Below are positions 1 through 64,000 of a stretch of DNA of 64,000 bases, piece by piece. The stretch is from positions 1-64,000 of the forward strand of contig NZ_FMXT01000007.1 of assembly GCF_900104335.1 (NCBI RefSeq). The letters run 5' to 3'. A model generated the notes under the pieces. The model did not search any database and was not told where the DNA came from. It saw nothing but the letters and a program-made list of their open reading frames with translations. The position numbers and the translations under genes are program-made. How positions within the stretch are numbered: the first letter of the stretch is position 1; every line of letters starts with the position of its first letter. This DNA is from Pseudobutyrivibrio sp. YE44. Lineage in GTDB: Bacteria > Bacillota > Clostridia > Lachnospirales > Lachnospiraceae.

Positions 1-160
<160 letters not shown>

Positions 161-341
161 AAAGTTTAATTCCGAATCAGTATAAAACTGACTTGTTTAC
201 TAATAAAGGTTTGTATTGTTTCGTCTAGAAACTAAATGAATTTCAAGGATACATGTTTTAAAACTTGTATTAATTCAAGGTTTGTTTCACTGTTCAGTTA
301 TCAATCTTCGCTTTGTTGTTGCTCTCAGCAGCAACTCGTAT

Positions 342-370
342 ATATTATCATGAGAAGCTATCTTTGTCAA
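342..370 (-). promoter_or_regulatory. rRNA operon promoter, proximal
   Basis: On the minus strand there is a perfect -35 TTGACA (365-370) and a -10 TAATAT (342-347) separated by exactly 17 bp. A TG dinucleotide precedes the -10. It is the closest of three tandem promoters to the 16S gene and would start transcription about 175 nt upstream of mature 16S. Confidence 0.88.
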
Positions 371-443
371 CAACTTTTTAAATTATTTTTTCTTGACTTT
401 CTTAGGAAAATCAAGCGCTTCGCCCTTTCGAGTCAGCTTGTAT

Positions 444-472
444 ATAGTATCAAGTGAGCAACATTTTGTCAA
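444..472 (-). promoter_or_regulatory. rRNA operon promoter, middle
   Basis: A minus-strand -35 TTGACA (467-472) and -10 TACTAT (444-449) lie 17 bp apart, with TG before the -10. It is the second of three stacked promoters. Tandem strong promoters are the usual arrangement for rRNA operons in Firmicutes. Confidence 0.87.
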
Positions 473-558
473 GCACTTTTTACTAATTTTTTGACTGTCT
501 TTTTGTGAAGCTAACACAAGTTTTTACAAGTGTTTCTCGCTCACGCGACAGCTTGTTT

Positions 559-587
559 ATAATAGCATCGTGACTGGTTTCTGTCAA
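559..587 (-). promoter_or_regulatory. rRNA operon promoter, distal
   Basis: A minus-strand -35 TTGACA (582-587) and -10 TATTAT (559-564) lie 17 bp apart. The site begins only 18 nt beyond the stop codon of the threonine aldolase gene. With the two inner promoters it gives three matched TTGACA/17 bp promoters. The rest of 161-600 holds no gene I can support. Confidence 0.82.
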
Positions 588-604
588 CAAATTTCTCAAA
601 AAAA

Positions 605-1627
605 TCATAATATTTTTTTGAGCTCCGAAACTGCCTCATCAGAGGTCGCCCAACTAGTAGCAATTCTTATTACAGTATGGCTATCATCATACTTTTCCCA
701 GATGCCATAAGCCACCTTTTCACCGAAGCTTTTTAGGGCCTGATTATCCATTACTACAAAGATTTGATTGGTAGGGTTTTCCATATAGAGCTGATAACCC
801 TTCTTTTTTAGGTCATCCCTTATTATAGAAGCTTGTTTAATTGCATGACGTCCCATCTCCATATAGAGATTGTCTGTAAACATTGCCCCAAATTGCACTC
901 CAAGAAGTCTTCCCTTAGCAAGAAGCGCACCGTGTTGCTTTATCTGGGTAATCATATGCTTTGGAGTGTTGCCCTTTGTAAAAACAACAGCCTCACCAAA
1001 GAGCGCACCAACCTTTGTTCCACCAATATAAAATACGTCAGCATAGGCAGCTATATCCGCCATAGTTAAATCATCCTGAGCAGCCAATCCATATGCAAGG
1101 CGAGCACCATCTATAAACAAAGGAATTTCATACTCCTTACATATGGAAGAAATAGCTTCTAACTCCTGTCTAGAATATAAGGTACCATACTCTGTCGGAT
1201 ATGAAATATATACCATTCCAGGATTAACCATATGCTCCGCACTGTCATCTGCATAATGATCCTCAAGCATCTGCTTTAGCTCAGCAGCATCAAGTTTTCC
1301 CTCATGAGCAGGCAATGCTATAACTTTGTGTCCGCTATACTCTATTGCACCAGCCTCATGGACAGCTATATGACCGGTGAATGCAGCCACAACTCCATCA
1401 TAGTTAGAAAGCATTGAATCGATAACCACTTGGTTAGTCTGTGTTCCACCTACTAAGAAGTAAATGTCCGCATCGGGACAATTGATATATTTTCGAATCT
1501 TTTCTTTTGCGCTTTCACAAAAATCATCCTGACCGTAACCTGGTGTAGATACCATGTTAGTCTTATTTATAGCTTCAAGTACCTTAGGATGACAACCCTC
1601 AGCATAATCGCAAGAAAAATACAGCAT
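605..1627 (-). CDS. ltaE: Low-specificity threonine aldolase family protein
   Basis: A PLP-dependent fold-type I enzyme of 340 residues, the normal family length. The family cleaves L-threonine or L-allo-threonine to glycine and acetaldehyde. Visible features are the N-terminal segment with STPGYGQDD, an HEAGAIE motif near residue 90 for stacking on PLP, FIDGARLAYG with Asp173, and the Schiff-base lysine in IGGTKVGA (Lys205). The start is preceded by a good AGGAGG site. The gene sits alone between tRNA-Ser and the rRNA promoters. Related beta-eliminating lyases share the fold, so the exact substrate is inferred. Confidence 0.88.
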   Translation of the reverse strand: MLYFSCDYAEGCHPKVLEAINKTNMVSTPGYGQDDFCESAKEKIRKYINCPDADIYFLVGGTQTNQVVIDSMLSNYDGVVAAFTGHIAVHEAGAIEYSGHKVIALPAHEGKLDAAELKQMLEDHYADDSAEHMVNPGMVYISYPTEYGTLYSRQELEAISSICKEYEIPLFIDGARLAYGLAAQDDLTMADIAAYADVFYIGGTKVGALFGEAVVFTKGNTPKHMITQIKQHGALLAKGRLLGVQFGAMFTDNLYMEMGRHAIKQASIIRDDLKKKGYQLYMENPTNQIFVVMDNQALKSFGEKVAYGIWEKYDDSHTVIRIATSWATSDEAVSELKKIL

Positions 1628-1735
1628 AACAACCTCCTACCGCTTTACTTTACTAACATTTTTAAACGTTATAGCTTCCATCTGACATACATATAGTCAT
1701 AATCCTGAATCTATATTTATATATATGTGAATATA

Positions 1736-1766
1736 CAAAAACAGGCAACCGCTTTCGCGATTGCCT
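1736..1766 (-). terminator. Rho-independent terminator after tRNA-Ser
   Basis: On the minus strand a hairpin with arms AGGCAA..CGC and GCG..TTGCCT around a GAAA loop (1743-1766) is followed by GTTTTTGT. It lies 8 nt beyond the tRNA 3' end and would terminate the tRNA transcript. Confidence 0.85.
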
Positions 1767-1773
1767 ATGTTAA

Positions 1774-1859
1774 CGCAGAGGGTGGGATTCGAACCCACGC
1801 GCCCTTGCGGACAAACGGTTTTCAAGACCGCCTCGTTATGACCACTTCGATACCTCTGC
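1774..1859 (-). tRNA. tRNA-Ser (anticodon UGA)
   Basis: The reverse complement folds as a class II tRNA of 86 nt. It has acceptor stem GCAGAGG/CCTCTGC, an anticodon loop CTTGAAA giving UGA, a long variable arm (TTGTCCGCAAGGGCG) and a T loop GTTCGAATC. The discriminator is G73. The CCA end is not encoded. A strong promoter lies 25 nt upstream. Confidence 0.96.
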
Positions 1860-1883
1860 ATGTATCACTTGGACACGAATAGT

Positions 1884-1912
1884 ATAATACCATCCGACCA
1901 CCTATATGTCAA
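1884..1912 (-). promoter_or_regulatory. Promoter of tRNA-Ser
   Basis: A minus-strand -35 TTGACA (1907-1912) and -10 TATTAT (1884-1889) lie 17 bp apart, directly upstream of tRNA-Ser. Confidence 0.88.
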
Positions 1913-1998
1913 CAGAAATCCTGGAAGTTTTTTCTAAAAATCTTGAATTCAGAAAATTGCGACAAAAGCCATTTTTCTAAGAGTTAACGACAAATAAT

Positions 1999-2691
1999 CT
2001 ACTGTCGTTTTCCTCTTAAAATAGCTTCTCCAAAGGCAGCATCTTCTGGGGTGGTAACTTTAATATTGATATAGGATCCTTCTATCATATGTACATCATG
2101 ATCAGTAACCTTCTCAACAATCATTGCATCGTCAGTAATTGATGTATCTGCATCAGCAATAATCTTGTCATAGGCAGAGCGAATAAGATTGTATTCAAAG
2201 CATTGTGGAGTCTGTACAATCCATACGTTACTTCTGTCTGGGGTATCTAATACCTTGCGGTGATCATCTGTAAGCTTCACTGTATCCTTAGAAGGCATAC
2301 CTACAACGCAAGACTCATAAAGAGCAACTGCAGACATACATCTATGAATAATATCTATAGAAACAAATGCTCTGGCACAGTCATGAATCAACACATAACC
2401 ATCATTTATTGCTTGAAGGCCGGCATAGACAGAGTTGTAGCGCTCCTCGCCTCCTTCAACAATAGCTATACACTTATCAATATGATATCGCTCTATAATC
2501 TCTTTGCGACACTTTTCTACATCACCAGGAGCTACCACCAAAACGATTTGTGTACATTTGCTTTCCTGAAAGGTACGTAAGCAGTGAACCATCAAAGGAG
2601 CTCCACCAATGTTCATATATTGCTTTGGGACTTCCTGCTGCATACGCTTGCCACTACCTGCCGCAAGAACTATTGCTGTAAATTTATTCAT
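1999..2691 (-). CDS. ispD: 2-C-methyl-D-erythritol 4-phosphate cytidylyltransferase
   Basis: IspD joins MEP and CTP to give CDP-methylerythritol in the non-mevalonate isoprenoid pathway. The nucleotide-binding loop AAGSGKRM stands near residues 10-17, followed by the conserved IHDCARAFV and CVVGMPSKDTVK segments. The 230 residues match the family. I start at the ATG at 2691 (MNKFTAIVLAAG), which has a GAGG site 5 nt upstream. A longer frame begins at a GTG (2709) buried in a GTCACC/GGTGAC hairpin and looks spurious. It lies 55 nt downstream of tsaD and probably ends that operon. Confidence 0.95.
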   Translation of the reverse strand: MNKFTAIVLAAGSGKRMQQEVPKQYMNIGGAPLMVHCLRTFQESKCTQIVLVVAPGDVEKCRKEIIERYHIDKCIAIVEGGEERYNSVYAGLQAINDGYVLIHDCARAFVSIDIIHRCMSAVALYESCVVGMPSKDTVKLTDDHRKVLDTPDRSNVWIVQTPQCFEYNLIRSAYDKIIADADTSITDDAMIVEKVTDHDVHMIEGSYINIKVTTPEDAAFGEAILRGKRQ

Positions 2692-2746
2692 AAACACCTC
2701 ATCAGTCACCTTCGGTGACAGCTTCTCCTCAATGAAAAGCCTTTAA

Positions 2747-3772
2747 TTATCTTTCTCCCAATTTAAGGTTTGGTATAGCATTTAAATCCCAGCTATCGCG
2801 ACGACCTGCTAGATACTCATAATAAGCAGCTGCTCCAATCATTGCGCCATTATCGGTGCACAGTATTGGAGAAGGATGATAGAATTTAACACCCTTTTCT
2901 TCACACATTTTCTCCATAGCAGCTCTAAGAGTCTGGTTTGAGGCAACGCCACCTGCAATGGCAAATTTATCCATTTTAAACTCATCTATAGCCATAGCTG
3001 CATGCTCACAAAGAGTATCTATAACTGTCTGCTGGAAGGATGCTGCGACATCAGCTTCGTTAATTGTTTCGCCCTTCATTTGTGCACCATTTATATAATT
3101 AAGGACCTGAGATTTCAAGCCACTGAAAGAGAAATCATATACTCCATCAGATACCTTTGGTCGTGTAAACTGTATAGCCTGAGGATTTCCTTCATGAGCA
3201 GCCTTTTCGATTTTAGGACCGCCTGGATATCCTAAGCCAATTGCACGAGCCACCTTGTCAAAGGCTTCACCTGCTGCATCATCTCTAGTACGTCCAAGAA
3301 TTTCGTACTCACCATAGCCTGCAACACGAACAAGATGTGTGTGCCCTCCAGAAACCACTAGGCATAAAAATGGTGGCTCTAAATCCTTATTTTCGATATA
3401 GTTGGCGCTGATATGGCCTTCGATGTGATGTACACCAATAAGAGGCTTTTCTGTTGCAAATGCAATAGCCTTAGCCTCAGCAACGCCAACCAACAAGGCT
3501 CCCACAAGGCCAGGGCCATAGGTAACAGCAATTGCATCCATATCTTCAAGCCCCATGTCAGCTTCATCAAGAGCTTGTTCAATTACTTGATTAATTCTTT
3601 CTATATGTTTACGAGAAGCGATTTCAGGAACAACTCCGCCATAAAGAGTATGGAGTGGAATCTGAGTAGATATTACATTACTTCTAACGTCTCTTCCATT
3701 TACAACCACAGCCACAGCTGTTTCGTCGCAAGAGCTTTCGATTGCAAGTATTTTTATTTCTTTAGTATCCAT
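2747..3772 (-). CDS. tsaD: tRNA N6-threonylcarbamoyladenosine transferase TsaD
   Basis: TsaD is the catalytic ASKHA-fold subunit that transfers threonylcarbamoyl from TC-AMP to A37 of ANN-decoding tRNAs, working with TsaB and TsaE. The protein has 341 residues. Metal-binding HIEGH lies at 116-120, with [13 protein letters not shown] at the N-terminus and FSFSGLKSQ and [11 protein letters not shown] further on. It overlaps the upstream gene by 11 nt, and an AAGGA site precedes the ATG. TsaE and TsaB are encoded in the same gene run, so three of the t6A proteins are co-located. TsaC/Sua5 is not in the window. Confidence 0.97.
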
Positions 3773-4346
3773 TTATTTCATCCTTTGTAGACAGTCGCCA
3801 GGTAAGAATTTTCCAATTGCCATTGGAATCTTTACGAAGACAGAAATCCTCGTAAGTTCTATCATAGCTACTTCCTTCTCTAACGAAATAGTTACAGGTG
3901 AGGAATGCACATTCATAACCGTTAACTGTCTTGTATTGAACTTCTTTAGAATCGCTAATAGTGCTGGAAACGATAGTCCTGTTGCGATTCTTATAGTCTG
4001 TAATTTCCAAATTAAGAGAGGCAAGATATGTATCTCTTGGATTGTATTGCAAAAGTTCATCATCCATAAGAAACCTTGCTTGATCCGCCATCTGTTCAAG
4101 TTCTTTCTGATCGTAGTCCTCTGAATAGTAGGCAGTAATTATTCGATTATACCATTTGACTACAGCACGAGGTGTAGCCGGATAATCCTTCGTAAAATTT
4201 TTGGAGATAATGGCTTGAACTTCAGACAACTCTACCTGTTGTTCAGCCTGCGCAGCTGCATTCTTCTTTGATAGATAGGCATAGTATCCCACCACAAGAG
4301 TGACCATACATATTACCGCTATTGTAATTCGCAGCACCTTTTTCAT
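3762..4346 (-). CDS. Uncharacterised membrane-anchored protein
   Basis: I do not recognise this 194-residue protein with confidence. One N-terminal hydrophobic segment (about residues 5-25) follows a KK start and is not followed by a lipobox, so a membrane anchor with an outside domain is likely. The rest is mixed alpha/beta with a conserved-looking [13 protein letters not shown] and a terminal WKILTWRL segment, suggestive of an NTF2-like or lipoprotein-type extracytoplasmic domain. It starts behind a good AGGAG site, 2 nt after rnz and overlapping tsaD, so it is co-transcribed with them. Its link with tRNA modification is only positional. Confidence 0.75.
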
Positions 4347-4348
4347 AA

Positions 4349-5260
4349 TTACTCCTCCGCAAAATCAAGTTCTAAAAACTTGCCGTCCTCCCCTAAATAT
4401 GACTGCGGGAAAATATCACAAACTGCTTTCATATATCTTTTATGACCTGTCATAGAAGGTGAAAAGTGTGTGAGCCAAAGCTCTTTAACCTTTGCATCCT
4501 TAGCAACCTGAGCTGCTTCATAGAAGGTCATATGTTTATTCTGTTTTGCTTTAACAAGCTTTTCTTCTTCTGCGTACATACCCTCGCAGATTAAAAGATC
4601 TGACTCGGTGGCTGCCTCCACTAAAGATTTGGTTGGGCGAGTGTCGGTACAATATGTAACCTTTATTCCTCGTCTTGCTGCTCCCATTACCATTTCAGGA
4701 GTGTAGGTCTTTCCTTCGAACTCTACATCATTACCCTTTTGAAGAGGGTTCCAAAGATTTACAGGAAGGCCTAGTCCTTTTGCAGCCTCAACGTCGAATC
4801 TTCCTTTTCTAGGAATGTCTATTGTGTAACCATAACATAAAACATTGTGATTAACTCTAAAAGCATGGATATGATAGCCTAAAAGTTCAAACCTCTCATC
4901 AGCTCCATTAATCTCGTGAAAAATAATTTCAAAGGGTAGCTCTGGAGCAATAACTCTAAGGGAATTAACAACTCGTTCTACGCCTTTAGGTCCAACGATG
5001 GTGATTGGCTCTGTTCTATCGGAATTTCCCATTGATAAAAGCAAGCCTGGCAAACCGCTAATATGATCTGCATGAAAATGAGTTATACAGATAATCGAGA
5101 TTGGGTTTGGGGAAAATCCTGCTTCACGTAAAGCCACCTGTGTTCCTTCACCACAATCCACAAGTAGACCCTCACCATTAAATCTAAATAGGCACGAAGT
5201 AAGCCATCTATTTGGAAGTGGCATCATACCCGCAGTGCCTAATAAACAAACATCTAACAT
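4349..5260 (-). CDS. rnz: Ribonuclease Z (tRNA 3' endonuclease)
   Basis: A metallo-beta-lactamase-fold endonuclease that trims the 3' trailer of tRNA precursors. None of the three tRNA genes in this window encodes CCA, so such processing is needed here. The zinc motif HFHADH stands at 61-66 in ITHFHADHISGLPGLL. Later ligands are visible in AFRVNHNVLCYGY, YCTDTRP and WLTHFSP. The 303 residues match RNase Z. It follows rimI with only the 85-nt repeated element between them (5291-5374) and has an AAAGGA site. Confidence 0.95.
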   Translation of the reverse strand: MLDVCLLGTAGMMPLPNRWLTSCLFRFNGEGLLVDCGEGTQVALREAGFSPNPISIICITHFHADHISGLPGLLLSMGNSDRTEPITIVGPKGVERVVNSLRVIAPELPFEIIFHEINGADERFELLGYHIHAFRVNHNVLCYGYTIDIPRKGRFDVEAAKGLGLPVNLWNPLQKGNDVEFEGKTYTPEMVMGAARRGIKVTYCTDTRPTKSLVEAATESDLLICEGMYAEEEKLVKAKQNKHMTFYEAAQVAKDAKVKELWLTHFSPSMTGHKRYMKAVCDIFPQSYLGEDGKFLELDFAEE

Positions 5261-5290
5261 CTATAATCCTTTCATCAAGGTCTATTTATC

Positions 5291-5374
5291 GGCAGTTACA
5301 CTGACAAGCATAATATTACTCCGCTCCACGAGAATGTTTCGCTTGAGTAATACAATAGCTTGTTTACTACTGCC
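5291..5374 (-). repeat. Structured 85-nt element, copy A (upstream of rnz)
   Basis: An imperfect hairpin closed by GGCAGT/ACTGCC. It contains the family-constant ACAAGC/GCTTGT, a middle stem ATTACT/AGTAAT and a weak apical stem. It ends 30 nt before the rnz start and begins 5 nt after the rimI stop. This is the most divergent apical loop of the eight copies. See copies B-H and the findings. Confidence 0.85.
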
Positions 5375-5379
5375 TACTT

Positions 5380-5838
5380 CTAGTTTTTAAAATCTACTTT
5401 TATATCTGCACGCATACATATTGCGTCTTCCACAGGATCATTGTAGAAGTATTTACGAACGCCAATCTGCTCAAAGCCTAGGTGTTCGTATAGAGTGCGT
5501 GCAGGAATATTGGAAACACGAACTTCCAAAAAGATTGTTTCAACATCTTTTTTTCTTAATTCCTCTATAGATTTTTCTAAGAGAAAGCGCCCTACACCAT
5601 TACCACGAAAAGCCTCGTCAACGACTATATCTGGAAGCTCTGCCTCTGGTGGAGTAAGGTAAAAAACCGAAAAACCTGCAAGCTGACCATCTTGTTCTGC
5701 AACAAGAATCATAGAATAATCAGATTCGAAGGCCTCTTCGTAGGATTTAAGAGACCAAGGACTGTTCATTGAAGCCTGTTCCATATGAAATATAGCTTGC
5801 AAATCGTTTTCCTTAGCAAATCTATATGATAAAGCCAT
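5380..5838 (-). CDS. rimI: Ribosomal protein bS18/uS-type N-acetyltransferase RimI
   Basis: A GNAT-fold acetyltransferase of 152 residues. The acetyl-CoA pyrophosphate loop RGNGVG lies at 78-83 after the beta-4 strand PDIVVDEAF, and ARTLYEHLGFEQIGVRKYF gives the usual C-terminal YxxLGF signature. RimI enzymes acetylate the N-terminal alanine of a ribosomal protein. Its start overlaps the tsaB stop (TAATG), which is the classic tsaB-rimI arrangement and supports the name over a generic GNAT. Confidence 0.92.
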   Translation of the reverse strand: MALSYRFAKENDLQAIFHMEQASMNSPWSLKSYEEAFESDYSMILVAEQDGQLAGFSVFYLTPPEAELPDIVVDEAFRGNGVGRFLLEKSIEELRKKDVETIFLEVRVSNIPARTLYEHLGFEQIGVRKYFYNDPVEDAICMRADIKVDFKN

Positions 5839-6557
5839 TAAGCTTTTCCTTCCTTTTTCATCTGTTCCATACGCTCCCGCTCTGCCTGGGACAGTCTAAG
5901 ATACTCTGGACGATGATCTGCTGCTGGCTCACAATCACCATTTGCATAGTAAATTGCACCAAGCGCAGCAACTGACGACGCGTGTTGACGATTGAGATGT
6001 GCAGGTGCAAATTTGTATGGAACCTTAACAATTTCAGATATCTTATCCTTGAACACCGGAACCCCATCACCAAGGAAGGTGACTGGCTGACCATTTGTAT
6101 TAATTGCTTCAGCTATCTCATTAAAATCAACAGCACACTGTGGCTGAACAACCTTAAAATCGCCATTCGACTCAAAAGAATAAAGACCAGTGTAGACCTG
6201 ACCTCGTCTAGCATCCATTATTGGGCAAATGATTGTTTCCTGACCCCAAAGATTGTAGGCCAAAGCATCCACAGTAGGCACTGAAACTATCGGACATCCC
6301 AAAGAAAGCCCCAACCCTTTTGCTGTTGCTGACGCAATTCGAAGACCAGTAAAGGAGCCTGGACCTGCGGCAACTGCTATAGCATCAATCGAATTTAAAT
6401 CAAGCTCTACCATCTTTTTCAACTCATCCAACATTGGCAGTAAAGTCTGTGAATGAGTTTTTTTATAACCTGTGGTGTATTCACCAATTAAATTATCATC
6501 TTCTACAATGGCTACTGAAGCGACTAAGCCTGAGCCATCTATTCCTAAAATCTTCAT
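5838..6557 (-). CDS. tsaB: tRNA t6A biosynthesis protein TsaB
   Basis: TsaB is the non-catalytic ASKHA partner that dimerises with TsaD. The 239 residues show the N-terminal GIDGSGLVASVAIVED strand pair and the PGSFTGLRIASATAKGL loop typical of the family. It lies 14 nt after tsaE and overlaps rimI. The C-terminal PEYLRLSQAERERM extension is common in Clostridia. Confidence 0.95.
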   Translation of the reverse strand: MKILGIDGSGLVASVAIVEDDNLIGEYTTGYKKTHSQTLLPMLDELKKMVELDLNSIDAIAVAAGPGSFTGLRIASATAKGLGLSLGCPIVSVPTVDALAYNLWGQETIICPIMDARRGQVYTGLYSFESNGDFKVVQPQCAVDFNEIAEAINTNGQPVTFLGDGVPVFKDKISEIVKVPYKFAPAHLNRQHASSVAALGAIYYANGDCEPAADHRPEYLRLSQAERERMEQMKKEGKA

Positions 6558-6571
6558 ATAACTGATTTTTC

Positions 6572-7003
6572 CTATATTTGTTCTATTGTAATTTTTCGAT
6601 AATCGAAGCCCTTCTCCAAATCCTTTTCAATGGTGATTCTAGTGTAATGATCTGGGAGAATTTCTTCTATAAGGTTTGCCCATTCTATTAAGGACACACC
6701 ATCTCCATATACATAATCCTCGTAACCGATTTCGTCCATTTCCTCTACATCACCGATTCGATATACATCGAAATGATAAAAGGGAAGTCTACCACTGTCG
6801 TATACCTGAACGATAGTGAAGGTTGGGCTGCAAATAGGCTCATCAATGTTTAGACCTGATGCAAAACCCTGAGTAAAAACGGTTTTTCCAACGCCTAAAT
6901 CTCCGATTAAGGTGAAGACTTGGCCAGGCTCTGCCTGGGAAGCAAGCTTGCGTCCTATTGCATCTGTTTCTTCTGGTGAATTAGTTTCTATTATCTCAAT
7001 CAT
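6572..7003 (-). CDS. tsaE: tRNA t6A biosynthesis ATPase TsaE
   Basis: A small P-loop ATPase of 143 residues that drives turnover of the TsaB-TsaD complex. The Walker A motif GDLGVGKT lies at 34-41. SPTFTIVQVY and YHFDVYR follow, and IEWANLIEEILP is the family tail. It overlaps the upstream ycxB-like gene by 4 nt (ATGA), so translation is probably coupled. Confidence 0.96.
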   Translation of the reverse strand: MIEIIETNSPEETDAIGRKLASQAEPGQVFTLIGDLGVGKTVFTQGFASGLNIDEPICSPTFTIVQVYDSGRLPFYHFDVYRIGDVEEMDEIGYEDYVYGDGVSLIEWANLIEEILPDHYTRITIEKDLEKGFDYRKITIEQI

Positions 7004-7503
7004 TTTATTTGTATTTTATAATCCTCTACGTGATTTTTGATGTATGCAACAGCTGGCTCATACACATCGATAATGTCCTCTTTAGGAATGATGTAGGCAT
7101 TTACCCTGTTGCTGTATATAAGAAGATATTTCTTCCAAGTGGAAACCTTGTAAATATATTCCCATGGAAGCTCTGCTGGCTCGTCTGTTGTAGGCGATGA
7201 AATAACAAGGCCTCGTTCTGTAAGCTCATAATGAAGAGGGTGCATAAACACTTCCTGGGTCATTTGATTCTTAACCCTAAGCTTAAGGCTCATAGGGATA
7301 TAAACCATAATTACCAATGCAAAAACAGGATATAAGCATTTATAAATCATCGAAAGGGTAGATAATCTAAGTGCCCATATAGCAAGCAATAGCACGCCCA
7401 ACAAAATAGACACTATACCCTGACTAGACCTGTAGGCATGATGCAGGTTGAATTTGTATAAATCCTCCTCTTTGATTTTGATATCAAAGCTAATGTTTTC
7501 CAT
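7000..7503 (-). CDS. YcxB-like membrane protein
   Basis: A 167-residue protein with two adjacent membrane segments (about residues 28-48 and 52-72) and a C-terminal beta-rich domain containing LPWEYIYKVSTWKKYLLIYSN. This layout matches YcxB-like proteins (PF14317), whose role is unknown. The match is from memory. It is the first gene of the t6A operon and overlaps tsaE by 4 nt. A promoter and an intervening terminator lie upstream (7647-7768). Confidence 0.75.
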   Translation of the reverse strand: MENISFDIKIKEEDLYKFNLHHAYRSSQGIVSILLGVLLLAIWALRLSTLSMIYKCLYPVFALVIMVYIPMSLKLRVKNQMTQEVFMHPLHYELTERGLVISSPTTDEPAELPWEYIYKVSTWKKYLLIYSNRVNAYIIPKEDIIDVYEPAVAYIKNHVEDYKIQIK

Positions 7504-7589
7504 AATGCACGCAATCTCCCTATTTTTCTTTATTCTAACATATATAGATTATAATCACAAAGTTTCTATTCAGCATACATTCGCAAAAA

Positions 7590-7645
7590 AGACACCTCAT
7601 CCGTCTGCTACGCAGCCACCTTCCCCTCAAGGGGAAGGCTTTTGG
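7590..7645. repeat. GC-rich intergenic hairpin repeat, copy 1
   Basis: It holds GACACCTCATCCG, a TCTGCTACGCAGCC segment, and then the perfect hairpin CCTTCCCC TCAA GGGGAAGG. Related copies lie at 12366-12419 and 49062-49107. The sequence type resembles a small repeat I recall from other Clostridia genomes. It lies between the tex terminator and the ycxB-like gene. Confidence 0.75.
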
Positions 7646-7646
7646 A

Positions 7647-7685
7647 CAAAAAAATAGTGAGTCGAAACCCCTAACGACTCACTAT
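7647..7685 (-). terminator. Rho-independent terminator
   Basis: A perfect 11-bp stem, ATAGTGAGTCG/CGACTCACTAT (7654-7685), is followed on the minus strand by seven T. It lies 165 nt beyond the tex stop codon but also downstream of a strong promoter (7740-7768), so it may end a short independent transcript. Confidence 0.92.
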
Positions 7686-7733
7686 CAATCCATTTCTCCT
7701 AAAAAGCACACTTTCTGTTACTTTTCTTCACTA
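7647..7733 (-). ncRNA. Candidate short RNA or attenuated leader
   Basis: The span runs from the start site predicted by the promoter at 7740-7768 to the U-run of the terminator at 7647-7653, about 85 nt. It could be a stand-alone small RNA or the attenuated leader of the ycxB/tsaE operon, whose first start codon is 144 nt further on. No coding potential beyond a 2-codon frame is visible. Nothing else is evident in 7686-7849. Confidence 0.4.
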
Positions 7734-7739
7734 ATTGAA

Positions 7740-7768
7740 AGTATAGGTATTATAGTGATTATTGTCAA
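7740..7768 (-). promoter_or_regulatory. Promoter upstream of the ycxB/tsaE operon
   Basis: A minus-strand -35 TTGACA (7763-7768) and -10 TATACT (7740-7745) lie 17 bp apart. A second TATAAT lies inside the spacer but too close to the -35. The promoter points into the terminator at 7647-7685. Confidence 0.8.
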
Positions 7769-7849
7769 CAGCAGGTGGGCCTTAGAGTATTATTTTGTAA
7801 GAATGTGACAATTTGTGATAGTCACAACTGTATAGGAAAACTTAAACCT

Positions 7850-10009
7850 TTAAGCTTGCTTATTCTTGTTAAGTTTCATGGTAAGAGCTATTCTGCCTTT
7901 CTTTTCGTCCACAGAAAGAACCTCAACATCAACAATATCCCCTACAGAAACAACTTCCAGAGGATGTTTGATGTAACGGTCTGTCATCTGAGAGATGTGG
8001 ACAAGGCCATCCTGGTGAACGCCGATATCTATGAAAGCACCAAAGTCGATTACATTTCTAACAGTACCTTTAAGCTGCATACCTGGCTTAAGATCTTTCA
8101 TCTCAAGAACATCGCTCTTAAGAATAGGCTTTGGCATATCCTCACGAGGATCACGGCCTGGTTTTTCAAGCTCTTTTACAATATCTTCAAGGGTCATCTC
8201 ACCAACACCAAGTTCTGTGGACAAAGCCTTTATATTAGAAATACTCTTGTGGATATCCTTTAAAGTGCCGGCAGCAATATCCTTAGTATCAAAACCAAGC
8301 TTTTCAAGAAGCGCCTTAGCAGCGTCATAGCTTTCTGGATGAACTGCTGTGGCATCAAGAGGGTTCTTACCTCCAGTTATACGCATAAATCCAGCACACT
8401 GCTCAAAAGCCTTTGGTCCAAGTTTTGGAACCTTCTTAAGCTCTGTTCTAGAATTAAATCTACCATTTGATTCACGGTACTCAACAATATTCTTCGCAAG
8501 AGTCTTGTTAATGCCTGAAACATATTCAAGAAGAGATGCTGAAGCAGTGTTCAAATCAACACCAACTGCGTTAACACAATCCTCTACTACACCTGCAAGA
8601 GTCTCATCAAGCTTCTTCTGATTCATATCATGCTGGTACTGACCAACACCTACAGACTTTGGATCAATCTTTACAAGCTCTGCAAGTGGATCCTGGAGAC
8701 GACGGGCCATGGAAGTGGCTGAACGCTGTCCAACATCAAAGTTAGGGAACTCTTCTGTAGCAAGCTTGCTGGCAGAATAAACTGAAGCCCCCGCCTCATT
8801 TACAATAATATACTCAACCTTTTCAGGAATCTCTTTAAGCATATCCACAATAATCTGCTCTGATTCACGGCTGGCTGTTCCATTACCAAGAGAGATAAGT
8901 GATACATTGTGCTTCTTAATAAGAGTTTTGATAACCTTCTTTGTTTCCTCAACCTTGTTCTGTGGAGCTGTAGGATAAACTACTGTGGTATCAAGAACCT
9001 TTCCTGTAGCATCAACAACTGCAATCTTGCATCCGGTTCTGAAAGCTGGATCCCAGCCAAGTACGTTGCGACCGGCAATTGGAGGCTGCATAAGTAGCTG
9101 GGTAAGGTTCTTACCGAATACTTTGATAGCTCCATCCTCTGCCATCTCAGTAAGATTGTTTCTGATTTCATTTTCGATGGAAGGTGCAATTAGTCTTGTG
9201 TATGCATCTTCAATTGTATCAAGAAGTACCTGATTCGTATTTACGTTATCACGGCTAATTATTTTCTTCTGGAGATAATTAAGGATATCCTCAACTGGAG
9301 CCTCAATGCTCACCTTGAGAATCTTCTCCTTTTCACCACGATTAAGAGCAAGAATTCTGTGACCTGGCAGCTTTGCAATAGCCTCATCATAGTCGTAGTA
9401 ATTCTCATAAACTGATTCTGCCTCAGCATCTTTCGCTTTTGATACTATACGACCGTTTTTGAAAGTCTTCTCTCTAATCCATGTACGATAATCAGCGTCA
9501 TCAGAAATGCTTTCAGCGATGATGTCACACGCGCCAGCGATTGCTTCCTGTGGAGTATTAACTTCCTTTTCCTCGTTAATAAAAGCTTTTGCCTCTTCCT
9601 CAAGAGACTTATCTGTCATCTGAAGGATGATGATATTTGCAAGTGGCTCCAAGCCTTTTTCCTTGGCGATAGTTGCACGAGTACGACGCTTAGGACGATA
9701 TGGGCGATATAAATCATCTACTGCCACCTGAGTTGTTGCCTCAAGAATAGCTTTCCTAAGTTCTTCTGTAAGAAGCCCCTGCTCTTCAATTGATGCAAGA
9801 CAGGTTGCCTTCTTATCTTCCAGATTTCGTAAATACGTTAATCGCTCTGAAAGTGCACGTAGCTGTTCGTCGTTAAGACCGCCAGTGGCTTCCTTTCTGT
9901 ATCGTGAAATAAATGGGACAGTGTTGCCCTCATCTAACAAATTAACGGCTGCCTCAACCTGGGCAGGTCTAACCTGTAATTCTGATGCTATCTGTTTAGT
10001 AATATCCAT
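7850..10009 (-). CDS. tex: Tex-family S1 RNA-binding transcription accessory protein
   Basis: A 719-residue Tex protein of normal length. The N-terminal helical region holds VPFISRYRKEATGGLNDEQLR. A YqgF-like nuclease-fold domain near 325-450 contains GWDPAFRTGCKIAVVDATGK. A helix-hairpin-helix pair follows (NTASASLLEYVSGINKTLA, FNSRTELKKVPKLGPKAFEQ), and a C-terminal S1 domain lies near 640-710 (GTVRNVIDFGAFIDIGVHQD). Tex binds nucleic acid and interacts with the transcription machinery. The start has an AGGAG site. Repeat copy B lies 28 nt upstream. Confidence 0.97.
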   Translation of the reverse strand: MDITKQIASELQVRPAQVEAAVNLLDEGNTVPFISRYRKEATGGLNDEQLRALSERLTYLRNLEDKKATCLASIEEQGLLTEELRKAILEATTQVAVDDLYRPYRPKRRTRATIAKEKGLEPLANIIILQMTDKSLEEEAKAFINEEKEVNTPQEAIAGACDIIAESISDDADYRTWIREKTFKNGRIVSKAKDAEAESVYENYYDYDEAIAKLPGHRILALNRGEKEKILKVSIEAPVEDILNYLQKKIISRDNVNTNQVLLDTIEDAYTRLIAPSIENEIRNNLTEMAEDGAIKVFGKNLTQLLMQPPIAGRNVLGWDPAFRTGCKIAVVDATGKVLDTTVVYPTAPQNKVEETKKVIKTLIKKHNVSLISLGNGTASRESEQIIVDMLKEIPEKVEYIIVNEAGASVYSASKLATEEFPNFDVGQRSATSMARRLQDPLAELVKIDPKSVGVGQYQHDMNQKKLDETLAGVVEDCVNAVGVDLNTASASLLEYVSGINKTLAKNIVEYRESNGRFNSRTELKKVPKLGPKAFEQCAGFMRITGGKNPLDATAVHPESYDAAKALLEKLGFDTKDIAAGTLKDIHKSISNIKALSTELGVGEMTLEDIVKELEKPGRDPREDMPKPILKSDVLEMKDLKPGMQLKGTVRNVIDFGAFIDIGVHQDGLVHISQMTDRYIKHPLEVVSVGDIVDVEVLSVDEKKGRIALTMKLNKNKQA

Positions 10010-10037
10010 GTTGTAACACTCCTAACTTTAGTGACTC

Positions 10038-10123
10038 GCATGTTACGCCTACAAGCCATAGATTTCTACACTCAGCTATAGAAAGCTTCGCTTAAGAAAT
10101 CTATGAGCTTGATGGCTACATGC
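10038..10123 (-). repeat. Structured 85-nt element, copy B (upstream of tex)
   Basis: The outer stem is GCATGT/ACATGC, the middle stem ATAGAT/ATCTAT, and the apical stem AGCT/AGCT around ATAGAA. The constant ACAAGC and GAGCTTG flank the middle stem. It ends 28 nt upstream of the tex ATG and lies 16 nt after the acyltransferase stop. Confidence 0.9.
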
Positions 10124-10139
10124 TATTTTTAAACTTTAA

Positions 10140-11186
10140 TTATAACAACTTCTTCAATTTCGATGACAAGTCGCGGACGATGATTGACGCAATCCATGTA
10201 CAAGCCATGCATACGAGCATCAATGCGAAGATTTCTCGATGGGCAAAATTTTGTATATTCATCTTTGAATAGAATAAAATCATTATTCTGTGATGAGTTA
10301 AGATTATGAACCAGCTTATTCCCGAAAGGTAAGTTATAAACTTATAGCTGTTCTTTTCAGGTGAGATTTCCACATCTCTTAATGCTATTAACATTGTCAT
10401 GCTAATAACAAAATAAATAATCTCGCTTTGTTCTTGACCAAGCTTAAGAAATGCCATGCTAGGAACAAATCCTATAAGGATGAAATATACAAATATCAAT
10501 ACTGACAAAACTGCACAAGTATTCTTAAATGCTTTTGGAACTGCCTTTTCACCGAAAACTTCATGAAGAAACATTCCAATGTAGAAATAAACCATTACAA
10601 AAAGTGGGTTCATCAGCTGTGTAAAAGCAAATGGGTTGTGAATGTAAAGAAGATATACATACCAAGCCATCATAGCAGCAAGCGTAATATATTTAAACTT
10701 TTTAAGAAGCTTGGCTAAAAGTGGAAACAGCAAATAGCATATGACGATGCAAGACATAAACCACTCGCCAATCAAATAAAAGTTAAAAACCACAAGCTGT
10801 GTAACTCCATCCATACCAATCAAAGTAAGAATGAATCTGCTGATAGGAAGGCTATGTCCAACAACCTCTCCATTTACTAAGAAGCAAATTAAAAACATAA
10901 TGGTGTATGCTACGTAAAATGGAATAAAAAGCCCTTTAAAACGACGCTTATAATACTTCACCAGAGAGATTTCATCCTCGTGATTGTACATAAGTGCATA
11001 GCCAGAAATTATAAACAAAAACAGACTGGCTGGACGGGCTAAAATATTAAAGAAATAGGTGTATCCATTTATGGAAGGATCTGGGCCGTTTCCAGAGATA
11101 GTATATTCCACAAAAAAGTGGTAGAAAAATATAAAGACAACACCGATATCTCGTAAGATATCAAGGCCGATGATTCGCTTTTTCAT
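10140..11186 (-). CDS. Acyltransferase-3 family membrane protein
   Basis: A 348-residue integral membrane protein with about ten hydrophobic segments. It opens with KKRIIGLDILRDIGVVFIFFYHF, the family's N-terminal R-x(10)-H signature. GYALMYNHEDEISLVKYYKRRFKGL and a YLIGEWFMSC segment follow. Family members acylate sugars of surface polysaccharides or peptidoglycan, or succinylate glycans. The substrate cannot be told here. It lies 21 nt after the DUF805 gene and has an AAGGAG site. Confidence 0.85.
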   Translation of the reverse strand: MKKRIIGLDILRDIGVVFIFFYHFFVEYTISGNGPDPSINGYTYFFNILARPASLFLFIISGYALMYNHEDEISLVKYYKRRFKGLFIPFYVAYTIMFLICFLVNGEVVGHSLPISRFILTLIGMDGVTQLVVFNFYLIGEWFMSCIVICYLLFPLLAKLLKKFKYITLAAMMAWYVYLLYIHNPFAFTQLMNPLFVMVYFYIGMFLHEVFGEKAVPKAFKNTCAVLSVLIFVYFILIGFVPSMAFLKLGQEQSEIIYFVISMTMLIALRDVEISPEKNSYKFITYLSGISWFIILTHHRIMILFYSKMNIQNFAHREIFALMLVCMACTWIASIIVRDLSSKLKKLL

Positions 11187-11207
11187 AAAATTCTCCTTGT
11201 TGTTTGC

Positions 11208-12266
11208 TTATGCTGCAAACTGATTATTTTCATGTAAAGCTTCTGACAGCTTTATTCTATTATATATTACAATTAACGCAATTGCTCTTACAAATTTACT
11301 ACAATAAATAGTAATACACTCTTGACGCATAGTATGAATGAAAGTTTCATATGCAGAACCAACAAAGAACGGGTCATTATTTCCACCAATTATTGAAAAG
11401 ATTATACCCCAGATAAATGGAACAAAATACAAAACAAAAAATACTTTTGCAGGAATCTTTTTTTCCTTACGGGCACTTACAACCACAATAATTATAAGAG
11501 CACCGAGAATAATGGGTGCGCTATCCCTAATCATCATGAATAGGATTTGACCTACTTTTAAATACTTTAATGGTTCGTTATTAGTAGCTCTCATTATCCC
11601 AATAATATATGCAGGAATATCCAAAAGTGATAATCCCGCTCCGATTATTGTAAATTTCTGATTCCTTGTAAAGTCAAACATTATGAAGATAAAAGAAATA
11701 CTTGCAAGAATGTATAACGGAACATCGCTAAGTCTCATAACTGAAACACCCAATGGGCTTGTTATATCAAACCATATAGCATATCCAATCATTACTAATA
11801 TTTTAGTAACAAAAAGAAGCGCCATAACAATGTTTATCATTTTTCTGTTATTTATCTCTGCAAGAATTATATCATTACCTTCTAGTGGCTTAGGACTATC
11901 GCCATACTCATTAGACAATGGTGATGAATCACGAACAAAAAGATAAATCATGCACGCACAATAAGCGCTCAAAAGGCTTGTTAAAATACCACCCCATTCA
12001 TCACTTGGCATAAGCAATGTAATTGTTATACATGGGAAAAGAGCTATCCACCCTTTCATTCCTATATCATGGAGTCTTCTAACCTGAAAAGATAAAGACG
12101 AAAGTCCCACAATGAAATAAAGCATATATACCAAAATATTGTAATTATATTCAAAAAGATAAATATGCATAAGTCTGATTCCAATGGTAACAAACCACAA
12201 GACCAACATTCCCTTAAAAAATTCTCTTCTTCTTATTCTGCTACTATAATCAAAATATTTTTTCAT
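11208..12266 (-). CDS. DUF805-domain membrane protein
   Basis: The 352-residue protein begins with a DUF805 domain of about 120 residues: KKYFDYSSRIRRREFFKGML, several hydrophobic segments and the hallmark RRLHDIGMKGW. The remaining 230 residues hold about six more membrane segments and are not recognised. DUF805 proteins are usually only about 120-150 residues, so this is an extended version. It pairs with the acyltransferase downstream. No function is known. Confidence 0.8.
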   Translation of the reverse strand: MKKYFDYSSRIRRREFFKGMLVLWFVTIGIRLMHIYLFEYNYNILVYMLYFIVGLSSLSFQVRRLHDIGMKGWIALFPCITITLLMPSDEWGGILTSLLSAYCACMIYLFVRDSSPLSNEYGDSPKPLEGNDIILAEINNRKMINIVMALLFVTKILVMIGYAIWFDITSPLGVSVMRLSDVPLYILASISFIFIMFDFTRNQKFTIIGAGLSLLDIPAYIIGIMRATNNEPLKYLKVGQILFMMIRDSAPIILGALIIIVVVSARKEKKIPAKVFFVLYFVPFIWGIIFSIIGGNNDPFFVGSAYETFIHTMRQECITIYCSKFVRAIALIVIYNRIKLSEALHENNQFAA

Positions 12267-12354
12267 GTTTTTGTCCTTTTCGTTTGCTTATATATTACAA
12301 AGCCGATTGTTTCATTATACAGATGCCCCGTAATAAAGTAAACCGAGGCGAACG

Positions 12355-12419
12355 ACAAAAAAGAGGTGTCTCCTGTATTAGGAAACACCTCATCCGCCCC
12401 TTCCCCTCAAGGGGAAGGC
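12355..12419 (-). terminator. Terminator with hairpin repeat, copy 2
   Basis: Two consecutive hairpins follow the DUF1667 gene on the minus strand. The first is CCTTCCCC/GGGGAAGG (about 12400-12419). The second is AGGTGTTTCCT/AGGAGACACCT followed by CTTTTTTG. The second is a proper rho-independent terminator for the glycerol operon. The ACACCTCATCCG and CCTTCCCC pieces match the repeat at 7590-7645. Confidence 0.85.
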
Positions 12420-12428
12420 TTTGTTTTC

Positions 12429-12794
12429 TTATATTATTTCTACATTTCTAGTTGCAACAACGTCTACGCCAGTTCCGCAAACATCTTTTACAACCACATC
12501 TCCAATATGAATTGGAGCTTTCATAACTGCTGCATCAATCTCTTTCATAACGTCAGCGATTTTGTCCTTTGGAATATTTGACTTAGTCTTTACTGATACG
12601 CGAGGCTTGTCACCACCTAAAATAACAGCTGTTGATGTAACTGTTCTCTCAGGATGAGTTACTTCGTTTTTTGCATAGTTCTCACCTATTTTGCAGGTGT
12701 TACCAGTAACAGAAGTAACCTCTCCATTTTCTAATTCTACTGTAATCTGACAACCCATTGGGCAGCCGATACATGTTAATTCTCTTTTTTCCAT
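12429..12794 (-). CDS. DUF1667 protein, small Fe-S partner of glycerol-3-phosphate oxidation
   Basis: A 121-residue protein with CIGCPMGC (Cys8, Cys11, Cys15) and Cys34 near the N-terminus, a likely Fe-S or metal site, and a GDVVVKDVCGTGVDVVATRNV tail. DUF1667 proteins regularly follow the two flavoproteins found just upstream here, forming a three-gene unit thought to act as an anaerobic glycerol-3-phosphate dehydrogenase. It lies 19 nt after the second flavoprotein. The function is inferred from this context. Confidence 0.88.
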   Translation of the reverse strand: MEKRELTCIGCPMGCQITVELENGEVTSVTGNTCKIGENYAKNEVTHPERTVTSTAVILGGDKPRVSVKTKSNIPKDKIADVMKEIDAAVMKAPIHIGDVVVKDVCGTGVDVVATRNVEII

Positions 12795-12813
12795 TTTATC
12801 TTCTACCCCCTAA

Positions 12814-14076
12814 TTACTCTGCTTCAATCTTTACTGTAATCTTCTTTAGGCCTGGCTTTTCAGCAAGCGTATCCTTAAGAAGGATAACCTGCTCCATCTC
12901 ACCTGGTGCCATGATACGTTTCTTATTGTGCATTACTCTTTCATTATCAAAGTATACGCTTACATAAGAATCCTTATATACAGCGCCAACACGGAAACGG
13001 ACTGTAAGCTTGTCATCCATTCTATCTACATTGATTGTAGATGGAACTGTGTAGCGTGCGCCATCTGTTGCAAAGATTTCAATATCCGCTGCCCCATCAG
13101 AAAGCTCGCCTTTTACGAACTTAGCTGCATTCTGGCCAGCTCTATCAGCTTCCTCAGAAACATAATCAACAAGATCATGTACATGAAGAACGTTACCACA
13201 AGCAAATACACCAGGGATGTTTGTTTCAAGAGACTCGTTTACAACAGGACCACTTGTGATAGGGCTCATCTCAACACCTGCTGTTCTTGAAAGTTCATTC
13301 TCAGGAATAAGTCCGCAAGAAAGAAGAAGAGTATCACAAGTGTATCTTTCCTCAGTGCCAGGGATTGGCTTACCCTTATTATCAACTGCTGCAATTGTAA
13401 CAGCTGTAAGGTGCTCCTTGCCCTCAATATCAACAACTGTGTGGGACAACTTAAGTGGAATGCCAAAGTCATCGAGACACTGAACAATATTTCTCTTTAA
13501 ACCGCCTGAGTATGGCATAAGCTCTGCTACGACCTTTACCTTAGCGCCTTCAAGTGTCATACGACGTGCCATGATAAGTCCGATATCACCAGAACCAAGG
13601 ATAACAACCTCACGGCCTGGCATGTAGCCTTCGATATTTACAAGACGCTGAGCTGTACCTGCTGAAAAAATACCAGCTGGTCTGTAGCCAGGAATATTTA
13701 AGGCTCCTCTTGGACGCTCGCGACATCCCATGGCAAGGATAACTGCGCCCGCTTTAATCTGGTACATGCCATCCTCACGGCTCATAGCTGTAACAACTCT
13801 ATCATTTGAAATATCCATTACCATTGTATTGAGCTTGTATTCAATCTTTGCATCAAGGACCTTCTCAATGAAACGGTATGCATATTCAGGACCTGTAAGC
13901 TCCTCTTTGAAGGTGTGAAGACCAAAACCATTGTGGATACACTGGTTAAGGATACCACCTAACTCTTTATCTCTTTCTAAAATAAGAATCTTATCTACAC
14001 CAGCATTTCTTGCTGCAACAGCAGCTGCAAGACCTGCTGGACCGCCGCCAACAATAACAATATCATAATTCAACAT
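12814..14076 (-). CDS. NAD(P)/FAD-dependent oxidoreductase of the glycerol operon
   Basis: A 420-residue flavoprotein. The FAD-binding IVGGGPAGLAAAVAARNAG lies at the N-terminus, AMGCRERPRGALNIPG in the middle, and a second Rossmann motif LGSGDIGLIMARR near residue 160. GVFACGNVLHVHDLVDYVSEE closes the FAD site. It resembles the GlpB-position partner in Clostridia glycerol operons. Its ATG shares one base with the stop of the upstream dehydrogenase (TAATG), so the two are translated together. It probably passes electrons from glycerol-3-phosphate onward. Confidence 0.9.
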   Translation of the reverse strand: MLNYDIVIVGGGPAGLAAAVAARNAGVDKILILERDKELGGILNQCIHNGFGLHTFKEELTGPEYAYRFIEKVLDAKIEYKLNTMVMDISNDRVVTAMSREDGMYQIKAGAVILAMGCRERPRGALNIPGYRPAGIFSAGTAQRLVNIEGYMPGREVVILGSGDIGLIMARRMTLEGAKVKVVAELMPYSGGLKRNIVQCLDDFGIPLKLSHTVVDIEGKEHLTAVTIAAVDNKGKPIPGTEERYTCDTLLLSCGLIPENELSRTAGVEMSPITSGPVVNESLETNIPGVFACGNVLHVHDLVDYVSEEADRAGQNAAKFVKGELSDGAADIEIFATDGARYTVPSTINVDRMDDKLTVRFRVGAVYKDSYVSVYFDNERVMHNKKRIMAPGEMEQVILLKDTLAEKPGLKKITVKIEAE

Positions 14077-15536
14077 TACTGCTCGCCTCCCTTCTGATTT
14101 TTGGTGCGCTCTAAAACGATATTAGAGCGACCACCGCTCTTTGTAATTTCTTCATATTCAAGGCCGAGCTCTCTGTGAAGAATTTCCATTGTCTTTGGAG
14201 AACAGAAACCTGCCTGGCATCTTCCCATTCCTGCACGTGTTCTTCTCTTAACTCCATCAAGAGAACGAGCGCCTAATGGGCGATGAATTGCATCAAGAAT
14301 TTCTCCCTCTGAAATAGATTCGCAGCGGCAAATGATGTTACCATATGCTGGATTTTTCTTGATTAACTCATTTCTTTCTTCCACTGAAAGATCTGCTGGG
14401 TTCATAACATCCTTACGTGTGCTAATCCAGTTAGCCTTTGGTGTAAGACCCATCATATCCTTTAACATATTTCCTACCATCTCACCGATAGCTGGGCTTG
14501 AGGTAAGTCCTGGTGACTCGATAGCTGCGCAATCAATAAAGTGTGGAGCGCCATCAACTTCACCGATAATAAACTCATGACGTGCTTCGTGTGCACGAAG
14601 GCCAGCAAAGGATGTAATAACCTTTCTCATTGGAAGGTTCTTTACGTGATCATTTGCTTTTGCGATTAAGTCATTGATGCCATCAGCTGTTGTGTTTGTT
14701 CCTTCTTTGTTTTCAATATCAATAGCTGTTGGACCAACGATAAGATTGCCGTGAACAGTAGGTGATACGAGTACACCCTTACCAAGGTTAGTAGGCTGTG
14801 GGAAGATTGTGTGACTAACGTGTCCGCCAACCTCTTTATCAAGAAGACAATAATCACCTCGACGTGGGATGATTTCAATCTTGTCATCTGCCTTGCTAAC
14901 CATGTTGTGGATTTCATCAGAGTGAACACCTGCTGCGTTAACTACATATTTAGAAACATACTCACCATTATTGGTGCGAATGTGCCATAATCCATCTTCA
15001 TCTTTTTCAATATTTTCAACCTTAGTATTAAATCTAAAGTCAACTCCATTTACATTTGCGTTTTCTGCCATAGCAATGCAAAGCTTAAATGGGCAGATAA
15101 TACCGCCAGTTGGTGCATATAATGCTCCTTCCACGTTATCTGAAAGATTTGGCTCCATCTCAAGAGCTTCTTCACGAGTAAGAATCTTTAAATCCTTTAC
15201 ACCGTTCTTAACACCTCTGTCATAGAGATCCTGAAGTCCTGGAAGTGCTTCCTTATGGATGCAAACAACCATTGAGCCATTTCTCTTGAACGGAATGTCC
15301 AAATCACGGCAGAGGTCGTCCATCATCTCATTTCCACGTACATTTAATTTTGCCATTAATGAACCGGCTGCAGCATCAAAACCTGCATGAACAATTGCTG
15401 AATTAGCTTTTGATGTACCTTCACATACATCCTCACATTTTTCAAGAACACAGACGTTAGCTTCGAAACGTGAGAGTTCCCTTGCAATTGCGCTACCAGA
15501 AACGCCTGCGCCTATGATTATGACATCATACAACAT
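14076..15536 (-). CDS. glpA: GlpA-like glycerol-3-phosphate dehydrogenase with C-terminal Fe-S domain
   Basis: A 486-residue FAD-dependent DAO-fold enzyme expected to oxidise glycerol-3-phosphate to dihydroxyacetone phosphate. The N-terminus DVIIIGAGVSGSAIARELS binds FAD. GTSKANSAIVHAGFD is the family substrate-region motif. A BFD-like [2Fe-2S] domain closes the protein, with cysteines in IICRCESISEGE and GMGRCQAGFCSP. I start at the ATG at 15536, behind AGGAG. The longer frame runs back into a hairpin. A large double hairpin separates it from glpF (15580-15626). Confidence 0.9.
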   Translation of the reverse strand: MLYDVIIIGAGVSGSAIARELSRFEANVCVLEKCEDVCEGTSKANSAIVHAGFDAAAGSLMAKLNVRGNEMMDDLCRDLDIPFKRNGSMVVCIHKEALPGLQDLYDRGVKNGVKDLKILTREEALEMEPNLSDNVEGALYAPTGGIICPFKLCIAMAENANVNGVDFRFNTKVENIEKDEDGLWHIRTNNGEYVSKYVVNAAGVHSDEIHNMVSKADDKIEIIPRRGDYCLLDKEVGGHVSHTIFPQPTNLGKGVLVSPTVHGNLIVGPTAIDIENKEGTNTTADGINDLIAKANDHVKNLPMRKVITSFAGLRAHEARHEFIIGEVDGAPHFIDCAAIESPGLTSSPAIGEMVGNMLKDMMGLTPKANWISTRKDVMNPADLSVEERNELIKKNPAYGNIICRCESISEGEILDAIHRPLGARSLDGVKRRTRAGMGRCQAGFCSPKTMEILHRELGLEYEEITKSGGRSNIVLERTKNQKGGEQ

Positions 15537-15579
15537 AATTTTTTCTCCTAACTTAATTTTTCTATTACTAAGTAAAGAA

Positions 15580-15626
15580 GGAGTCGGTAAGTAAACGCAT
15601 CTCAACATGCGTTCAATACCGACTCC
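15580..15626 (-). other. Nested hairpin between glpF and glpA
   Basis: The outer 10-bp stem GGAGTCGGTA/TACCGACTCC encloses an inner 7-bp stem AACGCAT/ATGCGTT. On the minus strand it is followed by TTCTTTACTT, a weak U-rich tail. It could attenuate or stabilise the downstream part of the glycerol mRNA. The flanking 15627-15716 shows nothing else. Confidence 0.6.
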
Positions 15627-15716
15627 AATCCTCAGTGTATCAATAATAAAGTTTTAAAATGGTTTCAGTATTGAATACTGAATAACTAATGCATTTTGAT
15701 AAGTGTAGGTCACTTA

Positions 15717-16439
15717 TTAACCAAACATCTGAGCAGCTGCAAGTGCGTTGTAAAGAAGGGATGCTACAACACCACCACAGATAGGTGCAACTGCTGGAAT
15801 CCAACCGTAGCTCCAGTTGCCATCTTTCTTACCAAAGTTTGGTGCAAGGCAAAGGTATGCAATACGAGGAGCTGTATCTCTTGCTGCGTTCATTGCGTAT
15901 CCTGTAAGACCACCGAATGAAGCACCACAAGCAACGATTACGCCGTAAACAAGTACCCAAACTGTACGATCCTCACCTGCAGGAATAAGAGCAAGTGTGA
16001 ATACGAGTACGAATGTAGCTACGAACTCTGAAAGGAAGTTGAGTACCTGGTTTGGAATAGAAGGTGCTGTACAGAAGCATCCTCTAACAACTGCGTCGTC
16101 AGCTGTCTCTTTAATGTGATCATGATATAAGCACATAAGGATAGCAGCGCCAACGAAACCGCCAAGCATCTGAGCAACAATCTGTCCTGGAACTGTGCTC
16201 CAGTCACCGCTTCTGATAGCGAGGCCGATTGTAACTGCAGGGTTGAATGCTGATGGGCATCCTGTGAAATTGCTCATCGCAAATGCAGGAACCATAACTG
16301 CCATTCCCCAACCAATAAGGATATGAACAGCTCCGCCGCCCTTAAAGCCTGACTTGTTTAAAGAAACGTTACAGCAAACTCCATCTCCGAGTAATACAAG
16401 TAAAATTGTACCTATAAACTCGCCTACGTAAACTGACAT
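15717..16439 (-). CDS. glpF: Glycerol uptake facilitator (aquaglyceroporin)
   Basis: An MIP channel of 240 residues with six membrane segments. The first pore motif is normal (FNPAVTIG). The second reads MNAARDTAPR, so the usual NPA is NAA while the following ARD is kept. It sits between glpK and glpA in the glycerol operon, which supports glycerol as substrate. It starts behind AAGGGGG. Repeat copy C lies 52 nt upstream in the glpK-glpF gap. The P-to-A change may be lineage-typical. I cannot check this. Confidence 0.93.
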   Translation of the reverse strand: MSVYVGEFIGTILLVLLGDGVCCNVSLNKSGFKGGGAVHILIGWGMAVMVPAFAMSNFTGCPSAFNPAVTIGLAIRSGDWSTVPGQIVAQMLGGFVGAAILMCLYHDHIKETADDAVVRGCFCTAPSIPNQVLNFLSEFVATFVLVFTLALIPAGEDRTVWVLVYGVIVACGASFGGLTGYAMNAARDTAPRIAYLCLAPNFGKKDGNWSYGWIPAVAPICGGVVASLLYNALAAAQMFG

Positions 16440-16491
16440 AAAAATTTCCCCCTTACTTTAAAATAATTTAATAGCACTACCTCCACAACCC

Positions 16492-16576
16492 GCTAGTTAC
16501 GCTTACAAGCCTTAGTATTACTCCGCTCGACTAACACGTCTCGCTAAAGTAATCTAAGAGCTTGTCAGCTACTAGC
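16492..16576 (-). repeat. Structured 85-nt element, copy C (glpK-glpF gap)
   Basis: The outer stem is GCTAGT/ACTAGC, the middle stems are CTTAG/CTAAG and ATTACT/AGTAAT, and the apical stem is GAC/GTC. The element lies 52 nt upstream of glpF, inside the glycerol operon, so it would be transcribed in the same mRNA as both genes. Confidence 0.9.
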
Positions 16577-16652
16577 TCATGTTAATAATGCAAACACTCT
16601 CTTAAATTATGAAGGGTGCTTATTGTTCAATTTGTATTTACGACGCACGCTA

Positions 16653-18798
<2,146 letters not shown>

Positions 18799-18835
18799 TA
18801 CTTATACTCCTCAATACCCCCTATTGCTTTTAGGC

Positions 18836-18925
18836 ACAAAAAAAGAACATGCCTAATCACACAAGAGCTCCAACTCTTGAAGCAGCCACATTCTCATCTC
18901 TCACGGGCATTTATTAACTTTACTA
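18836..18925 (-). promoter_or_regulatory. glp operon leader with conditional terminator
   Basis: The transcript from the promoter at 18931-18959 begins about here. It contains ATGCCC (18905-18910), GAGATGAGAATGTGGCTGC, a CAAGAG/CTCTTG hairpin (18863-18879), and then GGCAT pairing back to ATGCC before TTCTTTTTTT (T-run 18838-18844). That makes a long terminator hairpin about 38 nt ahead of the glpP ATG. The glpP-glpK context makes it a likely GlpP target. Confidence 0.78.
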
Positions 18926-18930
18926 GTTAA

Positions 18931-18959
18931 ATAATACACGACATGTGAGTAAATATCAA
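18931..18959 (-). promoter_or_regulatory. Promoter of the glycerol operon
   Basis: A minus-strand -35 TTGATA (18954-18959) and -10 TATTAT (18931-18936) lie 17 bp apart, immediately upstream of the leader. The stretch 18960-19120 is AT-rich and shows nothing else. Confidence 0.8.
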
Positions 18960-19120
18960 CATATTTTTTTCACAATACAAACACTATATGTACATAATTA
19001 ACTAAAATTGCTATCCTTTATAAGTTTTCGCACTATATATAATTAATAATACGGCGCATTTGCAGGATTGTTAAATTGTTCACATTGTATAATCCACAAT
19101 AATTAGTATAATAGCCCAAT

Positions 19121-19152
19121 AAAAAAAGCACGTTTTCGAAACGTGCTTTTTA
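19121..19152. terminator. Bidirectional rho-independent terminator
   Basis: The hairpin AGCACGTTT/AAACGTGCT has A/T runs on both sides. It lies 24 nt beyond the thrH stop codon and separates the threonine operon from the glycerol operon. Confidence 0.9.
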
Positions 19153-19175
19153 TTAGTTGATATTTAAATTGTTCC

Positions 19176-19778
19176 CTACACCTGAGCCTCAACAATTGCA
19201 TCATATAAATCATCATACTCTTCGAAGGCTGGGTACTGTGGGTAATCCTTCTTAATCTGCTCAGTAGATCTAAACAAGAATCCAGCCTTAGAAGCTTCAA
19301 TCATAGCCAAGTCATTGAAACTATCACCACTGGCAATTGTTTCAAAACCACATGACTGCAATGCTCTTACTGTCGTAAGCTTACTCTTATCGCAGCGCAT
19401 CTTGTAGCCTGTAATCTCACCATCATCGGAAACCACTAGCTCATTACAGAAAATAGTTGGCATGCCAAGCTTTTCCATAAGAGGACCAGCAAACTGTGAA
19501 AATGTGTCGCTGATAATCACAACCTGTCCCTGTGCTCTAAGCTTATCTAAAAACTCCTTTGCGCCAGGAAGTGGATCAATCTTTGCGATTGTCTCCTGGA
19601 TTTCCTTAAGTCCTAAACCGTGCTCTTTAAGGATACCGATTCGATAATTCATAAGCTTGTCATAGTCTGGCTCGTCTCTTGTAGTCTTTTTAAGTTCTGG
19701 GATGCCTGAAGCTTCAGCAAAAGCAATCCAGATTTCTGGAACCAAAACACCTTCTAAATCTAAGCAAGTAATATACAT
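19176..19778 (-). CDS. thrH: Phosphoserine phosphatase / homoserine phosphotransferase ThrH
   Basis: A HAD-family protein of 200 residues close to Pseudomonas ThrH. The start CLDLEGVLVPEIWIAFAE holds the nucleophile Asp in a DLEG variant of the usual DxD motif. VIISDTFSQF is HAD motif II and ASGDSFNDLAMI is motif IV. ThrH dephosphorylates phosphoserine and can phosphorylate homoserine. It follows homoserine dehydrogenase, so it may supply homoserine phosphate for threonine synthesis. I start at 19778 behind GGAGAA. A longer frame reads through repeat copy D. Confidence 0.9.
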   Translation of the reverse strand: MYITCLDLEGVLVPEIWIAFAEASGIPELKKTTRDEPDYDKLMNYRIGILKEHGLGLKEIQETIAKIDPLPGAKEFLDKLRAQGQVVIISDTFSQFAGPLMEKLGMPTIFCNELVVSDDGEITGYKMRCDKSKLTTVRALQSCGFETIASGDSFNDLAMIEASKAGFLFRSTEQIKKDYPQYPAFEEYDDLYDAIVEAQV

Positions 19779-19796
19779 AACAAATTCTCCAAATCC

Positions 19797-19880
19797 GCGG
19801 TTACGCCTACAAGCCATAGATATCTTCGCTCACCCACAGAAAGGTTCACTTAAGACATCTATGAGCTTGATGTCTACCGC
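19797..19880 (-). repeat. Structured 85-nt element, copy D (hom-thrH gap)
   Basis: The outer stem is GCGGT/ACCGC, the middle stem CATAGAT/ATCTATG, and the apical stem ACC/GGT. It lies 18 nt upstream of thrH, the tightest spacing of the family, and 46 nt after the hom stop. Read as protein its left arm gives the false N-terminal extension ACRRNR. Confidence 0.92.
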
Positions 19881-19926
19881 TCATCTAAACACCCTATTAA
19901 TAAACTTCTTCTGAAATTATCTACGA

Positions 19927-21123
19927 TTAATATAGACGAATCACGGAAATAATACCGCCAAGGGCTGCTTTGCGCTCATTGAATTCAGCTTCTGTCATTT
20001 CCTTTGTAATAAAACCAACTTCCTCATCTAAATCAAGATTTGCGTATTCAACTTCATCAAATTCATTTTCGATATTTGACTGAAGAGCTGAAGTTCTAAC
20101 GAAATATCTATATTTCTCTTCATTTGCATTTGCAAGCTCAAGCTTTTCCTCGCTCCAACCAATTTTTATATGCTTATCAAGGTTTCGGCCAAGGAAAACC
20201 ATATCTCCAACCACTGCTGAAGCTGTTGGAAGAGCTCCAGCACCTGCACCATAGTACATAGACTCGCCAAGCATATTTCCCTTTACAGATACAGCATTCA
20301 TAACGCCAGATACGTGATAAAGCATATTATCAGGCTTAACCAAGAATGGCGCTACACGGCATGAATAGGTCTTTCCAATCATTTTGCTGTGTGCAATAAG
20401 CTTAATGCTTCTTCCCATAGCCTTTGCATATTTGAAATCTGTTGATGAAATCTTGCTAATTCCTTCAGTAGGAATGTCGTTAAAATCTACATTCTTGCCA
20501 GAAACAAGAGATGTAAGAATTGCTATTTTTCTGCAGCTATCATGGCCTTCTACATCAGCAGTTGGGTCCTTCTCTGCATAACCTAACTCCTGAGCCTCTG
20601 CAAGAATCTCGACGTAGTCACTACCATACTGCTCCATATTTGTAAGCATGTAGTTTGTAGTACCATTACAAATTGCAGCCATTTCCTCAATAACATCACC
20701 TGTAAGACAAGCTGTAAGCGTACGGATGATAGGAATTCCTCCGCCTACCGCAGCTTCAAATACGAAGTTTACATTATTAGTCTCTGCAATCTGCATAAGC
20801 TCTGCGCCCTTATCTGCAACCAAAGCCTTATTTGATGTAGTAACAGATTTGCCAGCTTCGAGCATAGCCTTAACAAATGTAAATGCCGGCTCAACGCCAC
20901 CCATTGTCTCGACTACAATCTTAACTTCTTTATCATTAGCGATTTTCTTATAATCCTTAACGAAGCAATCCTCGTGTGGATCTCCAGGAAAATCTCTAAG
21001 ATCAAGAATGTACTTTAGCTCTAATGGCTCTCCCAATCTTTCTGCCAAAACCTCTTTGTTAGTATCAAGAACCTTTGCTACACCGGAACCTATTGTTCCG
21101 TAACCCATAATTGCTGCTTTCAT
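19927..21123 (-). CDS. hom: Homoserine dehydrogenase (no ACT domain)
   Basis: Converts aspartate semialdehyde to homoserine in the threonine/methionine pathway. The N-terminal Rossmann motif MGYGTIGSGVAKVLD binds NAD(P). GGGIPIIRTL, ICNGTTNYMLTNM and the substrate segment DPTADVEGHDSCRK are visible. At 398 residues it lacks the C-terminal ACT domain of longer homologues. A separate ACT protein is encoded 4 nt upstream, so allosteric control may be supplied in trans. ThrH follows downstream. Confidence 0.95.
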   Translation of the reverse strand: MKAAIMGYGTIGSGVAKVLDTNKEVLAERLGEPLELKYILDLRDFPGDPHEDCFVKDYKKIANDKEVKIVVETMGGVEPAFTFVKAMLEAGKSVTTSNKALVADKGAELMQIAETNNVNFVFEAAVGGGIPIIRTLTACLTGDVIEEMAAICNGTTNYMLTNMEQYGSDYVEILAEAQELGYAEKDPTADVEGHDSCRKIAILTSLVSGKNVDFNDIPTEGISKISSTDFKYAKAMGRSIKLIAHSKMIGKTYSCRVAPFLVKPDNMLYHVSGVMNAVSVKGNMLGESMYYGAGAGALPTASAVVGDMVFLGRNLDKHIKIGWSEEKLELANANEEKYRYFVRTSALQSNIENEFDEVEYANLDLDEEVGFITKEMTEAEFNERKAALGGIISVIRLY

Positions 21124-21127
21124 TCTG

Positions 21128-21571
21128 TCACTCCCTTGCTAATATTTTTACATAATGAACACCGTTAACAGTTTCTATAGCGTTGACCAAATCAGAAAAA
21201 TCTCCTGAATCTTCCAACACATCCACCGAAATAGTGAGGGTGGCGAAGCCGTTAACCGGAATACTTTGATGTATAGTCAAAATATTCACACGGAAATGAG
21301 CGATTTCATCTAGCACACTAGATAGAATTCCTGGCTCATCTTCCAATTGGATGACCATATTGATTGTTTTTCCCTTTGTATCCTCGTGGAATGGGAAAAT
21401 GTCATCCTTGTACTTATAAAATGAGCTACGGCTAATGCCAACCTTCTCAGTAGCCTCTTGAACAGAATCGCATTTCCCTGTGTCAATAAGCTTCTTAGCG
21501 GCAACAACCTTTAGCAATACTTCAGGTACAGCCTTTTCTTTTAAAACAAAATAGGTAGTCTTCTCTGCCAT
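21128..21571 (-). CDS. ACT-domain protein of the PheB/UPF0735 family
   Basis: A 147-residue protein. The N-terminal half contains a helix-turn-helix-like SVQEATEKVGISRSSFYKYKD. The C-terminal ACT domain begins near residue 70 with NMVIQLEDEPGILSSVLDEIA and runs through GFATLTISVDV. It resembles PheB-type regulators often placed before homoserine dehydrogenase, and probably senses an amino acid. The start has GGAGGAG. A perfect 20-nt dyad (21593-21612) lies just upstream and may be its operator. Confidence 0.9.
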   Translation of the reverse strand: MAEKTTYFVLKEKAVPEVLLKVVAAKKLIDTGKCDSVQEATEKVGISRSSFYKYKDDIFPFHEDTKGKTINMVIQLEDEPGILSSVLDEIAHFRVNILTIHQSIPVNGFATLTISVDVLEDSGDFSDLVNAIETVNGVHYVKILARE

Positions 21572-21592
21572 ATCTCCTCCATAAGTGTCTTT

Positions 21593-21612
21593 CGCACAAA
21601 TACATTTGTGCG
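21593..21612. promoter_or_regulatory. Perfect dyad upstream of the ACT-hom-thrH operon
   Basis: The inverted repeat CGCACAAAT AC ATTTGTGCG has 9-bp arms and a 2-nt centre, and lies 21 nt upstream of the ACT gene start. The short centre suits a protein operator better than an RNA hairpin loop. The adjacent ACT protein carries an HTH-like segment and is a candidate binder. Function is inferred. Confidence 0.5.
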
Positions 21613-21671
21613 CTTTCAGAAGATGATAACATTAAATACTACCTATAATCAAGTGTTTTGTATAAATATAC

Positions 21672-21723
21672 GCATTCCATTTTTTCTTTCTTGCTCGCGC
21701 CACCAAGTATTTCTATGGAATGC
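21672..21723 (-). other. Long hairpin downstream of prfB
   Basis: The 8-bp stem GCATTCCA/TGGAATGC encloses a 36-nt loop with an inner CTTG/CAAG stem. It lies 43 nt after the prfB stop. There is no clear U-run on the minus strand, so it may be a weak terminator or a 3' stability element. Confidence 0.45.
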
Positions 21724-21766
21724 TTATTTTATTAAATATTTAATTTTATCTATTACGAATTACGTT

Positions 21767-22904
21767 TTAGTCATCTACGGTTGTTCCACGGTCTGGGCAG
21801 CCCAGGGAGAGCCATTTAAGATATGCGTTCATAAATGGTGTAAGTTTGCCATCAAGGACAGCATCAGCATTACCAGATTCTTCGCCTGTACGAAGATCTT
21901 TCACCATTGTGTATGGCTGAAGGACGTAGGAACGAATCTGATTGCCCCATCCTATTTCAGAAACTTCTCCACGGATGCCGCTGGCTTTAGCAGCGTTTTC
22001 TTCCTGTTTTAAAAGAAGAAGCTTTGTCTTTAACATCTGCATCGCCTTATCCTTGTTTTGGAACTGGCTTCGCTCATTCTGACAGGTTACAACAATGCCT
22101 GTAGGGAAGTGAGTGATACGAATAGCCGAGCTGGTCTTGTTAATATGCTGACCACCGGCACCTGATGAACGATAGGTATCGATTCTGATATCCTCATCCT
22201 TGATTTCTACATCTACATCTTCCTCGATATCAGGCATTACATCGCAGCTAGCAAAGGATGTCTGACGCTTACCTTGCGCATTGAAAGGAGAAATTCTAAC
22301 CAAACGATGAATTCCCTTTTCAGATTTTAGATAGCCATAGGCATTTTCTCCATCCACCTGGAAGGTTACAGACTTTATTCCTGCTTCATCACCCTCCTGA
22401 TAGTCAAGCTCTTCAAGGGAAAAGCCCATATCACCAGCCCATCTGCTATACATTCTATATAGCATCTGAACCCAGTCGCAAGCCTCAACTCCACCTGCAC
22501 CTGAATGCAAGGTGACAATAGCATTATCATAATCATACTCGCCGGAAAGTAAAGTCTTCATACGAAGATTTTCCAAATCACCTTCGAACTCTTCAATAAG
22601 AAGCGCTACGGTATCAACGATTTCCTGATCTTCTTCCTCGTTTCCAAGCTCAATATAATCCTCTATTTCTTTATATAAGTCTTCAAGCTTATCTATAACA
22701 GCAACATCGTCCTTCATGGATTTTAGCTCTTTCATTTTGGCAGTTGATACTTGTGCATCTGTCCAAAAGTCTGGAGCTTCCATTTCACGCTCAAGCTCTT
22801 CTATGCGTGCTTTCTTTGCTGCGACGTCAAAGTGAATCCCTCACTTCCGTCATAGAATTTTTTTGCGACGTAAGTCGCAGTTTGAACTGATCAAGTTCTA
22901 TCAC
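21767..22904 (-). CDS. prfB: Peptide chain release factor 2, programmed +1 frameshift
   Basis: RF2 recognises UGA and UAA and triggers peptide release. The main frame (21767-22828) holds the SPF anticodon-like tripeptide in VRISPFNAQGK and the catalytic GGQ in SSGAGGQHINKT. A first frame of 25 codons starts at GTG 22904 (VIELDQFKLRLTS) and ends at the in-frame UGA at 22827-22829 in the slippery CTT TGA C, with GAGGGA just upstream. Reading must shift +1 there, the known autoregulation of prfB. Repeat copy E lies 25 nt upstream. Confidence 0.95.
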
Positions 22905-22929
22905 GAAATCACCTCTTTTCAAATTCTAC

Positions 22930-23018
22930 GCCTGTCACGCTCTCAAGCCTGAGATATTACTCAGCTCAGCTATAGAAAGCTTCGCTGGAGTAACACTCAG
23001 AGCTAGATAGCTACAGGC
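22930..23018 (-). repeat. Structured 85-nt element, copy E (upstream of prfB)
   Basis: The outer stem is GCCTGT/ACAGGC, the middle stems are CTGAG/CTCAG and TTACTC/GAGTAA, and the apical stem is AGCT/AGCT. At 89 nt it is the longest single copy. It deviates in having GCTAG where other copies have GCTTG. It lies 25 nt upstream of the prfB GTG. Confidence 0.87.
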
Positions 23019-23056
23019 TTACATTTTATAAATAAGTAGCCAGATAATTTCTTGCC

Positions 23057-24352
23057 CTATTTACGCAATACCTCCAACGCCTTTTGGATTTGGTTGTCGA
23101 GATCAACGCTGTATGCGTCGTCCTCACCGCCTTGGAACTCATACTCAAGCTCGATATCAGGCTTGATACCTGTTCCGTGGATACATTCGCCACTTGGAGT
23201 GTAGTAAGTCTGTGTGGTCAACTTAAGGGCTGAACCATCGGTAAGAGGGATAGTAGATTGAACAATACCCTTACCGAAAGTGTTAGTACCAATGATTGTA
23301 CCATATTTAAAGTCTCTAATAGCACCTGTAAAAATTTCTGCAGCTGAAGCAGTGTTCTCATTTACAAGGACTACCATTGGAATATTCTTCTTGTGGATAT
23401 CATCTGATGTGAAGTCTTCTCTGTTCCCCTGCTTGTCCATAGTGTAAACAACTGTGCCCTCTGGAAGGATGTAATCAAGCATTTCAACTACAGAATCAAG
23501 AAGTCCACCACCATTATTTCTCATATCAAAGACTACTGAAGTCATTCCCTGGCTTTCCAAATCCTGGAAGGCTGCCTTGAAATCGTCAGCTGTGTTCTCA
23601 GTAAACTGAGAAACAACAATATAACCAACATTTCCATCAAGCATCTGATACTCAACAGTTGGAGTTGAGATAGAAGCTCTGGTACAAACAACTTCTTGTT
23701 CCTTTCCATCTCGAGAAATAACAAGCTTAACATCTGTTCCTTCCTCGCCGCGGATATGCTGAACGAAGGTATCAAGCTCCTCATCTGTAGCTAAAAAGCC
23801 ATCAGCTGAAATGATATTATCTCCGTTTTGTAACCCAGACTTTTCAGCAGGAGTGTTCGCGTATACCTTTGTAATTGTAACCTCTCCTGTCTGAGGATTC
23901 TTTTGAAGAAGTGCTCCAATTCCTGCATAGTTACCTGTTAAGGTTGTCATTAAATCCTTGTATTCCTCTGCAGTATAATACTCTGAATAAGGATCATCTA
24001 AGCTTTCAACTATACCCTTGTATACACCCTTTACCAAGGTATCTGCATCTACATCTTTATAATAGAAATTCTCAATGTAAGAAATAATAGTGCTTAGCTT
24101 TGAGCCAGAACTATCACCCTCTTGAAGATTTTCAAGCACCTGTTCTGATGACTGGTCCTTAAAAGTAAGCCTGCTTCCCACAAGCACCAAGCCAACTCCA
24201 AGTGTTGCTGCGCAACCTACCGCTAAACCAATAATAGCCGCTAAAAATATAGGCCATTTTTTAGTCTTAGGCTTTTCAGCGCCCTCATCATATACATAAG
24301 TGTATTCTTCAGAAACCTCCTGTGGCTCCTGCTTTTCTGTTTCGTCGTACAT
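23057..24352 (-). CDS. S41 carboxyl-terminal processing protease
   Basis: A membrane-anchored protease of 431 residues in the CtpA/CtpB group. It has a cytoplasmic acidic head, one membrane helix near 32-55, a PDZ domain near 120-190 (NTPAEKSGLQNGDNIISADG), and the S41 catalytic core with the serine in NENTASAAEIFTGA and the lysine in TFGKGIVQS. I start at 24352 behind AAGGAGG. It lies 73 nt after ftsX, so this wall-related protease is probably co-transcribed with ftsEX. Confidence 0.93.
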   Translation of the reverse strand: MYDETEKQEPQEVSEEYTYVYDEGAEKPKTKKWPIFLAAIIGLAVGCAATLGVGLVLVGSRLTFKDQSSEQVLENLQEGDSSGSKLSTIISYIENFYYKDVDADTLVKGVYKGIVESLDDPYSEYYTAEEYKDLMTTLTGNYAGIGALLQKNPQTGEVTITKVYANTPAEKSGLQNGDNIISADGFLATDEELDTFVQHIRGEEGTDVKLVISRDGKEQEVVCTRASISTPTVEYQMLDGNVGYIVVSQFTENTADDFKAAFQDLESQGMTSVVFDMRNNGGGLLDSVVEMLDYILPEGTVVYTMDKQGNREDFTSDDIHKKNIPMVVLVNENTASAAEIFTGAIRDFKYGTIIGTNTFGKGIVQSTIPLTDGSALKLTTQTYYTPSGECIHGTGIKPDIELEYEFQGGEDDAYSVDLDNQIQKALEVLRK

Positions 24353-24425
24353 TTTATGCCTCCTTATGTGCGCAAAAATTTGCTTATATAGCAAGTGCCT
24401 TAGCTTACGCCAAGGCACGTTTTAA

Positions 24426-25334
24426 CTAAACTCTCAAGTGCTTGTGTAAGGTTACACGGGAACCAACCCAACCAATACCAATACCAAGCAACAATGAAAT
24501 TGGAATAAGAGTTCTAAAGATTGTTTCCACTGGAATGAAGGAAACCATATTGCTGAGGAAATTGAATTCCTCACTAGCATATTTTACAACCTTATCGTAA
24601 ATAAAGAACAAAAGCACAAGCGGAATAATTGAACCAATAAGTCCAATGAAAATACCTTCCACTACGAAAGGAGCTCTGACGAATGCATCCTTCGCGCCTA
24701 TAAGCTTCATGATTGCAATCTCTTCTCTACGAACTGAGATACCAACCATAACAGTATTACTAATCAAGAATACAGATACAGCCAAAAGAATAATGACAAT
24801 AGCCATTGAAACAATAGTAATAGCTTTATTAATATCTGTAAGAGTCTTTGCTGCTACCTCTGACTGGTTAACCTTTCTAACACCATCAAGCTTTTCAAGG
24901 AAAGACACAAGTGTTGGCTGCATTGAAACATCATTGAGATAGATTTCGTAGTTTGCAGAATTTGCAAGAGGATTATCCTCCTCAAAGCCCTTTGCTAAAT
25001 CAGGATTATCACCGAAGTATTCCTTCTGATAATCTTCCCAGGCCTGATCTGCAGAAACATAATTGTAACTTGATACTTCTACTCTCTTTTTGATCTCGTT
25101 ACCAATTTCATCGATTCTATCTTGTGAAAGACCTTCGTCGAAGAATACTGTAACAGCTACACCTTCCTCAGCACTTTTTACCATCGACTGGAAATTGGTG
25201 CCAAGTGAATAAAAAATACCAAACAAAAATATACAAGCGGTCATTGTAGCGATTGAAGCTAGAGAGAACATTTTATTTCTCCATACATTCTTTAAGCCCT
25301 GACCTATGTTGTAGATGTGTGTACTAATCTTCAT
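24426..25334 (-). CDS. ftsX: Cell division ABC transporter permease FtsX
   Basis: FtsX has four membrane segments and a large outside loop and, with FtsE, activates peptidoglycan hydrolases. The 302 residues show the N-terminal GLKNVWRNKMFSLASIATM, a first membrane helix, an extracellular domain of about 140 residues, and three C-terminal helices with the NTVMVGISVRREEIAIMKLIGA coupling segment. I start at the ATG at 25334, which has GGAGGTG at good distance. It overlaps ftsE by 11 nt. Confidence 0.95.
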   Translation of the reverse strand: MKISTHIYNIGQGLKNVWRNKMFSLASIATMTACIFLFGIFYSLGTNFQSMVKSAEEGVAVTVFFDEGLSQDRIDEIGNEIKKRVEVSSYNYVSADQAWEDYQKEYFGDNPDLAKGFEEDNPLANSANYEIYLNDVSMQPTLVSFLEKLDGVRKVNQSEVAAKTLTDINKAITIVSMAIVIILLAVSVFLISNTVMVGISVRREEIAIMKLIGAKDAFVRAPFVVEGIFIGLIGSIIPLVLLFFIYDKVVKYASEEFNFLSNMVSFIPVETIFRTLIPISLLLGIGIGWVGSRVTLHKHLRV

Positions 25335-26004
25335 AGTCATCACCTCCAACGTCGCTAACTACCACGCCTTTCTTTATGGTGATAACTCTTTTATTCATAG
25401 CTCTGACAATCTCCATGTTGTGAGTAACTACAACAACTGTAGTTCCTCTCTGATTAATCTCGTCAAGGAGACGCATAATTTCCCATGTGTTGTCGCTATC
25501 AAGATTTCCAGTAGGCTCATCAGCAAGGATAATCTTTGGCTCATTAACAAGAGCTCTTGCAATGGCTACTCTCTGCTGCTCTCCACCGGAAAGCTGGCTA
25601 GGTTTTGATTTATATTTTGCGGCAAGACCAACCAATGAAAGCATTGTAGGAACCTTCTTTTTGATTTCTCTATTGGAAGATTCAACTACCTTTAAGGCAA
25701 AGGCCACATTTTCATAAACATTTCTATCTGGAAGAAGTCGGAAGTTTTGGAAGACAACACCAACATTTCTACGATACATAGGAATCTTTTTGTGGGTAAC
25801 CTTCTTTAAATCCTGACCATTTATATATATCTTGCCTTTGGTTGGCTCAAGCTCCTTGAGGAGAAGTCTGATAAGAGTGGACTTACCAGAACCACTATCA
25901 CCAACTACAAAAACAAACTCACCTGGATCAATGTGAATAGTAACATCCTCTAAAGCTGGTTTTCCAGCCTCATAGGACTTGCTAACATGATCTAATCTAA
26001 TCAC
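25324..26004 (-). CDS. ftsE: Cell division ATP-binding protein FtsE
   Basis: The ABC ATPase partner of FtsX, 226 residues. Walker A is GDSGSGKST, the signature is [15 protein letters not shown], Walker B is [15 protein letters not shown], and the switch His lies in [10 protein letters not shown]. It uses a GTG start at 26004 with GAGGT upstream. In B. subtilis FtsEX drives the NlpC/P60 endopeptidase CwlO. An NlpC/P60 enzyme is encoded 1.7 kb upstream here. Confidence 0.97.
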
Positions 26005-26026
26005 TACAATACCTCATTTCTAACTA

Positions 26027-27115
26027 TTAGAACTTTTCGCTCTCCATATACTTCATGTATTTTACTACCATGAGGGCGATTTTAAAAGTAATAGCATCCT
26101 CGAAAACTCGCAAGTCAAGACCTGTGCTCTTCTCAAGCTTATCAAGTCTATATACAAGAGTATTTCTGTGTATATATAACTGACGAGATGTCTCAGATAC
26201 GTTCAAGCTATTTTCAAAGAACTTGCTAATAGTAACAAGTGTTTCATCATCGAAATCATCTGGTGACTTATTCTCGAAAATCTCTGAAATAAACATCTTG
26301 CAAAGTGGTATAGGAAGCTGATAAATAAGACGACCAATTCCAAGCTGTGAATAAGCGATAACACTCTGGTCGCTAAAGAATATTTTACCAACGTCCATAG
26401 CCATAGAAGCCTCTTTGTAAGAACGAGAAACCTCTTTGATTTCTCCAACTACTGTACCATAAGAAACTCTGACATGCTTGTCTTCCTTGTCATGGAAAGC
26501 GTCGATGATAACTGCAGCAATCTTGTCGATTTCGTTATTGCCATCGTTCTCGCCCAACTCTTTAACAACAATGATATTGCGCTCATCAACAGCTGTGACA
26601 AAGTCTTTGTTCTTTCCACCAAATACTGAACGAACCCTATCAAGCTCATCGCCATCCTTCTCAGGGCCCACTTCGACAATCATAACTACACGTCTGGCAT
26701 TAATACCAACATGGAGCTTCTTTGAACGATTGTAGATGTCTACAAGAAGAAGATTGTCTAATAGTAAGTTCTTGATAAAGTTATCCTTATCAAAACGTTC
26801 CTTATAAGCAATCATCAACTCCTGGATTTGGAATGCTGCAATCTTTCCTACTGTAGCAGTCTGCTCATTGTCACCAATGGCAAGTACAACAAACTCCAAC
26901 TGCTGATCATCAAAAACTTTGAAAAAATGACAGCCTAATGCCACCTGGCTCTCAGCCTCTGAAGCTGCAAATACTGCAACTGCATCTGTATACTGAGCAG
27001 TGTCACCAAAGGTAGCTGCACACATTACCCCATCAGAATCCATTACAGCTAAATCAATCTTAGTGAGCTGATGTAATCCCTCCAAAGTATTTTGCATAAT
27101 TTGATTCGAAATCAT
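26027..27115 (-). CDS. CdaR/PucR-type transcriptional regulator
   Basis: A 362-residue regulator. The N-terminal half resembles a sugar-diacid-type sensor domain (LTKIDLAVMDSDGVMCAATF). The C-terminus is the PucR-type HTH: NSLNVSETSRQLYIHRNTLVYRLDKLEK. Its ligand is unknown. It starts behind AGGAGG and lies 22 nt before ftsE, so it may be co-transcribed with the division genes, which is an unusual partner for this family. Confidence 0.85.
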   Translation of the reverse strand: MISNQIMQNTLEGLHQLTKIDLAVMDSDGVMCAATFGDTAQYTDAVAVFAASEAESQVALGCHFFKVFDDQQLEFVVLAIGDNEQTATVGKIAAFQIQELMIAYKERFDKDNFIKNLLLDNLLLVDIYNRSKKLHVGINARRVVMIVEVGPEKDGDELDRVRSVFGGKNKDFVTAVDERNIIVVKELGENDGNNEIDKIAAVIIDAFHDKEDKHVRVSYGTVVGEIKEVSRSYKEASMAMDVGKIFFSDQSVIAYSQLGIGRLIYQLPIPLCKMFISEIFENKSPDDFDDETLVTISKFFENSLNVSETSRQLYIHRNTLVYRLDKLEKSTGLDLRVFEDAITFKIALMVVKYMKYMESEKF

Positions 27116-27404
27116 ATCGAATACCTCCTGCTAATCTATGCAATATAAACAATCAAAAAACCTCATTTTGCATACAAATTCACATAATCTATGCTTATTC
27201 TAATATAAATAACCAAAAAATGAAATAGTTAATCAACATTTTATTATGCAAATTTACAACTATACCATATTTCGCTATGTAAACATCTGTCTTAATTATA
27301 TAGTCAATATAGTATATTGTCAGATAATACTCAGATTTTTCTGACAAGATTTATTCAATTCTAAAGTCAAGGATTTTTGGCAATTTGCCTACTTTTGTTG
27401 ATAA

Positions 27405-27533
27405 AGGACAAAACATTTGTTTCGAGAATATGTGGATAACTTTTCAGATAAGTTCACATTTATAGTGGATAAAGTGGATAAGTCGTTTACAAGTCCATTT
27501 TTTTCGTGCCTATTATGTGAAATTTTGTTGATA
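27405..27533. promoter_or_regulatory. Cluster of DnaA-box-like 9-mers
   Basis: TGTGGATAA at 27431-27439 is a perfect reverse DnaA box (TTATCCACA). Two AGTGGATAA sites stand head to tail at 27464-27481. Looser GTTGATAA sites lie near 27407 and 27527. All face the same way in an AT-rich gap of 600 nt (27116-27717) without a credible gene. The gap probably also holds the promoter of the CdaR-like gene, which I could not place. Confidence 0.5.
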
Positions 27534-27668
27534 AAATTCCATTTAGCCTCACAATAAAAATTATATTTATGTTTAATATGGAAATATTTTGTGCACTTTT
27601 ATTGAAAAATAATCCAGGTCTTGAAAAATAGTTTTCAGATAACTTGTCACAATTTCTAATAATTGATA

Positions 27669-27699
27669 CAAAAAAGGCATCACAGATGTGATGCCTTTT
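27669..27699. terminator. Rho-independent terminator after the NlpC/P60 gene
   Basis: The hairpin GGCATCAC/GTGATGCC (27676-27695) has a six-T run on the minus strand and four T on the plus strand. It lies 18 nt after the NlpC/P60 stop codon. Confidence 0.92.
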
Positions 27700-27717
27700 A
27701 TAAGTAACCATTTGGAA

Positions 27718-28932
27718 TTAGAAGATTCTTCTAACTGCTAAAATTGGCTTATAATTTACATTTGAATATGTGATACCAGTTCTCTTGTTAGATGCATGAA
27801 GTAATGTTCCATTACCAGCATAGATTCCAACGTGACCTGAGTAGCACACAATATCACCAGGCTGCATCTCATCTGTAGAAACTCCGTAGCCTACACTACG
27901 CATTGAACTAGATGAGTGTGGTAAGCTAACGCCAAAAGCTGAATAACAGCTCATAACGAATCCTGAACAATCTGTTCCACCTGTAAGTGAAGATCCACCG
28001 TATACATATGGGTTACCAACGAACTGAGAACCATATGAAACAACTGAACCACCGCCTGAACCAGATGGTGCTGAGTAGCTCTTGCTTGATGAAGAAGATG
28101 ATGACTTAGATGCTGACTTTGTCTGGCTAGCTGCTGTAGCCTTCTTAGCTGCTTCCTGAGCTGCCTTTCTCTCTGCCTCTTCCTTCTCTAAACGAGCAAT
28201 CTCTGCTGTCTTTGACTCAGCAACAGTGAAGTCAGTAGATAAAGAAACATAATCAGTACTAACATATCCTTCACCAGCGTTACAAGTAACCTTAATCCAA
28301 CCATCACTTGCTGTAGATTCATCAACTACTACTAAGTCATCTCCCATTGGAAGAAGATCCATAACTGAAGAATCCTTAGAAGCTGACTCTCTAACCTTAA
28401 GTGTTGTTGTAGTAACTGTAGCAAGACGCTTAGAAACCTTCTTAGCAAGTTCCTCATTATTCTGTACTACATATTCGCTCTTTACATAACCTGTAACATC
28501 ACCTGATGTGATCTTAAGCCATGTACCATCAGCCTGCTCAACTGTCTCTGAAACAGTAGCTGCTGAGTTGTTATATAATTTACCAACATATTCGCTGTCG
28601 GCAGTTGCCTGCTCACGAATATATACATAATTGTCAACCTGAGCGATTGCTATATTAGCATACTCATCTTCTGATTGAGTAACTGCGTCTGCACCGTTAT
28701 CAGCAAGCTGTGATTCAGCTGCGATTGTGGTAGCATTAGCAAGCATATCGTTAACTGAAAGCTGTGCTCCCGCGAATGCTGTGTAGTTAGTAGTTTCTAA
28801 AACGCCAGTAGCACTTGAAAGTGCACTAACGCCCGATGTAGCGCTAGCTGCATCTGAGCTAAGAGATATACTAGAAACAACGACGCAAGCGGCAATTGTA
28901 TAGCTAACAGCTCTTGTCAATTTTGAATTCAT
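27718..28932 (-). CDS. Secreted NlpC/P60 peptidoglycan endopeptidase with two SH3b domains
   Basis: A 404-residue wall hydrolase. A signal peptide (SYTIAACVVVSSISLSSDAASA) is followed by two SH3b repeats near 95-155 and 165-235, a charged EEAERKAAQEAAKKA helix, a Ser/Lys-rich linker and a C-terminal NlpC/P60 domain. The catalytic Cys is in GGTDCSGFVMS and the His in GHVGIYAGNG. Such enzymes cut gamma-D-Glu-diamino acid bonds in stem peptides. It has a consensus promoter and a WalR-like box in its 5' UTR (28957-29011). Confidence 0.95.
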   Translation of the reverse strand: MNSKLTRAVSYTIAACVVVSSISLSSDAASATSGVSALSSATGVLETTNYTAFAGAQLSVNDMLANATTIAAESQLADNGADAVTQSEDEYANIAIAQVDNYVYIREQATADSEYVGKLYNNSAATVSETVEQADGTWLKITSGDVTGYVKSEYVVQNNEELAKKVSKRLATVTTTTLKVRESASKDSSVMDLLPMGDDLVVVDESTASDGWIKVTCNAGEGYVSTDYVSLSTDFTVAESKTAEIARLEKEEAERKAAQEAAKKATAASQTKSASKSSSSSSSKSYSAPSGSGGGSVVSYGSQFVGNPYVYGGSSLTGGTDCSGFVMSCYSAFGVSLPHSSSSMRSVGYGVSTDEMQPGDIVCYSGHVGIYAGNGTLLHASNKRTGITYSNVNYKPILAVRRIF

Positions 28933-28956
28933 AAGTGTAAGAAAACCTCCAAATAT

Positions 28957-28973
28957 GTTACAACTTTGTTACA
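28957..28973 (-). promoter_or_regulatory. WalR-like box
   Basis: On the minus strand TGTAAC AAAGT TGTAAC is a perfect match to the WalR (YycF) consensus of two TGTWAH hexamers five bases apart. It overlaps the predicted start site and early leader of the wall hydrolase gene. In B. subtilis, boxes downstream of the start site tend to repress. That role here is inferred. Confidence 0.65.
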
Positions 28974-28982
28974 ACTTTTAAC

Positions 28983-29011
28983 ATTATATAATCTATCAAT
29001 CTTTCTGTCAA
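28983..29011 (-). promoter_or_regulatory. Consensus promoter of the NlpC/P60 gene
   Basis: A perfect minus-strand -35 TTGACA (29006-29011) and a perfect -10 TATAAT (28983-28988) lie 17 bp apart. It is the strongest protein-gene promoter in the window and points to high expression unless repressed. Confidence 0.92.
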
Positions 29012-29068
29012 GTCTTGTTCACTCTCGAGGCGCCATTCATACATCCTCATCTGAGGTTTTGTAATAGG

Positions 29069-29977
29069 TTAGCCAAGATATTTTTCGATAGATGCGATGG
29101 CATTTGCGCCGTCTGCGGTGGCTGTAATAACCTGTCTAAGTTGCTTTGTGCGAACGTCTCCCGCCGCATAGATTCCAGGTACTGAAGTAGCACAGGTTTC
29201 GTCTGCAATTATGTAGCCGCCTTCATCCTGATTTGGTAAGCCTTTTATTGATCCAGTGTTTGGCATGTTTCCAACTGCAATGAAAACTCCGTCCACTTTC
29301 AAATCCTCTTCAGCCTCTGTCTTCTTATTTTTAATATGAAGAGCTTCGACCTTATCCTGACCAAGAATCTCTTCAACCACTGTGTCATAGATAATCTGAA
29401 TTTTATCAGTTGCTTTAACCTGTTCCTGAAGAACCATAGCTCCACGGAATTCATCTCTTCTATGAATCAGGTAAACCTTTTCACAGAATCTAGCAAGATA
29501 AATGGCATCCTCAAGAGCAACATCTCCGCCGCCTACAACTGCAACGGTCTTATCCTTGAAGAAGGCACCATCACATGTAGCACAGTAGGATACACCAACA
29601 CCTGATAACTCTTCCTCACCTTTGCAACCAAGCTTTCTGTTGGTAGCTCCAGTGGCAAGTATGATTGCCTTTGTCTCAAAGGAGGCTTTTTTAGTAACAA
29701 GCTCCTTTGTGTCACCCTTATCTATAATAGAAGTAACACGACCTCTGGCAAACTCTACACCAAGCTTCATACAGTGGTCTGCCATAGCCTGAGCCAATGC
29801 CTCTCCTGATATTCCAGGCATACCAGGATAATTATCTATTTCATACGTGCTGAGGATTTGGCCTCCGCTAATAGAGCTAGTATCCAAAACAAGAATGTTT
29901 CGCCCCGCTCTTTTGCCATAAATGGCCGCAGAAAGCCCAGCCGGACCGGCTCCCACAACAATCACATCATAAATCAT
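29069..29977 (-). CDS. trxB: Thioredoxin reductase
   Basis: A flavoprotein of 302 residues that reduces thioredoxin with NADPH. The FAD motif VGAGPAGLSAAIYGKRAG is at the N-terminus. The redox-active CATC lies near residue 135 in VSYCATCDGAFFKDK, the NADPH motif is VVGGGDVALEDAIYLAR, and GIYAAGDVRTKQLRQV closes the FAD site. It lies 23 nt after ridA and is probably co-transcribed with it. Confidence 0.96.
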   Translation of the reverse strand: MIYDVIVVGAGPAGLSAAIYGKRAGRNILVLDTSSISGGQILSTYEIDNYPGMPGISGEALAQAMADHCMKLGVEFARGRVTSIIDKGDTKELVTKKASFETKAIILATGATNRKLGCKGEEELSGVGVSYCATCDGAFFKDKTVAVVGGGDVALEDAIYLARFCEKVYLIHRRDEFRGAMVLQEQVKATDKIQIIYDTVVEEILGQDKVEALHIKNKKTEAEEDLKVDGVFIAVGNMPNTGSIKGLPNQDEGGYIIADETCATSVPGIYAAGDVRTKQLRQVITATADGANAIASIEKYLG

Positions 29978-30000
29978 AAAAATTTCTCCAACTAATAGTA

Positions 30001-30375
30001 TTACTTAGTGGCGATAGCCTCCGCCTCAAGAAGAACATCCTTAGGGATTCTGGCAACCTCTATGCACGAACGCGCAGGGAATGGCTCTGGGAAATATTTT
30101 GCATAAACCTCATTGATGGCTGCAAAATCTTCCATGTTCTTAATGAACACTGTTGTCTTAACAACCTTTGCCATAGATGTGCCTGCCGACTCTAAAAGAG
30201 CTGACATGCTTTTGAAAACTCTGTCTGCCTGAGCAGCTGCACCTTCAGGAATCTCGCCTGTGGCAGGATCAACTGGAATAATACCTGAGGTATAAACCAT
30301 TCCGTTGACTTCGATAGCCTGAGAATATGGGCCAATTGCTGCCGGTGCCTTGTCTGTAGAAATTACATTTTTCAT
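30001..30375 (-). CDS. ridA: RidA-family enamine/imine deaminase
   Basis: A 124-residue YjgF/YER057c/UK114 protein that hydrolyses reactive 2-aminoacrylate-type intermediates. Typical features are DKAPAAIGPYSQAIEVNGMVYTSG at the N-terminus and the conserved arginine in FPARSCIEVARIPKDVLLEAEAIA. The ATG at 30375 follows AAGGAGG. A longer frame exists only because it reads through repeat copy F, as ACRRNRRG. Confidence 0.95.
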   Translation of the reverse strand: MKNVISTDKAPAAIGPYSQAIEVNGMVYTSGIIPVDPATGEIPEGAAAQADRVFKSMSALLESAGTSMAKVVKTTVFIKNMEDFAAINEVYAKYFPEPFPARSCIEVARIPKDVLLEAEAIATK

Positions 30376-30395
30376 AGCACAATCCTCCTTACCCC

Positions 30396-30478
30396 GTCGG
30401 TTACGCCTACAAGCCTTAGCTCTTCTCTCTCGGCTAATACGCCTCATTCAAAGACCTAAGAGCTTGATGTCTACCGAC
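30396..30478 (-). repeat. Structured 85-nt element, copy F (upstream of ridA)
   Basis: The outer stem is GTCGGT/ACCGAC, the middle stem CTTAG/CTAAG, and the apical stem GGC/GCC around TAATAC. It ends 20 nt before the ridA start, leaving just the ribosome binding site between them. Confidence 0.92.
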
Positions 30479-30565
30479 TCATTTTAAGCCTAATATCTTC
30501 TAGTATCACTTGATAAGCCAAATGTATTTCCGCTGGACATAACGACTTACCGAAATAGTAAAACT

Positions 30566-30574
30566 ATTATACCA
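30566..30574 (-). promoter_or_regulatory. Extended -10 promoter for ridA-trxB
   Basis: The minus strand has TGGTATAAT, an extended -10 with perfect TATAAT (30566-30571), 14 nt before the end of cvfB in genome order. No good -35 is seen. A transcript from here would carry repeat copy F in its 5' leader. Confidence 0.6.
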
Positions 30575-30580
30575 CGTAAT

Positions 30581-31411
30581 TTACTCAACGGCACGTCTAA
30601 TTTTGCCGCCTTCTAAAGTTATTTTTCTTTCTTTGTATAAACGGCCTACGGCACGCTTAAAAGCGGCCTTTGAAAGGCCAGTCTCTCTTTTGATAACTTC
30701 TGGAGATGCCTTTTCTGTAAATGGAAGAACTCCCGCATAGCTATCTATAAGCTGAAGCAAGCTTTCTGCATCATCTTCCATCTGAACATAAGCCTTATCA
30801 CGGATGGTAACATCACATTTACCATCTTCTTTTATACCTGTAACTCTAACCATAAGCACATCGCCAATTCGGTAGTTCTTTACATCCTCGTGACGTGGAA
30901 TCATTGCAGAATACTTATCCTCAAGAGCTACAAAGGTACCAAAATCATGACCGAACTCATAAATGCGAGCCTCTACCTCGTCTCCAACCTGATAAGGAGG
31001 CTTTTTTGAAAGAAGCTCATAGATGCCCTTCATGCTGGCGCAAAGGCGCTCACTCTTATCAATATATAATCTAACAAGGATTTCGTCTCCCTCTGAAGGC
31101 TGACGAGTCATTTCCTTAAAAGGAAGGAATAAATCCTTTTCAAGACCCCAGTCTAAGAAAGCCCCAACCTTGTTAAGCTGACTTACAGAAAGAACACCAT
31201 ACTTACCAAGGGTAAGCTTTGGGGTGTTTGTGGTGGCAATAAGTCTATCCTTTGAATCCTTGTATAGGAAGACCTCCACCTCATCTCCTGGCTTTGCTCC
31301 TTCAGGAATCTGTTTCTTTGGAAGAAGAACTCGATCTGTGCCATCAGAAAGATAAACACCGAACTCCACCTTTTTTTCAATTTTAAGCTTTTGAATTTCA
31401 CCTAGCTTCAT
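30581..31411 (-). CDS. cvfB: CvfB-type S1 RNA-binding protein
   Basis: A 276-residue protein with tandem S1-like domains (VGAFLDWGLEKDLFLPFKEM; EFGHDFGTFVALEDKYSAMIP) and a C-terminal winged helix (TGLSKAAFKRAVGRLYKERKITLE). This is the domain order of CvfB/YitL, an RNA-binding regulator first described in Staphylococcus. Its start follows the thioesterase stop directly (TAAATG), so the pair is co-translated. Confidence 0.9.
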   Translation of the reverse strand: MKLGEIQKLKIEKKVEFGVYLSDGTDRVLLPKKQIPEGAKPGDEVEVFLYKDSKDRLIATTNTPKLTLGKYGVLSVSQLNKVGAFLDWGLEKDLFLPFKEMTRQPSEGDEILVRLYIDKSERLCASMKGIYELLSKKPPYQVGDEVEARIYEFGHDFGTFVALEDKYSAMIPRHEDVKNYRIGDVLMVRVTGIKEDGKCDVTIRDKAYVQMEDDAESLLQLIDSYAGVLPFTEKASPEVIKRETGLSKAAFKRAVGRLYKERKITLEGGKIRRAVE

Positions 31412-32110
31412 TTATTTGTACTCCACAATTGTATATACTTCATCGTTCTTAATAAGGACTACCTGGTAGCCCTGCTCTAATTCTACCAAATATACCTCTA
31501 GTTCATCAAATAGCATTGCTGCTTTTTTGTAATTCACATGAATAGAATTAAAATCTTCACTTGGAAGATAGCGACGGGTAACATCGATATACCAAGAATT
31601 ATTCATGTGACTGTTGGTATCAATATGATTTTCGTTTACCACGAATTTTCCAACCAACTTGCCATTATTCTCATAGCGAAGCTTCTTTCTTGAAAATTCA
31701 AATTTTGGTCTGTCTGGATCTTCTGGGTAAGCAGCTATTATTTCATCTGTAAGTCTGGCTGGGCGAAGCTCCTTAAGATCCATGAGAACCCACAAGGAAT
31801 CCGCATACATTAAAAGCTCGCCAGCGACGGTTTCCATCTTGTAGATACGTCTTGCCATCATGCCTTTCACTTGATAAGGATATGTGGTAATCACAATCTC
31901 CTCCATGTACTCAGGCATTCTTACAATATGAATTTCATAGCTAGTAACAAACCAGCCCAAATCTTTTGGAGCAAGATAAAAAACTCCAACACCTACATCA
32001 TCTGAGTGGAAGCAGCTGCAGTCCTGCATATAATTTACTAAATCAAAATATGTAAGATTAAGATTCGCGTCAACTTCGCTATAGCTGACTCTACTATTAT
32101 ATTGATACAT
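31412..32110 (-). CDS. Acyl-ACP thioesterase
   Basis: A double hotdog-fold enzyme of 232 residues that releases fatty acids from acyl carrier protein. The first hotdog has NLTYFDLVNYMQDCSCFHSDDVG and GWFVTSYEIHI. The second has the plant FatA-like VNENHIDTNSHMNNSWYIDV with the catalytic Asn/His region. I start at the ATG at 32110 behind GGAG. A TTG at 32122 gives a slightly longer frame. Repeat copy G lies 34 nt upstream. Confidence 0.92.
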   Translation of the reverse strand: MYQYNSRVSYSEVDANLNLTYFDLVNYMQDCSCFHSDDVGVGVFYLAPKDLGWFVTSYEIHIVRMPEYMEEIVITTYPYQVKGMMARRIYKMETVAGELLMYADSLWVLMDLKELRPARLTDEIIAAYPEDPDRPKFEFSRKKLRYENNGKLVGKFVVNENHIDTNSHMNNSWYIDVTRRYLPSEDFNSIHVNYKKAAMLFDELEVYLVELEQGYQVVLIKNDEVYTIVEYK

Positions 32111-32144
32111 ATCATTCTCCAAGTGTTACTAATAATCTATGTCC

Positions 32145-32230
32145 GCTGGTTATGGTAACAAGCCATATATCTCTACATTCAGCTGAAGAAAGCTTCATTT
32201 AAGAGATATATGAGCTTGTTAACTACCAGC
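32145..32230 (-). repeat. Structured 85-nt element, copy G (upstream of thioesterase gene)
   Basis: The outer stem is GCTGGT/ACCAGC, the middle stem is an 11-bp perfect CATATATCTCT/AGAGATATATG, and the apical stem is AGCT/AGCT. The terminator of tRNA-Gln lies 61 nt away on the other side, so this copy sits in the leader of a new transcript rather than between two protein genes. Confidence 0.92.
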
Positions 32231-32290
32231 TCATTTAAATATTGATGATCTTTCATATAACAGCGCTTACCAGACTGCTACGCTTTATAG

Positions 32291-32323
32291 AAAAAAAATG
32301 GACCTAAGCATTCGCTTAGGTCC
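32291..32323 (-). terminator. Rho-independent terminator after tRNA-Gln
   Basis: The perfect 10-bp hairpin GGACCTAAGC/GCTTAGGTCC with loop GAAT is followed by A and then eight T on the minus strand. Confidence 0.94.
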
Positions 32324-32329
32324 TAAAAG

Positions 32330-32401
32330 CTGGCCCACAAGGATTCGAACCTTGAAATGACGGAGTCAGAGTCCGTTGCCTTACCATTTGGCGATGGGCC
32401 A
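32330..32401 (-). tRNA. tRNA-Gln (anticodon CUG)
   Basis: A 72-nt tRNA with acceptor stem TGGCCCA/TGGGCCA, the U1-A72 pair and G73 typical of glutamine tRNAs. The anticodon loop CTCTGAC gives CUG, and the T arm has GGTTCGAATCC. CCA is not encoded. Confidence 0.95.
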
Positions 32402-32435
32402 TTGTTTTTTGCACTTCTGTGCGTCAACGAATGCT

Positions 32436-32495
32436 ATTATAAGGCATAGTTTTTAAAAGTGCAAGTACTTTTTTAAACTTTTTTTAAACTTTTTT
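32436..32495 (-). promoter_or_regulatory. tRNA-Gln promoter with phased A-tracts
   Basis: The -35 TTGCAC (32459-32464) and perfect -10 TATAAT (32436-32441) lie 17 bp apart. Immediately upstream on the minus strand are three A-tracts of 6, 7 and 6 bases starting at 10-11 bp intervals (32469-32474, 32479-32485, 32490-32495). Such phasing bends DNA and often acts as an UP element at stable RNA promoters. Confidence 0.85.
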
Positions 32496-33147
32496 AGAAG
32501 GTCAATAATTCACCGTCTAAAACGTCATATTTAACCTCATCAAACCACGTAATTACGGCACTTCCAACAGTTTTATCTGCCACGGCAACATTAATCTTAC
32601 TTACAAGTTCCGATGGAACTACTGAAGAAATTTTAACGTCAGCTCCAAAATCTGTATTTAAAATTGGAAGATTATTTTCTCTCAAAACAAATTCAATTTT
32701 GCCATAACCATTATAATCTGTTTGGATGGTACATGGGCAACCATTCTTAGGAGCTAAAAGTTTGCAGTTCTTTAAGCCTTCCTGAACTGCTCCCTGATAA
32801 GCACGAACCAATCCACCTGTTCCAAGAAGAACTCCACCAAAATATCTGGTGACAACTACAACACAGTTGTGAATATTTTCTCGAAGAAGAACGTCTAGCA
32901 TTGGGCGACCGGCAGTCTGGGCTGGCTCTCCATCATCGTTGCATCGGGTAATTTCATTGTTCTGACCAATAACAAAAGCTGAGCAGTTGTGTCTGGCATC
33001 CCAAAACTCTTTCTTTTTAGCATTGATAAAAGAAACTGCCTCCTCCTCAGTAGTCACAGGTGCAATATGGGCAATAAAGCGGGATTTTTTCTCCTCGATT
33101 TCCCCTGTTCCACCTTCGTATACAATTCTAAATTCGTTCTCATTCAT
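32494..33147 (-). CDS. YigZ/IMPACT family protein
   Basis: A 217-residue UPF0029 protein. The N-terminal domain has EIEEKKSRFIAHIAPVTTEEEA, the DARHNCSAFVIG strand, DDGEPAQTAGRPMLDVL and the VVVTRYFGGVLLGTGGLVRAY signature. A C-terminal DUF1949-like domain follows. Bacterial YigZ proteins have no firmly set role. The eukaryotic relative IMPACT regulates translation control kinases. It is transcribed alone, divergent from the PBP gene. The start lacks a strong ribosome site. Confidence 0.9.
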   Translation of the reverse strand: MNENEFRIVYEGGTGEIEEKKSRFIAHIAPVTTEEEAVSFINAKKKEFWDARHNCSAFVIGQNNEITRCNDDGEPAQTAGRPMLDVLLRENIHNCVVVVTRYFGGVLLGTGGLVRAYQGAVQEGLKNCKLLAPKNGCPCTIQTDYNGYGKIEFVLRENNLPILNTDFGADVKISSVVPSELVSKINVAVADKTVGSAVITWFDEVKYDVLDGELLTF

Positions 33148-33196
33148 AGACCAATCTCACTTTTAAAATCTGTTACTTCATTATATAGGATTATTT

Positions 33197-33205
33197 TGGT
33201 ATAAT
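33197..33205 (+). promoter_or_regulatory. Extended -10 promoter of the PBP gene
   Basis: TGGTATAAT, with perfect TATAAT at 33200-33205, lies 22 nt before the start codon at 33228. The -35 region (TTCATT) is poor. This would give a very short leader. Confidence 0.65.
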
Positions 33206-33227
33206 GAAGTCTAAATTGGAGGTTATT

Positions 33228-35810
33228 ATGAATTACGGAAAAGAAAATGCAGCTAAGCAATCAGCCAAGCTTGCAGGACGAGGAAAGCGAAAGCGCCATA
33301 GCGCTGGGCTTGCCGTTATCCGAATCGCTTTGATTTGTGTCGTTTCTGTAGTAATCGCTGGCGGTATTATTGCTTACCTCTATGCCAGAAATCTAATAGA
33401 CGAGTTGCCGGATGTATCTACCATAGATATTTCCCCAACAGGATATTTAAGTACAGTCTATGATTCAGATGGAAAAGAAATTGAAACCCTAGCTTCAACA
33501 GGTGCCAATAGAACCTACGTGAAATTGGATCAGATTCCTAAGGATTTACAACATGCTTTTGTCGCTATAGAGGATTCTCGATTCTATGAACACAATGGTG
33601 TAGACATTCAGGGTATTATCCGAGCTGGTGTAACCGGAGTTTCAAATGGGTTCCACTTCTCACAGGGTGCTTCAACAATCACCCAGCAGTTATTAAAGAA
33701 TAACTATTTCACAACCTGGACTTCCGAGCGAACAAAGATGGACAGCTTGAACCGAAAGATTCAGGAGCAGTATTTAGCAGTGCAGCTTGAAAAAATAGTT
33801 TCTAAGGACACTATCCTTGAAAACTATCTTAACAGTATCAACCTAGGTCAAAATACTTTAGGTGTTGAGTCTGCAGCACAGAGATATTTCAATAAGTCAG
33901 TTTCAGATTTGACACTTTCTGAAAGCTCTGTCATAGCTGGTATCACTCAGAACCCATCGCGATTCAATCCTATTACACATCCAGAAGAAAATGCTAAGCG
34001 CCGCAAAAAGGTATTAGGCGACATGCTCAGTCAGGGCTTTATCGATCAAACACAATACGAGGAAGCCTTAGCAGATGATGTGTATGGAAGAATTCAGGTA
34101 TTAAATACTGAGCTTTCAAGTTCATCAACTTCATATTTTGTAGATGCTCTTACAGATGAAATCGTGGAAGATTTACAGGATAAGCTTGGCTACTCAGAGT
34201 CTGAAGCATACGCTTTGTTATACTCAGGCGGTCTTTCAATTTATACAACACAGGATTCTAACATCCAGTCAATTGTTGAAGAAGAGATTAACAATACAGA
34301 TAATTATAAGGATATTAAGAAGGTTTCCTTCTCATATCGACTCACCGTAAACAAAGCAGATGGTTCTACAAAGAATTACTCAGATATCACAATGCTTTCC
34401 TACTATCAATCAAGCAACAAGAGCTACAATCTTGAGTTTGATTCAGAAGAGGATGCAGCCGCAGCTATAGAGGCTTACAAGGCAGCTATCATGGAAGATG
34501 GCGACACAGTTGGTGGCGAATCCATCACCTACACCCTTCAGCCACAGGCTGCCATGACCATTATCAACCACTCTACAGGCGAAGTAGTTGCCATGGTAGG
34601 TGGTAGAGGCGATAAGACAGCAGCAAAGACCTTGAACCGTGCCACAGGCATTAAGCGTCAGCCAGGTTCAACCTTCAAGGTAATCGCCTGCTACGCAGCA
34701 GCCTTAGATGCAGGCGGAATGACACTTGCTTCCGTTGAAAACGATATGCCAACAACCTACCAGAATGGAACACCGGTTAAGAACTACAACAATGCTTACC
34801 TGGGATGGACAAACATCAGAACAGCCATCACCAATTCCATCAACGTAGTAACAATCGAGGTTATGGCCGACATTGGTACAAGCCTTGGCTACCAATACGC
34901 AAAGGATTTAGGCATCACAACACTTTCTGACAAGGATAACAACCAGGCACTTGCCTTAGGTGGAATCACAGACGGTGTTACAAACTTAGACTTAACTGCC
35001 GCTTACTCAACTATCGCAAACGGCGGCGAATACAACAAACCTATCTTCTACACAACTGTTGTAGATCATCAGGGCAACATCATCTTAGACAACAGAGAAA
35101 ACACCCCTACTCGAGTGCTTAAAGAAACTACTGCATGGCTATTAACCAGCGCAATGCAAGACGTTATGACTCAGGGTACTGGTAAAGCTGCAAACTTTGA
35201 AGGCATGCCAGTTGCAGGTAAATCTGGTACCACCACAAAGAATAAGGATACGGTTTTCGCAGGCTTCACACCTTACTATACAGGCGTTATCTGGGGTGGT
35301 TTTGATGACAATACACCACAGAGCTACACTACCTACTCAAAGGTAATTTGGAAGGCTGTAATGAGTCGTATCAACGAAGGCTTGCCTAGCAAGAACTTCA
35401 CTCAACCTTCAGGAATCGTCACCTGCCAGGTTTGCAAGAAATCTGGCAAGCTTGCAGTTCCAGGCGTTTGCGATTGCGACCCACGAGGCTCAATGGTTTA
35501 CACTGAATACTTCGAGGAAGGTACACAGCCTACGGAATACTGCGACCACCACTATCTCGGTAGCGTATGTACACAGTCTCACATGTTCGCAAACTCTACA
35601 TGCCCTTACTACTCAGGCGTATTTATCATCGGAGCAGGCCCTGGCTCACAGGATGAACCATACGGCGTGGATGCCGGCAAGTTCGGACAGTACTGTCCAC
35701 TTCATCCAGGCGAGCCACTTCCAAACTCAGGTTCCTTCGGAGGCTCAGCCTCTGGCAACACACAACCATCCACCGACGACATCCAAATCCAAGTCATCGG
35801 CGGCGAATAA
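33228..35810 (+). CDS. Class A penicillin-binding protein (PBP1A type)
   Basis: A bifunctional peptidoglycan glycosyltransferase/transpeptidase of 860 residues. A basic head and a membrane helix (about 27-50) precede the GT51 domain with EDSRFYEHNGVD and QGASTITQQLLKN. The transpeptidase domain has SxxK in RQPGSTFKVI (Ser near 480), SIN near 537 and KSGTT near 664. The C-terminal 160 residues are Cys-rich (CQVCKKSG, CDCDPRG, YCDHHY, CTQSH), a tail seen in Clostridia PBPs. The ATG at 33228 follows TTGGAGG. It is the only large plus-strand gene and converges on the inverted repeat. Confidence 0.95.
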   Translation: MNYGKENAAKQSAKLAGRGKRKRHSAGLAVIRIALICVVSVVIAGGIIAYLYARNLIDELPDVSTIDISPTGYLSTVYDSDGKEIETLASTGANRTYVKLDQIPKDLQHAFVAIEDSRFYEHNGVDIQGIIRAGVTGVSNGFHFSQGASTITQQLLKNNYFTTWTSERTKMDSLNRKIQEQYLAVQLEKIVSKDTILENYLNSINLGQNTLGVESAAQRYFNKSVSDLTLSESSVIAGITQNPSRFNPITHPEENAKRRKKVLGDMLSQGFIDQTQYEEALADDVYGRIQVLNTELSSSSTSYFVDALTDEIVEDLQDKLGYSESEAYALLYSGGLSIYTTQDSNIQSIVEEEINNTDNYKDIKKVSFSYRLTVNKADGSTKNYSDITMLSYYQSSNKSYNLEFDSEEDAAAAIEAYKAAIMEDGDTVGGESITYTLQPQAAMTIINHSTGEVVAMVGGRGDKTAAKTLNRATGIKRQPGSTFKVIACYAAALDAGGMTLASVENDMPTTYQNGTPVKNYNNAYLGWTNIRTAITNSINVVTIEVMADIGTSLGYQYAKDLGITTLSDKDNNQALALGGITDGVTNLDLTAAYSTIANGGEYNKPIFYTTVVDHQGNIILDNRENTPTRVLKETTAWLLTSAMQDVMTQGTGKAANFEGMPVAGKSGTTTKNKDTVFAGFTPYYTGVIWGGFDDNTPQSYTTYSKVIWKAVMSRINEGLPSKNFTQPSGIVTCQVCKKSGKLAVPGVCDCDPRGSMVYTEYFEEGTQPTEYCDHHYLGSVCTQSHMFANSTCPYYSGVFIIGAGPGSQDEPYGVDAGKFGQYCPLHPGEPLPNSGSFGGSASGNTQPSTDDIQIQVIGGE

Positions 35811-35822
35811 ATCCAAAGTCCT

Positions 35823-35860
35823 AGCGGCCCCCACATCCTATTGTGGCGGGTCGCTTTTTT
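35823..35860 (+). terminator. Rho-independent terminator of the PBP gene
   Basis: The hairpin AGCGGCCCCCACA/TGTGGCGGGTCGCT is followed by TTTTTT, 12 nt after the PBP stop codon. It is also the outer end of the left arm of the inverted repeat. Confidence 0.92.
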
Positions 35861-36484
35861 CTTGCCCTCCAAATCATCTTCCCTGCCCCGCCCCTGTCCA
35901 CCGGCTACCCACACCAGGCACCCTTGCAAAGCCAAAGAATTTGTATTTTCTAAATGCTACACTGCGCTTTCTTTATTGAAGGTGTCTTTTCAATTCCTTG
36001 CACTTTTATCGCAACTGTATGTATTGCTCAGACACACAAAAATTTTCAGTAATGCTCCCCCTCAGGGTATATAACTATCAGTTGCTGTAATTTGGAGTGC
36101 GCTTAGTAAAATAAAAAGCAGGTTTTGTATGTATAGGCAGCAGCCGCTAGGACGACGGCTGCAGTGGTCACTTGAGACACGATGTTGAATGTGCCACGGT
36201 GACTATACATTCAAAACCTGCTTTTTTAATTTTACTTAGCAAGCGGAGTATGGAAGCAACTGATAGTTATATACCCTGAGGGGGAGCATTATTTATACTT
36301 ACAAGTGTCTGTGCTATACATACAGTTGCTTCAAAGTGCAACACCAATGAAAAGACACCTTCTAAAAGCTCGTTTGTAGCATTAAGAAAATACAAAATTC
36401 TTTGTCAATCATGCAAGGATGACCTGGTGTGGGTAGCCGGTGGACAGGGACGGGGGCCGGGGTTTATAGAAAAAGGTGGGCACG

Positions 36485-36520
36485 AAAAAAGCGACCCCCA
36501 GGAGAAGAATGGGAGCCGCT
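36485..36520 (-). terminator. Rho-independent terminator of the ABC ATPase gene
   Basis: On the minus strand AGCGGCTCCC pairs with GGGGGTCGCT and is followed by TTTTTT. It is the mirror image in position and similar in sequence to the PBP terminator, and forms the outer end of the right arm. Confidence 0.88.
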
Positions 36521-36525
36521 ATGGT

Positions 36526-38172
36526 TTAGATTTCTAGGTGGCCGGCGCAGATGAGTCGTCCAGATTTTCTGTCGAAAAGGAGGATGTCGTTGCCGTTGAT
36601 GTTGATTTTTTCCTTTTGGCCGATTTGGTAGATGACGCCTCCGAAGATGACGCTGGTAAGGAGGAAGTCGCCTACGCGAAGCTTCAGGGTTGACTCCATA
36701 CCAGTAGGCATTGCGCCGTAGATATCTGTGTCGATGCCGCCATTTTCGTCGATGTCGATGGCTTCAGGACGGATGCCGAGGACAAAGTCTTCGTCGGTGA
36801 TGATAGGGTCTTCAAGAAGGCTTTCGTCTACTTCTTCAACCTTTTGTACATGGTATCTAAAGACTTCGTCTTTGTTGCTCTTTTCTACAGCACCCTTCTT
36901 TGATAAGCGCTGTTTTTCTGCCTCAGCTTTTTCTGCAAGGCTCTGGTCACGGACGTGACGCCATGCATTCATATCAAGTGAATATTCAGGAACGAATTTT
37001 GCCTTGATGTCTCCTAGTATAGTAAGAGAGAGATTTCCATCTGCCTCCTGGATTCCTTTTGCGTCTACGAAGTTCATAGAAGGATTTCCTACGAAATCAG
37101 CTACAAAAAGGTTGGATGGACGGTTGTAAACTGTAAGTGGTGGCGCATACTGCTGCAATACACCGTTGTTTACTAGGCAAATCTTAGTTGCAAGAGTCAT
37201 GGCCTCCATCTGATCGTGGGTAACGTATACGAAGGTGCTTCCAGTTTCTACGTGAAGACGTTGGAGCTCGTATCTCATTTCAAGACGAAGCTTTGCATCA
37301 AGGTTTGAAAGTGGCTCATCCATGAAAAGTACCTGTGGCTCTGGCGCAAGGGTTCTAGCGATAGCAACACGCTGCTGCTGTCCACCTGAAAGCTCTGCAG
37401 GATATCTGTCCATGAACATACCAATCTTTACGATTCGTGAACATGCACGAACTCTTGAATCGATTTCTTCCTTTGTAAGCTTTCTCTTAGAAACAAGAAC
37501 CTTTCCATCCTTAAGGATTTCAAATTTCTCGTTGAGGCTCTTGCCATCTGCTGCAAGATTCTTTTTGATTGTTTCAAGCTCACCCTCGTACTTGATAACA
37601 AAATTTGCTGCAGCATCTTCTGGATTACTTGAAGTATGCACGCCAAGTCCCATAAGCTCTTTTGCTGTATAGATAGACATTGTGTAAGTATCAATAAGCT
37701 TTATAAGAGCCTTGCCTTCATCAAGCTTGCCGTTTTTATCGCGGCACTCTTCTACAACTTCCTTAATTCGTACACCTGTCTTTAAGGCACGAATCATATC
37801 AGAAGCCTGTTTAGCCTTAACATCCACCTGAGGAAGCTCCTCATCAATGTTCTTAAGACCGAAAGAGATATTTTCATAAACTGTCATGTTTGGCCAAAGA
37901 GCGTAGTTCTGGAAAAGGAATCCTACCTTTCTCTTATTGGCTGGCACGTTGATACCTGCGTTGCTATCGAAGACTACCTTGTCTCCGATAGTGATGCGTC
38001 CTTCAGTTGGTGTTTCAAGACCTGCAATCATACGAAGGATTGTTGTCTTTCCACATCCTGATGGACCAAGCAAGGTTATAAATGAATTGTCAGGAATGTC
38101 TAAGCTTACGTTGTCTACGCCAAAGAACTTTCCCCAACGCTTTGTTATATTCTCCAATTTGATTTCTGGCAT
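36526..38172 (-). CDS. ABC importer ATPase with large helical-domain insertion
   Basis: A 548-residue CUT1/Fbp-type ATPase, much longer than the usual 350. Walker A GPSGCGKTT is near 36-44, the Q-loop is in FLFQNYALWPNM, the signature [15 protein letters not shown] begins near 261, Walker B is VLFMDEPLSNLDAK, and the switch is VTHDQMEA. About 115 extra residues lie between FGLK and the signature, where about 36 are normal. A second insertion with an EKAEAEKQRLSKKG helix splits the C-terminal TOBE region. I start at 38172 behind GGAGG. It is the last gene of the importer operon. Confidence 0.9.
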   Translation of the reverse strand: MPEIKLENITKRWGKFFGVDNVSLDIPDNSFITLLGPSGCGKTTILRMIAGLETPTEGRITIGDKVVFDSNAGINVPANKRKVGFLFQNYALWPNMTVYENISFGLKNIDEELPQVDVKAKQASDMIRALKTGVRIKEVVEECRDKNGKLDEGKALIKLIDTYTMSIYTAKELMGLGVHTSSNPEDAAANFVIKYEGELETIKKNLAADGKSLNEKFEILKDGKVLVSKRKLTKEEIDSRVRACSRIVKIGMFMDRYPAELSGGQQQRVAIARTLAPEPQVLFMDEPLSNLDAKLRLEMRYELQRLHVETGSTFVYVTHDQMEAMTLATKICLVNNGVLQQYAPPLTVYNRPSNLFVADFVGNPSMNFVDAKGIQEADGNLSLTILGDIKAKFVPEYSLDMNAWRHVRDQSLAEKAEAEKQRLSKKGAVEKSNKDEVFRYHVQKVEEVDESLLEDPIITDEDFVLGIRPEAIDIDENGGIDTDIYGAMPTGMESTLKLRVGDFLLTSVIFGGVIYQIGQKEKININGNDILLFDRKSGRLICAGHLEI

Positions 38173-38173
38173 T

Positions 38174-39979
38174 TTACTTTCCTCCAATTCCGCTGTCGAG
38201 GCTAGCTCCAGTCAGCTTGTTAACTAAGGTATTAAAAACAAGAATTGTGACAATCAAAATCAGGTTGATTGCACTTGAGAAGGCATATAATCCCATCTCG
38301 TCGAAGTAATCAAGGGTTGTTGATAAAATAAAGCCCTGAGTACATAAGAGAAGGAATAATGACAACTCTCTTAAGCAAGTCATAAATGGAAGAAGGTATC
38401 CGCTTATGATTGATGATTTCTGAATAGGAATGATGATTCTTGTCATTCTCTTTATCCATGATGCATTCTGGATGATTGCAGCTTCCTCAAGCTCGTTGCT
38501 TATTTGAAGCATAGAGTTAAGTGAGCTTCGCGATGCAAATGGAATGTATTTTACAACACCGGCAATAATAAGAAGTGTGTAGGTGTTGAAAAGGTTGATA
38601 CGCTCATTTGAGAAGAGAATGAAGAAGGCTGCACCAACAGCGATTGATGGCATCAAATATGGAAGGAATGCCACGTTGTTAACGTAGTTAGCCCACTTAT
38701 TTCTTCTCTTCTTAGCTACAGCGTAGCCAATGAGTGTTCCTATAGTTCCAGCTATCAGAGCACAAACCACTGCAAGGAAAAGTGTTCCAAAGAAGGCGTG
38801 CCAGATAGTGTTGTTGTAAAGGATTCCCGGTTGACCATACATACCGTTTTCGGTAATGTTTTCGTTTGTCACCCACCACTTGGTAGTAAGGTGTGCAAGG
38901 TTTCCTGTGTAAAGGAAGCTGTAGTCTCCCGGGTTTGGAAGGAAGGTCTCAAGTGCAAACAATAGGATTGGCCATATACTTGTGAAGAAAGTAATAAAGA
39001 TGAAAATAATACCCACAAGATACTTGCCAATTTTGCCGATTCTAATTTTTGTAAGCTGACCTGACTTACCGGTAACAGTTGTATAGTTCTTTCTACTCTT
39101 CAAACTCATCTGGTTCATACCAAGGATGATTACACCGAATACCATCATAATGATTGCAAGGATTGATGCCTCACCGGTGTACATACTATTCATTGAGATG
39201 TACTTTGTAGAAAGAGTTGTAAGATTCAAATAATGTGGAACTGGATATGAGCCCATTGCACTACCAAATACAAGAAGAATGGTAGAAAGGATAGCTGGCT
39301 TAATCATTGGAAGTGTAACCTTTCTCATGATTTTCCACTTTGGAGTATCAAGAATGGTTGCAGCCTCCTCTAAGTTAGCATCCATGTTTTTGAAAATTCC
39401 ACCGATTAAAATGTAAGCAAATGGTGCATAGTGAAGACCTAAAACCATGGCACTTGGGAATGCACCCTGACACCACCAGCTTGGGAAATATATATGAAAA
39501 ATTGCTGCTAATAATCCATCTGAAGTTCCAGTAACCTTGTTACTGTAAAACATATGCTGCCACACAACTGCAAGTGTCCACTGTGGCATGATGTATGGAA
39601 AAATAAAAATTGAGCTTAAATATCTTTTAAATTTCATATCTGTTCGAGTTACCAAAAACGCAAACAGACCACCAAACAAAATTGAAATAAAACAAGTTAA
39701 AACCGAAAGAATTACTGTGTTTAAAAGTGGTATCCAAAGATTTGTTTTTGCCAGGCGGCTAGTAAACAAATCCACATAATTTACTAACGTATAGCCCGTT
39801 ACCTGACCGGTAAGATGCTGGTCGATTGTTCCAGGATGAATCTTCATTGTATCCTGAACTATGGCAACAATTGGGGCTACCGTAGAAAAGGTTAAGACAA
39901 TGCCAAACAGCAACAGGATTATGTTCTGTGGCTGCGAGAACCAAGTCTTAACTTTATTCTTAAAAATAGCCTTAGTCAT
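38174..39979 (-). CDS. ABC importer permease, fused two-domain type
   Basis: A 601-residue integral membrane protein with about 12 helices, made of two BPD-type permease halves in one chain as in FbpB or AfuB importers. Two EAA coupling loops are visible: EEAATILDTPKWKIM in the first half and EEAAIIQNASWIKRM in the second. The ATG at 39979 follows AAAGGAG. A longer frame reads through repeat copy H. It ends 1 nt before the ATPase start. Confidence 0.92.
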   Translation of the reverse strand: MTKAIFKNKVKTWFSQPQNIILLLFGIVLTFSTVAPIVAIVQDTMKIHPGTIDQHLTGQVTGYTLVNYVDLFTSRLAKTNLWIPLLNTVILSVLTCFISILFGGLFAFLVTRTDMKFKRYLSSIFIFPYIMPQWTLAVVWQHMFYSNKVTGTSDGLLAAIFHIYFPSWWCQGAFPSAMVLGLHYAPFAYILIGGIFKNMDANLEEAATILDTPKWKIMRKVTLPMIKPAILSTILLVFGSAMGSYPVPHYLNLTTLSTKYISMNSMYTGEASILAIIMMVFGVIILGMNQMSLKSRKNYTTVTGKSGQLTKIRIGKIGKYLVGIIFIFITFFTSIWPILLFALETFLPNPGDYSFLYTGNLAHLTTKWWVTNENITENGMYGQPGILYNNTIWHAFFGTLFLAVVCALIAGTIGTLIGYAVAKKRRNKWANYVNNVAFLPYLMPSIAVGAAFFILFSNERINLFNTYTLLIIAGVVKYIPFASRSSLNSMLQISNELEEAAIIQNASWIKRMTRIIIPIQKSSIISGYLLPFMTCLRELSLFLLLCTQGFILSTTLDYFDEMGLYAFSSAINLILIVTILVFNTLVNKLTGASLDSGIGGK

Positions 39980-40005
39980 ATTATTCTCCTTTAGAATTGA
40001 AGTCC

Positions 40006-40140
40006 GTCGGTTACGACTACAATTAGTCCGTCGGTTACGACTACAAGCCATAGATATCTCCGCTCACCCTAGAAAGGTTCGCTTGAGACATCTATGAGCT
40101 TGATATCTACCGACTCTTCGATAGTTTGATGTCTACCGAC
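40006..40140 (-). repeat. Structured 85-nt element, copy H (nested double copy)
   Basis: A complete copy at 40030-40114 has outer stem GTCGGT/ACCGAC, middle stem CATAGAT/ATCTATG and apical stem ACC/GGT. It is flanked by an extra left arm (40006-40022, GTCGGTTACGACTACAA) and an extra right arm (40124-40140, TTTGATGTCTACCGAC). The whole looks like one element placed inside another. It lies 26 nt upstream of the permease start, between the binding-protein and permease genes. Confidence 0.9.
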
Positions 40141-40182
40141 TCATTGAAAACTGAAAGTCTCCAACATAACTTCGTAAATTAA

Positions 40183-41562
40183 CTACTCCTCATCGCCTGT
40201 AGAATAGTGATCCTGTACGTCGATCCAGCTACCTACAGTAAACGAAACCTCTGAGCAGTATGCTGGGTCTTCGAGAACAAGCTGTCCATCTGTTGTCCAC
40301 CAGTCATATCCGCGGTCGTTCTTTGCTGGGAATTCATCTCCGCCACCTTCGCTGTGGTGATATGTTTCCTCAATTGCCTTTGCTACTTCTGGGTTAGATG
40401 AGTAACCACCCATATCCTTGCCCCAAGCATCAAAGCCCTGCTCAGTTGTTGTCATGAAAGCGATGAATGCACATGCTGTCCATGGAAGTGGGCTGTTCTT
40501 TGTAAGGAAGAGATAATGGCAATATCCGTATCCACCGATTCCTGTGTAGCCATCCTGGTATGCTGCTACGTTAATGTTGTTAACTGATACTGTTGCTGAC
40601 TCTTCAACTGAACGAAGCTTAGAGTATACTAAAAGACCTGACTGATCCTTAGCTGACTTATCTACAAGTGTGTTGCAGATTGGGCCATCATCTGTCTGTT
40701 CGTTGTAGCTGTTAATCCAAAGCTTAATCCATGCAAGAGAATACTTTGCGTCTGCACCGAGACCAAGGTCTGAAGCCTCAGATTCCATAGCCTTGATTGT
40801 TGGATCGAAGTAAGACTTCTGTGAAGCATCAAGCTTGTCATAAGCATCCTTAAGCATCTTTGCGTAATCATCTCTTGTGAGCATCATAAGGAAGTTCTTT
40901 CCTACGATTTCTGAGTCAACGCCCATGAATAATGGATGTGAGCCTTCAGCTACAAAATCCCAGCAGTTTGTAAACTCTGCAGAGCCTGTATTGTTGTACA
41001 TGAAAACCTTGTTAAGTGTCTGAAGCGGAAGGAAGCCTTCATATGCATCTGGAGTTGTTCCATTTGCTTCTGCCCATTCCTTAGGCACATAGGTCTTAAG
41101 AATATCTGTATCTACCATCTTAGACTGAATCTGATTTCCATCCTGAATAAGAGTCATTGCGAAGGTTCCCTCACTCTTTAAGGAATCAGAAGTAAGCTGC
41201 TCGAAAATCTTGTTGTTCTTTGGCTGCTGCCACTCGAACTCCATGCTGTAAGAACTATCAATCCCCTGAAGATATTCAATGAATAATGGAAGTGCTGTCT
41301 TACCACGGCTAGAGTTACCAACGCCGTAGAAGGTCTTTCCGTTAGACTCTTCAATAGCCTTCTTTGCCAATTCATCAAGAGTCATTGTTTCTGCTTCAGC
41401 GATAATCTTGTCGATTCCTGTAAGCTCTGCTGCAGGAGCATCTGCGGATGCTTCGGTTCCCCCTGCCGAATCGCCAGAACCTGTGCTGGCGCCACCGCAT
41501 CCTACAAAGCTGGCCATCATCATCGATGCAGCCATGATTAGTGATAATACCTTTCTTTTCAC
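40183..41562 (-). CDS. ABC importer solute-binding lipoprotein
   Basis: A 459-residue exported lipoprotein. The signal LSLIMAASMMMASFVGCGG ends in a lipobox with the lipidated Cys, followed by a Gly/Ser/Ala-rich linker. The mature part shows periplasmic-binding-protein type II features (TFYGVGNSSRGKTALPLFIEYL, GIGGYGYCHYLFLTKNSPLPW). It starts with GTG behind AAAGGAGG. With the permease and ATPase downstream it forms a complete importer. The substrate is not readable from the sequence. Context suggests a sugar or sugar phosphate. Confidence 0.9.
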   Translation of the reverse strand: MKRKVLSLIMAASMMMASFVGCGGASTGSGDSAGGTEASADAPAAELTGIDKIIAEAETMTLDELAKKAIEESNGKTFYGVGNSSRGKTALPLFIEYLQGIDSSYSMEFEWQQPKNNKIFEQLTSDSLKSEGTFAMTLIQDGNQIQSKMVDTDILKTYVPKEWAEANGTTPDAYEGFLPLQTLNKVFMYNNTGSAEFTNCWDFVAEGSHPLFMGVDSEIVGKNFLMMLTRDDYAKMLKDAYDKLDASQKSYFDPTIKAMESEASDLGLGADAKYSLAWIKLWINSYNEQTDDGPICNTLVDKSAKDQSGLLVYSKLRSVEESATVSVNNINVAAYQDGYTGIGGYGYCHYLFLTKNSPLPWTACAFIAFMTTTEQGFDAWGKDMGGYSSNPEVAKAIEETYHHSEGGGDEFPAKNDRGYDWWTTDGQLVLEDPAYCSEVSFTVGSWIDVQDHYSTGDEE

Positions 41563-41759
41563 TTTTTACCCTCCTTTGAAATATACATTTTACTGCCCTT
41601 AAGCTCCTCTGGAGCCCTTGTTTTAGGGCTTTCACATTTGTTACTTATAGTGTAATTGTGCAAAATGTTCTTTTGTAGATGACAAAACTGATATTATTTG
41701 TAAATTTTGAACATCATTTTTTTCCAATTTATATGAGGACCCAAAGCATTGTAGGTAAA

Positions 41760-41804
41760 AACAAAAAATCCTCTACCGAGAAATATTACTCTCAGTAGAG
41801 GATT
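41760..41804 (-). terminator. Rho-independent terminator after the response regulator
   Basis: The hairpin AAATCCTCTAC/GTAGAGGATT with an inner GAGA/TCTC stem is followed by TTTTTTGTTTTT on the minus strand. It separates the regulator operon from the importer operon. The rest of the gap (41563-41759) holds two small hairpins near 41590-41632 and no consensus promoter, which fits activator-dependent expression. Confidence 0.9.
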
Positions 41805-41821
41805 TGAACCCTATTACAATT

Positions 41822-42583
41822 CTAGTCTAGACCTTTATTTTGATAATCCGAAGGGGTTTTCCCTACAAGCTTTTTGAAGGTGTTGGAGAAATATGCAATA
41901 TCCTGATATCCAACTTTGTCAGATACCTCGTACACCTTCACCTTTATATCCTTCAGATAATCCATAGCCTTTCTAATACGATATTTAGTTAAATAGTTGT
42001 TTATGCTGGCTCCAGTCTCTCCCTTAAAGAGACGACTTAAATGGCCTTCACTAACGCCAATGGACTCTGCCATTGCCACAATGGAAAATTCGCTATCACT
42101 GTAATTCTTTTCAATATAATCAAGGGCTTGAAGAATATACTTATTGCTAATGGCTGCCCTATCTACTAGTGGTATAAGCTCCTGTTCCTTAGTGCTGCTC
42201 TCCGGTGCATTAGGATGAAGATGTAATAGACGCTGTATGGCTCCCTCCAAATCACCATCCTCAAAAGGCTTTAAGAGATAATCAGAGGCCCCGATTCTAA
42301 TAGCTGCCCTTGCATACTCAAAATCATCATAGGCTGTAAGAAAAATCACCTTCATATCAGGGTACTTTTCCAAAAGCTGCTCCGACATTTGTATACCTGT
42401 GAGCTTTGGCATCTTTATGTCTGAGATTACTAAATCGGGTCTAAGCTCTTTAGCCTTTTCTATTCCCTCCTGACCATTAGCAGCTTCTCCCACCACTTCA
42501 CAATCTATAAGTGCCCAATCAGTGTTGTTTATAATTCCTTTGCGGACGAATTTCTCGTCATCTACTATCAATACCTTAGTCAT
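41822..42583 (-). CDS. YesN-type response regulator (REC + AraC HTH)
   Basis: A 253-residue regulator. The receiver domain begins with TKVLIVDDEKFVRKGI and holds the phospho-acceptor Asp in LVISDIKMPKLTG and the switch residues in VIFLTAYDD and YLLKPFEDGD. Two AraC-type HTH motifs follow (SIVAMAESIGVSEGHLSRLFK; VYEVSDKVGYQDIAYFSNTFK). The ATG at 42583 overlaps the kinase stop. It probably activates the importer operon that begins 260 nt downstream. Confidence 0.95.
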   Translation of the reverse strand: MTKVLIVDDEKFVRKGIINNTDWALIDCEVVGEAANGQEGIEKAKELRPDLVISDIKMPKLTGIQMSEQLLEKYPDMKVIFLTAYDDFEYARAAIRIGASDYLLKPFEDGDLEGAIQRLLHLHPNAPESSTKEQELIPLVDRAAISNKYILQALDYIEKNYSDSEFSIVAMAESIGVSEGHLSRLFKGETGASINNYLTKYRIRKAMDYLKDIKVKVYEVSDKVGYQDIAYFSNTFKKLVGKTPSDYQNKGLD

Positions 42584-44309
42584 TTTTAATATCCTCATCC
42601 GGCGCTTTTTTTGATAGTGGAAGAACCATACACATCATAGTTCCCCCTACATCCAAACGTCTCGCTGTTATACCATAGTCCTTTCCATAATACAGCTTTA
42701 TTATCGTATTTACGTTATTTAATCCCAGGTGACCTTCCAACTTGCTAGGGTCGTCAGCCTCAAGAATTTCTATCATCTCATCACTGATTCCCTTGCCATT
42801 GTCCTCAATATAGATTTTCAAAAGCTGTGTTTCACCTGCTTCAAAATCACCTTCAACAGCCTCCGCAGAAATATATAGTCTGCCTTCATCTCTATCCTCC
42901 AGGCCATGTATTATTGCGTTTTCTACAAGGGGCTGTAAGATAAGCTTTGGAACCACAGCATCCATCAGTTCCTCTGGAACATTAATAATAAGATTAAAAA
43001 AGTCGTCAAATCTTATCTTTTGAATATCACAATATTTCTCCACTAGTTTAAGTTCTGCTTCCAATGTACAGAAGTGCTGGGTAGAGATAGACATTCGAAG
43101 GATGCTTGCAAGACTTGAAGAAAGTGTTGCAACCTCCGGAACCTGATTGGCCTTTGCCACCCATTTTATAGTATCTAAGGTGTTGTACAAGAAATGTGGA
43201 TTAAGCTGAGATTGCATCATGGCGATTCGAGTCTCATTAATCTTTCGTTCTGCGGCAACACGCTCCTCCATAGTATCCTTTAGCTGAGTGGTCATCTTGT
43301 TAAAGCCTGTGGCCAGCTGCTCAAATTCATCCTGTCTATTTAGCTCCAGCTTAGTATTAAAATCACCCTTTCTAAACTGCTTCATAGCCTTTGCAAGAAC
43401 GGTGATTGGCTTTGAGAAATATTCACTCATTCGATTTGCCGCAAGCAAACAAACAAGAATCGACACAATTGCCATTATAGCAATGATTTGATATCCAGTT
43501 TCTGTGGCAGATTCATCCAATGCCTTTGGGGTTACATAGATTCCAACCAAACCAGTGCTTCCAATATCATTAATATAAACATTAGATTGAAGTCCCTCAT
43601 TATAAAGATTCTTCGTCATTAGGTTATTTCGTATATACGATATAATCTTTCCATCCTTTGCTGTTCCAACTTGACAGAAAGGTCGAAAAAAGCTGTTAGT
43701 AAGAACGAAACCATCCTTAGCATTCATTTCAGAACTTACTATTTTTTCTATACCTTCTTGATTTATACGGACCACCACAACTCCTGCGCTGGAATCACTT
43801 GTAAGCTGCCTTGCCATCAAAAGTGTTCCTCCCTCTGAAGTGGTAGTTTTGGGATCATTGGCAAAAACAGTTTTACCAGGGTGCTCTGACGCCTCCCTTA
43901 GAATGGAAAAATTCTCCGGTAAAGTCACAGGAGTAAGGCCTGTTTGGGTGGAGAAAAGTATATTTCCCTTGGAATACAAATCCACAGTAGCATATTCTCT
44001 AATGGCACTTGTATCCTCGTATAAAGCTGAATATATCACCTGATTATTGTCACGGTTTATTGTAAAAGCATTAATGAGTGTCTCATCCTCAGAAATTTTA
44101 TCTATAGACTCATCTGATTTGGTGAGCATGTCAAGGATGTTATTTCGGATGGCAAGCTCTTGTGTAGCATCCTCCTTGGCATAATCAGCCTCAACCCTTG
44201 CTTGAAAGGCCTGAACCGTTACAACGCCGCTGATTATAACAAGCATCAGTGTAACCACCAGAAAAATAAAAAATAGCTGTCTTTTGAAGGATTGTCTTAT
44301 TACGTACAT
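42576..44309 (-). CDS. YesM-type sensor histidine kinase
   Basis: A 577-residue membrane kinase. Two membrane segments (about 9-30 and 265-287) frame an outside sensing domain, followed by a HAMP region, a His_kinase domain with the phospho-acceptor in NPHFLYNTLDTIKWV, and an HATPase domain with YIEDNGKGISDEM. I start at 44309 behind AGGAGG. It is placed between a binding-protein gene and its response regulator. This recalls HptARS, where a binding protein feeds a YesM-like kinase. Confidence 0.94.
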   Translation of the reverse strand: MYVIRQSFKRQLFFIFLVVTLMLVIISGVVTVQAFQARVEADYAKEDATQELAIRNNILDMLTKSDESIDKISEDETLINAFTINRDNNQVIYSALYEDTSAIREYATVDLYSKGNILFSTQTGLTPVTLPENFSILREASEHPGKTVFANDPKTTTSEGGTLLMARQLTSDSSAGVVVVRINQEGIEKIVSSEMNAKDGFVLTNSFFRPFCQVGTAKDGKIISYIRNNLMTKNLYNEGLQSNVYINDIGSTGLVGIYVTPKALDESATETGYQIIAIMAIVSILVCLLAANRMSEYFSKPITVLAKAMKQFRKGDFNTKLELNRQDEFEQLATGFNKMTTQLKDTMEERVAAERKINETRIAMMQSQLNPHFLYNTLDTIKWVAKANQVPEVATLSSSLASILRMSISTQHFCTLEAELKLVEKYCDIQKIRFDDFFNLIINVPEELMDAVVPKLILQPLVENAIIHGLEDRDEGRLYISAEAVEGDFEAGETQLLKIYIEDNGKGISDEMIEILEADDPSKLEGHLGLNNVNTIIKLYYGKDYGITARRLDVGGTMMCMVLPLSKKAPDEDIKND

Positions 44310-44311
44310 AA

Positions 44312-45364
44312 TCAATCCTCCTGTCCTGTAAGCTGATGCCATCTATCAAAGGTAGCCTCTTCATCTTCCGCTGACTTTGCTACATCAAAATCTATTATAT
44401 TTAGCTTTCCAAAATCCTCTCGAAGCTCCACGTCTGTTCTAATTGGTCTACGATAAAATTGATTCATGGCAAAGCCTTGAACCTGACTGCTGGTAATAAA
44501 ATCAATAAATCGCTTAGCATTTTCCTCATGGGGTGCATTCTTAAGAATTCCGCAACCATCTGGAACAGCGCTAGTGCCATCCTTTGGATAAACCATATCT
44601 ATGTTATAGCCCCTATCTATAGCCTTTAAAGCGGTTTCCTCAAGAGTGATTCCAACCAGGCTTGTTCCATTTGAAACATCAGGGATAATATCACCAGAGG
44701 ATTTTAAAATTGCACCATTAGTCTGATGAATTATAGTCTCCACCACGTCCGAAGGCTCCTTGCCCTGCATTTGTGCAATAGTAGAAACTATGGTATAGCT
44801 TGTTCCAGAATTATCCATATCTGCAAAAGCAATTTTTCCTTGCCACTTGCTATCTAAAAGCTCATCCCAGGTCTGAGGTGCCATTGATGAATGCACCAGC
44901 TTTTTGTTGTAGACAAACACTATAGGAAGCTCTGTAAACGGAGTCCAGCAGCCATCCTTAGATAGGAAGGCTTCATCCAATTGCTCTTTTTCAGAGGATT
45001 CATAAGGCTCAAAAATATCCTTCCAAGCCTCATAGCTTTCCACACCGCCACCAAACATGATGTCGCACTTTCCCTTTTCTGAAGCGGACTTGGCTTGCTG
45101 CATCATCTCCTGTGTTCCACCTGCCTGAATGTCCACATATATTCCTGTTTCATTTTCAAATTCTTGGATAATTGGTAGATACACCTCTTCCTTATGAGAG
45201 GTGTAAACAATAAGCTGATTCTCCTCAGCTACAGAATATTTATCTGAAATTTCCTTTACTGACTGGGCTGCATCCTCATTTGCACAGCCAGAAAGCAGGA
45301 GCATGGAAGCCCCTGCCAAAAGTGTAAAACCCTTTTTTATTCTCCCTTTAACACTAATCCCCAT
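44312..45364 (-). CDS. Solute-binding lipoprotein of the sensor system (AfuA/HptA-like)
   Basis: A 350-residue lipoprotein with signal FTLLAGASMLLLSGCAN. The mature part reads like an FbpA/AfuA-fold binding protein: LIVYTSHKEEVYLPIIQEFE, CDIMFGGGVESYEAW, MDNSGTSYTIVSTIAQ, MVYPKDGTSAVPDGCGI. The SGTSYT and GTSAVPDG motifs recall the sugar-phosphate binders AfuA and HptA. Its stop lies 2 nt before the kinase start. With no permease next to it, a role as sensor co-receptor is likely. Confidence 0.85.
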   Translation of the reverse strand: MGISVKGRIKKGFTLLAGASMLLLSGCANEDAAQSVKEISDKYSVAEENQLIVYTSHKEEVYLPIIQEFENETGIYVDIQAGGTQEMMQQAKSASEKGKCDIMFGGGVESYEAWKDIFEPYESSEKEQLDEAFLSKDGCWTPFTELPIVFVYNKKLVHSSMAPQTWDELLDSKWQGKIAFADMDNSGTSYTIVSTIAQMQGKEPSDVVETIIHQTNGAILKSSGDIIPDVSNGTSLVGITLEETALKAIDRGYNIDMVYPKDGTSAVPDGCGILKNAPHEENAKRFIDFITSSQVQGFAMNQFYRRPIRTDVELREDFGKLNIIDFDVAKSAEDEEATFDRWHQLTGQED

Positions 45365-45366
45365 TT

Positions 45367-45648
45367 TTACTCACAATCAAAAATTACTTTTGATTCTATT
45401 GATTCTCCAAAATTATTTTTCCATTCTTTATGAATATCAGAAGCATCAAATTCCATTAAACCCTTTTCTGATAGATTCATCTCTATCATTAAATCAGATC
45501 TGTTATCTCTATCAGAATTAGATACATTGAATTGAATACTATTTACTTCTTCTATCTGTAATGCTCTATTGAATAAAGTTCTTATCTCATCTAGATTAGA
45601 TTGCCAATTAATATCCTTCTTAAACTTTATAATTATGTAATGTCTCAT
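45367..45648 (-). CDS. Small Dabb-like (stress-responsive A/B barrel) protein
   Basis: A 93-residue protein beginning MRHYIIIKFKKDINW, with DLMIEMNLSEKGLMEFDASDIHKEW in the second half. The length and the RH..KFK / H..W pattern suggest the Dabb ferredoxin-like barrel family, but the match is weak. It overlaps the glucosidase stop by 4 nt (ATGA) and ends 2 nt before the binding-protein gene. Its role in the locus is unknown. Confidence 0.65.
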   Translation of the reverse strand: MRHYIIIKFKKDINWQSNLDEIRTLFNRALQIEEVNSIQFNVSNSDRDNRSDLMIEMNLSEKGLMEFDASDIHKEWKNNFGESIESKVIFDCE

Positions 45649-47891
45649 AGCTTCTCCACCTCAATAGATGTATATTTCTGGTAGCCTTGGTGAAGCATAG
45701 CTGTGTCAAGATTTCCATTTTCATAGGTGAAGCTGTAGAGATTGTACTCACCCTCAATGTACTCAAAGTCTTCTCCATTATCCTGGTAATGCGAGCCCCA
45801 AGCACTATCGCCAGCTACCAAAAGTTTCAAGGTATCGTAAGGCTTTTCTCCCACATATTGAACTGGCTCATACATAGGAATAATGCTGCCTTCCTTGATA
45901 AAAATAGGGAGCACATCTATAGGCGCATCCACAATGATATGCTTCTTTCCAGAGAACTTTTCCTTAGTCCAGTAATTAATCCAATTTCCGTCTGGAAGAT
46001 ATACCATGCGCTTTGTGACACCCTGCTCTACAACAGGTGCCACCAACATATTTTCACCTACTAAAAATTCATTGTTGAGATTGAAGGTGTTTTCATCATT
46101 TTCATAATGAAGCACCAATGGTCTCATAACTGGAAGACCTGTAATCTGACTTTCAAAAAGCAGATCATAAATATATGGTAGAAATCTATAGTGAAGTTCT
46201 ACGTATTTACGATATACATCCACCACGTTTTCACCGAACTGCCATGGCTCCTGTAGCTTTTGTCCCTTAGCACAGTGATTTCTGAAGAAGGTGCAGAAGC
46301 ATGCCGCCTGAATCCAGCGCATTAAAAGTTCTGGGTTAGTGTCTCCGCCGAAGCCACCAATATCTGTACCTGCAATGGTGAATCCACTCATTCCAAGATT
46401 ACATAGCTGAGGAATCAGCATTTGAAGATGTGACCATACACTCTGGTTATCTCCCGTCCAAACTGCAGAATATTTCTGAGTTCCAGCATAGCAAGCACGA
46501 GTAATAACAAGTGGACGTTTGCCGGTAATTTCAGCCATACCTTCGTGGGTGGCCATGCTCATAAAGTGACCATAGACATTGTGAACCTCTGCATGGTTTG
46601 TAAGACGGTCACCAATATGAAACTTCACATCAAGAGGAAGTGGACCATTGAAGCTGGCAGGTTCATTCATGTCGTTCCAAATACCCTGCATGCCCATATC
46701 TACAAGCTTCTTATGGCTGTCAGCCCACCACTGTCGAACCTCTTCACGACCAAAATCTGGGTATACCGAATCCCCTGGCCAAACCTCATTTACATATATT
46801 TTGTCTTGGCTGTCATGGGCGAAATAATCCTTTTTCACGCCCTGGTCGTACATGAAGTAGCCCTTATCAACCTTTACGCCTGGGTCAATAATACAAACAG
46901 CCTTAAAGCCATCCTCAGCAAGCTCTGAAATAAGCTTTCCCTTTGGACCATATTCTTTTTCATCCCATGTGAAAACTCTAAAGCCCTCCATGTAGTCAAT
47001 GTCATACTGAACTGACTCGCAAGGGATTTTGTGCTGGCGCATCAGCTTTGCAACTGTGCGGATATCATTTTCACTCTCATAACCCCAGCGGCACTGATGA
47101 TAGCCCAATGTCCACAGCTGAGGAAGCGGAGCACGACCGGTAAGATAGGTGTAGTGCTCAATAACATCTGCAATGCACTCACCTGTCATAAAATACATAT
47201 CTAAGTTTCCATCATCAGCACCATAATAGAAATATTCGTTGGATTCCTTTCCCATATCCATGTAGCTATGGAAGGTGTTATCAAAGAAAAGGCCATAGGT
47301 GTAGCCTGGTCCCTTTCCAATGACAAAAGGAATAGATTTGTAAAGAGCTGGCATGTTTTCATGGTGAATTTGAGGAATATCCGAGTTCCAATTTTCGTAT
47401 GCATAACCACGCTTGTTTAAGAAGCCAGTCTTATCCCCCATACCATAGAATCTTTCACCCTCATTCAGTCTGAATATCTGCTGCACCTTATAATTCTGGT
47501 GATTACCACCCTGAATGTGGTGGCCCTCTGCCTCAAGAAGACCAACTGCCTCGTCAGAAAGAGTGTTTTCGAACCTTCTTTGTCCATTGTAGCTTGTTAG
47601 GATTTCGTCTCTGTATTTATCCGTAAATACGAAGCCAAAATCATCCCACATATTAAGAATTACAGCAGGTGTCTTTATCTGAACTGCCCCTTCATCCTCT
47701 ATAACTTCAAAGTCACAAGGAAGCGAAGGCTGGCCTTCAATTGCTATAGACTGATAATCCTTTTTCCAAAATGGAACAAGGACTCTTATAATCTCATCTG
47801 TAATGACCTGAACAATAACCTGCTGATTTTCGAATTCTATCTCAACAGTATTATCCACAGTGTTTACCTTTAATAACTTACCAAACTCCAT
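45645..47891 (-). CDS. GH31 family alpha-glucosidase
   Basis: A 748-residue glycoside hydrolase family 31 enzyme. The catalytic nucleophile Asp lies in GIWNDMNEPASF near residue 404. GMGDKTGFLNKRG, YHQCRWGY and DIDYMEGFRVFTWD are family segments, and GTDIGGFGGDTNPELLMRWIQ holds the active-site region near the acid/base. No signal peptide is seen, so it acts in the cytoplasm on imported alpha-glucosides. It lies 18 nt after the permease gene behind TTGGAGG. Confidence 0.94.
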   Translation of the reverse strand: MEFGKLLKVNTVDNTVEIEFENQQVIVQVITDEIIRVLVPFWKKDYQSIAIEGQPSLPCDFEVIEDEGAVQIKTPAVILNMWDDFGFVFTDKYRDEILTSYNGQRRFENTLSDEAVGLLEAEGHHIQGGNHQNYKVQQIFRLNEGERFYGMGDKTGFLNKRGYAYENWNSDIPQIHHENMPALYKSIPFVIGKGPGYTYGLFFDNTFHSYMDMGKESNEYFYYGADDGNLDMYFMTGECIADVIEHYTYLTGRAPLPQLWTLGYHQCRWGYESENDIRTVAKLMRQHKIPCESVQYDIDYMEGFRVFTWDEKEYGPKGKLISELAEDGFKAVCIIDPGVKVDKGYFMYDQGVKKDYFAHDSQDKIYVNEVWPGDSVYPDFGREEVRQWWADSHKKLVDMGMQGIWNDMNEPASFNGPLPLDVKFHIGDRLTNHAEVHNVYGHFMSMATHEGMAEITGKRPLVITRACYAGTQKYSAVWTGDNQSVWSHLQMLIPQLCNLGMSGFTIAGTDIGGFGGDTNPELLMRWIQAACFCTFFRNHCAKGQKLQEPWQFGENVVDVYRKYVELHYRFLPYIYDLLFESQITGLPVMRPLVLHYENDENTFNLNNEFLVGENMLVAPVVEQGVTKRMVYLPDGNWINYWTKEKFSGKKHIIVDAPIDVLPIFIKEGSIIPMYEPVQYVGEKPYDTLKLLVAGDSAWGSHYQDNGEDFEYIEGEYNLYSFTYENGNLDTAMLHQGYQKYTSIEVEKL

Positions 47892-47909
47892 GTAAACCCT
47901 CCAATATAT

Positions 47910-49034
47910 TTACAAAGCTTTCAGCACAAAGGCTAAAGCCAGCATAATTAGTAGAAATATGATATTTGCTACTGTGAATACCCCAATGTATTTTTTCTTA
48001 TCTGCACCGTCAATGTAGCTGTACTGCTTGAAGGAAATAAGACTTGCCATAGAAGCAATAAGCGTACCAAGTCCTCCAAGATTTGTACCAATGATAAGCT
48101 TTTCAATATTATCTGTAAAGCCTGAACAAAGAATTGCTGCTGGCACATTACTTATAAACTGACTGAGAAAAATTGAAACTCCCACCTCATTTATCTTCAA
48201 AAAGCTGCCAATTGCATCAGAAAGTGCTGGCATACGCTTGATGTTTCCGATGAATATGAATAAAAAAATGAACGTAAAAAGCAGAGAGTAATCCGGCTTT
48301 CTTAAAACACGTCTATCAAGGATTAGTGTAAGGACTACAACTATAGCTAAGCCGATTCTGTAATCCAACACCCTTGCAACCACAAGGATAGAAACAAAAA
48401 ACGTAAATACGTACATTCCAATCATCTTCTTATCTCTTGAAGTGCGATCATATATACGCTTTTCTGACAAGGCGACTGGCGCAGCTTTCACAAAAATGAA
48501 TCCACACAGGATAAGAAGAGCCAAGGCTGCCACACTATATGGAAGCATCAGCATAATAAAGCTAGGAAGACTCATTCCTGCCAAGGAATAAAGATAAAGG
48601 TTTTGTGGATTTCCCAATGGTGTAAGCATACTTCCAAGATTTGCTGCAATTGTCTCCAGGACAATCACTATGATATATAAATCTTTTCTGTTTGAAATGG
48701 ATAATGTGACTATTGAAAATGGCACGAAAGTAAGAAGTGCCACGTCATTGGTGATGAACATGCTGGAGAAAAAGCAAAGGGCCAATAGCACCAATACCAC
48801 GCCTCTGATAGAGGACATTTTTGCCACCAGAAGTTCGCCTATCTGACGAAACACCTGTAACCTTTGTAAGCCCGCCATAGTAATCATCAAAGCCAAAAGA
48901 ATACTCAAGGTTCTAAAATCAATGTAACTAATATACCTGCGATCTGGATGAACAACAAAACTTGAAACTATCGCTAATATAAATGTCACACACAGAACTA
49001 TCTCATTGTTTATAAATCGCTTTATAGACTCCAT
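47910..49034 (-). CDS. SLC13/ArsB-type anion permease
   Basis: A 374-residue membrane protein with about ten helices of the ion-transporter superfamily. The signature ETIAANLGSMLTPLGNPQNLYLYSL near residues 130-160 matches the ArsB/NhaD/CitM group, and VSIFLSQFISNVPAAILCSGF is the second pseudo-symmetric motif. The substrate could be an organic or inorganic anion. It appears to be first in the operon with the GH31 gene. Confidence 0.85.
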   Translation of the reverse strand: MESIKRFINNEIVLCVTFILAIVSSFVVHPDRRYISYIDFRTLSILLALMITMAGLQRLQVFRQIGELLVAKMSSIRGVVLVLLALCFFSSMFITNDVALLTFVPFSIVTLSISNRKDLYIIVIVLETIAANLGSMLTPLGNPQNLYLYSLAGMSLPSFIMLMLPYSVAALALLILCGFIFVKAAPVALSEKRIYDRTSRDKKMIGMYVFTFFVSILVVARVLDYRIGLAIVVVLTLILDRRVLRKPDYSLLFTFIFLFIFIGNIKRMPALSDAIGSFLKINEVGVSIFLSQFISNVPAAILCSGFTDNIEKLIIGTNLGGLGTLIASMASLISFKQYSYIDGADKKKYIGVFTVANIIFLLIMLALAFVLKAL

Positions 49035-49061
49035 TACTACTAATACTCCTAGACATAGAAA

Positions 49062-49107
49062 GACACCTCACCTGGCCTTCCCAACATGGGAAGGCTTATG
49101 AGATGTC
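49062..49107 (-). terminator. Terminator after proC, hairpin repeat copy 3
   Basis: A nested hairpin has outer GACACCTCA/TGAGATGTC and inner CCTTCCC/GGGAAGG stems. On the minus strand it is followed by TTTCT. It shares GACACCTCA and CCTTCCC with the repeats at 7590-7645 and 12366-12419. It ends 8 nt from the proC stop. Confidence 0.75.
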
Positions 49108-49114
49108 CAGATTT

Positions 49115-49909
49115 TTATAATTCTCTCGATTTCTCGATACAAACTCTCTCAGCCTCGATAACTGCGTTTCTAAAACCAAGTGCTTCAAGAGCTGCAACAG
49201 CTTCGATAGTAGTGCCACCTGGTGAGCAAACATTATCCTTAAGTACGCCTGGATGCTCTCCAGTCTCAAGAACCATCTTTGCTGAGCCAAGCACGGCCTG
49301 AGCGGCAAACTTGTAAGCCTGAGCACGAGGCATTCCCTCTGCCACTGCACCATCTGCAAGTGCCTCAATAAACATATATACATAAGCAGGTGATGAGCCG
49401 CTGATGCCAACAACTGCATCCTGCAATCTTTCAGGAACAATCTCTGCCTTTCCGAAAGATTCGAAAAGCTCTAAAACAGTCTCTGATTCTTCCTCTGTAA
49501 CTAGGTCGTTAGGTGAAAGCGCACTCATGCCCTCTCCAACAAGAGCAGGTGTGTTTGGCATAACACGAATGAGCTTAAGCTCCTTGCCAAAGAGGCTTGT
49601 CAATCTTTCTAAAGACTGGCCTGCTGCAATACTGACAACTACCTTGTCTGTAAAATCCATATCCTTGACGCCATCAATTGCATCTTTAAGATATTGAGGC
49701 TTTACAGCCAAGAAAACAATATCTGCAAACTCAACAACATCTCTGTTGCTGATGCTTGTGTTTACACTAAATTCCTCATTTACTTTGTCGAGAGCAGCTT
49801 GGAAAATATCGCTAGCCATAACATCTTCCGGATCCACAATACCAGAAGAAATAATTCCGCCCATCATTGCTGTTCCCATGTTGCCTGTACCGATAAAACC
49901 AATCTTCAT
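49115..49909 (-). CDS. proC: Pyrroline-5-carboxylate reductase
   Basis: Catalyses the last step of proline synthesis. The 264 residues have the NADP-binding GFIGTGNMGTAMMGGII at the N-terminus, VFLAVKPQYLKDAID, RVMPNTPALVGEGMSAL, and the C-terminal SPGGTTIEAVAALEALGFRNAVIEA signature. A GGAGG site precedes the ATG. It stands as a single gene between two terminators. Confidence 0.96.
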   Translation of the reverse strand: MKIGFIGTGNMGTAMMGGIISSGIVDPEDVMASDIFQAALDKVNEEFSVNTSISNRDVVEFADIVFLAVKPQYLKDAIDGVKDMDFTDKVVVSIAAGQSLERLTSLFGKELKLIRVMPNTPALVGEGMSALSPNDLVTEEESETVLELFESFGKAEIVPERLQDAVVGISGSSPAYVYMFIEALADGAVAEGMPRAQAYKFAAQAVLGSAKMVLETGEHPGVLKDNVCSPGGTTIEAVAALEALGFRNAVIEAERVCIEKSREL

Positions 49910-49923
49910 CTATATTTCCTCCA

Positions 49924-49969
49924 TAAAAAAGAAACCCTAAAACGACACCATAAGTGTATCATTTTAGGG
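49924..49969 (-). terminator. Rho-independent terminator after the FUSC-like gene
   Basis: The long hairpin CCCTAAAATGATACAC/GTGTCGTTTTAGGG is followed by TTTCTTTTTT on the minus strand, 17 nt beyond the FUSC-like gene and just before proC. Confidence 0.92.
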
Positions 49970-49986
49970 GATTTTTGTACAATCTT

Positions 49987-50493
49987 CTAAAATCCAAATA
50001 TATTAACCAGCACACCAATGGCGATACCTATAACAGTATCCAAAAATCTATTGCAGGCAAATAAATAGGGATTAGCATCCCCAATATGATTTACAACAAT
50101 ACTCAAAAACACTACACACGAAAAATACGAGGCCTGCTTTTTCTTAATCATCACAGAAGTATAAATTACCAACACAATCATACCAGAGGTTATAACTGAT
50201 CCAATATAATCATAGTCTGCTGTTTTCGGCAAAAGAAGTTGCTTTAAAACAACATATAGAAACCCATAAAAGGTTCCAATAAACGTTCCTATCATCCTTT
50301 GCTTTGCATTTTTAATTGTGCTTTCTCGTGTTGCCTGCATACACCATAGTGCTGAAAGTTGGGAGTAAAAAACTATTCCTGCACCATTTCTAAAATAATC
50401 CACAACAAAGCATAGCAGGACTGCTATTGCAGATTTTATTATTCGCATCCCAATTCTTGGAAACTCTAAATCTAGTTCTTTTAGTTTTTTCAA
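49987..50493 (-). CDS. FUSC/aromatic acid exporter family protein, short form
   Basis: A 168-residue protein with four to five membrane segments. FPRIGMRIIKSAIAVLLCFVVDYF and RMIGTFIGTFYGFLYVVLKQ match the first half of ArAE/FUSC transporters. The cytoplasmic C-terminal part seen in full-length relatives is absent. It starts at TTG, overlapping the nadE stop (TTGA). The substrate is unknown. Confidence 0.78.
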   Translation of the reverse strand: MKKLKELDLEFPRIGMRIIKSAIAVLLCFVVDYFRNGAGIVFYSQLSALWCMQATRESTIKNAKQRMIGTFIGTFYGFLYVVLKQLLLPKTADYDYIGSVITSGMIVLVIYTSVMIKKKQASYFSCVVFLSIVVNHIGDANPYLFACNRFLDTVIGIAIGVLVNIFGF

Positions 50494-52406
50494 ATCTTCT
50501 CAATTTCCTTCATCCAAAGATTAACTGCCGCATCACTTGGCATTCTAAAATCACCCCTTGGAGATAAAGTCACTGTACCAACCTTTGGTCCATCTGGCAT
50601 ACAACTTCTCTTAAACTGCTGGGTGAAGAATCGCCAATAAAACTTCTTCATCCACTTGAGTATTTCCTCTTTGCCGTACTCATTTTCAAAGGATTTTTGT
50701 GCCAGTCTAAAAATCTTTGCCGGAGGGAAACCAAATCTGAGCATGTAATACAAGAAATAATCATGAAGCTCGTATGGACCTACCAAATCCTCTGTCTTCT
50801 GAGAAATCTTTCCGTCCTCATCTGGTGGCAAAAGCTCTGGGCTGACAGGAGTGTCAAAAATATCATTTAGTGTGCTACTAAGAACTCCTACAGTTCTGCT
50901 TGCTTCGTATTCCACCAGCCATCTTACAAGTGTCTTTGGAATAGATGAATTTACAGCGTACATTGACATATGGTCACCATTATATGTGGCCCATCCCAGG
51001 GCAAGCTCTGACAAATCACCTGTACCAATTACAATTCCTCCAAGCATATTTGCTTTATCCATAAGGATTTGGGTTCGTTCCCTAGCCTGTCCATTTTCGT
51101 AGGTGACATCATGATTGTTAGCGTCCTGTCCTATGTCTTCAAAGTGCTGACATACACTGGCTTTTATATTGATTTCTTCAAGTGTTGTGCCATAGGCTTC
51201 CGCTAGTCTGCAAGCATTTGTGTAGGTTCTGTCTGTAGTTCCAAAGCATGGCATTGTAATACAGTGGATTCCCTTTTTATCAAGACCAAGTCTGTCATAG
51301 GCATGAACAGTTACTATGAGAGCCAGTGTGGAATCAAGTCCCCCCGACAGTCCTATAACAACATTCTTGCAGCCAATATGTTTGATTCTGGTCATGAGTC
51401 CAACTGCCTGCATGGTAAGAATCTCCTCACATCGACTATCCAGATCATTTTTTACAGTGGGCACGAATGGCGTCTTTGGTGGAACAAATGTTATCTCGTT
51501 GTCCTCAAGTTTTAATGAAAAGTCCGACTCATAGCTGTCGCAATTCGTATTTACGATATATGTATTCATACGTCTGCGTTCATGCACAAGTCTATTCACA
51601 TCCACATCAGCGATTATTATTTCATTGTCAAAAATTTTTGATTCCGCATATACGGTACCATTTTCAGCAATGATATTATGACCAGCAAAAACCATATCCT
51701 GTGTTGACTCTCCTACACCTGCATCAGCGTACGCATATGCGCAAAGAAGACTACCTGATTTTGACTTAATAAGATTTCTTCTGTAATCTGCTTTTCCAAT
51801 CACTTCATCACTTGCTGATAAATTGAAAATGATTGTAGCTCCGCTCTTAGCCAAATTCACTGATGGTGTTTCAGCAACCCAAAGATCCTCACAAATCTCA
51901 ATTCCAAATTTAAGGTTATTTATCTCCTTACATGCAAAGATATGGTTGCTACAAAGCAATGTGACTCCTGCTGCGCCAAAGCTAATCTCCTCTGTAAGCC
52001 CATCATCTGCTGGAGTGAAATGTCTTAGTTCATAGAACTCACTATAGTTTGGAATATTTCGTTTTGCTGTGGCACCAATTACCTGCCCTGCTTTAATAAC
52101 AGCTGCAATATTATACAGCTTATTTTTCACTTGATATGGTAGGCCAACAATAGAAACAATATCCACTTCAGCTGTGGCGCTGGCAATGTGTTCCACTGCC
52201 TTTATCGAACCCTTCAGCAATACATCCTGCAGAAATAAATCACCACAGGTATATCCTGTTATACATAATTCTGGAAAGCAAATAATCTTTACGCCCTTAT
52301 TTGAAGCTTCCTTTACTAATCTTACTATCTCGTCTGCATTGTGTTTAGTATCAGCCACCTTAATATCTGGTGTTGCACAGGCTATTTTTATAAATCCATC
52401 TTTCAC
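50490..52406 (-). CDS. nadE: Glutamine-dependent NAD(+) synthetase
   Basis: A two-domain enzyme of 638 residues that amidates deamido-NAD. The N-terminal nitrilase-type glutaminase shows IICFPELCITGYTCGDL (Glu), AKRNIPNYSEFYE (Lys) and FGIEICEDLW (Cys). The synthetase half has the ATP loop VIGLSGGLDSTLALIV and GTGDLSELALGWATY. I start at a GTG (52406) preceded by GGAAGG, giving KDGFIKIACATP. The ATG at 52424 lies in the T-run of the previous terminator. Confidence 0.95.
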   Translation of the reverse strand: MKDGFIKIACATPDIKVADTKHNADEIVRLVKEASNKGVKIICFPELCITGYTCGDLFLQDVLLKGSIKAVEHIASATAEVDIVSIVGLPYQVKNKLYNIAAVIKAGQVIGATAKRNIPNYSEFYELRHFTPADDGLTEEISFGAAGVTLLCSNHIFACKEINNLKFGIEICEDLWVAETPSVNLAKSGATIIFNLSASDEVIGKADYRRNLIKSKSGSLLCAYAYADAGVGESTQDMVFAGHNIIAENGTVYAESKIFDNEIIIADVDVNRLVHERRRMNTYIVNTNCDSYESDFSLKLEDNEITFVPPKTPFVPTVKNDLDSRCEEILTMQAVGLMTRIKHIGCKNVVIGLSGGLDSTLALIVTVHAYDRLGLDKKGIHCITMPCFGTTDRTYTNACRLAEAYGTTLEEINIKASVCQHFEDIGQDANNHDVTYENGQARERTQILMDKANMLGGIVIGTGDLSELALGWATYNGDHMSMYAVNSSIPKTLVRWLVEYEASRTVGVLSSTLNDIFDTPVSPELLPPDEDGKISQKTEDLVGPYELHDYFLYYMLRFGFPPAKIFRLAQKSFENEYGKEEILKWMKKFYWRFFTQQFKRSCMPDGPKVGTVTLSPRGDFRMPSDAAVNLWMKEIEKI

Positions 52407-52420
52407 TTTATTTTTCCTTC

Positions 52421-52460
52421 CCATAAAAAAATAAAAGACGCCTGCTAAAAAGCAGACGTC
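52421..52460 (-). terminator. Rho-independent terminator after ydcF-like gene
   Basis: The hairpin GACGTCTGCT/AGCAGGCGTC is followed by TTTTATTTTTTT on the minus strand. Its tail runs into the start of the nadE reading frame. Confidence 0.92.
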
Positions 52461-52524
52461 ATTGTCTTATGCAATTTTAATTCTTTTTATCTAATTTGGC
52501 AACATGGTGAGCCTGATGCAAGTT

Positions 52525-53262
52525 TTACTTAATAATATCTTTTAATATTCCAAAGGTTTCACGAACCATATTGTTTGGAAGGAATTGATATTCAGTGAAT
52601 GCAGCTATACCTGTGATTTCTGCATCTGTAGCTCTTTTCGCTAAAAGAGTTCCTCTGAAAAGATGAAAATTGTTGGTTACAATACCAATCTTAGTTGAGC
52701 TGTCATCATCTATCAAATCCAAAGCATTATTGATATTTTGTTTGGTATCTAGAGATTCTCTTTCTACAAGAATTCTATCTTCTGGAATGCCCTGCTCCAT
52801 AAGATATGCCTTGCCGCCTTCACCTTCACTGATTGATTCATTTGCCCCCTGTCCACCAGTAACAATGACAACCGTTTCTGGATTGCTGTTTAGATATTCT
52901 GCTGCTGCATCCAATCTAAACTTGTAAACAACACTTGGGCCCCAATCTCTCATTTGTGCCCCAAGGACAATGATGTAATCTGCCCCCTCATCACCTTTTG
53001 AAAAGAACTGAGTGAGTATGCAACCTTGACAGATAATGAATACAGTAAGTCCTACTGCTATGATTGCTCTAAAAATTTTTCTTATGATTTGGGGTACTTT
53101 TTCCCACAAGTTCTTCTTCTCCATGAACCATAGGAATCCAAAGAAGACTGCTGCAAAAATCCATATAATAAATGAAAATGTACCACTTCCTACCAAGAAA
53201 ACAGTCGCTGAATATAGTAATGATAATACTGCAAGTGCAGCGTATGTAATTCTTTTAGCCAA
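52525..53262 (-). CDS. YdcF/ElyC-type DUF218 membrane protein
   Basis: A 245-residue protein with three N-terminal membrane helices (about 5-25, 28-46, 63-85) and a DUF218 domain: DYIIVLGAQMRDWGPSVVYKFRLDAA, VVIVTGGQGANESISEGE, ILVERESLDTKQNINNAL and GIVTNNFHLFRG. Family members such as ElyC and SanA affect envelope integrity. The exact function is unknown. It starts at TTG and follows two acetyltransferase genes closely. Confidence 0.85.
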   Translation of the reverse strand: MAKRITYAALAVLSLLYSATVFLVGSGTFSFIIWIFAAVFFGFLWFMEKKNLWEKVPQIIRKIFRAIIAVGLTVFIICQGCILTQFFSKGDEGADYIIVLGAQMRDWGPSVVYKFRLDAAAEYLNSNPETVVIVTGGQGANESISEGEGGKAYLMEQGIPEDRILVERESLDTKQNINNALDLIDDDSSTKIGIVTNNFHLFRGTLLAKRATDAEITGIAAFTEYQFLPNNMVRETFGILKDIIK

Positions 53263-53295
53263 TTTATTTATAACCCTTTCCTTTAGGCTAATCGC

Positions 53296-53790
53296 CTAAT
53301 TTTCTATATTTTTTATCATCACAAGAACTCTTGAAGTCTTATCTCCCCAGGTCAATTCCTGTTGCTCCTTGCCTTCGAATCCCATCTTTTCCCAAAAGGG
53401 AATCACATTAGGTTCATGGTCATTAACAACATCAATCCTGATAGTCTTTGCACCCGCATTAATCATCTGATTTTCAAACAATCTGAAGAGGGATTTTCCT
53501 CTTCCAGCTTTTTGATATTTAAAATCCAGCATCATTAGTGATAAATATGCAGACCCATCTTTTTGAAGCATATAGTCAAGCACACCAACTGGATTTTCTT
53601 CATCATAAACAATATTGGAAATAAATCCATGGTCTTTCATTTCATGTAATTCATTTGTAATGAACCCCCTATCAACACTATCTCTACCAATATGATGGAG
53701 CAAAAAATCTTTATTAGAATTATATATATTCAAAGCTGCATCAATATCAGCTTCATTACCTGTATTTTTTCTGATTATCATTTTTTCCAT
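53296..53790 (-). CDS. GNAT family N-acetyltransferase
   Basis: A 164-residue GNAT protein. LSLMMLDFKYQKAGRGKSLFRLFE contains the acetyl-CoA loop in the variant form QKAGRGKS, and VNDHEPNVIPFWEKMGFEGKEQQEL is the C-terminal motif. The substrate is unknown. It is 6 nt downstream of a second, different acetyltransferase gene and 33 nt before the YdcF-like gene. Confidence 0.85.
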   Translation of the reverse strand: MEKMIIRKNTGNEADIDAALNIYNSNKDFLLHHIGRDSVDRGFITNELHEMKDHGFISNIVYDEENPVGVLDYMLQKDGSAYLSLMMLDFKYQKAGRGKSLFRLFENQMINAGAKTIRIDVVNDHEPNVIPFWEKMGFEGKEQQELTWGDKTSRVLVMIKNIEN

Positions 53791-53796
53791 CCGCTA

Positions 53797-54354
53797 CTAT
53801 AGCTTTTTATACATAGTTATCTCATCAATCCTTGTGCCATCATCTAATATAAATGCTTCCGGAAGGCGGCCCCATTCCACAAATCCCATCTTCTGATATA
53901 GTCCTTGGGCTTTAATATTATCTGAAAGAACCCCAAGCTCCATGTACTGATATCCTGCAGACTTTGCGAATTTTATAGCATACTCCATAAGAATAGTGCC
54001 TAAGCCTTCACCATGATATTCTTTTCTGACGGCAAGGCCTACACTACAACGATGAGTTGTTTTCCTGCCTTTGCCTGCATTTCTGACAGCAATATTTCCA
54101 ATTATTCTCTCGCCGTCAAAAATGGAAATCATTCCCTGTCGTTCATCTTCAAAAAGCTCTTTTTGCCTTTTCTTTTCAATAGTTATATCTTTATCTGTCA
54201 GGCCAACCTCATCTCCATATCTAGACATAAAATGAGTATCCTCAGATACCTGACGCATAAAATCAAGGAACTGCTCTGCATGGTCTGGACCAATAGGTGC
54301 AATTTTTAACTCTCTTCCGCTCTTACTAGTAATTTTTTCCGGTTCAAAATACAT
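53797..54354 (-). CDS. GNAT family N-acetyltransferase
   Basis: A 185-residue GNAT protein. SVGLAVRKEYHGEGLGTILMEYAIKFA holds the acetyl-CoA-binding HGEGLG loop, and LGVLSDNIKAQGLYQKMGFVEWGRLPEAF the C-terminal signature. It resembles acetyltransferases acting on small amines or peptides, but no substrate can be named. It is upstream of and probably co-transcribed with the second GNAT gene. Confidence 0.87.
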   Translation of the reverse strand: MYFEPEKITSKSGRELKIAPIGPDHAEQFLDFMRQVSEDTHFMSRYGDEVGLTDKDITIEKKRQKELFEDERQGMISIFDGERIIGNIAVRNAGKGRKTTHRCSVGLAVRKEYHGEGLGTILMEYAIKFAKSAGYQYMELGVLSDNIKAQGLYQKMGFVEWGRLPEAFILDDGTRIDEITMYKKL

Positions 54355-54424
54355 TTGATGTCTCCTATCTTCCGCTCATAAATAAATTATGATGATTATA
54401 GCCAAACACACCCCTAAAATCAAC

Positions 54425-54462
54425 AAAAGACTTGGGATGGTAATCATTACCATCTCAAGTCT
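54425..54462 (-). terminator. Terminator after the esterase gene
   Basis: The hairpin AGACTTGAGATGGTAAT/ATTACCATCCCAAGTCT is nearly perfect. It is followed on the minus strand by TTTTGTTG and lies 21 nt beyond the esterase stop. Confidence 0.82.
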
Positions 54463-54483
54463 CCTACTAGCATTTTTAAATTA

Positions 54484-55224
54484 CTAATTAATAAAAAAAC
54501 TATAAATAGCTTCTGAAAGCTCTTCTAAATGATTCACGTAGCAGTGGTCTGCTCCGTGGATTGGAATAAGCTTTGCATTTTTATACAGCTTTTCTGCTTT
54601 CTCTGCATAGTCAAATGGAACCGTCTCATCCTCATCTCCGTGGATAATAAGTACTTCCTTTTCATATCTTTCGATTTCATCTTCTACATGAATAGTCTGT
54701 GCTACACGAATATAATCGCCACATAACCACCAACCATCATTTGAGTATGCCTTCTCAGGAATATGTTTTGGATCAAATGTAGTACCCAAGATCATACCTG
54801 CTCTACATATCTCTGGTATCATCCAAGCTGGCGACATAGGGATAATTGCCTTAAAGTCATCTGGACACATGCCACCCACAAGCATAGTAAGCAATCCACC
54901 CTGAGAGTGACCGCATAAGTATAAATCTGTAACAAAGTCTAAAGACCTAGCATAATCTACTACAGAAAGTGCATTAGTTACCCACTTATAGAGTGTGTGC
55001 TTTTCAAATTCACCCTCACTTTGACCGTGGCCATACATTTCTACACGAAGTACAGCCACCTTAGCCTTAAGCATTGCATCCTTAACTGCAATAATGTGGT
55101 CTTCTTCCATATGACCGGTAAAGCCATGAATCAATATACAAAGAGGACACTTATCAGTGCCTTCAGGCTTTTCTAGCTTTGAATGTAATTTGATGCCATC
55201 GCTTTCAATAAAAAATTCTTCCAT
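54484..55224 (-). CDS. Alpha/beta hydrolase, Est1E-like feruloyl/cinnamoyl esterase
   Basis: A 246-residue serine hydrolase. The nucleophile is Ser107 in CGHSQGG, the acid is in LIIHGDEDETVPF, and the base is His in HGADHCYVNH. CPLCILIHGFTGHMEEDHI forms the oxyanion side and VAQTIHVEDEIERY the lid region. It reads very close to Est1E of Butyrivibrio proteoclasticus, which releases ferulic acid from plant wall arabinoxylan. There is no signal peptide, so it would act on imported oligosaccharide esters. The match is from memory, and related lipolytic roles are possible. Confidence 0.85.
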   Translation of the reverse strand: MEEFFIESDGIKLHSKLEKPEGTDKCPLCILIHGFTGHMEEDHIIAVKDAMLKAKVAVLRVEMYGHGQSEGEFEKHTLYKWVTNALSVVDYARSLDFVTDLYLCGHSQGGLLTMLVGGMCPDDFKAIIPMSPAWMIPEICRAGMILGTTFDPKHIPEKAYSNDGWWLCGDYIRVAQTIHVEDEIERYEKEVLIIHGDEDETVPFDYAEKAEKLYKNAKLIPIHGADHCYVNHLEELSEAIYSFFIN

Positions 55225-55251
55225 AATATTCTTCTCCTATCTATTAATAAA

Positions 55252-55324
55252 TCGGAGTGACGCGAGTCGAACGCGCGGCCTCTACATCCCGAATGTAGCG
55301 CTCTACCAACTGAGCCACACCCCG
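55252..55324 (-). tRNA. tRNA-Pro (anticodon CGG)
   Basis: A 73-nt tRNA with acceptor CGGGGTG/CACTCCG and discriminator A73. The D arm is GCTCAGTTGGTAGAGC, the anticodon loop TTCGGGA gives CGG, and the T arm has GTTCGACTC. CCA is not encoded. A TATAAT on the minus strand at 55340-55345 is the probable -10 box, but no clear -35 is present. Confidence 0.95.
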
Positions 55325-55445
55325 AAAAACCCTCTTACAATTATAATCAATGAGAAGCTGTTTTTCTACATACAGTCATTTTCCACTTGCTATTTTGGTT
55401 GGTATTTTTTACAATCTAAACATCGTTTTTAGAAAGGCAATATTT

Positions 55446-55847
55446 ATGAAAGATAAAAAATTTGAAAAACAAACTATACTATTCTTATTAAACTTTTTCC
55501 CTGCATTATTAATTATTATTTATGAGTTAGTATCGATGATAACTGATGTTGCATGGTTTATTCCTTTAACCATGATTTCAATCATTGTTATATCAATTCT
55601 AAACATTATTTTTACTGACCGCGATAAACATCATCGAAATGCATGGATGCTTATATTGGCATCTGCAGTTGCAGAAGTGATTGTGACAGCATTCCATTAT
55701 TTCTTAATCAGCTCAGATTCAGAGACTCCAGTTGTAGGATTCTTGTTCTGTGTTCTTTATGGCGGACTTGGACTTATATTCTTATTAATCGGAACATGGA
55801 CTAATCGATATAGAGAGTATCGAAAAAATTTAAAGGATGAAAAATAA
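55446..55847 (+). CDS. Small integral membrane protein
   Basis: I do not recognise this 133-residue protein. It has four hydrophobic segments (about 12-30, 36-54, 64-88, 95-116), a charged start KDKKFEKQ and a basic tail RYREYRKNLKDEK. The ATG at 55446 is preceded by GAAAGG. It is one of only two plus-strand genes, lies divergent from tRNA-Pro, and ends before a perfect hairpin (55892-55921). Confidence 0.7.
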   Translation: MKDKKFEKQTILFLLNFFPALLIIIYELVSMITDVAWFIPLTMISIIVISILNIIFTDRDKHHRNAWMLILASAVAEVIVTAFHYFLISSDSETPVVGFLFCVLYGGLGLIFLLIGTWTNRYREYRKNLKDEK

Positions 55848-55891
55848 AAACTCTTAATTATAACAAGATAATCAAACAATCCTTACACTAT

Positions 55892-55921
55892 TAAGGGCGC
55901 GGATTAATTTCCGCGCCCTTA
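55892..55921. terminator. Perfect GC-rich hairpin between convergent genes
   Basis: TAAGGGCGCGG TTAATT-centred CCGCGCCCTTA forms a 30-nt perfect palindrome between the plus-strand membrane protein and the minus-strand lipoprotein gene. U-runs are poor on both sides, so termination is likely but not certain. Confidence 0.65.
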
Positions 55922-55930
55922 GTATATCTC

Positions 55931-57598
55931 CTAAAACTTTTTCATCACATCATTAAACTCAACCATATCATATTTTCCATGGATAGCTTCAAAGTCATAC
56001 TTTTCCAGCTCATCCATTTTTGCTTTTATTTCAGACTGGCTGAGGCTTTCATCTTTTGCAGTGTAAGTAGATGTGCCCTTGGCCTTTGCTAAAGCCTCGT
56101 CTGTCATTTCATCTTCAGAAGGATATCCATTACCATCTAAATCGTCGTAATTGTCCATATTCAAGCAATAATCCCATGAAACCTCACTGCCATGAACAGA
56201 CATATAGTTTAAAAAGCAAATTAATCCAGCATAATCAGAATTACTATATCTAATGCAATTCTTCTTTGGAGCATACTCATAGTCAACAACTCCAGCTGCA
56301 CCATAACCAAAATCGTTAGCAAGAGGAACAGAATGACCATCCTTAAAGCTATAAAGCTTTAAATAATAACCCTCATTATCAACAACCAGCTCTGGCACAT
56401 CATCCTCATCTAAATAGATTAGATTGTATTTATATTTTCCCTCAAGATTGCAGATGCGAACAACCTGTGCGTATGCATCCTTCCAAGTCTTGTATTCTGC
56501 AGACTGATTATCACCTAAGAGATATGATTTAACATTTGGAATAGTAAGCTCCTCAGAGTAATAATTAGTTATCCAGTTGGAGGCATCAGTAAGATAGTTG
56601 TAACCTTCCACGTCGTAAAAGACACCATACTCATAAAGACCTACATGCTCTTTGCCATTAGCATCCTCTGCTACAACCACAATGTCATCTGCACCATCTG
56701 CTGTGAAATCAAAAATTCCAACAGCCTTTATGGTGGTAAAATCAATAGACATATTGTCAGCATCCCCATACCAGGTGCCAAGCCAGTCAAAGCGTTTTCC
56801 ATCAACAGTGACAATCATATGAGCCGCTGCTCCTGTCTCGCTATTACCTTGATAAGTAATTAAGCGCCCAGGATTGTCATGACCTGGAACCTTTATATCG
56901 AAGGTCTGATTTGGATCATTGCCTACCTCCCAGAACCACTCATTAGAAATCATCTTGTAGTCATCGCCATTTTTAACAAAGGTCACTTCTATATCTGGAT
57001 AGTCACAATAGTTGGAATTGTCATCCTCCAAATATTGATTTTTCATTTGGATTACATACTGGTCGTTAAGCTTCTTGCCACTTTGGCAGCTGTAATTCAC
57101 CCAATTTGAATCTCCATGTAAGGAATAGTAGGAATCGTACTCCTTGACATATTCGAAGTCGATTTTATCCTTAATATCCTCATAGGAAGCGTCTGTATGA
57201 GACTCAACAAAACTCTTTATATCCTCTGCTCTAAGGGTAACCAAATCACCACACTCTTCACCATCCGCTACTCCTATCTGCTTATAGAATGCGTTCTTTT
57301 CATCCTCAGAAACATCTTTGGCAGAAATGCCCGCTCCTAAATAAAGTACCTCGCCCCATTCGATTTCACTGGCATCTTTAAAAGGCTTCACTAAGAAACC
57401 GTTGTATTCCTCAGTGGCAAATAGCTTTGTAAATGAATCTAACTCCTCCTGAGTTAAATCCACAGCCTCAGCCGAATCCTTTATTTCTTCAGCCTGGATT
57501 TCTGGCTCTGAGTTATCCACAGCTTCTTCATTTTTACCGCAGGCTAATAAACAGGTAGCCATTGTGATTGTTAATATAAACCAGAATCTTTTCTTCAT
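55931..57598 (-). CDS. Uncharacterised lipoprotein with repeat-like calcium-type motifs
   Basis: A 555-residue exported lipoprotein, with its lipobox in TMATCLLACGK (Cys20), followed by an acidic Glu-rich linker. The middle has an FG-GAP-like segment (VGIFDFTADGADDIVVVAED). A later stretch, LDEDDVPELVVDNEGYYLKLY, resembles the same motif. Near the end DLDGNGYPSEDE looks like an EF-hand or dockerin-type calcium loop. I cannot name a family. The N-terminal 300 residues are mixed and unassigned. It is a single gene ending at a hairpin. Confidence 0.75.
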   Translation of the reverse strand: MKKRFWFILTITMATCLLACGKNEEAVDNSEPEIQAEEIKDSAEAVDLTQEELDSFTKLFATEEYNGFLVKPFKDASEIEWGEVLYLGAGISAKDVSEDEKNAFYKQIGVADGEECGDLVTLRAEDIKSFVESHTDASYEDIKDKIDFEYVKEYDSYYSLHGDSNWVNYSCQSGKKLNDQYVIQMKNQYLEDDNSNYCDYPDIEVTFVKNGDDYKMISNEWFWEVGNDPNQTFDIKVPGHDNPGRLITYQGNSETGAAAHMIVTVDGKRFDWLGTWYGDADNMSIDFTTIKAVGIFDFTADGADDIVVVAEDANGKEHVGLYEYGVFYDVEGYNYLTDASNWITNYYSEELTIPNVKSYLLGDNQSAEYKTWKDAYAQVVRICNLEGKYKYNLIYLDEDDVPELVVDNEGYYLKLYSFKDGHSVPLANDFGYGAAGVVDYEYAPKKNCIRYSNSDYAGLICFLNYMSVHGSEVSWDYCLNMDNYDDLDGNGYPSEDEMTDEALAKAKGTSTYTAKDESLSQSEIKAKMDELEKYDFEAIHGKYDMVEFNDVMKKF

Positions 57599-57687
57599 AT
57601 CATTCCCGCTTTCTTATGCACTTTTACAATATCTATATCCACATAATTTCTTCAATGGTAACACTTATGATTTAGAAATACAAAGGC

Positions 57688-57723
57688 ATAAAAATACTCC
57701 TACCTAATAAAATAGGCAGGAGT
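57688..57723 (-). terminator. Rho-independent terminator after glnN
   Basis: The hairpin ACTCCTGCCTA/TAGGTAGGAGT is followed by ATTTTTATG on the minus strand, 13 nt beyond the glnN stop. Confidence 0.9.
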
Positions 57724-57735
57724 CGTAATTTAGAT

Positions 57736-59856
57736 TTATACTTCAAAAATCATATCGCCGTAGCTTGGCATTGGCCATGCTTCCTTGTCTACAATCATCT
57801 CAAGGGCATCAACAGGCTTTCTTAATGCTTCCATAGCTGTAACTACTTCATCATGGTAGAAGTTTGCCTTTTCACAGCTTGAAGCCTTCAGGTTGTATGC
57901 CTTTTCGTTAATCTCCTTAAGGTGAACAAGTGCTTCCTTAGACTCGCGGAGATAATTTGAAAGCTTAATCAAAAGCTCCTTCTGAGTGCTAACATCTGCC
58001 TCTGGACAAGCATCTGCAATTGTGCCGATAGAAAGCCCAAGCTCTGTAGCATAGCTGATAACAGCTGGAATAATCTGCTTAGAAGCCATATCAATCATTG
58101 TACGAGCCTCAATGTTGATAGACTTGATATACTGCTCATATTCGATTTCGGCACGAGACTCAAGCTCTACCTTAGAGAATACGTTGAACTTCTCAAACAT
58201 CTTTACAGTTGCATCTGTTGTAAGAGCAGGAATTGCCTCAACAAAGGAATTGATTGCTGGAAGACCACGCTTCTCTGCTTCCTCAATCCACTCTGGACCA
58301 TATCCATTTCCGTTAAATACAATACGCTGATGATCTGTAGCAAGCTTCTTGATCATGTCATGAACTGCTGCATCAAAGTCATCTGCCTTTTCAAGAACAT
58401 CACATGCCTCACAAAGAGCTTCTGCCATAATTGTATTAAGAACTACGTTTGGTTCACCAACTGAATCCTGTGAACCTGGCATTCTGAACTCGAACTTATT
58501 TCCTGTGAAAGCAAATGGTGATGTACGGTTTCTATCTGTAGCATCCTTTCTGAAATCAGGAAGAGTCTTAACACCAGTAGCAAGCTTCTCACCCTTCTTA
58601 GACTTTGTGGCTGTACCAGTTGAAATAAGCTGTGTAAGCACATCCTCAAGCTGCTCTCCAAGATATACAGAAATGATAACTGGAGGTGCCTCATTTCCGC
58701 CGAGACGCTGATCGTTACCAACATCTGCTGCAGACTCACGAAGAAGAGCTGCATGTCTATCTACTGCTTTAAGTACAAGGCAAAGGATAAGTAAGAACTG
58801 GATGTTCTCGTGTGGTGACTTGCCTGGCTCAAAAAGATTGATGCCATCGTCTGTAACAAGCGACCAGTTGTCATGCTTACCTGAACCATTTACGCCATTG
58901 AATGGCTTTTCATGAAGAAGACACTGTAAGCCGTGACGGTTTGCCACCTTACGAAGAGTCTCCATAATAATCTGATTATGATCTACTGCCACATTACACT
59001 GCGCATAAATAGGAGCAAGCTCGTGCTGAGCTGGTGCAACCTCATTGTGCTGTGTCTTTGATGAAACACCAAGCTTCCAAAGCTCGATATTAACATCACG
59101 CATATAGCCAGCGATACGCTCTGGAATAGTTCCAAAATAGTGATCGTCCATTTCCTGTCCCTTTGGAGGCATTGCTCCAAAAAGTGTACGACCTGTATAC
59201 ATCAAATCTTTACGTGCAAGATACATTTCACGGTCAATAAGGAAGTATTCCTGCTCTGCACCTACAGATGGAATTACACGCTTAGAAGTTGTGTTGCCAA
59301 AGAGTCTAAGTAATCTGATAGCCTGCTCAGAAACAACCTCCATTGAACGAAGGAGTGGAGTCTTCTGATCAAGAGCCTCACCTGTGTATGAACAGAAAGC
59401 TGTTGGAATGCAAAGTGTTGCTCCTGCAGCATCCTGACGAACGAAAGCAGGTGATGTAGGATCCCAAGCTGTGTAGCCTCTAGCCTCGAAAGTAGCTCTA
59501 AGTCCACCTGATGGGAATGAAGAAGCATCTGGCTCGCCCTTAATTAATTCCTTACCTGAAAAGCTCATTAAAACCTTGCCTGATGGCAATGGTGCAGAAA
59601 TGAAGGAATCATGCTTTTCAGCTGTAATACCAGTAAGTGGCTGGAACCAGTGTGTATAGTGTGTAGCGCCCTTTTCAATAGCCCATTCTTTCATCTCATG
59701 AGCAATTACATCAGCGGTCTCAATATCAAGTTCTTTGCCTTCAGAGATGGTCTGCTTGAGCTTCTGATATGTCTTCTTTGGGAGGCGTTCCTGCATAACG
59801 GTGTCATTAAATACGTTCTCACCAAAGATGTCTGCTACATTAAAATATTCTTCCAT
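57736..59856 (-). CDS. glnN: Glutamine synthetase type III
   Basis: A GSIII enzyme of 706 residues that makes glutamine from glutamate and ammonia with ATP. Family segments seen are [54 protein letters not shown] (metal-site Glu), [26 protein letters not shown] and the arginine-rich ATP region [20 protein letters not shown]. The length is as expected for type III. AAAGGA lies 12 nt upstream of the ATG. It is a single gene. Confidence 0.97.
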
Positions 59857-59892
59857 TAATTATGTATCCTTTCGCGCAAAATTACAAAATAA

Positions 59893-59936
59893 TAGAAAAG
59901 ACAATCAGCGATTGTCCATTGCCGATTGTCTTTTTT
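59893..59936. terminator. Bidirectional terminator between fba and glnN
   Basis: The hairpin AAGACAATCAGC/GCCGATTGTCTT (59898-59932) has a T-run of six on the plus side and TTTTCTATT on the minus side. On the minus strand it ends transcription from fba and lies about 40 nt before glnN. Confidence 0.82.
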
Positions 59937-59953
59937 GCATTCCTCTATTTACG

Positions 59954-60067
59954 GTTATCAAACTCACTAAGGAAATGAGTTTGATAATCCAGCTAAAGCT
60001 GGACATGATTTTTCAAAGAAAAATCCTGCCATATACGGATTGCAAATTTTTGATAAAATTTACAATC
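59954..60067 (-). other. Run of four hairpins in the fba 3' region
   Basis: In the minus direction after the fba stop come GGATTG..AAATTTT paired with its complement, GATTTTTC/GAAAAATC, CCAGCT/AGCTGG, and TATCAAACTCA/TGAGTTTGATA. All are perfect or nearly so, packed within 115 nt ahead of the terminator at 59893-59936. No gene is seen here. Confidence 0.65.
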
Positions 60068-60931
60068 CTAAGCCTTTCCTACTGAACCGAAAAGCTCCAT
60101 CTTCTCTTTTACTGTAGCCTTGATAGCGTCTGTACCAGGAGCTAAAAGCTTACGTGGATCGAAGCCCTTGCCCTCGATATCCTTACCAGCCTCGATGTAC
60201 TTACGTGTAGCATCAGCGAATGAAAGCTGGCACTCTGTGTTAACGTTGATCTTAGAAACGCCAAGCTCGATTGCCTTCTTGATCATGTCAGCTGGGATAC
60301 CTGTACCACCGTGAAGAACGAGTGGCATAGCACCTGTCTTCTGCTGGATAGCATCAAGTGTCTCGAATGAAAGACCTGCCCAGTTCTCTGGGTACTTGCC
60401 GTGGATGTTACCAATACCAGCTGCAAGCATATCTACGCCAAGGTCAGCGATTGTCTTGCACTCGTTAGGATCAGCACACTCGCCCATTCCTACAACGCCG
60501 TCTTCCTCACCACCGATTGAACCAACTTCACACTCGATAGAAAGGCCAAGACCGTGAGCTACGTGAACGAGCTCTGTAGACTTAGCAAGGTTCTCCTCGA
60601 ATGGATAGTGTGAACCATCAAACATGATTGATGTGAAACCAGCCTGAATACACTTGTAGCATCCTTCGTATGTACCGTGATCAAGGTGGAGTGCTACAGG
60701 AACTGTGATTCCGAGCTCCTCATCCATAGCCTTAACCATAGCTGCAACAGTCTTGAATCCTGTCATATACTTACCAGCACCCTCAGATACACCAAGGATT
60801 ACAGGAGAGTTAAGCTCCTGAGCTGTAAGAAGGATAGCCTTTGTCCACTCAAGGTTGTTAATGTTGAACTGACCAACTGCATAGTGGCCTGCCTTTGCCT
60901 TATCAAGCATTTCTTTTGCAGAAACTAACAT
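60068..60931 (-). CDS. fba: Class II fructose-1,6-bisphosphate aldolase
   Basis: A zinc-dependent glycolytic aldolase of 287 residues. PVALHLDHGTYEGCYKCI holds zinc and substrate residues, DVLAAGIGNIHGKYPENWAG and LVLHGGTGIPADMIKKAIELGVSKINVNTE the remaining metal ligand and phosphate loop. The codon choice is strongly biased, as expected of a highly expressed gene. GGAGG lies upstream, and TGGTAGAAT near 61000 is a plausible extended -10. Confidence 0.97.
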   Translation of the reverse strand: MLVSAKEMLDKAKAGHYAVGQFNINNLEWTKAILLTAQELNSPVILGVSEGAGKYMTGFKTVAAMVKAMDEELGITVPVALHLDHGTYEGCYKCIQAGFTSIMFDGSHYPFEENLAKSTELVHVAHGLGLSIECEVGSIGGEEDGVVGMGECADPNECKTIADLGVDMLAAGIGNIHGKYPENWAGLSFETLDAIQQKTGAMPLVLHGGTGIPADMIKKAIELGVSKINVNTECQLSFADATRKYIEAGKDIEGKGFDPRKLLAPGTDAIKATVKEKMELFGSVGKA

Positions 60932-61006
60932 AATTATTCCTCCATATATGCGTTTATTGGGTCATAGAAACCCTATCTAAGCGAAATTCTACCATAACGC
61001 CACCTT

Positions 61007-61900
61007 CTATTCAATAGCGATTTCAAGGGCGTTGTGCTCATCCTTTATGACAACAACATCATGATTTCCGCCAAATTCACCATCAAGAGTCCATGGAACA
61101 ACTTCGCTGCTCATGAATTTAATCTCTTTTGTCTGGAAGGCGTAAACCATATCTGAATCTGGAATAATACCGGTCATAAAGCCGAGAATCTCGTTTAATT
61201 CAATTGGATTACGTGGCATTTTGATAAGTGTAACCTCAAATACGCCATCATTTAGACCAATGTCTCCACGGATAATTCCCTGGAAGCCACCAACTGACTT
61301 TGAGTTGGTAATCATACCGAAGATGAATTCTTCGTAGACAACATTTCCGTCGTATTCCACCTGCATTCTAAATGATGGAATATCTCGGAGCTGCTTAGCT
61401 CCCTCTATAATATATGCTGCATGTCCTAGAACATTTTTTAAATCCTGCGAAGTAGCATAGGATACTTCTGTAAATAAACCAAATGCAGCCACGTAAACAA
61501 ATGAGTCTGAATTGAATCTTCCGATATCACATGGGAAGAGATTGTCAGACACACTAATTCGGGCTGCATTCAACATATTCTTATCTATTCCGAGAGAATT
61601 ACCAAAGTCATTTGTTGAACCAGCTGGAATGTATCCAATTGGTATCCTTTTATCTGGATCAAGTCGCATCATACCTGTAACAACCTCATCCAAGGTACCA
61701 TCGCCACCTGAGCAAACGATTCTATCGTAATTCTCTGCTTGTTCTATTGTCTGATCTGTGGCATCTCCACCAGCCTGTGTAATGTGTACACTAACCTGGT
61801 AATCAGCCTTAATCATAATGTCTAGGATGTCAGCCAGATGTTCTTTTATTTGTCCCTTGCCTGAGCGAGGATTTACTATAAATAATAATCTTTTTGACAT
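61007..61900 (-). CDS. Diacylglycerol kinase-like lipid kinase (DagK/YegS)
   Basis: A 297-residue lipid kinase. NPRSGKGQIKEHLADIL is the first nucleotide motif, CSGGDGTLDEVVTGMM the GGDGT signature, and GYIPAGSTNDFGNSLGI the phosphate-binding loop. The C-terminal VVPWTLDGEFGG closes the domain. Members phosphorylate diacylglycerol for phospholipid recycling. It lies 16 nt after crh, so it is probably the last gene of the murB-rapZ-whiA-crh run. Confidence 0.92.
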   Translation of the reverse strand: MSKRLLFIVNPRSGKGQIKEHLADILDIMIKADYQVSVHITQAGGDATDQTIEQAENYDRIVCSGGDGTLDEVVTGMMRLDPDKRIPIGYIPAGSTNDFGNSLGIDKNMLNAARISVSDNLFPCDIGRFNSDSFVYVAAFGLFTEVSYATSQDLKNVLGHAAYIIEGAKQLRDIPSFRMQVEYDGNVVYEEFIFGMITNSKSVGGFQGIIRGDIGLNDGVFEVTLIKMPRNPIELNEILGFMTGIIPDSDMVYAFQTKEIKFMSSEVVPWTLDGEFGGNHDVVVIKDEHNALEIAIE

Positions 61901-61916
61901 ATATCCCTCTATAAAT

Positions 61917-62165
61917 TTATTTTGTAAGGAAATCAGAAAGTTCTGCTACTGCTTTTTCTTCATCGTCACCAGCTGCATCAATAACAACTCTTGAACCTGA
62001 AGACAATACCAAACTCATCATTCCCATAATACTCTTTGCGTTAACCTTCTTCTCATCCATTTCAAAATAGATTGAGCTAGAAAATCTGTTAGCTAACTGA
62101 ACCAAATGTGCTATGGGTGTAGCTTCCATTGAATTTGACATCTGAATAGTAACTTCTTTTTGCAT
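61917..62165 (-). CDS. crh: Crh-like HPr paralogue lacking the catalytic histidine
   Basis: An 82-residue HPr-fold protein. HPr proteins carry His15 in GxHARPA. Here the segment reads SMEATPIAHLVQLA, with Glu in place of His and Thr in place of Arg17, so PTS phosphotransfer is not possible. The regulatory serine site is kept (NAKSIMGMMSL, Ser45). This is the pattern of Crh, a CcpA co-regulator. The location after whiA matches the B. subtilis rapZ-whiA-crh order. It starts at 62165 behind CAGGAGG. Confidence 0.9.
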   Translation of the reverse strand: MQKEVTIQMSNSMEATPIAHLVQLANRFSSSIYFEMDEKKVNAKSIMGMMSLVLSSGSRVVIDAAGDDEEKAVAELSDFLTK

Positions 62166-62205
62166 GACGTCCTCCTGAATATCTAAAAAACCTAACCGCT
62201 GGCGA

Positions 62206-63048
62206 TTATAATCCCTCTGCAATGGCTGCCAGCTTTTTAAACCTATGATTAACCCCCGACTTTCCAATTGGTGGTTCAAGCAGTTCTCCCAAGTCTTTAA
62301 GTGGCGTATCTGGATATTGCAATCTGATTCTTGCAATCTCTTCCAACTGAGCTGGAAGATTTTCCAAGCCAAGCTTTTCATCAATCAAATTGATTTGCTC
62401 AATCTGACGGACTGCTGCCGAAACCGTCTTTCCTATGTTGGCTGTCTCACAATTAACCTTTCGGTTGATGGTGCCACGCACTTCTTTCACAACTCGGATA
62501 TTTTCCAAATCCATCACAGAATGAGCAGCCTCCATAACTCGGAGTATTTCAACAATCTGTGCCCCTTCTTTTAAATAGACCACGTATTTGCCATTGCGCT
62601 TTACGGTCTTAGCTTCCACATCAAAGGTGCTCATTGCTCTTTGTAAGAGCTCAGCCTGAGCCGATGTGTTTGTAACTATCTCAAAATGATAGCCTTTATT
62701 AGGATCTGATATCGAGCCTGCTGCCAAAAATGCTCCTCTAATAAAAGCTCTCTTACAACATGTTTGCTGAATAATGAGTTCACTAACTATTGAACCATCT
62801 TCTGAAAGCTTTAGCATTTTTTTAGTCTCTAAAAAGACATCGGCAGATATTGCGGTGACATCTTTTCCTATATTACGTGTTTTATTCAATAAAGTAAAGA
62901 CTTTTCTGTTTAATTGGTCCGAAGAATATGTTTTAAACGTTTCAGCGCCCTGCAGAATAAATATTCCTGCAAGCTCTGCAACTGCACAGTGTCTGCTCTT
63001 TGGAACAACAGAAAAAAGCTCTTCTTTTACCTGTTTTGAGAAGGACAA
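62206..63048 (-). CDS. whiA: Sporulation/cell-division regulator WhiA
   Basis: A 280-residue DNA-binding protein with a degenerate LAGLIDADG-type N-terminal domain (CAVAELAGIFILQGAETF, CCKRAFIRGAFLAAGSISDP) and a C-terminal HTH (YPDTPLKDLGELLEPPIGKSGVNHRFKKL). WhiA affects division and chromosome segregation in Firmicutes. The start is TTG immediately after the rapZ stop, with AGAGGA upstream, so the two genes are translationally linked. Confidence 0.95.
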   Translation of the reverse strand: MSFSKQVKEELFSVVPKSRHCAVAELAGIFILQGAETFKTYSSDQLNRKVFTLLNKTRNIGKDVTAISADVFLETKKMLKLSEDGSIVSELIIQQTCCKRAFIRGAFLAAGSISDPNKGYHFEIVTNTSAQAELLQRAMSTFDVEAKTVKRNGKYVVYLKEGAQIVEILRVMEAAHSVMDLENIRVVKEVRGTINRKVNCETANIGKTVSAAVRQIEQINLIDEKLGLENLPAQLEEIARIRLQYPDTPLKDLGELLEPPIGKSGVNHRFKKLAAIAEGL

Positions 63049-63921
63049 TTATTTTCCTCTAAGTGCATCTTTTCCAATATCGCGATGCTCGATTTTAAGT
63101 CCATAAGACTCGTCGCCATTTAATGACTCAAAAATTTCATCAGCCAGACATACTGATCTATGCTTGCCGCCTGTGCAACCTACGGCAATTACTAATTGAT
63201 TTTTTCCTTCCTTAATATAGTTAGGAATAAGGAATTTAATCAAATCTGTTGTTTTTTCTAGGAAGGTTTGAGCCTCATCGTATTTAAGAACAAAATCCTT
63301 GATAGGCTGATCGTTTCCTGTGAAAGGACGAAGCTCAACATCATAGTATGGGTTTGGAAGAAATCTTACATCAAATACAAGATCTGCATCTTCCGGAATG
63401 CCATACTTAAAACCAAAGGAAATAATTGTGACAAATAAGCTCTTATATTCAGCATCATCCACAAATATTTTTTCAAGCTCTTCCTTAAGCTCACGTGTAA
63501 GAAGATGAGTGGTGTCGATAACATAATCTGCTTCTGTTCGAAGGAAGCCAATTGACTCTCTCTCCTCTTTTATACCTGCTGCAATTCTTTCACGACCTGA
63601 AAGTGGATGGTTACGTCTTGTCTCTTTGTATCTTTTTACAAGGACATCATCCTCAGCATCCAAAAATAGTATAGAATATCGCTTCTGATCATTGTCTAAT
63701 TCTTGCAATATATCCGGCAAAAGCTTCATAGCGTTGCCGTTACGAACATCAATTCCAACTACAATTTTCTGTTCGAAGGTGCCGCTGTCTGCCAATTCCA
63801 CAAAGCTCTTCAGTAATTGTACAGGCAAATTGTCCACGCAGTAATAGCCCATATCCTCCAACATTTTGAAGGCAGTATTTTTACCTGCACCTGACATTCC
63901 TGTAAGAATTAGTAGCTTCAA
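63049..63921 (-). CDS. rapZ: RapZ/YvcJ nucleotide-binding protein
   Basis: A 290-residue P-loop protein. Walker A GMSGAGKNT is at 8-16, followed by AFKMLEDMGYYCVDNLP. FGFKYGIPEDADLVFDVRFLPNP and AVGCTGGKHRSVCLADEI are the family signatures of the C-terminal domain. In E. coli RapZ controls glucosamine-6-phosphate synthase mRNA. In Firmicutes YvcJ links to competence and wall metabolism. It starts at TTG, overlapping the murB stop (TTGA), with GGGAGG upstream. Confidence 0.95.
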   Translation of the reverse strand: MKLLILTGMSGAGKNTAFKMLEDMGYYCVDNLPVQLLKSFVELADSGTFEQKIVVGIDVRNGNAMKLLPDILQELDNDQKRYSILFLDAEDDVLVKRYKETRRNHPLSGRERIAAGIKEERESIGFLRTEADYVIDTTHLLTRELKEELEKIFVDDAEYKSLFVTIISFGFKYGIPEDADLVFDVRFLPNPYYDVELRPFTGNDQPIKDFVLKYDEAQTFLEKTTDLIKFLIPNYIKEGKNQLVIAVGCTGGKHRSVCLADEIFESLNGDESYGLKIEHRDIGKDALRGK

Positions 63922-64000
63922 TTGATATTCCTCCCGATAATTCTAACCTCTGGAGTTAAGTGAACTCCAAATTTTTCATATACCTTTGCATCAACATCCT
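63918..64000 (-). CDS. murB: UDP-N-acetylenolpyruvoylglucosamine reductase, C-terminus (partial)
   Basis: Only the last 27 codons are present. They read DVDAKVYEKFGVHLTPEVRIIG and a short tail, the usual MurB ending (V..KFG..L.PEVRIIG). MurB makes UDP-MurNAc in peptidoglycan synthesis. The gene continues beyond the right edge of the window. Its TGA overlaps the rapZ TTG start. The murB-rapZ-whiA order is common in Clostridia. Confidence 0.85.
   Translation of the reverse strand, partial: DVDAKVYEKFGVHLTPEVRIIGRNIN

Follow-up and report, generated by a model that had tools for sequence, protein, structure and literature searches.

The intergenic element that occurs eight times in the window (the whole stretch analysed, i.e. 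64,000 nt, positions 1 to 64,000 of contig NZ_FMXT01000007.1 of Pseudobutyrivibrio sp. YE44) is probably a genus-specific, high-copy, non-autonomous palindromic element that spreads by settling inside hairpins, a reading to which a probability of roughly 0.6 was given. It draws on features that can be read directly in the sequences: structure, copy number, intergenic placement, presence or absence at the same site in different species, nesting and position in terminator loops. The original prediction had considered an intercistronic processing or stability element, a translation-control RNA and a mobile palindrome as possible roles. The mobile palindrome was the best supported of these, by sites whose occupancy differs between species, by nested copies, and by more than 100 copies in one genome of a family confined to one genus.

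Copies in the window

All eight predicted copies (8/8) were recovered at their positions. The copies, with their scores on model R1 (built from the window copies), were as follows:

Copy 1: 5291..5374, minus strand, flanked by a GNAT acetyltransferase gene (stop 5380) and a metallo-beta-lactamase-fold gene (start 5260), 79.4 bits
Copy 2: 10038..10123, minus strand, flanked by an acyltransferase-3 gene and tex (start 10009), 100.8 bits
Copy 3: 16492..16576, minus strand, flanked by an FGGY carbohydrate kinase gene and an aquaporin-family (MIP) gene, 89.5 bits
Copy 4: 19797..19880, minus strand, flanked by homoserine dehydrogenase and a HAD hydrolase gene, 88.1 bits
Copy 5: 22930..23018, minus strand, flanked by an S41 peptidase gene and prfB, 81.2 bits
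Copy 6: 30396..30478, minus strand, flanked by a CvfB-like S1-domain gene and an L-PSP-family gene, 79.9 bits
Copy 7: 32145..32230, minus strand, flanked by a tRNA gene (32330-32401, minus strand) and an acyl-ACP thioesterase gene, 95.1 bits
Copy 8, complete inner copy: 40030..40114, minus strand, 3' of a gene without Pfam match (40183-41562) and 5' of an ABC permease gene (start 39979), 100.7 bits
Outer copy around copy 8, left (5') arm: 40115..40140, minus strand, identified by sequence and fold
Outer copy around copy 8, right (3') arm: 40006..40029, minus strand, identified by sequence and fold

The copies scored 79-101 bits on the minus strand and at most 26.7 bits on the plus strand, and the best R1 match elsewhere in the window reached 12.3 bits. 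The minus strand, which is the strand of the genes, was also the best reading by folding: all eight copies (8/8) folded more stably than their plus strands, with a small difference for copy 7 (-39.8 on the minus strand, -39.3 on the plus strand). The stretch 40006-40140 had been taken for a single copy; the site is real, and it consists of a complete copy (40030-40114) enclosed by both arms of an outer, second copy.

The short distance to the next start codon that had been predicted was confirmed at 17-52 nt for all eight copies, with starts chosen by the script gene caller. In the case of copies 4, 6 and 8, the start of the longest open reading frame would fall within the copy, and the script-called starts were used instead. 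The distance of copy 5 was measured to the GTG start of prfB (RF2, with a programmed frameshift), about 25 nt past the copy, and that of copy 8 was measured from the outer arm. No described family had been thought to match, in agreement with Rfam 15, which returned nothing on any of the eight copies when searched with the whole window at gathering score and with positions 4000-41000 permissively (E up to 10).

Fold and covariation

The covarying stems of the original prediction were recovered as a 31-pair structure, in which 16 of the 31 pairs were changed on both sides across the window copies and 95.1% of the cells were standard pairs. None of 500 shuffles reached either 95.1% pairing or 16 both-sided pairs, and shifting the partner by 1 to 3 columns lowered pairing to 26-40%; the 31-pair structure was derived from these same copies, which biases this control towards it. 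In the enlarged alignment, both-sided changes were found at 28/31 pairs. Covariation of this strength implies that a folded single strand is selected, as had been proposed.

The unit is 82-94 nt long; its core, about 75 nt, starts with GTAG and ends with GTAAC, and the whole element is an inverted repeat. Fixed unpaired features lie within the covarying arms: a single A opposite GUA, a bulged U, and tandem G-A mismatches. Conservation of these unpaired positions was 100% for the A, 98% for the bulged U and 98-99% for the G and U of GUA. GTAG is itself mostly paired, its G with C and its U with A (commonest pair kept in 103 and 106 of 108 rows), and its last base is paired in 105/108 rows, leaving the A alone unpaired. 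Quasi-palindrome correction was rejected as a source of the covariation, because the fixed unpaired positions persist.

G-U pairs outnumbered A-C pairs 101 to 12 without the loop-closing pair (105 to 25 with it), an excess which suggests that one folded strand is favoured. Differences between nearest-neighbour copies were mostly compensated (250 double-and-paired against 61 one-sided breaks), whereas a simple neutral simulation gave 22 and 464, respectively. The best pair of copies is 93% identical and the median nearest neighbour 84%; near-identical copies are absent, so no recent burst is visible.

Copy number, placement and taxonomic spread

At least 107 copies were found with a covariance model in the 3.24 Mb genome, and all of them are intergenic (107/107). 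Copy numbers are lower bounds, since up to the best 150, 74 or 11 candidates per genome were scored in three model searches and distant members could escape. With gene calls from a purpose-written script, 60 copies were sense between co-directional genes, 20 were antisense, 23 were convergent, 3 were divergent and 1 was at a contig end. One of the three divergent copies is window copy 7, miscalled via a spurious small open reading frame over the tRNA gene and sense by hand, which leaves 2/107 divergent copies.

The claim that copies always lie upstream of a start codon in one orientation therefore holds within the window and fails genome-wide. Orientation and position are not random either: the copies avoid genes throughout, and sense exceeds antisense. 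Divergent gaps are avoided (2/101 filled gaps against 27/243 unfilled gaps, p = 0.005) and convergent gaps are enriched among the filled ones. Copies of the sense class are placed 3' of the stop codon, at a median of 29 nt from the next start.

The family was present in 27/29 Pseudobutyrivibrio genomes and in 0/32 genomes outside the genus. In a second, partly overlapping draw of 397 genomes of the bacterial family, matches were obtained only in 2 genomes of the same genus. Element-rich genomes of the genus include G012 (at least 69 matches) and G013 (at least 70 matches).

Filled and empty sites among relatives

When orthologous gaps were compared for empty sites, as had been suggested, the same gap held a copy in some species and none in others. 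Counting the window, the homoserine dehydrogenase gap (copy 4) was filled in 6/24 loci and the prfB gap (copy 5) in 10/20. The kinase-aquaporin gap (copy 3) was filled in 1/14 loci including the window, the element being absent from 13/13 relatives in which the gap was found. The cvfB gap (copy 6) was filled in 1/18 loci including the window; 17/17 relatives in which this gap was found had no full copy, and relics were recognised by eye in 3 relatives. L109, the nearest locus in homoserine dehydrogenase (96%), was empty at 4/4 tested window sites, and genome G017 (92-96% protein identity) was empty at 4/4 terminator sites (see below). One gap held the element in both orientations (L121 compared with L119 and L109).

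The filled sites are probably insertions and not survivors of loss. Relics that keep the outer stem (L126, L115) show that deletion also occurs, and copies sharing a site may be orthologues that have been retained, not new arrivals.

Terminator loops and nested copies

The outer closing stem often continues into a host hairpin, and many of these hairpins are intrinsic terminators with the element in the loop. At the threonine synthase site, the YE44 copy lies within GAGCCCCTA...TAGGGGCT, and in G017 the same site is a bare terminator, GAGCCCCTA-TTTTT-TAGGGGCTC. Four terminator sites were picked for the extended stem of the YE44 copy, and therefore only the copies of relatives were counted: in 12/17, 5 or more flush pairs are added to the outer stem, the 17 not being all independent (the copies of L250 and L253 are almost identical), and the copy of L203 is about 200 nt off the gene. 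At least 5 T in 9 nt then follow 8 of those 12 flush copies. At the same four sites, 37/83 copy-free loci have a bare terminator, and a strict script called 10/21 copies terminators and 46/83 copy-free loci devoid of a bare terminator; the alanine racemase set in these counts comprised 27 of 29 loci, and 5 loci, counted across all four sites, had insufficient length.

Across the YE44 genome, 30/107 copies have at least 3 extra flank pairs beyond the element, against a mean of 5 and a maximum of 14 in a swapped-flank null (1000 shuffles). Another 36/107 have no extended stem and neither of the two standard flank types, and a T-run (at least 5 in 8 nt) follows only 1/20 antisense and 1/60 sense copies. 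A bare GTAGTAAC-loop hairpin was rejected as a general footprint, because it was confined to one relative in a scan of 1.68 Mb of loci.

Convincing nested copies amount to 7 of 107. Only the both-arms count of the nesting script was used (7, control 0; 1 of the 7, L067, was judged spurious), as its left-arm pattern was weak: it gave 35 left-only matches, and reversed flanks gave 27 left matches. Exact arm patterns gave 82 left and 84 right matches. The 17 left-arm orphans were 1 long copy, 1 nested-copy shell and 15 others (14 in open frames of at least 282 nt); among the 12 right-arm orphans, that long copy recurred, 3 were nested shells, 4 were relics and 4 lay in open frames of 264 nt or more. 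No autonomous long form was found among these 17 left and 12 right orphans (exact patterns only), no gene lies within any element, and no target-site duplication was recognised by eye in the flanks. Terminal inverted repeats, a short target-site duplication and ends in common with an autonomous transposon are the hallmarks of a MITE.

Proposed mode of spread

Intrinsic terminators host the element in their loops; further hosts are its own copies and possibly the hairpin of another repeat. The host stem closes directly on the basal pairs of the element (G-C, U-A), so that a terminator keeps a stem and T-run and insertion beside genes would be tolerated; termination presumably still works at filled terminators. 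A trans-acting enzyme would recognise the folded strand of the element, most likely as single-stranded DNA, which would account for landing in hairpins. We infer a single-stranded DNA rather than an RNA intermediate. A fuller scheme is put forward tentatively: a hairpin would insert into hairpins including its own, concentric stems would close exactly on the newcomer, terminators would serve as safe sites, and the folded strand would be read by non-Y1 single-stranded-DNA or RNA-templated machinery.

Alternative explanations

The element could instead be a cis-acting RNA, co-transcribed with the upstream gene and folded between the stop codon and the ribosome-binding site, where it would govern how the mRNA is cleaved, how its 3' end is protected or how the following gene is translated, with selection keeping the copies at each site. 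From the sequences compared here, this is possible and rather unlikely. The sense bias (60 to 20) speaks for such an RNA, and exceeds what a symmetric DNA palindrome needs, which is a point against the mobile element. The position of the sense class between stop and start codons, the G-U excess and the compensated differences are likewise in its favour, and the transcribed bcr repeats of the Bacillus cereus group provide a precedent (PMC3446304, in excerpt). However, the annotated window neighbours (20 proteins, including tex, prfB, homoserine dehydrogenase, the aquaporin family and an ABC permease) have no common function, and linkage to genes of one pathway, a feature of riboswitches and regulon leaders, was not found among them. 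The same gaps are empty in many relatives, and the antisense and convergent classes hold 20 and 23 copies, respectively. Constraint via the surrounding transcript would also predict a reversed G-U excess in antisense copies, where the excess was weaker but not reversed (15 vs 5, p = 0.04; against the sense class, p = 0.12).

Movement of a REP/REPIN-type element by a REP-associated Y1 tyrosine transposase (RAYT) fits poorly and is improbable. GTAG REPs are high-copy, intergenic and located between unidirectional and convergent genes (PMC3733652, in excerpt); the element shares these features, as well as palindromic form and a folded strand with GTAG at its 5' foot. It also has fixed stem mismatches, which matter for E. 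coli TnpA-REP (PMC8266576, in excerpt). In contrast to GTAG REPs, it is two to four times longer (82-94 nt vs 20-40 bp), has its GTAG mostly in the paired stem, sits in terminator loops and belongs to a single genus of Lachnospiraceae; the main text of PMC3733652 contains neither 'Firmicutes' nor 'Clostridi'. Y1 transposases were inconsistent in the genomes searched: Y1_Tnp matches occurred in 8/18 genus genomes (18 of 29 were searched), were missing from the element-rich G012 and G013, and in YE44 were fragments at contig ends only. None of 21 Y1_Tnp loci (carrying short flanks only) had an R1 match. Membership of the GTAG REP/REPIN group was set aside: copy number and placement agree, and no unpaired tag, 20-40 bp unit or repeat-flanked cognate RAYT gene was found.

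Lengthening of terminator or intercistronic hairpins in place, by template switching or arm duplication that would give matched arms and nested shells without an enzyme or transposition, is very doubtful: nested arms at one site are alike (L124, L125, L127; L292 vs L290) and left arms outnumber right ones in L124 and L125, which suggests local copying, but unrelated sites agree in the details of the core, down to unpaired features that would not survive arm-to-arm correction, and the family is limited to one genus.

Relation to described repeats

RUP, BOX and ERIC are small intergenic palindromes present in many copies in other hosts, and to our knowledge they have neither the pairing pattern of the element nor its hairpin-in-hairpin habit. 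The element bears a possible resemblance to the IS608-like target TTAC. Integron attC sites, raised by GTTAC at one end, were set aside on the order of the conserved ends and the dispersed copies.

ISPsy8 inserts into a predicted REP hairpin at its axis of symmetry, and IS1397, ISPsy8 and other REP-palindrome-targeting insertion sequences resemble the element in inserting into palindromes (PMC1525189, in excerpt). They are full insertion sequences with a transposase, whereas the element is a non-coding unit of less than 100 nt whose hosts include transcription terminators. By description, the bcr repeats are likewise structured and intergenic, often located in UTRs or between operon genes, and bcr1-bcr3 are described as MITE-like (PMC3446304, in excerpt). 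Among the matches listed in the openly licensed literature (titles and starts of abstracts), none appears to describe the element or its landing in hairpins.

Significance

For RNA-motif searches, the family would carry a caution if this reading is right: copies that covary strongly can belong to a mobile element and not to a regulatory RNA. By landing in hairpins, a mobile element may cause little damage. If true, this would give a repeat a route to more than 100 sites in a compact genome with little harm, the stems of terminators and intercistronic hairpins being left closed. The family would make target choice, orientation and enzyme testable in cultured rumen bacteria, as its stems covary very strongly, its copies nest naturally and many of its sites are available in filled and empty states.

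Copy number and host range

The copies form a new family of small, structured repeats confined to one genus. The eight copies of the original prediction were confirmed at their coordinates, and a covariance model was built from them. In the own genome (GCF_900104335.1) the model found at least 102 places at E up to 10 (best 150 of 592 candidates scored). Across 70 fetched stretches and the window, 108 matches were obtained at E up to 0.001; one of these is copy 2 read on its other strand, leaving 107 own-genome copies, the weakest of which score 34-45 bits. In a first draw of genomes the element was present in 27 of 29 from the genus (own included) vs none of 32 others. In a second draw of 397 family genomes (overlapping the first in part, 11 candidates scored per genome) it was found only in the two genus members. 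Loci of relatives were collected via homoserine dehydrogenase (L109-L131, 23 loci, 69-96% identity; 22 from Pseudobutyrivibrio and one from Butyrivibrio fibrisolvens 16/4), and a search of 49 loci placed all 20 matches within 14 of these 23.

Structure and covariation

The minus strand, the coding strand of the adjoining genes, folds more stably than its complement in all eight window copies. The fold is closed by a six-pair stem (last pairs G-C and U-A). Inside it, a 1 x 3 internal loop sets A against GUA and is followed by three pairs of variable sequence and a small loop. In the middle part, CAAGC pairs with GCUUG, one U is bulged, and a variable helix of about eleven pairs ends in an asymmetric loop. 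The apical part has helices of two and then four pairs, separated by tandem G-A mismatches, and about six nucleotides form its terminal loop. The stem covariation first noticed by eye was borne out: in the eight window copies, pairing was standard in 95.1% of cells and 16 of 31 pairs were changed on both sides, values reached by none of 500 shuffles. An enlarged alignment (108 rows, including one opposite-strand row) had 96.2% of cells paired and double changes at 28 of 31 pairs, figures biased in favour of the model's own structure, to which the alignment was fitted. A longer member, seen at 214559-214713 of own-genome contig C19 (locus L182), carries roughly 75 extra nt inserted close to the tandem G-A mismatches.

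Placement relative to genes

All 107 own-genome copies are intergenic. They were classed by script as sense co-directional (60), antisense (20), convergent (23), divergent (3, including window copy 7, which is really sense) and contig end (1). The predicted rule of a single orientation just upstream of a start codon holds in the window and fails genome-wide, given the 20 antisense and 23 convergent copies; it is one of two habits of the element. In the sense class the next start codon lies at a median of 29 nt. Near the 3' side of antisense and convergent copies, a stop codon is found at a median of 17 and 21 nt, respectively. Sense copies outnumber antisense copies (60 to 20, p = 9e-6). Counted per gap against other gaps of the same stretches, divergent gaps are avoided (2/101 filled vs 27/243 unfilled, p = 0.005) and convergent gaps are enriched over co-directional gaps (21 to 78 filled vs 8 to 208 unfilled, p = 2e-6).

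At three places two oppositely oriented copies lie no more than about 30 nt apart, an arrangement that resembles REPIN doublets:
L072, 8439-8633
L101, 2501-2701
L058, 2501-2700

Extended stems and terminators

The second habit is explained by the flanks, through extension of the stem into hairpins. At least three further flush pairs extend the six-pair stem in 30 of 107 copies, vs a mean of 5 and a maximum of 14 copies with swapped right flanks (1000 trials).

Flank features by copy class (convergent; antisense; sense)
Extended stem: 12/23; 7/20; 11/60
At least 5 T in the 8 nt after the copy: 7/23; 1/20; 1/60
At least 5 A in the 8 nt before the copy, read as a T-run of the other strand, in AT-rich surroundings: 16/23; 12/20; 25/60

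Matched flanks were also in excess (GA before and GG after, 28 copies vs 13 expected; TA before and GA after, 13 vs 2.5), and 36 of 107 copies have neither an extended stem nor either flank pair. Hairpins, including terminators, are thus an unusually favoured setting of the element.

Four sites were picked because the own copy there has an extended stem: the 3' ends of the threonine synthase, acetyl-CoA hydrolase/transferase-family, alanine racemase and BacA-family genes (Pfam). After threonine synthase, the own copy lies within GAGCCCCTAAG...CTTAGGGGCTT; the close relative G017, empty at all four sites, has the plain terminator GAGCCCCTA-TTTTT-TAGGGGCTC; genomes G022 and G005 carry copies within related stems; and in loci L207 and L211 GAGCCCTTAGGGCTC stands bare, with T after it. 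The four sites together hold 21 copies at most 220 nt from the gene end, 16 of them with stems extended by at least five pairs (12 of 17, some not independent, once the own four are removed). A strict script, in which the element was replaced by a tetraloop, called 10 of the 21 terminators; of 83 copy-free loci it scored 37 as having a bare terminator and 46 as lacking one, several of which do show one by eye. Also by eye, L252 and L281 hold element remnants that now resemble terminators.

Window gaps in relatives

With the window included, copies were found in 6/24 loci at the homoserine dehydrogenase gap, 10/20 at the prfB gap, 1/14 at the kinase-aquaporin gap and 1/18 at the cvfB gap, where relics in L126 and L115 retain the outer stem. 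L109, the locus nearest in homoserine dehydrogenase, is empty at all four. After prfB, the copy in L121 is oriented opposite to those in L119 and L109. The window prfB (release factor 2; 21767 to about 22904, minus strand) has a GTG start about 25 nt after copy 5 and contains CTTTGAC, presumably the usual programmed frameshift motif; the ORF list shows only its second frame.

Right-arm relics occur shortly downstream of gene ends in the own genome:
C23:327229 (L184)
C16:214392 (L181)
C21:16566 (L090)
C12:101332 (L050)
No comparable left-arm relic was found among 15 left-arm orphans checked there.

Nesting

Copy 8 is a complete copy within the arms of another. Both arms of an outer shell surround 7 of 107 copies by script and none in reversed flanks (control); with L067 judged spurious and L066 added by eye, the convincing cases number seven. 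Stacked left and right arms were counted by eye in L124 (4 and 2), L125 (2 and 1) and L127 (3 and 3); because they resemble each other, they suggest local copying. L292 seems a nested version of the single copy of L290.

Other structured RNAs and repeats

A second structured repeat family (motif GGCGCGAG or GCAAGCGCGAG, about 50-200 nt) lies in intergenic gaps of the same kinds:
Kinase-aquaporin gap: L117, L118, L119, L126, L128
After homoserine dehydrogenase: L125, L127
After prfB: L118 and window, about 21672-21723
Threonine synthase: L197, where the repeat appears to lie inside a terminator

At gathering score, Rfam gave no match to this family in L118, L125, L127 or L110. Judged by eye, copy 3 may lie inside remains of a second-family hairpin (about 16577-16621 and 16473-16491). 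A permissive Rfam search alone surfaced a TwoAYGGAY RNA (RF01731) at window 36092-36251, plus strand (52 bits vs a gathering score of 43).

Nature of the element

By its habits the element is probably mobile (probability roughly 0.6), a confidence lowered slightly because some terminator counts go against mobility. A primary role as an RNA is a rather doubtful reading. As a measure of selection, nearest neighbours were compared in 76 copy pairs at 75% identity or more, with the loop-closing pair excluded. Differences were two-sided paired in 250 cases, one-sided paired in 66, one-sided broken in 61 and two-sided broken in 17, vs 22, 93, 464 and 29 in a simple neutral simulation; the two-sided differences could be inflated if copies trade entire hairpin modules. 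A number of unpaired positions hardly vary. G-U exceeds A-C by 101 to 12 (105 to 25 with the loop-closing pair), so the folding of one particular strand is important. Antisense copies keep a weaker excess in the same direction (15 to 5), which counts against selection solely via the surrounding transcript; it could alternatively be inherited from the donor copy.

A Y1 REP transposase is an unlikely mover: Y1_Tnp matches occurred in 8 of 18 genus genomes searched, several near-complete, element-rich genomes had none, and none of 21 fetched Y1 loci, whose flanks are short, contained the element. Y1 (IS200-type) fragments at four own-genome contig ends (C6, C8, C12, C21) suggest that an insertion sequence present in several copies interrupted the assembly. 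A check of orphan arms, identified by exact sequence patterns, found no autonomous form of the element.

To return to mobility, no two copies exceed 93.2% identity and the median nearest neighbour is at 84%; any spread is therefore not recent, or the copies diverge fast.
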